Below are positions 1 through 38,975 of a DNA stretch of 38,975 nt, one piece after another. The position numbers and the translations under genes were made by a program. Numbering within the stretch: position 1 is the stretch's first letter; each line of letters opens with the position of its first letter. Below the pieces are notes generated by a model. That model worked only from the letters and a program-made list of their open reading frames with translations. It did no database searches and was not told the origin of the DNA. This DNA is from an uncultured Clostridia bacterium (GTDB taxonomy: Bacteria; Bacillota; Clostridia; Christensenellales; CAG-1252): the NCBI GenBank assembly GCA_945482995.1, contig CALYRM010000011.1, forward strand, positions 1-38,975. Direction: 5' to 3'.

Positions 1-56
1 TATTTATTATATATTATTTATATAAGTTATTCAAGATACTTTAAACTAAATTTCTC
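1..56. other. Non-coding 3' flank of the giant gene
   Basis: This AT-rich stretch follows the giant gene's TAA stop. I see no stem with a T-run, so its terminator probably lies beyond the window edge. Confidence 0.4.
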
Positions 57-3000
57 TTAAAAACTCAATTTAATGTAGTCGTTGCTGCCACTACTCAACG
101 TTTGACTTATCTTGCCTACCGTTATGGTAATAAGCAAGTTATAAGAAGCTTCATAGTTGCCCGGTTTTAACTTACTTGCGATTGTCGGTTCAACGCTCCT
201 ATCAAAAGTCAATCTTCCTACATTCTTGTTGGTCATATTGTAAATATCCACGGTAACCAAACCAAAGATTGTTGTATTGAAGCTTCCGTCTGTTTCATTT
301 CCGCTAAGCGTTATTATGTCGGACAATTCTAAGCTGCTGTTTGGCGTGAGCTTAACCTTTAATACGGCGATATAAAGTCTTAATACCAATACTCCATCCT
401 CTTCAACGCACATTTCCTCGCTAAGTTTCGAGGTTGCCTTGAATGGGGTGTCAACGCCGTTTCTGTCAACATAGTACCACATATAGGTTGCGTATTCGTT
501 TGCTTCTAAACTCAACTCGTACTTAGGTAATTCAATATATCTACCGATACCCGAATACTTCGTTGCGCCAAGCTCGTTACCGTCAACGTCGTGGAATACG
601 TACTTAACTTGTTTTACAATGCTAAGCTCACCCTCAACAGTGCCGGTGTAACTATCTGATTGAACGCTAACTCTATACTTATGTTCGCCAACCTCAACAG
701 GGAATCTATTTGACGTCCAAACATTGTCTAAGAAGTATTCAACCTTGACGGACGCAATTCTTCCGCTTACATAGGCGGTAATCTCTTTATCGAAGCCGTC
801 ATAGATTTGATTTACATTGGATACGATTATTCTATCCGAAATATCCTTCTTGACAACTTCGTACTTGCAAGCCAAAGTCTTGACGTAATCGATTGTGCTG
901 TTCTTGTATGCGATTGTTATCTCTACCCAATAGCTACCGACTTCGGTAGGAATATCTGTTGTAGAAACGATATTCTCTTTGTCTCGGCTATCATAGAAGA
1001 TTTGTGATAGAACCTCGAAGTCGCCGTCTTTTAGAGTGTAGAGTTTAACGTTTGTATCGCCGTATACGCTTTCGATGTATGCTTCGCCTTGCTCGTCCAC
1101 CGCATTGGTGTTAAGAACTATCTTAGACGCTAAATCGTCGGTATCGACAACGGTGTAGCTCACTATTACATCTGAACCGTTAAGTTTTAAAATACTACCG
1201 TCAGAGCCTATAACAACAGCCTTGAATGTGATTGTCGAGCCAATATCGGTTGCGGTGATGTGGAATTCGTTTGCATTGTCGGAAGATATATCGATTACTA
1301 CGTTGCCAACCGTCTTGCTTACAGGCAACCAGCATACCGACAAGGTCTTTTGATATACGTTCTTACCGTAAATTACGCTTACCTCTAATTCGGGTAAATC
1401 GTTTGCGGTGATAACCTTACCTACTTCAATTTGACGTTCAGCGCCACCGATTACTCTGTTGATTGATGTAATATAGGAACTATATACATTCAAAACAACT
1501 TCCCTTGTCCAAACAATGCCAATACCGTCAACCTTTGCTTGTAACTCATAGCTATCTTCAATAGCAAAGCTTGGTACCTTCGTCCAAGTAACGTCGAATA
1601 CAGGCGTATCGATTACTACAGGATTAGCGCTCGATAAATCGTAAACGGTTTGTTTTATTTCGGTTGGAAGTGGCGATTTGCTACCTCTTCTTATGCTGTA
1701 GTAGCTTGCAAAACTGTCGTACATTACAACTCTATTAGGTGTGATTTCGACATCAATTGCTACCTCTACACCATAGACGGAAGCTATTAACGTGTATGTA
1801 TTGTAGATTCTCTCGCCTTTTGCGTTCAACCTATACATATCCTCAATCGTCCAATCGGTCAAGGTATGCTTACCGTCTTGGTCAACCCAAGTCAAAACGC
1901 TCCAATTAGCGATTACGTTGACTGTGCTACCGTCCTTGAAGGTCAACCAAAGATCTTTCGGTAGATAGAAGTATTCACCAAAGCCTGCTACAATATTTTC
2001 CAACGGCATTAATTCAACCTTGTCGCCAATTCTATTGGCTACATATTGAACTCCGTCCAATTCGGTTAAATCTTTATTCGTGACTACTACCTGTACGGGT
2101 ACAGCTTGATAGCCGCCTAAATCGTTGCCGATATAAACGAACGCATAATACAAGCCGCCGTCTAAGCTTAAATCGATATTGCGTAAATCCCAACCACCGT
2201 TTGCGGTTAAGCCGTTAGCTGCCACAATCAAGCTATTGAAGGTAAAGCCGTTTAGACCGTCATTTTCAATTCTTAAAGTGAAGGAATCATCTTGCATATA
2301 TTCCTTAGCGTTCTTGATTCTGAATACTCTCGTTGTGCCGTCGCTAAACGTTGCTATTACATTTCCCTCAGGCAAGCTCACTGTTGGATTGAATTGGTCT
2401 ATAGTCAAGCCCGACAAGCCCTCTATTGAAGTTATGAGCTTTTGTTTTACGTTCAAGGTATAACGATATTCTTGATATCCGCCGATATCGTTACCTATCA
2501 TTGCGACCAAATCAAAGGATCCGCCAGAATAGTCAACGTCGTTATTTGTGAAGCTTGAGCCATTATGTAGGTATTTTACATTATAAACAAAGCCCTTATA
2601 CTCTATCGTTTCGGGTAGTGAATCTTCAAACGGATCGATTAAAGGCTTGAAGCTATCTTTAATGTCTTGTGTAGCAATGGTCATATCTTTAACCTTTACC
2701 GTTCTATATTCGTTTCCGTTCATTAAGTATACTTGTTGATATCCGCCGATATCGTTGCCGATATAGAGAACTATTCTTGCGTTATCGTTACCCTTGTAGT
2801 CTACCTCGTTACCATATTGGTCAACAAAGCTGTAATCCTTAATTCTAAATCCGTATTCATAGCCTACAACCTTTCCGTTTGCCAAGGTAACCTCGAGTCT
2901 ATCGCCACCTATTTCGAGTTTTTCCATCGGGTTGAATTCGCCCGATGCGAAATACTTATCGAAAATATCATAGGTATTGATAATGTCGCCGCTTTGTCTA

Positions 3001-6000
3001 ATATACAAAACGCTCTTGATTATCTCGGAGTCAACCTTGACTGTAAGCTTAAATTCGTTGCCCGCGCTATCCGTGGTTACGTAGCCTGCAACTTCGTTAC
3101 CCAAAGCTATCTTTAGAGTTACGAGTTTATCTAAGCCGTTATAGTCGTAGTTGAAGCTATCAACTAGCTTAGCGGTAAGCTTGACAGCCTTATCCTTGCC
3201 TGTGTTTGTTTGATAATCTAAGTCCTTGGTATCGGGTATATATGCATTGACTTCAAGGAGCTTTCCACCTATGTAGATTAAGCCGTCTACGATAGTCAAA
3301 GGATTGGTATATGCGCTTATCGGTAGGTTAATCACACCATTACGGTCGATTCCGTCAAAGTACATGTTGTCGTAGCCTGTTATTCTATCGTCAACTTTCA
3401 AACGACATTCTACCCATTGATAACCGCTCAAAGAATTACCTGTACGGATATAGGCTTCAATCGTATCCATTCCAAAGTGATATGTTTCTCTTATTCTGAA
3501 AGCGTTTTCAGAATCGACACTCATTCTGATTGGGTGACTGGTGTCGCCGTTATAGTAAACGTTTACAAATGCGGGAACTTGGTTTTGACTATCGAACGGA
3601 TTGAATACGAACGGGGTATCATTGTCGTTCAATGCCTTTACGGAAGTTGCAAGCATCTTATCTACAATGATATTAACCGGCAATTCTTGATAGCCGCCTT
3701 GAACATTACCGATCAATACGAAGGATTGTTGTGAGTTACCGATATAATGATAATTGATATTTGCATAAGACCACAATACGTTCAATATTCCCTTTTCACC
3801 TGAGGTATAAACTACTTCAACAGTGTTAGCAGGAGTATTGGTTGCACCGTCAATTCCGCCGTAAGGTCTTATAACCTTAGTCCAAACGCCGTTTTCGTCA
3901 ACATCGGTAGCAACTCTCTCTATCTTTCTGTTTGCAACCTTTAACAACATTTGTACGTCTTGGTATCCGCCAAGTCTTGAACCAACTCTTGCAGTCAAAA
4001 CATAGTAGCCGCCCTCGTAGAAGTAGTTGTTGTTATTCAAACACTCTTGACGACCATATACTATGCTGTTGATATCGTCAATCATTGCTTGAGTTACCGC
4101 TTGAGCGTTGCTGATATTTGCCAATACGTCCAAAGTACCTGCCAAGCGTTTACCCTCGCCGTCCTCGAACAATACCTCGATACTGCCGGGCAATGCACTG
4201 TAATCGTATGGGTCGATTTCAAATTCGTCTTTTTCTACCGATACAATCTTTCTGCCCTCAATTTCTACAAATGCAGTTACAGAGTGGTAACCGACCGCAT
4301 CGTTACCTACGACAACGTTTTTGATTTCTTGCGTTGTGCCGGCTGTCGAGTAGAGATAGCTTATATCTGCCTTTGACCAATCTGCAATCATAGAGTATCT
4401 AGTTGCTACACACCAGCAATCGCAGTCGTCAGTGCAGTAAACGCCCTCGCACTTTGTACAGTGACAAATGTCTCTTGAAACTATATCTTGACCTATCTTT
4501 GCTCTGCCGATAGTTACAGATAAGCTTTCGGGCATTTCTATATCGTATGGATCGACGTAGATTATCTTAATCGTTTGACGTTTTAGTTCCTCAATCTCTT
4601 CAATTACGTTTTCTAACGCTTCCACGTTGTTTGCGGTAGAAGCTTTCAAGAGATTCAATGCTTTGATTACGTTACTTTCAGCTCCACTTACTCTATTGTC
4701 TATTTTCAAACTCGTGATAAGCTCTAAAATTGCGTCGATATGCGGAGCGAACAAGCTTTCGTAATTCTCGATCGTTATATTGTTTTCATTGAAGTATGCG
4801 ATCGAAGTAAAGTTAATATTTGTGATGTTAGTACAAATCTGATCGATAAATTGATTGTATGCAGCTTGTTGTTCAGGGCTATCTAAATTCACAAAGCTAT
4901 CATAGATTACATCACGATTTACCTTATACACCTTGAACGTAAAGGTTTGATAACCATACTTTTCGTTACCGATTGTGATACTTGCAGTGTCCTCGTTCTT
5001 TGTCCAGCTTACGACCTTAGCCAATACCTCGTCGGTTACTACCTGTGAATGAGCAAACTTGAAGTACAATACGTTAGGATAGCTTACTGAAGAGAATACG
5101 TCGTCAACAATGTATTCAAGCAATTCGTTATGTTCTTCGTCGATGTATGACTTGTAGATGGCGGGAGTAATAATATTATTTCCGTTTACTACAGTTACGT
5201 CTTGACTTACCTTACGGTTCAAAACAATTGCTCTAAATTCAATGTTAATGTAGCCTACCCTTGGAGTACCTACTTCAAGGTCAACGCCGTGTGTTCCATT
5301 GTTCTTTTCGGAATAGAATTCCTTGCCGTTATAGTCAACGTCAATGATATGGTCAAACAGCCAGGTTGCATTTAGATTTCTTGTAGTGCCGTCCTTAGCA
5401 AAATATGCGGTCAAGGTGTTGGTTACCTCGCTCCTTGCGTATAGATACTTAGTTTCGCCTCCCTCTCGATATGTGCTTACCGTTACAAGTGTTGTTGTTT
5501 GTTCCAATGGATCAATCTCGAAGTAACTATTTTCTCTTGAATAGGTTACTCCGTCGATTTCATAGGTAAATCCGAAGGTTACAAGTTTACCATCAACGTC
5601 CTTTGCGATTATATCGTTACCGTTATAAATCTCGCTTATTGTCTTATCCATTACGTTGACCTTGACAGGGAATACTTGATATCCGCCAATATAATTACCT
5701 ATTCTTGCATATATCGAAGCGTTGGAATTATCAACATCACGACCTAAAACGTAAACGTCATAATTCTTGTTTGTCCACTCAACCGCCATTGAACCCTCTT
5801 CGCCATTCTTAAATAGAATTGTAACGGTGCTTGTCAAGTCGTCGGTGCTGAATGGATCTATTGTGATTTCCTCAGGAACAAGCTTATCTATTTCTCTATT
5901 AATAATTCTTACTGTTACATCGTAGTATTGATATCCTACGTTGCTATTGCCAACTTGTGCAATTACCGTATATTCCTTGTACCAACTTATCGAACCGTCT

Positions 6001-9000
6001 GGGTTTACAGTCTTGCTTGCATAACCGTTATAGTCATTAATAACGCTATTCACGTCCCAAGTTACATTGACTGTTCCTGCAATGTCGTCTTCGGTTCCCG
6101 GATTAAATCCGCCGAAGATTACAGGTACTGTGGTCGGATAACTCTCGTTAAGTCTTGGGTCTAAACTTGAAGCGTTTGCTGAAATACCGTACGGATCAAA
6201 CCAAATAGAGTTGCCTGCGTTGAGTTGGAATTCAGTTATATCTCTATTCTCAACCGTAACAGGTACTTCAATCAGTTGATAACCGCCCAATGCGTTACCA
6301 ATCTTTGCAATAACGTTTGTAGTACCGCCTCTTACTGACCAAATATCGCCGATTGATGTCAAATCCCAAGTTACGTTGTTGAACTCGAAGTTGGTGTCAT
6401 CGGTAAATCTTACCGTTAGGCTCGTCGGATAACTCGATTTGTCAAGCGGATTACGAGAAGTATCGTATGGATCGAATACGAAGGAATCAATCAATAAATT
6501 CTTAACAATCTTAGGTTGAATTATTACCTTGAAGTTTACCGTTTGATAACCAACTTCGTCGCTACCAATCTTAGCCTTTGCGTTGTATTCGCCACCTGTG
6601 TAGCTTTGAGAAATCTCGGTCAAATCCCAAATAATCGGATAGTAGCCAGAGGCTTGAGATTCAAATATTACGTTACCCAATTCGCTAGCATCTGCCGTCA
6701 ACAATTCATATAGGTTGAAGCCGTTTTCAGGATATAACGTCTTATCAAGAGCGTAATCGGTGTACAAATAAGGATTGAACACATAAGATTCTCTTACTGC
6801 TCTCAAATTAATGCTTGCAATCTTTCTGCTTGCAATCTCAATAGGTACTTCGATTGTCTGATAACCACCGAATGAATTACCAACTTTTAGATGCGCATAG
6901 TACGTACCACCTCTATAATCTAGTTTGATATCTGTGGTATTCCATACAACGCCGCCTGCATCCTCATAGTAGCCTAATAAGGTGTATTCAGCTTCAAACG
7001 TTGCAGTCTTGCCGTTCTTGTAAATGATAGTTACGCTACTTGGATAACAATTCGTATCGTACGCATCGGTTGGATCTACAATCTTTCCGTTTTCTATGTC
7101 GTATACGACTAATTCGGGTTTAAAGTCAAGAAGCTTCAACAAATCAGACTCGATAGCGGTATTGTAAATCGTGCCACCGTTAGAAATTATCGTGCTTGTG
7201 CCTAAGTAGTCGATATAGTCGACGATTTCGCCGTCAGCATTTCTCTTGACGTATAGCATATGCATTGGGTCGATTACGTCAGATAATCCTTCAATTACGT
7301 AAGTCGAAACCGTTGCATCCATAATTGTTATTGCAACGTCAGTGGTTTGATAGCCTGCTAATTGAATTCTTTCAAGTTCCTTAGAATCATCGCTTGTGAT
7401 TCTGAATTGGGCTTGGGTGATTCCGCCCTTGTAGTTGTTATTGACAGTCGACAAATTCCATTCTACTCTTTGCTCAACATAGTCGTTTTCGCCCTCGTAC
7501 TTGACATATAAGTATCTCGGATACATATCAATATTCAATGCGTCAACAACGGTTGCATCACCGGTAAAGTGGTATGGGTCGAAAGTCAAATCCAAGTCGT
7601 AGTAGTTTCCATCCTCGCCAAGTAGTTTCCAATCGGTCATAACGTATGACTTGATTGTTATAGTAATATTCTTATATTCATAATAACCAATATCGATATT
7701 ACCAATCCTAGCGTTTACCCTATACGTATAGCCTGTGTATACCGGAAGAATCTCAGCTTCTGTAATATCCCACTTGATATTATAGAGTTGAGGTAGAGAG
7801 TTTCCAAAGGTTGCATACACTTGGCTTGGAAGCTTGATCTCTTCATACGGATTGAATACCAATGTACCCGTTCCGTTTTCGTATCCGCCGTTAGCGTCCG
7901 GGAATATGATTCCGTTAAGCGTGTTCTTGTTGACTGTAACAGGAATTACAACTTGGTAGTTACCGACAATACCATCGCCAAAGGTCAAGTATAGCTTGTA
8001 AATGCCGCCCAAGTAGGATTCGCTTAATTCGCTTGCGTCCCATTCAACAACGCCCGAGCCCGTGCCTTCGGTACCGTCAAACTTCTTAATAAACTCGTTT
8101 TCTCCGTTTCCGTCGGTCATTGTTACGTAAATAACTGACGGTAGGTTCTCGATAAAGTTCTTAACCTCGTAAGCTTCCAAAACTACAGGATAGTCAAAGT
8201 TGCTACCCGTGATAATGGGAGCAGGATAATCGGTGCCGTCAATATTTACCTTTAAGCCTTGGTCATATTTAACTTTACGAGCGGCGGATTGCGGAACATA
8301 AACCTCTACATATTGAACATAATTCAATACATGTCCTTCTATGAAGTAGCTTGTATCGCCCTTTGACGGATCGATTTGGAATATTGAGTCTGCCCAAGAT
8401 ACGTTGAGATTATCCAAAGCAACGTTTTCTGTTCCACCAGGAACGGTGCCTGCTGCAAATTTATTGATTTTTGCGGTTGTTGGCAAATGCTCCATATAAT
8501 CAACTACACCGTTCTTGTCGTAGTCAAGGTCAAATACATCGGTAACCTCTCTCTTGTTCAAGTTGCCTAATACCGGTTCTAAAACGCCGGAATCGTCAAC
8601 GTTGATTGTGATATTTTGATTATTCGACGTGTCGATACCTGCAAGCTTCAAGCCTTTCATATCAATCTGAACTTCCCAATACTCCCCTGTTGCCGGAGTT
8701 TGAATACTTATCATTATTTTACGAATAGCACTCATCTCTCCATTAAGTTCTGCGTCGGTCATCTCCAATAACAAGAAGCACTCGGAGCTTTCGGTGATTG
8801 TAGGCAGAGGCAAGAACCTTGACAACAAGTCGAATATGATATTATTCGCTATGTCTTTGATAGCTGCTTCTGCAACATTTTTAATAGTAGTGCTGACATC
8901 GAAAGGTATCTTTGAATATAGGAAATTCAAGAGCATGTCGTAAATTTCGTAAATCATATCGGTATTTTTTACGTTGCTTGGATCTACGCCGTCGACCTTT

Positions 9001-12000
9001 AGCGCTCCCGATAATGCACCTACTATAGTTTGTGGCAAGCTTGATAGCAATCCGCCTACGAGCAACGGGTTCAAATCAATTCTTATGTTCGAATACTCTT
9101 CGCCGGATTCAACGGGAACGCCCAAAGCACCGACCTTACCTTCACCAAGCGTTATGGTAAAGCCTACGACGGGTTTACTTAAACCGGCATTCAAGTCTGC
9201 TGCTGTGATTACTCTGCTACCATCGTTGATCACGTGAGAAATATCGGTCTTGTCATCTACGCCGGAATTTACTCCTGTCTTCTTGTTTAGCATGCTGTGC
9301 AAGTCAAGAGGAATCTTGAAAGCATTTTGATATAGATTAATATTCCAACTAAATATGGATAACACTATGTCGATATCAAGCACTAACTGATCTTGATACC
9401 AATAGATACCCTTAACCCATTTACCAATAGTACCAAATTCTTCTTTCAAAAGCTCGGTATGGAAATCTAAGCCGTGTATAAATTGATTCTTTTTCTCGTC
9501 AGCGGTCTTACCAATTCTCGTTAAATCAAAGGTCGTTGATCTTGCTTTACCCGAAACGACAGTAGCACCCGACGCATCTACATAGTTTGCGTTAGATCTC
9601 AATGTGAGTGAAATATCAGAATTCAAGGCGTCTAGTATGTTGCTAACTGTGTCCGCTATAATCGAGCCCGGATAGTTGTTCTTCAAACCGACTAAACCAC
9701 CAAGGTTGATACCTGAGAAGTCGTCAAGTTCTTCTACCTTATTTCCGACGGTGCTATATACGATATCTTTTAATAGATTACCCTCTGTCTTATAGCCAAT
9801 CTTAAATTGATTTAACATAAATGAAATCGTGCTACCAATCGGTTTGCCGTCATTTTCAAGTTTTTCGCCATTTTCGTTTACATCATAGCTTGTAACCGAT
9901 AACTTCAAGGAGTCGAAGCCGTTAGCCATTTTGAGCTCTAAGTCAATCAAGGTATCCTCGGGTATTTCAAAAGCTACACCAAACATTTTGAAAAGCTTAT
10001 TAATCATATTAGAGTTGATGCTAAGCTTAATGTCTTCGCCTCTTATGCTGTCCTTAATGTAGTTACCTACCGAAACGTTTATTCTTGCATTTTGAATAGT
10101 TTCGGCGCAGTTATGTTCGACGGCAGTCAAGTTGCCGAAAGAATCCCTACAAGTACCATTTGACAAGCAGTCGGGATTTGTACAACCGCAACTCAATTTT
10201 TCAGGAGCTGCAGCTTCGACTTCTTCTTGCACGCTCTCGGTTGCAAATTGACTCTCGTCCATTTGTTCGATAAGCTTATTGATAAAGATTGTAACGTCCT
10301 TAGTACCTAATACGCTATATAAGATATCTCCGCCAATCTTCAACGAGCCGTTTGTTACGTCAACGCCCAACATATCCTTGAGTATAGCGGTCAAGCTGAT
10401 ACCCTCAATTTTTGTCTTGAACAAGCCTAAGCTACTCAAATCAAGATAGAACGAGCCTGCGGTGTTGGATCCCGATTCTTTTCTATCGTTGGAATTGTCG
10501 CCCCAATAGTAAATACCCAATAACTTATTGATATCAGAATTTCCTCTTTGATAAGTTAGCTCGATATTAATCTCGGTCTTTGTCCAATCGCTAAAGTCGA
10601 TATCCCCTTTGATGATAAATCCAAACTTAATGTTGGAAGTCAAGTTCTTGTTGATATGAATTGCGTCCTCTGCAAATATGCCTGTATTTTCGAGAAGCTT
10701 TGTTAGCATATCTACAAGAGGATTGGTGTAACCCGACGCATCATGAGCCAAGTCTAAATCAATCTCACCGCCTAAATTTAAATGGAACTCTTCCATATCC
10801 ATTAGGTCAACGAAGGCGTCTAGATTGCCGAACGAATCGATGTTTACAAATCGTCCGTCGGAATATTGTTCTCCCTCTAAAGTGTGCGGGAACTCTAAGA
10901 AAGTATTAATATTTTTGAAAGAGTTTCTTGCTGTCATTGGTATGCTGTTTATGTGTGTTCCGCCAACAACAGTTGTACCGTCGCCGATACGAGCCTTTAT
11001 GCCTTGAAGCATAAGTTCGAAACCTAACCAGTCAAAATCGGCTGTGCCCAAAGATTCGCCGAACATATGCTCGTCGTCGTTCTTGTCTAGGTATAAACCT
11101 ACGCCTATGGTTATTTCTTCTAGTATGCTTTCATTTTCTTCAAGCACCTTGTCGCCTGTATCGACAAACACTTCAAGCCTATCAAAGTCTGCAATGTCAG
11201 TGATGGTGTTTAAGATTCCGCCAACGGTGTCGTTTAATCCTGCTAGGTTGATTATCAATTTAATCAAAGCCATATTGATTGCTAAGCCCATTCTGCCGTT
11301 GCCTAAAGCAATAGCAAGCTCTGCTCCCTTTAAGCCTTGATCGTCACCAATCTTAGTTACAAAGGATTCTATAGCATTTTGAACGGCGCTCAAATCTAGT
11401 CCGAACGTGTCTACTATTATACCGTAGAAATCATTTCCGCTTTCTCCTGCTGCGCTCAACTCGTCGCCCCAATTGATGCCCACCAAGCCTGACAATAGAC
11501 CTGACAAATCAACTTTCTTGACGCACAAGCCCTCGATATCCAATACCGGCAAGGACAAGTATACAGTTTCATTTTGGTTCAAATAGTACAAGCCAAGCAA
11601 CAAGAAGTCTTTAATCTTATTACCTTCCTTGTATTCCTTTGATAACTCGAGTTTAAGCTCGGTGTTGTGAGACTCGGAAACGTCAAGAGCCATACCGATA
11701 TCAACTCTTATTCTCGTATCGTAGAAATCTTCAGCAGAACCGGAGTTATCGATAATTACATTTATTAAATCGCCTAGTTCATTATCGGCACCCTTTGTCA
11801 AGTATAGATACTTGGATAACATATCTGTCAAATCCAATTCTACAGACTTGTCATTCGTGCCACCGTTCATTTGTAGGTAGATTGTTGTTTCAAATACAAC
11901 CTGCAAATTCATTACGTCAATCCAATTCTTATACGCATTGTCGTTATTCGGACGTAAATCTGTTGCGAAATAATCGGTTGCCTTTAATTCGTCAATCAAA

Positions 12001-15000
12001 GCACCGTTCTTGTAGAATATACCTACAGAGGTATGTTCTCCGATGAAGTCTTTGTTAGCTTCGGTCAATAGCTCATATTCGCCACCGTTGCTAATCTTGA
12101 CGTCTAAGCCCTTGAATATGGTGTTTTGATAACCGTTATTACCTTCTACGTCGCCTGCCCATTTCTTGGTCAGTTCGCTTTCGGTGTATAAGTAATCCCT
12201 TGCAATATCGCTTGCAACATAACCCTTTAATACAAGGTCATGGAAATTAACCTCGGTAATGTATTGATTGCCGTTTTGTCCGTTTACACCGACATGTAGT
12301 TTTAGATAACTATTATTGAAGTCGTCATAGCCTCTGGTTTCAATATAAATCACGTTGTTATCTGTAAATACAGTGTTGACTGCAAGCATTGCAAATACAT
12401 TATTCAAGACATTCCTATTTAGTATTAGAAGCATTCCTTGGTTACCAACAGATACACCGCTTATGATATCGCCGATATGAGGTAACAGCGTCATAACTTT
12501 ATCTAAAAGATTGCCTTTATTATTGTCGTCGCCACTTGTTGTCGTCTTACAGCTACAAGCACATTCGCCTGCACATAAGATTACTCCGTTCTTACCTACG
12601 CAAGAGCCGTTCGACAAGCAAGCCTCGTCAGTACAACCACAAGCAAGCTTACAGCATGTACAGCTACAATCGCCCAATGCGGAACAACGAACTATTACGT
12701 TATAATTCTCGTCGAATGTCAAGCAAGTGCCTGCTTCTATGCACTCGGGATTTGTACAACCGCAAGATAGCGGTGCGCAGGTACAACCACAAGCTGCGCC
12801 GTCGCAAATTCTGACACCGTTCTTGTCGTAGCAGCTACCGTTTGTCAAACAAGCATTTTCGGTACAACCGCAAGAAAGCTTACAACATGTACAGCTACAA
12901 TCTTCTTTACAGGTCTTTTCGCCGTATGACTCGCACTTGCCCGATTTTAAGCAATCTTCACAAGTACAGCCACAAGCTAGCTTATCCTTTTCGACATCTA
13001 CTCTATTGTCGTTGCTCGAGCTACCAAACTCTCCCTCACTAACCAAGCCGATGATGAAGTTTTTGATTGCCGATACAATGTCAACCTTGACATAGAACGG
13101 ATCGATGCCTAAGATGCTCATATCTACGTATAATGCGGATTCGCTGTTTTGACCTGCGCCGTCAAAGTAGATAACAATAGGCTCGGTTACATCAACCAAT
13201 ACACCATTAACGTTGCGCTTGTAACCGTTTAGATAAATTGCAATCTTAGCTTCCGACCAATAAGTTTCAAGCGCATTAATCTTAATGCTGAAATCAATCG
13301 TGATAGCGGTATCTATTTGAGTTGTCAAAAGAATAGACGCCTTGATTGCTTGCGCTAATCCGCTTAAATCTAAGCTATCGCCCTCTTTATGGTCGAAGTA
13401 TTCGAAAGGATTTAGAGTAACTTCGTCATAGTCAAGAGTAATATCAAGAGATGCCGAAACGATATATTCAAGACTTGACCAAGGCTTGTATTCTTCAAGA
13501 GTCAAGCCCTTTGTCATCGCCATTACACCATTTGAAGTGTATCTATACTCCTCACTAGCGTCATATGGACCGCTCTTGTCGAAGTAGTCTGGTAATTCAA
13601 AGCCTAATTCGAGATTTCCAATAGTCATTGAAAGTCCGAATACTTGCTTGTTGTAACCCTCTTCGTTCATATTTATAGAAATAACCGAATTGCTATCCGT
13701 TATTTTAATGCCGTCAATACCGCTACAAGACAAACCCTCGGGGTTGATATAGAAGTAATCGCCGTCATATCTTAGTCTATACGTCTTACCTTTATAGATT
13801 ATGGATGGATTATCACGAGTCAAGTCTAATTGAGCAGTCTCGCCACCGTAATTAACGGTCAATACCTTCTTTTGTAGTGAGAACAACACGTCCTTTGATA
13901 CCTTAGCGTCATTGCCTACTAATTGATAGCTAAATACGGACGAATTGGATTGTACCGCTTGATTTAGCAGAGTTATCTCACTGATATACATTCTTAGCGA
14001 TTCGATTTCTTCGACATAGATTGCGCTAAACAATTCGTTCGTCGTCACCTCGCTACCGTCCAAGACGTACGAGATAGAATCTCTTGAGCTGTTAATCGCT
14101 ACGGTAAAGCTCTTGGTCGCGCCATCTTTATAGCTTACATCAACAGTCCAAATTCCGACAGGTAAATTTCTTATTGCGCTCTCGGTCAAGGCAATTGTTT
14201 GTGCTTCTTTATCGATTTTGATGCTTGCATAGTCAACTGCATTTTCATAAATACTGTTGCCGTCTTTATCGTAGGAGAGTGTCGGAGCAAAAATCGAAGA
14301 TTTATTTAAGTCGAGAGTTAATGCGCCGTTTATGTAGTCAAGAGTTAAGCCTAAGTCACCTAAGGAAACGTTGTAGTCTAAGTTGGTAAACATCTTCAAT
14401 AGAACGTTTACCAGATTATCGGCAACTTTCAAACCAATAGTTCCTCTTCCTATTGTAATATCCTTAATTATAGATAAAACACCGGCAATAGAGAAGCCCT
14501 CGCCTGCAAGAGCATATCTATCATATATTGCAGACGGAGTGCTTTCGCTTGCTTCTTGTGTTCCGCCATTCTGCCAATAATCCAAAGTATCCGAAATGGA
14601 GATGCTTACTGCCGAGCAGGTTGCGAACTTAACAATCATAGGATTAGCGTTGATATAAATATCATCACCGCTAAAGTAAACCATAAACTCGTCAACATAC
14701 GCGCCGTTATCACCCGTGGAAACACCATCTACAACGAGGTTGTAACATTTCTTTTGGAGCTTAGCGTATACCTTTACATTTCTATACGAGAAAGTTGTAA
14801 AATCAAGCGAATCGATATGAACTCTTAATATCAACTTGTAGTCGCCGTTAATTTCGCTCGAAGACAAACCAAGATTTAAGAGTACCGCACCGATTAGATC
14901 GGCTAAATCGTCGCCCATGTTGAAGGACGAACCGTTTGAGTTGTACTTGTCGTCAAGATTCGAAATATTGTTGTTTTCAATATCAACGCTGAAATCAATC

Positions 15001-18000
15001 TCGGTTGCAAGATACAATTCATTTAAGTCGTTTACAACGTCGGTATATTCCTCGGCAACAATTTGATAATTTTCATCGATAACCTTTGTAGGTTTGTAAG
15101 CATTATCCTTTGCCCAATACGTACTTGATACGTATCTTAAAAGGTTATGGCTTTCGTCTACTACTTGCCCATTCTTTTGTAGTATGGTTGCATAGTTTTT
15201 AAGTCTTAACGTCAACTCAAAGTTTTCAACGCCTAACGTCAAATCGGGTGATACGAATACGCTTACGTTGAAGTAGCCTGTAGCTAAAACGCTTTCTGCA
15301 TTATTGTATAGCTCAAATTTCCATAAGCCTGTATCGAAGTTATTTGCGCTGACATAATCCAATACAACCCTGTTACCAACAATTGTAAAGTATTTGCTTA
15401 GTTCTTCCGAAGGAACAGCCTTAATTTGACCTTCCTTAGAAATAAACTTCGCTTTAACAACTCCGTCAAGGGCATTAACAAATTCGTATTCTAAGTCGGT
15501 TTCGACATCTTGAACACCAAACTTGTCGTTATTGTTTGGCAAACCTGAAATATAATCACTTTCGGTGATTTTTGTTACAGAGTCAACTAGAACGATGTTC
15601 ATAGTGACACCGCTGATTTCGGGTAAAGCCATATTCAAGCCCAACAACTCTTCAACAATCATTAATACGTCTGCACCGATATTGAGAGTAATTGTGTCTT
15701 GGCTTGCTCCGAAGTGATTGATTACCGATAGTATAGTGGTTACTATTTGTGCAGGATTACCAAATCCCAATTGTTTTCTCGTGCCAACCTTAGCTGGGAT
15801 TGTTACACTACCGCTGTCGGTTGTTATTATAAATTCATAATAAACACCTTGATTTGATTCGTTTAATGCTACCGCATTAGCATTATTCAATAGACTTATA
15901 GATGTCAAAGCTTCACCATCTACACTTACAATATCAAAGTAGCTTGAAATCAATTCAGGGGTATCCAAAACTATCTTTTCTCTAACGTCGCCCGATCCAT
16001 TTATATTCAAGTTTTCAATGATAATCGAGTTGATTGCCTTACCCTTTAGAGCAACCTTGAATGGCACGTTATTCTTTTCTTCAAGATAGAAATACATTCT
16101 GCCCTTACTTGCAAGCTCGGGGTATTCCTTACTTAAATCGAAATTGATAAGCTCTTCCGTCTTTTCTTCCTCTGCAGCTTGAACGGTCTTTTCGCCCAAC
16201 AACTCCAATACGTTGATTTTAATTGACGGAGTATCTGCCAAAACGCCGAAATCAATATAAGCCCAACCGTTCTTTATATATAAGGATAATAATAATTTAG
16301 GTGTGCTTGGGTCGGTTACGTTGATTAACTCAAACAATACTTCGTTTTCGGATAAAATTCTATTGATATCAATTCCGTCTAAACCGTTTCCGAAAATGCT
16401 ATCAAGGCTGATATTTGCCATTAAATTCATTTGCATATTGTAGTTAGCGTCTTCAAAGTCAATACCCAAGTCTACCGTTTCACCAAGTAGGTTGGTAATC
16501 AATGTTGAAATGCTCCAATAGCCTTGATAAGATTCAGCATTGATTTCAGCGGAAGCGGAAATCAAAATGTTGTCGTTTGTGGTTAATTTACCGTAGGTCG
16601 GCAAGCTATTCTTTATATCCTCATCAAGTTTTTCTCTTATGTTCTCGGTGTTAAGCTTCATGCCTACGTTTGATAACGAAACCGTTATACTCGGATTTAT
16701 GCTATAACTCGGCTCGTTTGTTCCAGCCTCAATATTTATTCCCAAACCCTCAACGGTGCTTAGCTTCAAGCCACCCTTTAATACGGCAGCATCTTCTAAG
16801 GCTTCTAACTCAAAATCGAAGCCCAACGAATTTAATAACTGCGCAACAATGCTTGGACTGATTTGTACTTGGACGCCTCTTTCTAAGGATACGTCAACTT
16901 TTTGCAATGAGTGGAGTACTAGTTGTAACGTATAGGCAATATCGGATAAGGATTTACCCGAAGAATTGTATTTATCAATACAACTTCCATCACTACAATA
17001 CGGGCATAGCTCATAGCAACAGCCACGTGCGGTACAAATTGGATCGTAACAACCGCACTTCAAAGCGTTTTCTTTGTTCCAAACTGGTTTATGGCAGTTT
17101 ATATCATCGGAAGGATTCTTTACGTATGCGCAATCGGTGCAGCTAAGTACACAGCTACCGCGTGCGACGCATTCCGCATTGTTACAAGAACATACCAATG
17201 TGGTAACTTCGCCTGCTTCTGTTACGTTGTGGTGAGTGCAATCGCAATTGTTTTTGCAATTACTACCGTCGCAAAGCATATTGTTAATACAGTTCTCGGA
17301 GTCACAACCGCAAGCAAAGTAGGTACACTCGCAACAATCATCTCCACATATTCTTGAACCGTACTCATTATAACAACTTCCGTTTGCGTTGCAGAGAATA
17401 TTCTCGCAACCGCAGCTTAATTTTTCCTTATATAACAAGGAGTTTAAGTCAATTCCTACGTATTTAATTTGTACAATATTAAATGCAGGAATGTCTAAGT
17501 ATAGAGTGCAACCCTCTTCGGCTAATCCGTCATAGAAAATGAAGCCCATTCTACGTCTTTCCTTGCCATACTTGCCACCCTCGTATAAGGTCAATGCAAC
17601 TTGTGAAGCATTGATATTATTCAAATCAATACTTCCCTCGATAACCAAGGTAAATACCATTTGTCCGCCGAAAGGCTTTGTTATGAACTTGAATACCGAA
17701 TCAAATCCCGGTATCAGTTGAGCAACAATTTCAGTAAAGTCGGTTGTAAGCTCGGTTTCACCATTTAAGCCCTCTCCGGGGGTTTCATCAAATTCGATAG
17801 CTACATTAAAGCTAATCTTTGTCATTTCCGAGAATAATTGATATTCGTTAACATCCTTTAATTCGGAAATTTCTTGTCTTGTAGTTTCATCTATAGCATA
17901 GAAAGGTATGTAGTGTTTACCTGTGTCAAGCGTAAAGTTGCCAACTTCTAAGGATATCGTTGACTTTTCACCCAAAAACTCGCCTGTTTCTACCGACCAA

Positions 18001-21000
18001 CCGCCATAGAACCACAATGACAACGATGCGTCTAATTTTTCAAAGAAGGATTCATCATATAGGTTGCCCTTGTCTCTGAAAGCTTTTAGATTTTCCAAAG
18101 CAATATCGTATGCTTCCTTGCTTGCTTCGGTTGCACTGAGGCGTGCAAAACGCTTTACAAGCTCGTCTATTACGGTTGATTTTCCGTTTTCAACGTCAAA
18201 CTCTTGAATCGCTTTCTTGATTGCAGTCAATTCCTCAACATTATCCGAAACAACCTCGACAGAATTCAAAAGCTTTATTAATGCAACCTTTTGAGCTTCT
18301 GTACGGATATCACGTGATAAGTAGTTGATTGATAAAGTCAAACCGCCGGCAGGAGCGTCTTCATAATTCAACTTTTCATGTGCCAAAAGCTCGAATAGAT
18401 TTGATAAGATATGTGTTGTCGTGATTAATTGAATATGAGTTTTTGAAACGACAAAGGTATCAATCATTCCTGTAATAAGACTTGCCCAATGATCTCTTGA
18501 CGATCCGTCGCAGGTGTGCTTGTCTTCAACTATTTCAAACACGCAGTCTTTGCTATGTGCGTAACACTCTTCCTTTGTGGAGTGAGTTGTACATTCGATA
18601 AACATACATGTAGTTGAATCAACGGGACACGTATAATCGGAAACGTGTTCCGGATTGATACAACCGCAAGACAAAACACTCTTATGACATTCACAAGGAT
18701 TTTTACTATTTATACATCCGCCTTTTTCGGAGTCACATCTACATATTGGCATTCTAACCAATTCTTGCTGTATTACGCCGTCAACCTTTACAAAGGTTCC
18801 GTCCTCGGCTCTTACATTTTGATATACATATTTCCAACCCGAAATACATGTACCTGCTTCAATACACTCGGGATTCATACATCTGCAATCTAAGGCTTGG
18901 TGACAATTACACTTACAATTTTCGGTATCGTGACAATACAAGCCGTTGAGTCCGCAAGCGTTCTCATAGTCGCCTGTTTCATGCGCATACTTCAAGCAGT
19001 ACTCGTCGGTACAGCCACAAGGTAGTACGCAACAAGAACAGCTACAATCATCTTGGCAAAGTTTGATTCCATTAATATCGAAACAACTTCCGTTTGCTAA
19101 GCATTGTGCTTGAATGCAACCACAATCAAGCTTATCGTCACCCTCGGCAGGAGTTTCGGTATCGGGTTCATCATCAGGTTTCGGTTCGTCCTTTCCGCCC
19201 ACGCCCGACAATAGGTCATCTAAATTAACGCTTATCTTAATGTCGTACAAACCAATCATAGGAGCGTCAAGATAGAGAGCGTTATCCATTCCTACAAAAT
19301 ATGCTCTTGCAAATAAGGCTTGATTGTATTGTGAGTTGCCATGTGAATCCTCTCCAATCTTTTCTTGTACATTGATTGTTAGTAGCAATTCACTGAAAGC
19401 AATATTTTTCAAATTGATATTAGCTTTCACGTCAATTCCGATAAGCATATCAATATTATCAACAATATTGAGCGATAGTTGGTCGTTCAACAAATATTGA
19501 AGTACCTTTTCAAGGTTGATATGTGATTGAAGCATATCGACATCCATATTGATACTTGCTTCAAAGTAGATTGTTTCTAAAACAAGTTTTTCGGGAGCGG
19601 ATAGGTCTAATAATGTCGTATATGCCGTTACGTCTTGCGTTCTATCCGGTCTTATTGACATATCGCCAAGCTTAACGCCGTCTATTCCCACTCTTGCCCT
19701 TAAGTAGCCGTATCTTGTTTCTTCACTTATTGCCATATCGTTTTCCAACTCAAAGTCAATTATTAATTGCTTGTTGGTAATGCTTAAACCTATGAAGCTC
19801 TCTGCAATGTCGGAATCAACTACTGAGAACGGTAACTTTATTTGTAATTCCTTTAAGAAGTAATCGAGAGCGATTTCGATTATATTACCGTTGAATACGA
19901 TATTTAAGCCTTCGGGTAGGCTGTGGTTACCGTCTGCAATAACAACCTTGTCTACTATAGAAGAAATAAATCTTGCAATTGAATACCATTGAGGCTCATC
20001 TGATGCTGCAGAAACGCCACCGAAAATCGATTGAACCACGGAGGACAAGTCAACGCCGGTGATTAATACTCTCGGAATTTCGAACCATGGTAAATCGACA
20101 TACAATTCGCCTCTTTCTATATCTAAATACAAGGATAAAGCAAGCGAGCCTATATCGTATACGTTATCTTTATAGTAAACCTCTAAGACTATTTCACTGC
20201 TCATATAATCGACTATTCCAAGCTTGACATCAAGGTTGAAGTAGAACGTTCCCTGCATATCGTCAAGAGTGAACGGAATATTCGCATTCTTTACAAGGCT
20301 CGACAATACTCCGCCAAAGTCATATTCGCCGTCGGGGAAGTTATAATCAAGAGAACCCGACGTGTTGAGATAGACGTGGTCATAGTCATCGGTTGTGCTA
20401 TAACGAGATCCGTCAAACGGAATCTCTTGTTTTGTTCCTCTAAAGTTGTAATCTCTTATTACAAGGTTTAAATATGGATCTTCTTGTCCGCTTACCTTAG
20501 AGTTGAAGGAAATATTTGCGGAAATTTTTCTCTTGAACAAGTCAAGGCTTACGCTAATTTCCTTTAATTCACGAACAAGCGCTTCGGTATTCAATATTTC
20601 AAGTCCGATTGCGTTCAAAATATTCTTGTTGAATATTACCGACAATGCGCCGTCACCAACCTGTAATTTGGAAACAAGCATTGTCAAAAGCTGAGCGGTA
20701 GTGTAGCCGCCTTCTTCACCGGCTTCCGACACTTCGTCTTTTGGTGTTCTATTCAAAAGGTCGTAGATCAATTCCTTTAAGTCTAAGCTTTCGATTAACT
20801 CAGTTAATCCAAGCTTATCAAATATGCTCTTGATATTGAATTCGACTCTGATATTCAATTCGTCGTCAAGAATAGGTGCGGATAGGTATAAATAACCTGT
20901 TCCGTCATAGTAAAGGGTGAGCATATCCTTATCGGTTGCGTATAGGTGCAAGAATAATTCGGTATTAGATAAATCTTTAATATTTAAGTTAATATTAAAA

Positions 21001-24000
21001 TCTAATATCAATTTATTTGTAGAACTGCTTTCCACTACAAGCGGTATATCCGACAATCCTAAAACGTTGCTGAATACGTCGGTCAATACGTAGTCTGCAG
21101 GTGTAAATTCGGTGCTATCCTTTGCCTCGTTCACGTGGTAGCCTAACTCTATCGATACTCCTGCATAAAGATATTCAATATTTTCTACAAACGCATATTT
21201 TGTTGCGTCTGAAACATATTTGCTGATAAAACCGCCAAGTTTTACAACAGGACGATTGATTTGTGCGGATAATACAGTGTTGTTGCTTGAGTTATCCGTT
21301 GCAATCAAATCTAAAGAAATGAGTTTGTCTGTATTCTTATCAAGGGTAAGCCCCAAATCAACCTCAACGTTTGCGTCTTTTAGCGCATATCCAAACTTAT
21401 CTAACATTAGTCCGATGAAAGCTACGCTACCTTTGAGCGCCAATTCGTTGGAGTGAATCAAAATTTGAAATGCCTTTTCATAATCCAATTCGCTTTCCCC
21501 TGCAGCGGCAACTTCATTTGATCCGAATACCAAATTAAGCAATTCTTCAACATCAAGTTTCATTGCCATTTGCGGGAAGCCCATATTGGATAAATCAAGA
21601 TAGATATAACTATTTTGATAGAACATTTCGGCAAGAACTGTTGAAGCGTTATTCGTTGTTCTTCTCAATTCAAAGTAGATATAGAGATCGTCAACCAATG
21701 CCAAAACCAATTCCTTAAACGTTCCGCCCTGAATAAGTTGAGCGAGTTTATCCGAACCCATACCTACATTGACTTCAAGGGTGAAATCAAGTTTTTGTTG
21801 GTTTTCATTAAATACGATTTGAGTGGTTGCGTCTTTTATATCGTTCAAAATTCCGTCAAAAATATTGTCGTCTTCGGTGGATTCAACAAGGTTACCAACG
21901 TTGATAACACTTCCGTCAGACGCTAATACAATAGATCCGCTAAGCCCTAGGTATAAAGCTTTTGCTTGGGTTATTGTAGTATATTGTCCCAAAGGAGTTT
22001 CGAATTTTAAATCTTGGTCAAACGCAATTAGAGGTTGATATACAACCAAGTCTAAATATTCATCCTTAAGCTTAAACGAATTCATTAAGTTTACAATCTC
22101 GGTTTTTTGGTTGACGTCAACCGTAACGAAGTTATCGTTCAAGATCATACTTCTAATTACGTCAAACTCCTCGTTTGTATTCTTATCTGGGTTAAAGGAT
22201 CTTAACTTAGCTAACGCCTGCTCCTTGATAGAAATTGAAACGTCGCTAACTTCGGCTGCTTCAAGCTTTGCTATTATGTTTTGAAGCGCAGTCTTGTTGC
22301 CGTCGTTTAACAAGAATTCAAGTTTTGCTTCGATAAATTTATTTTGTTCTACGTCATTTTCATTATCTTTCTTGAAGATTACGCTTTCGGTATCTTGTGA
22401 AAGAATTATATTGAAAATGTTAATAAAGCTTCTATCTGTATTTAATTTTGCAAAGTCGATATTAACGCCAACAAGCTGTAATGCCTTGGTTAAAAGGTCA
22501 TCGACAAAGCTTACAGTCAATTCGGTTTCGGTAATTCTCAAACCTGTAAACAAGCCCAAAATGCTTTCGATTGATATAGCATCTCCTGCTTGGCTTACAT
22601 CAGGAGCAGGCTCGAGTAAGCCTTGTATTGTGCTGTTTATAAAGGATTTCCAAGGTACCTCGTCAATCTTCAATAATAAATCAAAGTACGGGATATTGAC
22701 GTACAATGCGCCTTCTTCGCCCTCGGAGCCAATGTAGCTCAAACCAAACTTCAACTCGTCAATCGATACAACGCCGTTACTTACGTCGGATAGCTTGTAA
22801 ATTTGAATTACGATTTCGGATCCGCCGATATCGACAGGTATCTTTGAGTATTGGTCAAAGCGGATATTTAATTGTAAGTCTAACAAGTAGTGAGCGTCCA
22901 AAGCGTCCTCAACCCATAAGCCTACAGGGATCTCGGAAAGGTCGAATGGTAAGCCCTCTAACGGTAACAAATTGTCTAAGGTTTCGCCGATTAAATCGGT
23001 TATCGCAATAAAGACATCCTCTTGTGCTTGAACGTTGAATTCGATAGCTGTCTTAAAGGTCAAAAACTCGATGTTCTCTTTATAGGTCTTTGGTGAACTT
23101 ATTTCATATTCGCTTGCATCAATATTCAAGTTGCCGATGCTTAGCGATATTTCGGAATTGTCGTTAACTCTTAACTGCAAGCCTATTCTACCGTCAACAT
23201 AGCCTAACGTTAAATCGCCACCGACTGAGTTAACTGCAAAGTAATTACCATACCAGTTTTCGCTGTTGCTGTTTTGAGTCAAAACCATATCACTAGCACC
23301 CGAAAGAGTGAGTGTGATAATTTCAAGTCCCGATAAGTCAACGTCGCTTATAATGGTCTTTACAACCTGCTTAGCCATAGCAAAACTAGATGTTGTGCCG
23401 TCCGAATATACCACCTCGACTTGATACGTGCCTACTGCAAGTGCGTTTGCACCGCTTGAAGCGAAGTTAAATTCGATTGTATTTTCAAAACGATCGATAA
23501 TGAAGTATCTATTGATATTTTGAGTTGTTGTCAACTCTTCGATTAATGCTGAATTCTTATAAATAGAGATTCTATCAATACTCTTGTAGCCAATGTTTAA
23601 TACATACTTATCGTGAGACAATTGTTTATTGAACTTAAACTCTGTATTTACTATTTCAAATTTATTGCTTTGAGCTGTACCGTCGGTATATACAACGCTA
23701 AACTCGTGCGTTTCTCTCGACAAAGCGTTAAACTGGGCGGTATTCTTTGCCAATGTTAGCTTGCCGTCTGCGATAACAAAGTACTTTTCAATATCGGCGC
23801 CTGTCAAGTCGATTCCATCTAAAACGACTTTTTCAATCGCCTTATTAGCCAAAGCTAAGCTATAGAAGTACGAGGTTTCACCGCTTTCCTTTACAAAGCC
23901 CGTGCCGTAACGAATACCTGCAACAACAGAAGTATAGTCGCCGTCGGGTAGATTACGAGTATATTCGTTATTCTTCAAGGTGAATCCACGAACCAAAGAC

Positions 24001-27000
24001 GGTAGATATTTATCGAATCCAATAAATGACAATACCGATTGCAAAATTTCACCGGTTACTGTGAGTTTGAAATCGTCATCTACCATGTAGATTCCCAAAC
24101 AACCTTTCAATGAATTTAATAGCGCTTTCATTGAACCGTCTTCGCCGTAAATTTCGCCGTCTTCTGCTGCGGTTACCTTGCCACTATCAAATACGCCGCC
24201 TATAACCTCGCCAAGGTCAATATCGATTTGGAATGGCTCGATATCTAAAAACGCAAGGTCAATACCCAAAATACCGCTGTTTGTACCTCTAGTATAATAT
24301 AAACTCAATAGGCTTAAATCCTCGTGTTCCGCTTTAAGCTCGATATAGAAGGTCAAGCCGTAAAGTGTTTCGGAGCCTTCCGCAAGGTTGAAAGCAGCGT
24401 CAACGGACAATACATATCTTCCTTGGAGCATATCCACAATGTCGATTGATAGATTGGAATTAACTAATTCCGATAGTATTGCTTTGAAGTCAAAAGCGTT
24501 CGTATCGTTAGGATCGGTAGTTGCGCCCATGTTAAAGTCTAGCGCTACGTCAAATGAGACGTGTCCGTGAATTGCGTCTGCCGAAATGTATTCGCCTAAT
24601 TGACCGAAGAACTCGGCTTTCATCGATTCGCTGGAAGCGCCTGAATCATAAACAGGTACCTTGGTATCTCTGAATTCCAAAACGATATCGCCTAAGGCAA
24701 CATCTAAGAAGAAGTCGGGATTCATTGCGTTGGCAATATGAATTCCTAAGCCTTTTTCGATATCTGTTTCGATACCTGCTTCTCCATAATTTGTTTCAAG
24801 TGTTAAATCGTTTAACGTACCAATGCCGATCAAAGAAACCATTTCAGGTAACGTCAATTCCAAACCTGCCATTACGCATACTCTTGACAAGATTTGAGAG
24901 CTTAGCGAAACTAAAATTCCGTTTGGCGAAAGCTTGATTGCGTCGAGAAGCTTAATAATATCTATATAATCAATGTTTTCACCGGCTGCGCTTTGCTTGT
25001 TGCCACCGCCGATTTTCTTCAATATGTTCGTCAAGATATCATTCAAACTAAATGCATCTCTCAACGCAAGTTTTAAGTTAAATGCGGGAACATTGACATA
25101 AATAGAATCGGTAATGTTGCTTCTATAATAGATTCCCAATACCGGCTCGCCGTCTTGATATCTTGTCGTATTGTTCTTATCTTTTACTATCAACATTAAC
25201 TCTAAATCAAGACTGTTGATAATATTTGAAACTACGCTTGCTATATCAAAGTTATCGCCAAAGGTCGCCAAACCAATTCCCGATAAATCTAATCCCGATA
25301 TGCTTACTTCTACGTCCAATCCGTAGTAGATTTCGCCTTTTTCGTCCGAAGTCAAGAATACCTTGAGTAGGTCGTTATAGCTTGCTATTTCCTTTGAAGA
25401 TATAATCTTATCTCCGTTTTCTTCGACAACGGTTTCACCCTTACCGGCTTTAACTGTCATCGACATTCCAAAGTACGTTTGCTCAACGTCGTTCAACAAA
25501 GTCGACGTATTCTTTAACTCGGTGATTTGTGTGGTTAGTTCATCAACATTTTCCAAGGTTTCATTGTCGTTTACAAAGAACGCCTTGTAATCGTTTAGGT
25601 TGACGGATAACACGCTTGCTCCACCCAAAACAAGAGTTAAACTTGTCTTATCTGCGTTAAATGCCAAAGAAGCACCCTCAATCAAACCGTCAATTTCCGA
25701 GAAAATACCCGTTGCACCGATGAAGTCTAGCAATAGACTTATAACGCCTCCGTTTAAGTTTACGCCGATTCCGTCAATAACTTCGGTTTGAATTATAGCA
25801 TCGATAGGCTCGCTTGCTTCCGAAGTCTTGGGCTCTAACATTCCATTTATCAAATTGGAAATTAGATCGATAATACCTAAGTCGTCAACTCTGATTGCAT
25901 TGTTTTGTTGATTGCCTATTTGTAGATATGCTGCTTCAATGGGTTCGTTTTCTACAGAATATCTATCAATAGAGTTATAATACAAAGAAAGCAATCTTTC
26001 GTCAGATATATAATTTATTTCACCGTCATTTGTTGCGTATAGGCTTAACCATAATTCTAAACCTAAGTCATCCAAGCCGTTGAGTTTGACGTTCAAACCT
26101 AACTCCAAGCCCAAGTCAACAGTAACCTTACCTGTTTCGGAATTTACAATAAGTTCAAAGCTTGTTCCCGGGATATTGTTGGCAATTAACTCATTTACAT
26201 TGTTTGCGTAATCGCTATCTAATAAAAGATTAATTTCTGCCTTTGTATATACGCCTGCGTTTATTTCTTTCCAATCTACGCAGTTAGCTTCATTTGCTAC
26301 AAAGCTATCCGGACGGGCAAATTCAACTGCCAAGCCGTTTAATCCAAGATTTGCGGAGAATACTTTTTCGCTGTCGAATATGTCAATTCCTACTCCTACG
26401 TTCAATCCGCTTTCGTTATTCATTCCCAAAGAAACGTTTGCAGATATATCGGGAAGTACAATGTTATCTAATATGTTAATCGACAACAAAGAGGTCAATA
26501 CACCAACAATGTTTGTCGTGGTAATTGCTTTAATCATTCCTTCGCCGCCGTTAATTTCAATTCTATCCAAGCAATCGTTTACAATGCCGAATATGTCGGT
26601 TGTTTCGCCAGCTGGCTGAACCTCTGCCTTTGCACCGGTGATAGACGATAATGCATTAATTATTGTGTCGGCAAAGTTATTCTTGATAGTGTCGTAAATA
26701 AACGGAGCCTCAACATAAAAGTCCTTTAATTCAATAGTCGGCAACGATACGTAAATTCTGTCGGTATTGCTGTCGTAGAATAAATCGAGAATTAAACCCT
26801 TAGCATCTTCAATGGAAACAGCCAAAGCTAATTCCGAAAGGTCATAAAGGTTTGCAAATACTTCTAAATTCAAAACGAATTTAGCGTCTATATCATAATC
26901 GAAATAAATAGAGATTTGAGATAATAGCGTCTTAATTGCGCCCTCTACGCCAAGGTTTTCAAGCAATTGCAATACGGTTGGCGCTAGGTTTACACCCTTG

Positions 27001-30000
27001 CCGGAAGAATCAACCTTGTCTATGCTACCACTCATATCAAAGCCTACGGATATTCCGAAGTAAACTTCTTTGATTGCCAATGCGCCGTTTTCGTCTGAAA
27101 TAGCAATGTAATCGCTTTCGCCAAGTTCGTCTGTAAATACAAGTTCTTCCATATTTGTCGGAGATACCTTTGCAAGCAAGCCGTTGATTGCAACGGATAA
27201 TTCTACCCCTGCCAATCCAACGTCAATATAAACGCCGCCTTCGGTTGATAATCCTAAACCGATTGCATCAAGATATTCGGCAAGGTTGATTGAAGACAAA
27301 TCCAAGCCAAATTGTTGAAGAACGGATAAAATTAATCCGCCGGTCAACGTAACGGCAATGCCGTCTTGATTAAATTTGAGCGCAACAAGCTTATCGTGAA
27401 CAGTTTCGCTTGCCATAGCCACGTTTTGCTCATTTGATTGGAATAAACCGGATAATATTTCGTGTAAATCTAAGCCTTGATATTTGATTGCACCGATTCC
27501 GAACAGAGGAGCACGAGCGTATACAGTGTCATTCTTGCCGTTATAGAAAAGCATTATTACTTGCTCGCCTCTTGCCGAGTTTTCGTCAAGAGAATAAACA
27601 GCCAATAAAACTTGTAAATCTCTTAAAATCTCGGTAGCACTCGATAAATCGCTGAAATTTAAGTTCGATAGGTCTGCGTTTGCGAACAAGTCAAAGCCTA
27701 ATCTTATATTCATATCGCCGTTTGTAACAGCCATACCTAAACCCAACTCGGGAACTAGCTCGTGAATGAGGTTTTCAACCGTCGAACCTTCTTGACCTTG
27801 ATCAAACTCTTTGATGTTGAGATTTAGAGATCCCGTAATTGCAAGTGACATTTCACCTAAGTTAGAAAGATTTAGTTCATTGTAGTTTATAACTTCATCG
27901 GGAATTAAATCGGGATTGCGTTCAAATGCCAATGAAAGATTTTGCAGTCCCAAAGATATATAACTCAAACCCTCGGTGTTATTATTGGAATTCAAATCGT
28001 CTTTGAGGAACAACGTCAAGCCTAAGCCGATTCCGTCGTTTAATTGAACGTTGAGAGAAGGAATAAGTCCGTCAAGCGCAGTACCATTATAAAAATCTTC
28101 AATTCCCAATAACGTGACGCCAACAACGTTCAAAATACGCTTCAAAGTGTTGGAAGCAAGAGTGATTGCTACTCCCTTTGTGCTAACGCTTACTTCGGAT
28201 AAAATCCCTAGATTGGATAAAATAATCTCGCTTACATTGATTGCATTACTTTCACCAGCTGCCGAAACCATTGTACAGCAAGTACATTCACAATTGTCCG
28301 TGCAATCTGCGGATTCGCCTACAATACATGAACCTCTTTGAATACAATCGTCACATTTACAACCACAAGCTAAAGAACCGATTTTTAACTTAAAGTTTTC
28401 GATATCAAAACCTTTGATTTCGGTGCCTTCAACCTTGCCTAATTGAGCGCTGACATAAAGGTAAATTCCGTCAAAGTAAACCGACAACAAGGTTTCATCT
28501 TGCCTTATCAATTCTATTTTGGCCTCCATTCCATTGACAATTTTGCCAATATCCAAGCCGTTTTCCAAAGAAATGTTTGCTGCAAATCTAACAAGTATAT
28601 CACCTTGAACGTTCTTTCCGCCTAAACCCTTGATGTCTATATTAATAAACAAGTCGTTTAGAAGGGTTGCAAATTCACCCAATTCAAAATGCTCGGCAAT
28701 AGTCAATAGGTCGGAAATATCATAGCTATTGCTCTTTAAGTCATAACGAACATATACCTCTGCCGATAATGAGATTTGATCGATTGCACTCAATTCCTTA
28801 TACTCGGCAAAAGCAATTTCGGGAAGTGGTCTTGGCGATAATTCAAGGAATATATCCCGTATCTTCAAGCTTAACTTTAAATTCTCCTCGTGAGTATTAC
28901 CTGTTGCTAAGCCCAACTCTAACCCGATTTCCAAGCCGTTTTGTGTTGAAATACTGATATTACTGTTTGAATCAACCTTAATTATATCGCTTATCTCTTC
29001 GCCCATAAGCACGGTTGCAAGAGCATCAAAAACATCGGTTGCAACGTATACTGCAAGTCCGTCATTTATAGCGACTTTTCCGACAACGCTTCCTACTAAG
29101 TTCAAAACTTGGTCGATAGATAGTTTAGATTCCGTTGGAGTTTCGCTATTCTCAGGAGTTGAAGGAGCGGGAGTTGGCTCATCAGCAATCATCGTTTGAG
29201 GCTTGCTCAACATATTCTCAAGAATGCCATTCACCATACTCTCAAGGTCAAGATCGTATTTAATCTTTGGTACCGTCATTCCCTCGATACCGATATTTTC
29301 TAAATTAATGAATAACGCGGATTTCTCTTCAGAATACTTGGTGTAATAAACAGAAAGCAATTCTTTTCCGTCGCTCTTAGAGGTTATTTCAAGTGCAAGT
29401 TGAATATCTCTAATTCTTAAATCAAAGCCGTTACCCTTGATAATGTCGCTCAACGTAAAGTTTTCAAAACCGATATTCGCTAACACATCCACAGTTACAC
29501 CCGCTTGAATGCGATCTTCGAATTTCAAAACTGCGGCAAGCTCGGTCAAATAATCACGCAACGAACCAATAGCGTCATTTAACTCGATGTTTACGCCACC
29601 GTTAGAATAGTCTTGGTCGCCTGTATCGAAGTCAATATCGACAGACATTCCAAGTGAAACATTAGATAGCTCGTCAAGATTGTTTAAATCGTTCTCTAAT
29701 TCTATTTCCACAAATTCTGGTTCAAAGCCCAAGCCTACAAACGGTAGAGATAGAGATACGGTTGTATCTTCCGCCAATTTCAAGGTCAAATCAGCGTTCA
29801 AACCGAATTTCTCGTGAGCGGCAACAAGCCCTAAATTAATGCTTAAGGAACGGAAAACAAGAGAATTATCAGAATATGACTTATTCTTCATTGAATCGGC
29901 AATGGATTTAATCAATTCGCCGTTGCTGCCCATCAAGCCGCTTACGGTCTCTAGGATATTGATAAACGTTGTACGATTAATATTCAAGTTTATGGTCATA

Positions 30001-31664
30001 TTTTCGCCGTCAAGGTTCAAGGCACGAAGTACCTCAATCAATAACGGAATAATATTATTTTTAACCATACCCAAAATGTCGGTTTCGCCGGCAGGAGCAA
30101 GATTAAAGGTGTTGTTACCAATAAAATAATTTCTTATAGCCTCCTCTTTGTTTTCGCCACCGTAAAGGTCAATCAATACATTTTCGATTTCCTCGGCTGT
30201 TGCCGTATCAGTCAAAGAGGTTGTCAAAATCTCTCCGATAAACGGTACGATAAAATCGTTGAGGTTAAATTTATATTTAAAACTCGGCAATCCTAATGGC
30301 GATAAGTCAAGGATAAGTTCTTCTTCCTTTCCGTTATATGCAAGACGCATAATATCACCGTCGGCAGCGTTATCAGTGCCGACTAAAAGTAAAACCTTAT
30401 TGTTCTCATTGCGGGTTAAGTCAAGAACGGTTTGCAGTCTTAAACCCAAGGCAATTTCGCCAACGCCCAATTCCACAACCGTGTTATTTAGGTTGCCTAT
30501 ATCGTTGACTTTCAAAATGCTCGAAATCAAGCTTCCTGCAAAGTCGCCTACGGTAAAGCTCTTCAAAGAGCCGTTACTAAGTTTCAATGATGCGCCAATG
30601 TCAAGATTTAATACTGAAAACTCAACGTATTCCGAAAAATCAGGTAAATCAAAATTAATACCTTTTGGATCGGTACCGATGTATTCAGCACCTAAGCCGA
30701 TGCCTAATGCGAGTACGTCTTCACCATAGGATAAGTCAACGTCTACTCCGTCAAAAACACCGTTCTTGGTTTTGATATCAAAGCCAAAGCCGATAGTTTT
30801 GAACGGATATGCACAAATATCATTGAAGGTCATTCCAAAAAGTTCAACAAGGACAGAATCAAGATCGCCAACAACGCCTGTAACGATATTCCATAAGCCC
30901 TTAACTTTATTCAACAAACCCGAAAGGAATGTGTTTATGTCGAAAGATACAGAGAACGTCTTGTATTCGACAGAAGTACCACCGTTATCGGTAACCTCGG
31001 TAACAATCTTAGCTTCGCTAATCAAATCTTCCAAAAGTTCTAAAATGATAGCGCCAACGTCTATTGACATACCAATGTCAATCTTTAAGTCGGTTAGTTT
31101 ATCGCCTAAGCCACCAATAGAGCCTGCAGCGTCCTTGATTGAATTCACAGCATCCATCAATTGAGCTAAGCTCAACTCGGTTATGTAAAAGTTGGAGCCT
31201 TGTTCGCCACCTACGTCAAAATAGAATACCGAATTATCATAATATGCGCCGAAAATAAGCGATAAATCGGTTTTTCTAAGTTCAAAGGAACACGTTGAAT
31301 TTGCGTTCCTTATTTCGGGAGTTTCACCCTTAATAAAGTAACGAAGCTTGAGCTCTAAGAAATAATCGAGAGAAACACCATCTTTCGTCAATTTTAGTTC
31401 GTTGGATTTAAAATGTATAACCACATAATCTTCATCTTCTTCAACTCCCGCTTCTTGCATAAAAGTAACCGCTTGACCAAGAACCTGGAAGAAGTTAGAT
31501 GTGTCTAATATCTGCACGTTGCTGTCTGTATTAGGTCTATCGGTATCGTCCGGGGGAACAATAACGCTTCCTAAATCTTTACAAGCAGTAAGCGTTAAGC
31601 ATGCGACAATACACAAAACGATTGCCGTAAGCAGAATAATAAAAGTAATGCGTTGTTTTTTCAT
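57..31664 (-). CDS. Giant modular surface lipoprotein, 10,535 aa
   Basis: I do not recognise this as a named family. It is one open frame of 10,536 codons with no internal stop or frameshift. The start is ATG at 31664, preceded by GGAGGT with a 6-nt spacer. Residues 1-28 form a lipoprotein signal peptide (MKKQR, hydrophobic core, LTAC lipobox). Residues about 50-7700 are about 19 diverged modules with the pattern hydrophobic strands, LLSLYY, YVDLP, an amphipathic LxxLL segment, then an AAGE-type linker. An EF-hand loop lies at 7714-7725. About 18 Big_4-like Ig repeats with GN..GGYQ follow, then MBG-like domains. Six Cys clusters interrupt the chain. No LPXTG, SLH or C-terminal membrane segment is visible, so the protein should be exported and held by its N-terminal lipid. 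A structural or adhesive filament, or a lipid-conducting bridge, is inference. The ORF and export signal are certain; the function is unknown. Confidence 0.95.
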   Translation of the reverse strand: MKKQRITFIILLTAIVLCIVACLTLTACKDLGSVIVPPDDTDRPNTDSNVQILDTSNFFQVLGQAVTFMQEAGVEEDEDYVVIHFKSNELKLTKDGVSLDYFLELKLRYFIKGETPEIRNANSTCSFELRKTDLSLIFGAYYDNSVFYFDVGGEQGSNFYITELSLAQLMDAVNSIKDAAGSIGGLGDKLTDLKIDIGMSIDVGAIILELLEDLISEAKIVTEVTDNGGTSVEYKTFSVSFDINTFLSGLLNKVKGLWNIVTGVVGDLDSVLVELFGMTFNDICAYPFKTIGFGFDIKTKNGVFDGVDVDLSYGEDVLALGIGLGAEYIGTDPKGINFDLPDFSEYVEFSVLNLDIGASLKLSNGSLKSFTVGDFAGSLISSILKVNDIGNLNNTVVELGVGEIALGLRLQTVLDLTRNENNKVLLLVGTDNAADGDIMRLAYNGKEEELILDLSPLGLPSFKYKFNLNDFIVPFIGEILTTSLTDTATAEEIENVLIDLYGGENKEEAIRNYFIGNNTFNLAPAGETDILGMVKNNIIPLLIEVLRALNLDGENMTINLNINRTTFINILETVSGLMGSNGELIKSIADSMKNKSYSDNSLVFRSLSINLGLVAAHEKFGLNADLTLKLAEDTTVSLSLPFVGLGFEPEFVEIELENDLNNLDELSNVSLGMSVDIDFDTGDQDYSNGGVNIELNDAIGSLRDYLTELAAVLKFEDRIQAGVTVDVLANIGFENFTLSDIIKGNGFDLRIRDIQLALEITSKSDGKELLSVYYTKYSEEKSALFINLENIGIEGMTVPKIKYDLDLESMVNGILENMLSKPQTMIADEPTPAPSTPENSETPTESKLSIDQVLNLVGSVVGKVAINDGLAVYVATDVFDALATVLMGEEISDIIKVDSNSNISISTQNGLEIGLELGLATGNTHEENLKLSLKIRDIFLELSPRPLPEIAFAEYKELSAIDQISLSAEVYVRYDLKSNSYDISDLLTIAEHFELGEFATLLNDLFINIDIKGLGGKNVQGDILVRFAANISLENGLDIGKIVNGMEAKIELIRQDETLLSVYFDGIYLYVSAQLGKVEGTEIKGFDIENFKLKIGSLACGCKCDDCIQRGSCIVGESADCTDNCECTCCTMVSAAGESNAINVSEIILSNLGILSEVSVSTKGVAITLASNTLKRILNVVGVTLLGIEDFYNGTALDGLIPSLNVQLNDGIGLGLTLFLKDDLNSNNNTEGLSYISLGLQNLSLAFERNPDLIPDEVINYNELNLSNLGEMSLAITGSLNLNIKEFDQGQEGSTVENLIHELVPELGLGMAVTNGDMNIRLGFDLFANADLSNLNFSDLSSATEILRDLQVLLAVYSLDENSARGEQVIMLFYNGKNDTVYARAPLFGIGAIKYQGLDLHEILSGLFQSNEQNVAMASETVHDKLVALKFNQDGIAVTLTGGLILSVLQQFGLDLSSINLAEYLDAIGLGLSTEGGVYIDVGLAGVELSVAINGLLAKVSPTNMEELVFTDELGESDYIAISDENGALAIKEVYFGISVGFDMSGSIDKVDSSGKGVNLAPTVLQLLENLGVEGAIKTLLSQISIYFDYDIDAKFVLNLEVFANLYDLSELALAVSIEDAKGLILDLFYDSNTDRIYVSLPTIELKDFYVEAPFIYDTIKNNFADTIINALSSITGAKAEVQPAGETTDIFGIVNDCLDRIEINGGEGMIKAITTTNIVGVLTSLLSINILDNIVLPDISANVSLGMNNESGLNVGVGIDIFDSEKVFSANLGLNGLAVEFARPDSFVANEANCVDWKEINAGVYTKAEINLLLDSDYANNVNELIANNIPGTSFELIVNSETGKVTVDLGLELGLNVKLNGLDDLGLELWLSLYATNDGEINYISDERLLSLYYNSIDRYSVENEPIEAAYLQIGNQQNNAIRVDDLGIIDLISNLINGMLEPKTSEASEPIDAIIQTEVIDGIGVNLNGGVISLLLDFIGATGIFSEIDGLIEGASLAFNADKTSLTLVLGGASVLSVNLNDYKAFFVNDNETLENVDELTTQITELKNTSTLLNDVEQTYFGMSMTVKAGKGETVVEENGDKIISSKEIASYNDLLKVFLTSDEKGEIYYGLDVEVSISGLDLSGIGLATFGDNFDIASVVSNIINSLDLELMLIVKDKNNTTRYQDGEPVLGIYYRSNITDSIYVNVPAFNLKLALRDAFSLNDILTNILKKIGGGNKQSAAGENIDYIDIIKLLDAIKLSPNGILVSLSSQILSRVCVMAGLELTLPEMVSLIGIGTLNDLTLETNYGEAGIETDIEKGLGIHIANAMNPDFFLDVALGDIVLEFRDTKVPVYDSGASSESMKAEFFGQLGEYISADAIHGHVSFDVALDFNMGATTDPNDTNAFDFKAILSELVNSNLSIDIVDMLQGRYVLSVDAAFNLAEGSETLYGLTFYIELKAEHEDLSLLSLYYTRGTNSGILGIDLAFLDIEPFQIDIDLGEVIGGVFDSGKVTAAEDGEIYGEDGSMKALLNSLKGCLGIYMVDDDFKLTVTGEILQSVLSFIGFDKYLPSLVRGFTLKNNEYTRNLPDGDYTSVVAGIRYGTGFVKESGETSYFYSLALANKAIEKVVLDGIDLTGADIEKYFVIADGKLTLAKNTAQFNALSRETHEFSVVYTDGTAQSNKFEIVNTEFKFNKQLSHDKYVLNIGYKSIDRISIYKNSALIEELTTTQNINRYFIIDRFENTIEFNFASSGANALAVGTYQVEVVYSDGTTSSFAMAKQVVKTIISDVDLSGLEIITLTLSGASDMVLTQNSNSENWYGNYFAVNSVGGDLTLGYVDGRIGLQLRVNDNSEISLSIGNLNIDASEYEISSPKTYKENIEFLTFKTAIEFNVQAQEDVFIAITDLIGETLDNLLPLEGLPFDLSEIPVGLWVEDALDAHYLLDLQLNIRFDQYSKIPVDIGGSEIVIQIYKLSDVSNGVVSIDELKFGLSYIGSEGEEGALYVNIPYFDLLLKIDEVPWKSFINSTIQGLLEPAPDVSQAGDAISIESILGLFTGLRITETELTVSFVDDLLTKALQLVGVNIDFAKLNTDRSFINIFNIILSQDTESVIFKKDNENDVEQNKFIEAKLEFLLNDGNKTALQNIIAKLEAAEVSDVSISIKEQALAKLRSFNPDKNTNEEFDVIRSMILNDNFVTVDVNQKTEIVNLMNSFKLKDEYLDLVVYQPLIAFDQDLKFETPLGQYTTITQAKALYLGLSGSIVLASDGSVINVGNLVESTEDDNIFDGILNDIKDATTQIVFNENQQKLDFTLEVNVGMGSDKLAQLIQGGTFKELVLALVDDLYIYFELRRTTNNASTVLAEMFYQNSYIYLDLSNMGFPQMAMKLDVEELLNLVFGSNEVAAAGESELDYEKAFQILIHSNELALKGSVAFIGLMLDKFGYALKDANVEVDLGLTLDKNTDKLISLDLIATDNSSNNTVLSAQINRPVVKLGGFISKYVSDATKYAFVENIEYLYAGVSIELGYHVNEAKDSTEFTPADYVLTDVFSNVLGLSDIPLVVESSSTNKLILDFNINLNIKDLSNTELFLHLYATDKDMLTLYYDGTGYLYLSAPILDDELNIRVEFNIKSIFDKLGLTELIESLDLKELIYDLLNRTPKDEVSEAGEEGGYTTAQLLTMLVSKLQVGDGALSVIFNKNILNAIGLEILNTEALVRELKEISVSLDLFKRKISANISFNSKVSGQEDPYLNLVIRDYNFRGTKQEIPFDGSRYSTTDDYDHVYLNTSGSLDYNFPDGEYDFGGVLSSLVKNANIPFTLDDMQGTFYFNLDVKLGIVDYMSSEIVLEVYYKDNVYDIGSLALSLYLDIERGELYVDLPWFEIPRVLITGVDLSSVVQSIFGGVSAASDEPQWYSIARFISSIVDKVVIADGNHSLPEGLNIVFNGNIIEIALDYFLKELQIKLPFSVVDSDIAESFIGLSITNKQLIIDFELENDMAISEETRYGYLRARVGIDGVKLGDMSIRPDRTQDVTAYTTLLDLSAPEKLVLETIYFEASINMDVDMLQSHINLEKVLQYLLNDQLSLNIVDNIDMLIGIDVKANINLKNIAFSELLLTINVQEKIGEDSHGNSQYNQALFARAYFVGMDNALYLDAPMIGLYDIKISVNLDDLLSGVGGKDEPKPDDEPDTETPAEGDDKLDCGCIQAQCLANGSCFDINGIKLCQDDCSCSCCVLPCGCTDEYCLKYAHETGDYENACGLNGLYCHDTENCKCNCHQALDCRCMNPECIEAGTCISGWKYVYQNVRAEDGTFVKVDGVIQQELVRMPICRCDSEKGGCINSKNPCECHKSVLSCGCINPEHVSDYTCPVDSTTCMFIECTTHSTKEECYAHSKDCVFEIVEDKHTCDGSSRDHWASLITGMIDTFVVSKTHIQLITTTHILSNLFELLAHEKLNYEDAPAGGLTLSINYLSRDIRTEAQKVALIKLLNSVEVVSDNVEELTAIKKAIQEFDVENGKSTVIDELVKRFARLSATEASKEAYDIALENLKAFRDKGNLYDESFFEKLDASLSLWFYGGWSVETGEFLGEKSTISLEVGNFTLDTGKHYIPFYAIDETTRQEISELKDVNEYQLFSEMTKISFNVAIEFDETPGEGLNGETELTTDFTEIVAQLIPGFDSVFKFITKPFGGQMVFTLVIEGSIDLNNINASQVALTLYEGGKYGKERRRMGFIFYDGLAEEGCTLYLDIPAFNIVQIKYVGIDLNSLLYKEKLSCGCENILCNANGSCYNEYGSRICGDDCCECTYFACGCDSENCINNMLCDGSNCKNNCDCTHHNVTEAGEVTTLVCSCNNAECVARGSCVLSCTDCAYVKNPSDDINCHKPVWNKENALKCGCYDPICTARGCCYELCPYCSDGSCIDKYNSSGKSLSDIAYTLQLVLHSLQKVDVSLERGVQVQISPSIVAQLLNSLGFDFELEALEDAAVLKGGLKLSTVEGLGINIEAGTNEPSYSINPSITVSLSNVGMKLNTENIREKLDEDIKNSLPTYGKLTTNDNILISASAEINAESYQGYWSISTLITNLLGETVDLGIDFEDANYNMQMNLMANISLDSIFGNGLDGIDINRILSENEVLFELINVTDPSTPKLLLSLYIKNGWAYIDFGVLADTPSIKINVLELLGEKTVQAAEEEKTEELINFDLSKEYPELASKGRMYFYLEEKNNVPFKVALKGKAINSIIIENLNINGSGDVREKIVLDTPELISSYFDIVSVDGEALTSISLLNNANAVALNESNQGVYYEFIITTDSGSVTIPAKVGTRKQLGFGNPAQIVTTILSVINHFGASQDTITLNIGADVLMIVEELLGLNMALPEISGVTMNIVLVDSVTKITESDYISGLPNNNDKFGVQDVETDLEYEFVNALDGVVKAKFISKEGQIKAVPSEELSKYFTIVGNRVVLDYVSANNFDTGLWKFELYNNAESVLATGYFNVSVFVSPDLTLGVENFELTLRLKNYATILQKNGQVVDESHNLLRYVSSTYWAKDNAYKPTKVIDENYQIVAEEYTDVVNDLNELYLATEIDFSVDIENNNISNLDDKYNSNGSSFNMGDDLADLIGAVLLNLGLSSSEINGDYKLILRVHIDSLDFTTFSYRNVKVYAKLQKKCYNLVVDGVSTGDNGAYVDEFMVYFSGDDIYINANPMIVKFATCSAVSISISDTLDYWQNGGTQEASESTPSAIYDRYALAGEGFSIAGVLSIIKDITIGRGTIGLKVADNLVNVLLKMFTNLDYNVSLGDLGLTLDYINGALTLDLNKSSIFAPTLSYDKDGNSIYENAVDYASIKIDKEAQTIALTESAIRNLPVGIWTVDVSYKDGATKSFTVAINSSRDSISYVLDGSEVTTNELFSAIYVEEIESLRMYISEITLLNQAVQSNSSVFSYQLVGNDAKVSKDVLFSLQKKVLTVNYGGETAQLDLTRDNPSIIYKGKTYRLRYDGDYFYINPEGLSCSGIDGIKITDSNSVISINMNEEGYNKQVFGLSMTIGNLELGFELPDYFDKSGPYDASEEYRYTSNGVMAMTKGLTLEEYKPWSSLEYIVSASLDITLDYDEVTLNPFEYFDHKEGDSLDLSGLAQAIKASILLTTQIDTAITIDFSIKINALETYWSEAKIAIYLNGYKRNVNGVLVDVTEPIVIYFDGAGQNSESALYVDMSILGIDPFYVKVDIVSAIKNFIIGLVSEGEFGSSSNDNRVDVEKDKLACGCTCEDCLKSGKCESYGEKTCKEDCSCTCCKLSCGCTENACLTNGSCYDKNGVRICDGAACGCTCAPLSCGCTNPECIEAGTCLTFDENYNVIVRCSALGDCSCTCCKLACGCTDEACLSNGSCVGKNGVILCAGECACSCKTTTSGDDNNKGNLLDKVMTLLPHIGDIISGVSVGNQGMLLILNRNVLNNVFAMLAVNTVFTDNNVIYIETRGYDDFNNSYLKLHVGVNGQNGNQYITEVNFHDLVLKGYVASDIARDYLYTESELTKKWAGDVEGNNGYQNTIFKGLDVKISNGGEYELLTEANKDFIGEHTSVGIFYKNGALIDELKATDYFATDLRPNNDNAYKNWIDVMNLQVVFETTIYLQMNGGTNDKSVELDLTDMLSKYLYLTKGADNELGDLINVIIDNSGSAEDFYDTRIRVDIGMALDVSESHNTELKLELSKEYKEGNKIKDFLLLGLYYLNQNETVYLSLPVLDIEGLCVKKVDLSGLLSGLVGINWGDELSAAGESGNDFYGIIVDTFGLDLSAVQNAIESFVTKIGDDQGLKGAELAIALGNGRMGLAINMALIKLIINLAGLNDTVGGILNTITDIADFDRLEVFVDTGDKVLEENESILEEITIGVGLYLDKNDDEHMFGESLGTADFDWLGFELMLQGIKARIGDGTTVVGGTHINSIPMTARNSFKNINTFLEFPHTLEGEQYSDGRFVNIDSFGNLDAFVDLMDMEEFHLNLGGEIDLDLAHDASGYTNPLVDMLTKLLENTGIFAEDAIHINKNLTSNIKFGFIIKGDIDFSDWTKTEINIELTYQRGNSDINKLLGIYYWGDNSNDRKESGSNTAGSFYLDLSSLGLFKTKIEGISLTAILKDMLGVDVTNGSLKIGGDILYSVLGTKDVTIFINKLIEQMDESQFATESVQEEVEAAAPEKLSCGCTNPDCLSNGTCRDSFGNLTAVEHNCAETIQNARINVSVGNYIKDSIRGEDIKLSINSNMINKLFKMFGVAFEIPEDTLIDLELKMANGFDSLKLSVTSYDVNENGEKLENDGKPIGSTISFMLNQFKIGYKTEGNLLKDIVYSTVGNKVEELDDFSGINLGGLVGLKNNYPGSIIADTVSNILDALNSDISLTLRSNANYVDASGATVVSGKARSTTFDLTRIGKTADEKKNQFIHGLDFHTELLKEEFGTIGKWVKGIYWYQDQLVLDIDIVLSIFSWNINLYQNAFKIPLDLHSMLNKKTGVNSGVDDKTDISHVINDGSRVITAADLNAGLSKPVVGFTITLGEGKVGALGVPVESGEEYSNIRIDLNPLLVGGLLSSLPQTIVGALSGALKVDGVDPSNVKNTDMIYEIYDMLLNFLYSKIPFDVSTTIKNVAEAAIKDIANNIIFDLLSRFLPLPTITESSECFLLLEMTDAELNGEMSAIRKIMISIQTPATGEYWEVQIDMKGLKLAGIDTSNNQNITINVDDSGVLEPVLGNLNKREVTDVFDLDYDKNGVVDYMEHLPTTAKINKFAAGTVPGGTENVALDNLNVSWADSIFQIDPSKGDTSYFIEGHVLNYVQYVEVYVPQSAARKVKYDQGLKVNIDGTDYPAPIITGSNFDYPVVLEAYEVKNFIENLPSVIYVTMTDGNGENEFIKKFDGTEGTGSGVVEWDASELSESYLGGIYKLYLTFGDGIVGNYQVVIPVTVNKNTLNGIIFPDANGGYENGTGTLVFNPYEEIKLPSQVYATFGNSLPQLYNIKWDITEAEILPVYTGYTYRVNARIGNIDIGYYEYKNITITIKSYVMTDWKLLGEDGNYYDLDLTFDPYHFTGDATVVDALNIDMYPRYLYVKYEGENDYVEQRVEWNLSTVNNNYKGGITQAQFRITSDDSKELERIQLAGYQTTDVAITIMDATVSTYVIEGLSDVIDPMHMLYVKRNADGEIVDYIDYLGTSTIISNGGTIYNTAIESDLLKLLDFKPELVVYDIENGKIVDPTDAYDTNCYPSSVTIIYKNGKTATFEAEYTLLGYYEDAGGVVWNTTDIKLDYRGGTYYAHLKVGNSFGGYQTIEVPIEIASRKIASINLRAVRESYVFNPYLYTDYALDKTLYPENGFNLYELLTADASELGNVIFESQASGYYPIIWDLTEISQSYTGGEYNAKAKIGSDEVGYQTVNFKVIIQPKIVKNLLIDSFVFDPYDTSRNPLDKSSYPTSLTVRFTDDTNFEFNNVTWDLTSIGDIWSVRGGTTNVIAKIGNALGGYQLIEVPVTVENRDITEFQLNAGNSIWFDPYGISANASSLDPRLNESYPTTVPVIFGGFNPGTEDDIAGTVNVTWDVNSVINDYNGYASKTVNPDGSISWYKEYTVIAQVGNSNVGYQYYDVTVRIINREIDKLVPEEITIDPFSTDDLTSTVTILFKNGEEGSMAVEWTNKNYDVYVLGRDVDNSNASIYARIGNYIGGYQVFPVKVNVMDKTISEIYNGNDIIAKDVDGKLVTFGFTYEIDGVTYSRENSYFEIDPLEQTTTLVTVSTYREGGETKYLYARSEVTNTLTAYFAKDGTTRNLNATWLFDHIIDVDYNGKEFYSEKNNGTHGVDLEVGTPRVGYINIEFRAIVLNRKVSQDVTVVNGNNIITPAIYKSYIDEEHNELLEYIVDDVFSSVSYPNVLYFKFAHSQVVTDEVLAKVVSWTKNEDTASITIGNEKYGYQTFTFKVYKVNRDVIYDSFVNLDSPEQQAAYNQFIDQICTNITNINFTSIAYFNENNITIENYESLFAPHIDAILELITSLKIDNRVSGAESNVIKALNLLKASTANNVEALENVIEEIEELKRQTIKIIYVDPYDIEMPESLSVTIGRAKIGQDIVSRDICHCTKCEGVYCTDDCDCWCVATRYSMIADWSKADISYLYSTAGTTQEIKNVVVGNDAVGYHSVTAFVEIEGRKIVSVEKDEFEIDPYDYSALPGSIEVLFEDGEGKRLAGTLDVLANISNAQAVTQAMIDDINSIVYGRQECLNNNNYFYEGGYYVLTARVGSRLGGYQDVQMLLKVANRKIERVATDVDENGVWTKVIRPYGGIDGATNTPANTVEVVYTSGEKGILNVLWSYANINYHYIGNSQQSFVLIGNVQGGYQELPVNIIVDKMLATSVKALNDNDTPFVFNPFDSQNQVPAFVNVYYNGDTSHPIRMSVDSENAFRIRETYHFGMDTIEAYIRTGNSLSGYQWVECRLKVDDRITGYDNMYFDGIDRNGVINLPISAYTNPLTIVDGLIYIGGKLLEVNAYIPDTKDLDYQTNTGKDKAVKLTAKLVDSFNYDYNGLDKLVTLKIALGNEVAGYVTTDSAGNEFKLTVKVDSEIIKSVLYIRQSGDIINTYDIFDKYFASGEFNPMEKLEIGGDRLEVTLANGKVVGYEYGFRIKDYSFVDQYGNEVDYKGNDNARIVLYIGNDIGGYQQVYLMNGNEYRTVKVKDMTIATQDIKDSFKPLIDPFEDSLPETIEYKGFVYNVKYLHNGSSFTNNDVDYSGGSFDLVAMIGNDIGGYQEYRYTLNVKQKLITSIEGLSGLTIDQFNPTVSLPEGNVIATFSDGTTRVFRIKNAKEYMQDDSFTLRIENDGLNGFTFNSLIVAANGLTANGGWDLRNIDLSLDGGLYYAFVYIGNDLGGYQAVPVQVVVTNKDLTELDGVQYVANRIGDKVELMPLENIVAGFGEYFYLPKDLWLTFKDGSTVNVIANWSVLTWVDQDGKHTLTDWTIEDMYRLNAKGERIYNTYTLIASVYGVEVAIDVEITPNRVVMYDSFASYYSIRRGSKSPLPTEIKQTVYDLSSANPVVIDTPVFDVTWTKVPSFAIEDSYELQAKVDGIGIVWTREVVLNVYSSYITSINRVIGGAERQIEVGKVITANDLPELEVSVIYGKNVYQKTLSVCWLPVSKTVGNVVIDISSDNANEFHITATDIGSTITFKAVVIGSDGSILKLNGSDVIVSYTVVDTDDLASKIVLNTNAVDEQGEAYIESVYGDTNVKLYTLKDGDFEVLSQIFYDSRDKENIVSTTDIPTEVGSYWVEITIAYKNSTIDYVKTLACKYEVVKKDISDRIIVSNVNQIYDGFDKEITAYVSGRIASVKVEYFLDNVWTSNRFPVEVGEHKYRVSVQSDSYTGTVEGELSIVKQVKYVFHDVDGNELGATKYSGIGRYIELPKYELSLEANEYATYMWYYVDRNGVDTPFKATSKLSEEMCVEEDGVLVLRLYIAVLKVKLTPNSSLELSDIITLSGNETDGSFNTTIFGLVTVDIYNMTNKNVGRLTFDRSVEPTIASKLKPGNYEASYNLLITITVGKISQTLSSGSNDYIKLSF
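640..1135 (-). other. MBG-like beta domains near the C-terminus
   Basis: Around residues 10180-10340 two beta domains show IPTEVGSYWVEI and the pattern QIYDGFDKEIT ... FPVEVGEHKYRV ... YTGTVEGELSIVK. This pattern of YDG, then P-x-(E)xG-xYxV, then Y-x-G is typical of MBG-type repeats in surface adhesins. The assignment is from pattern only. A last unassigned beta-rich stretch of about 190 residues follows and carries no anchor motif. Confidence 0.5.
1450..8170 (-). repeat. ~18 Big_4-like Ig repeats with a GN..GGYQ signature
   Basis: Residues about 7830-10070 repeat a unit of about 85-130 residues: DPY, YPxTVxVxFxxG, a conserved W in VxWDL, YxGGxYxAxAxIGN, then GGYQ and VPVxVxNRxI. The LPxxVxVxFxDG...VxW pattern is that of Big_4 (bacterial Ig-like group 4) domains, which are extracellular beta-sandwiches. 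GY(Q/H/V/I) landmarks fall near 2110, 2480, 2740, 3080, 3418, 3690, 3965, 4290, 4950, 5250, 5680, 5930, 6285, 6545, 6868, 7350, 7685 and 7965. Two further degenerate units without GYQ follow, down to about 1450. Confidence 0.8.
4410..4466 (-). other. Cys cluster F (residues 9067-9085) within the Ig array
   Basis: Seven cysteines occur in 19 residues (CHCTKCEGVYC then CDCWC). This is the only cluster in the C-terminal Ig-like half. It is inserted between strands of one Ig unit, directly before its next conserved tryptophan (IADW). Confidence 0.8.
8490..8525 (-). other. EF-hand-type calcium loop (residues 7714-7725)
   Basis: The twelve residues DYDKNGVVDYME match the canonical EF-hand loop, with Asp/Asn at positions 1, 3 and 5, Gly at 6, a hydrophobic residue at 8, Asp at 9 and Glu at 12. 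It lies just after the last alpha/beta module and before the first Ig-like repeat. A single loop of this kind, as in dockerin-like or thrombospondin-3-like motifs, binds Ca2+ and often stiffens a linker. Calcium binding is inferred from the motif. Confidence 0.75.
10107..10190 (-). other. Cys cluster E (residues 7159-7186), single unit
   Basis: Five cysteines occur, starting KLSCGCTNPDCLSNGTC. This is half of a cluster-D unit, lacking the CxCxCC tail. It follows an EAAAPE linker at the module boundary. It may be a truncated or minimal copy. Confidence 0.8.
12549..12974 (-). other. Cys cluster D (residues 6231-6372), four tandem units
   Basis: Thirty-five cysteines lie in 142 residues, about 25% Cys. 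Four tandem units of about 34-41 residues follow LxCGCTxxxCxxxGxC, a spacer, then CxxxCxCxCC. Units 1, 3 and 4 are close at the DNA level, with near-identical stretches around 12650 and 12880, which indicates fairly recent tandem duplication. It is preceded by an SSSNDN acidic tether and followed by a TTTSGDDNN tether. Confidence 0.88.
16980..17414 (-). other. Cys cluster C (residues 4751-4895)
   Basis: Thirty cysteines lie in 145 residues in about four CGC-starting units. A TEAGE linker string is embedded in the middle, and HH follows CDC. The cluster follows directly on the strand and VGIDLNSLL segment that close a module, so it occupies a linker position. Confidence 0.85.
18510..19124 (-). 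other. Cys cluster B (residues 4181-4385), longest
   Basis: Thirty-four cysteines lie in 205 residues. Several degenerate units of the form CGC-x4-C-x(3-5)-GxC, some ending in CxCxCC, are joined by His- and Asp-containing stretches. An acidic Pro-rich tether (KDEPKPDDEPDTETPAEGDD) precedes it. The cluster sits at the module boundary, like A, D and E. It includes a longer non-Cys loop (about 30 residues after AGTC) and a His-rich end (THST, YAHS, DKHTC). Confidence 0.85.
23310..23860 (-). other. Inserted X2/Ig-like beta repeats (residues ~2603-2785)
   Basis: Within one alpha/beta module there are three short beta repeats, with landmarks VVLDGIDLTG, YFVIADGKLTLAK, VVYTDGT, YFIIDRFENTIEF and VGTYQVEVVYSDGT. 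The order of Y-F-x-I, a strand, then a short helix and G-xYxVxVxYxDGT recalls CBM_X2-type modules. Similar single inserts occur near residues 5200-5290, 5360-5450 and 5790-5850. Family assignment is tentative. Confidence 0.45.
28275..28367 (-). other. Cys cluster A (residues 1100-1130)
   Basis: Ten cysteines occur in 31 residues with CxC, CxxC and CxCxCC spacing, starting LACGC and ending CECTCC. The cluster lies between the end of one alpha/beta module and the SAAGES linker of the next. The spacing recalls metallothionein-like or EGF-like metal- or disulfide-bonded units; neither is proven. Confidence 0.85.
31581..31664 (-). other. Lipoprotein signal peptide of the giant protein
   Basis: Residues 1-28 have a KKQR basic head, a hydrophobic core at 6-24 and lipobox L25-T26-A27-C28 followed by K29. 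A second lipobox-like string, I19-V20-A21-C22, sits six residues upstream. The first residues after C28 (KDLGSVIVPPDD) are a typical flexible, polar lipoprotein tether. In this family Lgt lipidates the cysteine and LspA cleaves before it. C28 is the better site because the hydrophobic core is then of normal length. Confidence 0.9.
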
Positions 31665-31708
31665 AAAATGACCTCCATCCGAACTGTGCTTGACATATCC
31701 GGAAATTA

Positions 31709-31744
31709 TAAATATATTTTATATATACAAGAATGAATAGTCAA
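31709..31744 (-). promoter_or_regulatory. SigA-like promoter of the giant lipoprotein gene
   Basis: On the minus strand there is TTGACT (31739-31744), a 17-nt spacer, then TAAAAT (31716-31721). Transcription would begin near 31709, giving a leader of about 45 nt that ends in the GGAGGT ribosome site (31671-31676). Spacing and boxes fit the vegetative sigma factor. Confidence 0.65.
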
Positions 31745-31842
31745 TATAAGCGCCTTATAATTAAACATAAAAAAATAATAAATAAATTATCTTTATCAAA
31801 AATTAATAAAAAAATAATCTAAATAATTTCATTTAATAAAAA

Positions 31843-31863
31843 GACTTGCAAGTTTTGCAAGTC
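31843..31863 (-). terminator. Perfect 9-bp palindrome with U-tract on the minus strand
   Basis: GACTTGCAA (31843-31851) and TTGCAAGTC (31855-31863) form a perfect stem with a 3-nt loop. Read on the minus strand it is followed at once by TTTTTATT, as in an intrinsic terminator. It could end transcripts coming leftward from the ttcA-like gene through spoIIID, protecting the giant gene's promoter. Being symmetric, it could also be a protein-binding operator. Confidence 0.6.
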
Positions 31864-31902
31864 CATTAAAGTCTTTTATTCGGCAAAAAGCAATTAAAAA
31901 GA

Positions 31903-31941
31903 GCATATAGCAGCATATATTTGGTTTTTATCGCATATTTT
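31903..31941 (+). promoter_or_regulatory. Candidate SigE-like promoter of spoIIID
   Basis: GCATATA (31913-31919) resembles the sporulation SigE -35 box, and CATATTTT (31934-31941) partly matches the SigE -10 box with a 14-nt spacer. Bacillus spoIIID is a SigE-dependent gene. GCATAT occurs three times (31903, 31913, 31933), spaced 10 and 20 nt. The -10 match is imperfect, so this is a candidate only. Confidence 0.35.
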
Positions 31942-31946
31942 TCTAT

Positions 31947-32237
31947 ATGAGATTATCAATTGACAATAGAACATTAGAAATTGCAGAGTATATCGTAAAA
32001 ACTCATTGCACGGTTAGAGCGGCGTCAAAAAAATTCGGTATTGCTAAATCGACAATACACAAGGATATAACGAATAGACTCCCAATCCTTAACAATAATA
32101 TGTATCAAGAAGTTAGAAAGGTGTTTGACAACAATTTCAAAGAAAGACACCTAAGGGGCGGTGAAAGCACTAAAAGAATGTACCTGATGAAGCATTGTCA
32201 TAAAAATGACAATATGGATGGTTCAAATCTAGTCTAA
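31947..32237 (+). CDS. spoIIID: Sporulation transcriptional regulator SpoIIID
   Basis: The 96-residue product is a small DNA-binding protein. The order of landmarks matches the SpoIIID family: ERxxxIAxYIVxT near the start, a helix-turn-helix at about 23-42 (TVRAASKKFGIAKSTIHKDI), then RLPxxN, and the basic ERHLRGGESTK segment near 70-80. In spore-formers it acts in the mother cell to switch genes between the SigE and SigK stages. The length is close to the usual 80-95 residues and the ATG start agrees with family N-termini. No Shine-Dalgarno is visible upstream, which is odd. It is divergent from the giant lipoprotein gene and convergent with the ttcA-like gene 18 nt downstream. Confidence 0.95.
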   Translation: MRLSIDNRTLEIAEYIVKTHCTVRAASKKFGIAKSTIHKDITNRLPILNNNMYQEVRKVFDNNFKERHLRGGESTKRMYLMKHCHKNDNMDGSNLV

Positions 32238-32264
32238 CATATAGCCATATATGAGTTATTTTTT
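32238..32264 (+). terminator. Weak possible terminator after spoIIID
   Basis: CATATA (32238-32243) and TATATG (32248-32253) form a 6-bp AT-only stem with a 4-nt loop, followed by TTATTTTTT. The T-run overlaps the end of the convergent ttcA-like gene. The stem is weak, so this is tentative. Confidence 0.3.
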
Positions 32265-32990
32265 AGGTTTTTCGGGCCATAAGTTGTTGCGTTCGGGGTG
32301 GAACAAAGCAGATAGCATATGATCTTTTATATCGGGAATTTCTTTAACTAACCTATTTACAAACTCCTTTGCGTTTTGTCTTTCAGTATGCTTGTCTGCA
32401 GGACATGGGTTTTTGAAAACGGGTAGATCATATCTTCTTACTGCTGAAACTATATATTTTTCCTCTAAATAGACAAAAGGGCGAATGACCGTTACCTTTG
32501 TTCTATCTAAATAGCTTGTCGGCTGAAAGGTTGAAAAACGGCTTTCGTAAGCCAATGACAGCAGCATAGTTTCCAAAACGTCGTCCGCGTGATGACCTAA
32601 TGCAATTTTGTTACAATTAAGCTCGTTTGCCTTGGTGCATAAAGCTCCTCTTCTCATTTTACTGCACAATGAGCAAGGATTGCTCTCTTTGCGGATATCG
32701 AATATAATTTCTGCAATATCGGTATGAACGATATGAAATTCAATGCCTTTATTATCAAAATATGACTGTATCTCTTCAAATTTAGCCTTGTCAGCGTCTT
32801 TAAAGCCCATATCGATATGAATACCGACAACGGAAAATTTCTCGTTTGAAAACTTAGAATAGCTATGTAAAGCCTCAAGAAGCAACATACTGTCCTTTCC
32901 GCCCGAAATACCGACAGCAATTCTATCGCCGTCTTGAATCATATTATAATCATCTATCGCACGCCTCAGTGCACCTAAAACCTTTTTCAT
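32256..32990 (-). CDS. ttcA: TtcA-like tRNA 2-thiolation PP-loop ATPase
   Basis: This is an N-type ATP pyrophosphatase of the TtcA/TilS superfamily, probably the enzyme that adenylates and thiolates cytidine-32 of tRNA. Counting from the upstream ATG at 33002, the PP-loop SGGKDS is at 33-38, the cysteines of CSLC are 110 and 113, GHHADD is at 136-141 and a third cysteine is C200. A PP-loop with a CxxC pair plus one distal cysteine is the TtcA [4Fe-4S] arrangement. I prefer ATG 32990 (MKKVLG, 244 residues), because GGTGG lies 5 nt before it while ATG 33002 abuts a terminator hairpin and lacks a ribosome site. The superfamily is certain; tRNA substrate is inferred. Confidence 0.85.
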   Translation of the reverse strand: MKKVLGALRRAIDDYNMIQDGDRIAVGISGGKDSMLLLEALHSYSKFSNEKFSVVGIHIDMGFKDADKAKFEEIQSYFDNKGIEFHIVHTDIAEIIFDIRKESNPCSLCSKMRRGALCTKANELNCNKIALGHHADDVLETMLLSLAYESRFSTFQPTSYLDRTKVTVIRPFVYLEEKYIVSAVRRYDLPVFKNPCPADKHTERQNAKEFVNRLVKEIPDIKDHMLSALFHPERNNLWPEKPKK

Positions 32991-33003
32991 TATTACCACC
33001 ATT

Positions 33004-33027
33004 AAAAATCGGCGAATAAATCGCCGA
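33004..33027 (-). terminator. Rho-independent terminator between the ABC and ttcA-like genes
   Basis: TCGGCGA (33009-33015) and TCGCCGA (33021-33027) form a 7-bp GC-rich stem with a 5-nt loop. On the minus strand it is followed by TTTTT (33004-33008). A T-run (33031-33035) also exists on the other side, so it may work both ways. It ends the ABC transporter transcript and sits in the leader of the ttcA-like gene. Confidence 0.8.
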
Positions 33028-33049
33028 CTGTTTTTATATTATTTATTCT

Positions 33050-33077
33050 ATCATAGTTTATTCTGTTCGTAAAGCAA
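33050..33077 (-). promoter_or_regulatory. Candidate promoter of the ttcA-like gene
   Basis: TTGCTT (33072-33077) and TATGAT (33050-33055) on the minus strand are separated by 16 nt. The -35 box overlaps the last codons of the ABC gene. A start near 33043 would place the terminator hairpin inside the leader of the ttcA-like mRNA. Confidence 0.4.
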
Positions 33078-35529
33078 CTACGGGGTCTTTTTTACTTGCA
33101 AATATTGCAGGAATTAAACCCGATATTACCGTTAAAACAACCGATAATGCAATCAATATCAACGCATTCAAAGGTGATAGTACGGCTAAACCGGCGATGC
33201 CTGTCAATGCCTTTAAAATCAACGATATTACCAAATCTAATATGCAACTTGTCACAATAGCTAATACACCGCTCGTCAAGCCTATCATTAGGGTTTCCGC
33301 ATTAAAAATCCTCGTTATATCCTTTTTCCTTGCTCCCATTGCACGAAGTACGCCAATTTCTTTCGTTCTCTCCATTACCGAGACATAAGTGATTATACCT
33401 ATCATAACCGAACTTACAATCAAAGAGATTGCGGCAAATGCTATTAATACGTAGGAAACGGCGGAAATCATTGATTGAACCATTCCTATCATTGCAGTAG
33501 TTGAGTCGGTAACGGTTATCGTATCAGTTTTATCTTTACCTTCATTATAAGCGTTTAGATAGTCGACAACCTTGCCTTTATTCTCAAAATTGGACGGATA
33601 TATCAAAATCATTGACGGTAAATCTGTGCCTGCAATCTTTCTCATTGCTTCAAGATATTTAAGCTCGTCGTCTATTCCTATCATTTCATTGACGTCTATT
33701 CCCGAAAAATTGGTTATTAACGTAAGCATGTTTTCCCACTCGTTTACCATAGGCTTGCCTGTACGAACGTCAATCAGCTGCGCTTTATTATCGTTAATCT
33801 TTTCATCCAAGTAGGATTGGTAAGCATCTGCCTGAGCTTTAACTATTTTTGAATTTTTCTCGGTTTCCAATATTTCCTTGGTAAGTTCAGGAGTGTAGGC
33901 TAAGCCAGACGATAACCACATCGCTTTAGCGTCCTTACTACTTCTAAGTACAGCAGTCACCTTGAGCTTTTTGCCTGCAACATACATTTGTTCGTATGGG
34001 ATATTGCTTTCAACAAATACACCTTTATCGTTTTGCATAAAGTAGACGTCGTTATTTAATAAACTTAATTCCAAGCCCAACAATTCCTCAAACGGCACTC
34101 CTACATATCCTAAACCGTCATCGGATTTAACATAGTCGATATGTAAAGCGTCTAATATTTTGGTACTCAATCTATTGTAGGAATCCACGACGATAGCGAC
34201 CTCGTCGCTCTTCGTCGGATATACACCCGCTTCGTTGATAACGTCGTACTGGGTTTTCATATATTCAGGATTATCAAGGAGCTCCTGCCATCCTGCATCG
34301 TTGATATTCATTAAATTGTAAACATCGCCATCATATTTTACAACAAGGTGCGCTTCGATAGTCCTAAAATATTGAACCGCATTTACTAATTCGGTATCCA
34401 TTGCCTTGACGTATTCCATAAACTCATCGTTTATCTTACTCTTCGTAACAAGGCTGTTCAAAGCGTCTTGGAAACTTGATTCATACGGATAAACTACACT
34501 GCCATCGGGGTATTTAATCATCCCATCGTCACCCATTATCAAGCCCATTCCCTGACTCATTCCGTTAGGCGTCGCCAAATTCATCATTTTTGACATATCG
34601 CCCGAAATTGCAGCAACAGAAATAGGGAATTCGCTCAAACTATCAACCTGCATGCTTTGCATGTATGAGTTTAAGCCGTTTGAAACCGATAGAATAAGCG
34701 CAATGCCAATAATTCCGATACTGCCGGCAACACAGGTTAAAATTGTCCTTGCCTTCTTGGAAATCAAGTTTTTAAGGCTTGACTTGATTGCAGTAAGGAA
34801 AGACATCGAAGTTTTACCTGTGATAACCTTATTTTCGGAATCTTTTTCAACAGTATACGGATTGGTATCGCCTTCAACCTTACCGTCTTTTAGAGTGATA
34901 ATTCTCGTACTGTATTTTTCAGCCAATTCGGGATTGTGAGTAACCATTATTACAAGCTTTTCCTTCGCCACCTCTTTAAGTAAATCCATTATCTGAACGC
35001 TTGTAACGCTATCCAATGCACCCGTAGGCTCGTCGGCTAAAATAATCTCGGGATTGGTGATAAGCGCACGAGCAATGGCTACTCTTTGCATTTGACCGCC
35101 TGAAAGCTGATTGGGGAGTTTCTTTTCTTGACCGTTCAAACCGACCTTTGCCAAAACCTCAAGCGCCTTTTGTTTGCGCTCGTTAGAATTTTGTCCACCT
35201 ATATTTAACGCCATTTCAACATTTTCCAAAACCGATAGATGAGGTATCAAATTGTAGCTTTGGAATACAAAACCTATGCTATGATTACGATACACGTCCC
35301 AGTCGGAATCTTTGTATTTTTTTGTAGAAATACCATCTATGCAAATATCCCCCGATGTATATCTATCGAGTCCGCCTATAATATTCAAAAGGGTTGTTTT
35401 TCCACAGCCTGACGCGCCTAATATCGACACAAATTCACTTTTTCTAAAACTTAGAGAAACTCCATTAAGCGCAAGCACGGAATTATCGCCTTGACCATAG
35501 CATTTAACAATTTCCTTTAACTCTAACAT
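33058..35529 (-). CDS. MacB-type ABC transporter, fused ATPase and permease
   Basis: This 823-residue fusion has an N-terminal ABC ATPase: Walker A GASGCGKTT at 38-46, Q-loop Q90, signature LSGGQ at 142-146, Walker B ILADE at 163-167, H-loop H198. TM1 is at about 263-283, an extracellular MacB-type domain spans about 285-690, and three C-terminal FtsX-like helices lie at about 690-715, 747-772 and 786-811. The end DPVVALRTE is typical. This four-TM class couples ATP hydrolysis to movements of the outer domain; members export peptides, lipoproteins or toxins. The substrate cannot be told. I chose ATG 35529 because AGGATGG lies upstream; the in-frame GTG at 35550 has no ribosome site. Confidence 0.93.
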   Translation of the reverse strand: MLELKEIVKCYGQGDNSVLALNGVSLSFRKSEFVSILGASGCGKTTLLNIIGGLDRYTSGDICIDGISTKKYKDSDWDVYRNHSIGFVFQSYNLIPHLSVLENVEMALNIGGQNSNERKQKALEVLAKVGLNGQEKKLPNQLSGGQMQRVAIARALITNPEIILADEPTGALDSVTSVQIMDLLKEVAKEKLVIMVTHNPELAEKYSTRIITLKDGKVEGDTNPYTVEKDSENKVITGKTSMSFLTAIKSSLKNLISKKARTILTCVAGSIGIIGIALILSVSNGLNSYMQSMQVDSLSEFPISVAAISGDMSKMMNLATPNGMSQGMGLIMGDDGMIKYPDGSVVYPYESSFQDALNSLVTKSKINDEFMEYVKAMDTELVNAVQYFRTIEAHLVVKYDGDVYNLMNINDAGWQELLDNPEYMKTQYDVINEAGVYPTKSDEVAIVVDSYNRLSTKILDALHIDYVKSDDGLGYVGVPFEELLGLELSLLNNDVYFMQNDKGVFVESNIPYEQMYVAGKKLKVTAVLRSSKDAKAMWLSSGLAYTPELTKEILETEKNSKIVKAQADAYQSYLDEKINDNKAQLIDVRTGKPMVNEWENMLTLITNFSGIDVNEMIGIDDELKYLEAMRKIAGTDLPSMILIYPSNFENKGKVVDYLNAYNEGKDKTDTITVTDSTTAMIGMVQSMISAVSYVLIAFAAISLIVSSVMIGIITYVSVMERTKEIGVLRAMGARKKDITRIFNAETLMIGLTSGVLAIVTSCILDLVISLILKALTGIAGLAVLSPLNALILIALSVVLTVISGLIPAIFASKKDPVVALRTE

Positions 35530-35591
35530 TTTATCCCATCCTTTTATCACTGCCTTGCTTTTTGGAAATGAATATAGAAAAATACTTAATA

Positions 35592-35627
35592 CGTTATTAT
35601 TATATCATTTATTTTTTATTTGTTAAA
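35592..35627 (-). promoter_or_regulatory. Promoter of the ABC transporter gene
   Basis: On the minus strand there is TTTAAC (35622-35627), a 17-nt spacer and a perfect TATAAT (35599-35604). The transcript would start near 35592, giving a leader of about 60 nt. The -35 box is weak. The rest of 35605-35709 is AT-only, with a 7-bp TTTCATT/AATGAAA hairpin of doubtful meaning. Confidence 0.55.
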
Positions 35628-35689
35628 CATTCTATAACTTTTTTTCATTAAAAAAAATTAAATGAAATTAAAAATGTTATTATTTTTTT

Positions 35690-35713
35690 AAGGAAAATAT
35701 GATATTACTATGA
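35690..35713 (+). promoter_or_regulatory. Ribosome site and four-codon leader ORF
   Basis: AAGGA (35690-35694) is only 4 nt from an ATG at 35699 that encodes four residues (MILL) and stops at TGA 35711-35713. That stop overlaps the ATG of the main gene (ATGA). The main ATG itself is 15 nt from AAGGA, so it may depend on translational coupling. Confidence 0.45.
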
Positions 35714-36279
35714 ATTTTATCGAATACCTATCTGAGCACATAAAAAATCCTTATCTTTTGATTTCCTTAATGTCGCTACTGCCATTTAGCGAAATCAAGG
35801 GCGGTATTCTTTTGGGATTATCATTAAAACTTAATCCCTTATACACATACGGCATTTGTTTTTTATCTTCAAGTATACCGATACCCATAATTATACTTAC
35901 GATTAAAGGTATTGTTGACAGGCTAAAAAAAAGCAAAATAAAAAAAATTGCAATTAGTTTTGAAAAGGGGATTTTGGCAAAATTCTCATATATGGGTAGT
36001 ACTAAGCATATATTTTGGAAACTACTGTGTTTTGTTGGAGTGCCTATTCCACTAACTGGTGCATACTCCGGAAGCTGTCTTTCGGCACTATTGGAGCTTC
36101 CCCTTTCAAAGGGCTTTTTCTCAGTTATTCTTGGCAACGCTATATCGGGATTGATAATTCTAGCAATAGGAGTAGTATTTCAAGAACAAGCTGATAAAAT
36201 ATTGTTGGGGTTTTTATCGTTAATTCCTGTTATTGGAATAATATCGTTGATTAAGAGAAAAAAATCATCCCGAGCGTAA
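35710..36279 (+). CDS. COG2426 / small multidrug export-like membrane protein
   Basis: The 189-residue product is an integral membrane protein of the Sm_multidrug_ex (COG2426) family. Seen landmarks are SLLPFSEIKGGILLGL near 18-35, matching the family's LPxSExRGAIPLG element; a second helix with the basic RLKKSKIKK turn; and VPIPLTGAYSGSC at about 114-126, matching the PxPGTGAWxG element, followed by a helix and GNAISGLIILAIG. The name small multidrug export protein is historical; the true substrate is unknown. It is divergent from the ABC gene. Its last codons (SSRA, stop) fall in a copy of the dispersed repeat found downstream. Confidence 0.85.
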   Translation: MNFIEYLSEHIKNPYLLISLMSLLPFSEIKGGILLGLSLKLNPLYTYGICFLSSSIPIPIIILTIKGIVDRLKKSKIKKIAISFEKGILAKFSYMGSTKHIFWKLLCFVGVPIPLTGAYSGSCLSALLELPLSKGFFSVILGNAISGLIILAIGVVFQEQADKILLGFLSLIPVIGIISLIKRKKSSRA

Positions 36280-36480
36280 TTGATAATATTCTTTTAGTTT
36301 TGTCGTTTGCTGACGCAAACAGCGATATTTTGGATAACGCCAAAGAGACGTTATATTTGCACCAAGTTAAATCAAATATACAATCACGAAGCACACGCTT
36401 CACCGTAATGTGAATATCACTGCGAAGCAATAGAGCAAGGTAAATATGATTATATAAAAATTATTCTCTATGACACTACT
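36280..36480. repeat. Degenerate short-hairpin region
   Basis: No gene is visible. Several small inverted repeats occur: GTTTGC/GCAAAC (36305-36320), GAAGC/GCTTC (36388-36401) and GTGA/TCAC (36410-36420), plus further GCGAAGC strings. This kind of degenerate hairpin cluster is common between genes in Clostridia. None is followed by a clean T-run, so I do not call a terminator. Confidence 0.5.
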
Positions 36481-36499
36481 TTGAATGATTAATAAGGAT

Positions 36500-36820
36500 A
36501 AGGTCCCTCGACTACGCTTTCAGGATGACAGCAGGGCTGTCAATTCACCTTCGACTTCGCTCAAATAAGGATTAGCTCCTCACGACTCCACTGCGTTCCG
36601 CTTGAGGATGACATTATTTGTACTCGGAATGACATTGTTAGCGGTCGGAATGACATAATATGGATTAGATCCCTCGACTACGCTCGGGATGACATTATAT
36701 ATATATATTCAGAATGACATCTTTTAGGTTCAGAATGACATTTTGATGAAATCCTTCGACTTCGCTCAGATAAGGATTAGATCCTCACGACTCCACTACG
36801 TTCCGCTCAGGATGACATTA
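36500..36820. repeat. Cluster of ATGACATT-type dispersed repeats
   Basis: Eight copies of a core GGATGACA or GAATGACA occur here. Several are preceded by CTCGACTACGCT- or CTTCGACTTCGCT-like halves. A larger unit of about 68 bp appears twice (36548-36615 and 36753-36819) with only a few differences. Many units can fold by outer pairs such as TCCTCA/TGAGGA or ATCCT/AGGAT. A separate perfect hairpin GACAGC/GCTGTC lies at 36527-36541. Repeats of this look are widespread in bacterial intergenic DNA. No coding frame was found. Confidence 0.8.
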
Positions 36821-36885
36821 TATTTCAGTGCAACTTGTATAATATGATATTTTTTATATTTATTTATATATATTTTTATTCCATA

Positions 36886-36922
36886 TTGACATATTTTTCG
36901 CTTGGGTGTAAAATAATTGTAA
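36886..36922 (+). promoter_or_regulatory. SigA promoter of the MFS transporter gene
   Basis: A perfect TTGACA (36886-36891) is followed by a 17-nt spacer and TAAAAT (36909-36914). Transcription would start near 36921, leaving a leader of about 23 nt with GGGAGG (36932-36937), 6 nt from the ATG. Confidence 0.75.
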
Positions 36923-36943
36923 ATACTTTTCGGGAGGACTATA

Positions 36944-38975
36944 ATGAATACCGACAATAACAACAATCCAGAAGTCGTTAACGAACAAGTTGAACAAGTT
37001 CAAGAAACGACAACCGAAATTAAAGACTGCGCTAAATTGAAGCTTAATTATCCTCAAACTCTTAAAGTTGGCTTAGGCTTTGCAGTATGTATGATTTTCT
37101 GGCAAGTTTACAACTTTGTTGTACCGCTTTTGCTTGAAGACGCTTTCGGTTTTTCAAATACAATTCGTAACTTAATCGTAGGTATTGCAAGTGCTATGTG
37201 TATAGTGCTTCTCCCTGTGTTCGGTAAATTTAGCGATAAATGTAAATCACGCTTCGGCAGACGCACGCCATTTATCGTTATCGGTACAGCAATTACTATT
37301 GTCGCTATGGTTTTGGTTCCCGTATCCGTTCAAAAACAATTAACCGACTCGGCTGTAATTAAATCCGATTGGGGATACTTCTTCCAAGTTGAGTCTAACT
37401 CTATCACCATGGAATGTAGTGACGAAGACTTGGCAAAGTATGGAATCAATAAAGCTGATACCATTAATAATACCATTACAAGAGAGCAACTACTCGGCGC
37501 TTGGTATGATTTAGCAGAGAAAGGTGATTACACATATATAACAAAGGCTACCTTTGAAGATTTAAAAAATACCTATAAGGATAATGCAAAAAATCATTTC
37601 GTAAGTTTATATAATCCTAGCGTATCGAATGATGGTTTACTCGGCGTTATCGGTACTAAGCATTACTATAAGAACGTTGTAGAATACAGTGTCATAGATG
37701 GTTATAGAGTTTACACCATTTATAACGGCAAAGCTAACACAGTTAGTATATACAATTCAAAGAACGGCTTAACCACAAATATTGCAGAAGCTGATTTGAC
37801 AAATGAGCAAAAAGCTACTCTTGCAAGTTGTGTTCTTGAAAAAGCCGAATATGATGAACTATCCGACGGTTATATTCAATATTCCGCTTACCTTGCAGAC
37901 GCATGTAACGATCACACCGCTGCAAGTGTTCAAGCAAAGGTTAATTGGGCTTGGTTTGCATTCTTCCTAATTGCCTTAATCCTCATTATCTTGGCTCAAA
38001 CAGTTATCCGTACTCCTGCGGTTTCCTTGATGCCCGACGTTACACCAAGCCCATTGCGTAGTCCGGGTAACGCTATGATTAACCTAGTCGGTGGCGTTGG
38101 CGGTGGTATCGGCTTCTTGATTTATACAATCACATTCTTGCTTAATCTCAAGGTTTCCACTCAATATTGGATTATATTCGGTGTTTTAGCATTTGCTCTT
38201 GCATTAGTTTTGTTGCTCTTCATATTGTTGGTAAAAGAGCCAAAATGGGTTAAAGAATGTAATCAAATTTGTAAAGAATACGGATTGCCAACCTCGGACG
38301 ACAAGCCCGAAGAAAAAGCAGATAAGCCAAAAGAAAATATGTTCAAGAGATATGGCGCGAAGAAAATGATTAGTTTCTTCCTTATACTTGCTTCTATATT
38401 TATGTGGTTTATAGGTTACTATGCAATCGCAAACAATATGAGCATTTACTGCGTTAAAATCTTAAACGTATCAGCAGGTATTGCTTCAATCGTTTCGGGC
38501 GCAAGCTTGGTTGTATCTGCAATCGGTTTCATTCCTGTTGGCTATATGGCAAAAGGTGTTGGCAGAAGACTTTCAATCATCTTCGGTTATGCACTTGCTA
38601 TAATATCGTATATCCTCGTTGCCGCTTGTGTTAAGAGAGGTAGCGAATCAGCAACAGTTATCTTTATGGTTTGCTATATGGTTAGCGGTTTCGGTTTGAT
38701 TTTCGCGAACGTTAATACACTACCAATGGTACTTGAATTATCTTCACCAAAGGATATCGGTACCTTTACAGGTATTTACTACATTGCAACAATGTCCGCT
38801 CAAACGTTAGGTCCAGTTTTCGGCGGTATCGTTATGGATAACGTAGGCGGTTCAGCAGGCATATTCATTTTCTCAGCAGTCGCTGTTGCAGTTGCCGGTA
38901 TATTAATGTTCTTCGTTAAACACGGCGAAGCTCCCGACTTCGTTGCAAAAATGCAAAAACGTCGTGAAGCAAAAT
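36944..38975 (+). CDS. GPH/SLC45-like MFS transporter (3' end outside window)
   Basis: 677 codons are visible and the gene runs off the edge, probably close to its end because TM12 (about 638-660) is already passed. It is a major facilitator carrier. The TM2-TM3 loop GKFSDKCKSRFGRRTPF (94-110) is the motif-A form typical of GPH and SLC45 sugar symporters, and RTPAVSLMPDVTPSPLRSPG after TM4 fits their TM4-5 loop. The N-terminus has a Gln/Glu/Asn-rich cytoplasmic tail of about 35 residues. A polar segment of about 200 residues (131-332) is inserted between TM3 and TM4, outside the cell by topology. A sugar or glycoside substrate is the family expectation but not shown. Confidence 0.88.
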   Translation, partial: MNTDNNNNPEVVNEQVEQVQETTTEIKDCAKLKLNYPQTLKVGLGFAVCMIFWQVYNFVVPLLLEDAFGFSNTIRNLIVGIASAMCIVLLPVFGKFSDKCKSRFGRRTPFIVIGTAITIVAMVLVPVSVQKQLTDSAVIKSDWGYFFQVESNSITMECSDEDLAKYGINKADTINNTITREQLLGAWYDLAEKGDYTYITKATFEDLKNTYKDNAKNHFVSLYNPSVSNDGLLGVIGTKHYYKNVVEYSVIDGYRVYTIYNGKANTVSIYNSKNGLTTNIAEADLTNEQKATLASCVLEKAEYDELSDGYIQYSAYLADACNDHTAASVQAKVNWAWFAFFLIALILIILAQTVIRTPAVSLMPDVTPSPLRSPGNAMINLVGGVGGGIGFLIYTITFLLNLKVSTQYWIIFGVLAFALALVLLLFILLVKEPKWVKECNQICKEYGLPTSDDKPEEKADKPKENMFKRYGAKKMISFFLILASIFMWFIGYYAIANNMSIYCVKILNVSAGIASIVSGASLVVSAIGFIPVGYMAKGVGRRLSIIFGYALAIISYILVAACVKRGSESATVIFMVCYMVSGFGLIFANVNTLPMVLELSSPKDIGTFTGIYYIATMSAQTLGPVFGGIVMDNVGGSAGIFIFSAVAVAVAGILMFFVKHGEAPDFVAKMQKRREAK

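Follow-up and report, generated by a model that had tools for sequence, protein, structure and literature searches.

A giant lipoprotein of the Christensenellales, kept by purifying selection and built on a previously unlisted protein module

Giant bacterial surface proteins have been described in huge-protein surveys and among the giant ORFs of the Omnitrophota. Giant bacterial genes are strain-specific according to earlier work cited in PMC11573180, and most giant ORFs of the Velamenicoccia (Omnitrophota) are poorly conserved (PMC10066038). The protein analysed here, designated giant-1, resembles this group in being very long and exported, in coming from an uncultured host-associated bacterium, and in having few annotated domains, Ig-like ones among them. 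Unlike these proteins, giant-1 is colinear throughout a bacterial family, is nearly constant in length, and has relatives in further families. The second comparable group is the wall adhesins of Gram-positive bacteria with Big/MBG stalks. Giant-1 shares with them Big_4-type Ig-like domains, an MBG_3 domain, and the plan of a modular extracellular stalk, but it has an N-terminal lipid anchor and no LPXTG, and 70% of its length consists of an unlisted module. No paper describing the giant-1 family was found in the literature searched, the coverage of which stops short of most subscription journals.

The window (the whole stretch of 38,975 nucleotides that was analysed) contains the giant-1 gene at positions 57-31664 of the minus strand, and all features of giant-1 given below lie on this strand. 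The gene is one frame of 10,535 aa with an ATG start and without an internal stop; the contig ends 56 bp beyond its stop codon. The N-terminus reads MKKQRITFIILLTAIVLCIVACLTLTAC followed by K, that is, a signal peptide and then the lipobox L-T-A-C28 with a predicted lipidated Cys28 (aa 1-28, 31581-31664). Both LTAC28 and the LxAC-type lipoboxes, present in all orthologues seen, agree with the type II lipoprotein pattern [LVI][ASTVI][GAS]C. Beyond the signal peptide, hydropathy analysis revealed no strong membrane helix, and the C-terminus has neither an LPXTG motif nor a membrane segment, which distinguishes giant-1 from LPXTG wall-anchored adhesins. The N-terminal lipid is therefore the sole visible anchor, as the initial annotation of this DNA had proposed. 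The net charge of the protein is -782.

The GGAGG ribosome-binding site (31672-31676) is located 7 nt before the ATG and is kept in the orthologues. A predicted SigA-type promoter, TTGACT-17-TAAAAT (31716-31744), lies 52-80 bases 5' of the ATG. It should be noted that in this AT-rich stretch the consensus match alone was not above that of shuffled sequences. However, the same kind of promoter together with the ribosome site precedes giant-1 in 10 of 10 orthologues, and this conservation, as judged from sequence comparison, is much stronger evidence for the putative promoter than the consensus match. The good ribosome site and SigA-like promoter named in the initial annotation were thus both upheld. 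The giant-1 promoter is separated from the PP-loop gene upstream of it by an intrinsic-terminator-like hairpin (31842-31864; 1 found versus 0.1 expected).

A search with the first 1,410 residues of giant-1 detected this protein in 20 genomes; save for one weak match, they all belong to the family of the window's genome (f1; genera g1, g2, and g3). Ten giant-1 loci were found by an alignment-based scan of the contigs of the relatives. The named orthologue records comprise Clostridia MAGs obtained from the goat rumen and the roe deer cecum as well as "Christensenella sp." UBA MAGs, and their order in NCBI is Christensenellales. The full or nearly full orthologous frames comprise 10,458, 10,531, 10,277, 10,290, 10,372, and 10,276 aa; a further one of 9,880 aa is broken near the C-terminus and has gaps of N. 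The orthologues are colinear from end to end at identities of 48% (the closest), 40%, and 29%. In spite of this divergence and of many indels, the length of giant-1 (mean 10,391 aa, sd 117, n = 7) varies by only about 1%. The dN/dS ratio was 0.24 and 0.18 in the two closest pairs and 0.11-0.33 in every 750-codon block, indicating that purifying selection is uniform along the whole of giant-1.

These results bear directly on whether the long frame could stem from faulty assembly or from a gene in decay. What speaks for such an error is that all the genomes, to judge by their titles, are metagenome-assembled. Meanwhile, near-full-length colinear single frames were obtained from different samples, and since these independent orthologues come with low dN/dS throughout, both faulty assembly and decay are, in practice, excluded. 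Giant-1 also has no DNA-level tandem repeats, so its collapse or chimeric joining via repeats is unlikely; together with the independent orthologues, this effectively rules out the assembly collapse or chimera that the initial annotation had named as the outcome that would overturn it. Its description of a single intact gene, and its argument that the survival of such a frame without a stop implies selection, are borne out by the near-equal lengths of the orthologues and by dN/dS, both of which go far past what chance would give. The accompanying figure of roughly ten minutes of translation per copy is simple arithmetic and is plausible.

Region A (aa ~30-7460, 9285-31577) makes up 70% of the length of giant-1 and contains ~21 diverged modules of ~235 aa, predicted to be amphipathic beta-meanders. 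The copies are only ~20-25% identical, and the repeats were missed by self-BLAST at default settings; they were seen by chunked BLAST and by profile-profile alignment, which joins most A modules, many pairs at 90-100% probability. Matches to the profile A3 (window positions and i-E in brackets) were located at aa 291-472 (30249-30794, 2.7e-8), 569-816 (29217-29960, 9e-17), 853-1096 (28377-29108, 1e-36), 1147-1409 (27438-28226, 2e-43), 1421-1665 (26670-27404, 1e-33), 1697-1900 (25965-26576, 2e-9), 1964-2215 (25020-25775, 9e-7), 2235-2493 (24186-24962, 6e-47), 2813-3003 (22656-23228, 1e-10), 3179-3381 (21522-22130, 3e-7), 3400-3619 (20808-21467, 4e-36), 3657-3881 (20022-20696, 3e-52), 3900-4157 (19194-19967, 3e-44), 4554-4745 (17430-18005, 3e-15), 4912-5160 (16185-16931, 3e-41), 5532-5690 (partial; 14595-15071, 9e-6), 5988-6201 (13062-13703, 2e-12), 6588-6727 (partial; 11484-11903, 3e-12), and 6946-7099 (10368-10829, 6e-10). 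The module gave no family matches in Pfam, NCBIfam, or the PDB sequences, including by profile; it represents a protein family of considerable size that neither Pfam nor NCBIfam lists.

The module at aa 3657-3881 was modelled with AlphaFold2 from an alignment of 69 rows that covers eight module positions (pLDDT 81.5, pTM 0.73). The model predicts about eleven antiparallel strands arranged as a beta-meander and crossed by short helices. In almost all predicted strands, one face is entirely hydrophobic, over as many as 14 residues, and the strict hydrophobic/polar alternation in region A is 5 times that in shuffled sequences. The Foldseek search with this model returned nothing below E 0.05, and the viral structure library gave no match below E 0.04; porins, Tom40, OspA, and the ORP lipid-transfer domains resembled it at Z 7.3 or less. 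The model of three modules reached a pLDDT of only 52, which is too weak for geometry. The predicted A module is thus an amphipathic beta-meander to which no known fold can be assigned with confidence.

The hydrophobic faces and the alternation would also suit another function for region A, namely that of a carrier or conduit for lipids or hydrophobic ligands, which would move or store lipids across the thick monoderm wall, either with each module as a LolA/LprG-like half-barrel or with the modules joined into one groove. The weak three-module model ranks LolA, RseB, LprG, and ependymins high (Z up to 7.5), and its Foldseek list includes LptDE, apoB, and LolA. However, Z values below 8 are within background, such alternation is also shown by any beta-barrel or sandwich, and the better single-module model puts porins, Tom40, OspA, and ORP before LolA. 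We take these modelled similarities as leads and not as tests passed. Like LolA, LprG, and LppX, the A modules would be exported or lipid-anchored amphipathic beta-meanders with short helices and a weak structural similarity in the models, but they have no sequence match to these or other lipid carriers (Pfam, NCBIfam, PDB profile), stand in ~21 tandem copies, and have no MMPL partner in the genus of the window. With the bridge-like lipid-transfer proteins (VPS13/ATG2; AsmA/TamB in diderms), giant-1 shares its very great length, amphipathic beta modules, and one membrane-tethered end. Here too there is no sequence match, and the monoderm host has no second membrane known to be bridged; the amphipathic A strands might line a continuous hydrophobic groove of the RBG/AsmA/TamB kind, but the multi-module model has a pLDDT of only 52. 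If the A module does bind lipid, the idea of bridge-like transfer would extend to one-membrane cells.

The properties of the cell envelope and the neighbouring genes were considered together with this question. Omp85 was found in none of 16 genomes, while the 7 control genomes were positive, and SpoIVA was present in all 14 genomes tested. By these markers, the hosts are monoderm endospore formers, and the giant-1 lipoprotein would therefore face outward; a lipid carrier would have no outer membrane to serve. MMPL permeases were absent from the six g1 genomes (G000-G005), the window's included, and present in genus g3 and in other families. In G027 (L120:7268-11267), an MMPL/RND permease gene lies directly upstream of, and overlaps, the gene for a 591-aa lipoprotein with an A-like repeat. 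This overlap argues for a carrier, although it comes from a single genome of its family (f9), and a general coupling of giant-1 to MMPL permeases was not supported, given their absence in g1. Taken together, we consider a carrier or conduit the main rival to the reading put first below, though a rather unlikely one.

The window also contains spoIIID (31947-32237), which is the divergent neighbour of giant-1 in 6 of 6 g1 genomes. This position, together with the SpoIVA of all genomes tested, would suit a role of the giants in sporulation, with both proteins belonging to the envelope of the mother cell or the spore. In genus g3, however, spoIIID lies elsewhere while the giants are still together, so its adjacency in g1 reflects synteny and not a conserved link; moreover, the conserved promoter is of the SigA type and not of a mother-cell type. 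A sporulation role is thus very improbable. Two genes upstream of giant-1, the window encodes a MacB-type ABC-FtsX fusion (33058-35550), which is found beside the unit in G004 and not in G003.

The second repeat architecture, region B (aa ~7735-9960, 1785-8462), consists of ~13 or more Ig-like modules with an "IGN..GGYQ" motif. Its match to Big_4 (PF07532) scored 32.5 bits against a cut-off of 22.1 (E 6e-8; best stretch aa 8610-8638). It is followed by an MBG_3 domain (PF18887; aa 10280-10351, 612-827) with E 1.2e-6 and 29 bits against the Pfam cut-off of 25. Ig-like and MBG domains are typical of extracellular stalks. The joining of two repeat architectures, which the initial annotation had described, is therefore real, and there is a third, Cys-rich element besides.

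This element accounts for 121 of the 143 cysteines of giant-1 within ~5% of its residues. Its units, of the form CGC-x4-C-x4-G-x-C...C-x-C-x-C-C, stand between A modules. The insert at aa 1100-1130 (28275-28367) is at the same place in the orthologues. Further inserts were recognised by the clustering of Cys at aa 4181-4385 (18510-19124), 4751-4895 (16980-17414), and 6231-6372 (12549-12974), as were a short unit at aa 7159-7186 (10107-10190) and a short cluster inside region B at aa 9067-9085 (4410-4466). The inserts have matching places in the f1 orthologues and are absent from the giants of the other families examined. The Cys-rich units may form disulfide knots or bind metal.

Giant-1 is immediately followed on its own strand by a second giant gene, designated giant-2, in every f1 locus with enough contig beyond it; in the five loci where the gap between the two genes was measured, it was 48-107 bp. 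The genome of the window encodes giant-2 (6,338 aa) outside the window at G000:C20:7003-26019 (L060/L061), where the gene begins 94 bp from the end of the contig; synteny places it right after giant-1. Two fragmentary f1 MAGs (G009 and G013) contain pieces of giant-1 only and no giant-2. The size of giant-2 is 6,219-6,395 aa (mean 6,334, sd 64, n = 9). The protein opens with a signal peptide and contains numerous GG(L/V)VG repeats of the beta-solenoid (GLUG-like) kind; its C-terminal part has MBG-like repeats followed by one membrane helix and a charged tail. Its signal peptide, GG(L/V)VG repeats, and MBG-like C-terminal part resemble those of the GLUG-type beta-solenoid surface proteins, but it is 6.2-6.4 kaa long, has no Pfam match, has a single C-terminal membrane helix, and adjoins giant-1. 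Giant-2 also lies directly downstream of giant-1 in family f8. Meanwhile, no match to it was found in the giant-1-carrying families f3, f6, and f24, and the pairing is thus not universal. The two genes form a unit of ~51 kb and would be co-transcribed, and their products are probably partners at one cell surface. Since the pair occupies about 2-4% of a small genome and each copy costs minutes of ribosome time, its function must be an important one.

The reading that we put first, at about an even chance, is that giant-1 is a lipid-anchored surface rod, or a tether or spacer, acting with giant-2 in spore-forming monoderms. After export and cleavage, a lipid on Cys28 would fix giant-1 in the outer face of the only membrane of the cell. 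The ~21 homologous A modules, as predicted antiparallel beta-meanders, would form a long stem across the wall, and the Ig-like modules with the MBG domain would be the distal part that meets a partner, a neighbour, or a substrate. Giant-2 (~6.3 kaa, secreted) would be made together with giant-1 and held by its one C-terminal membrane helix. The lipobox as the sole anchor, the Ig-like and MBG domains, the outward orientation expected of a lipoprotein in these monoderms, and the net charge are consistent with the surface location, extended shape, and adhesive or tethering role that giant-1 would have under this reading. So are the near-constant lengths of both giants, their adjacency, the conserved promoter, and purifying selection. 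Against the tether, the ~7,400-residue region A is not built of known adhesin or stalk modules, and its strongly amphipathic long strands would seem to exceed the need of a plain spacer. No enzymatic or ligand-binding site was recognised in giant-1, and the pairing with giant-2 does not extend to f3, f6, and f24. The purpose-built long surface filament or bridge envisaged in the initial annotation is a plausible idea. That annotation was right about the gene, its anchor signal, promoter, and selection; giant-2, the order-wide family, the Cys-rich inserts, and the strand had been omitted from it.

We conclude that giant-1 is real and under selection, and is probably a surface machine; it is built on a previously unlisted protein module. 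Its colinearity and nearly constant length are maintained throughout a family of gut and rumen bacteria, and the second giant is adjacent in two families. A colinear giant with ~1% length variation, a second giant next to it, and an unlisted module make an unusual combination.

The A-module profile matched 48 of 200 genomes of the order (families f1, f3, f6, f8, f9, f14, and f24). Among the matches listed, most A-module frames are single frames of 6,200-12,530 aa. In a sample of 393 genomes drawn from the class, 3 matched the profile, all three of this order, and none from outside it. Beyond f1, related giants occur in four or more families of the order (f3, f6, f8, and f24), and the full giants from f3, f8, and f24 all start with a lipobox. 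A small version of the arrangement was seen in G024 (L121:2343-12262), where genes for a 1,817-aa A-module lipoprotein, a 1,326-aa secreted MBG protein, and a 176-aa lipoprotein stand in a row. Another adjacent pair, encoding a 1,860-aa lipoprotein and a 1,079-aa secreted protein, is present in the f1 genome G004 (C9:94504-103334).
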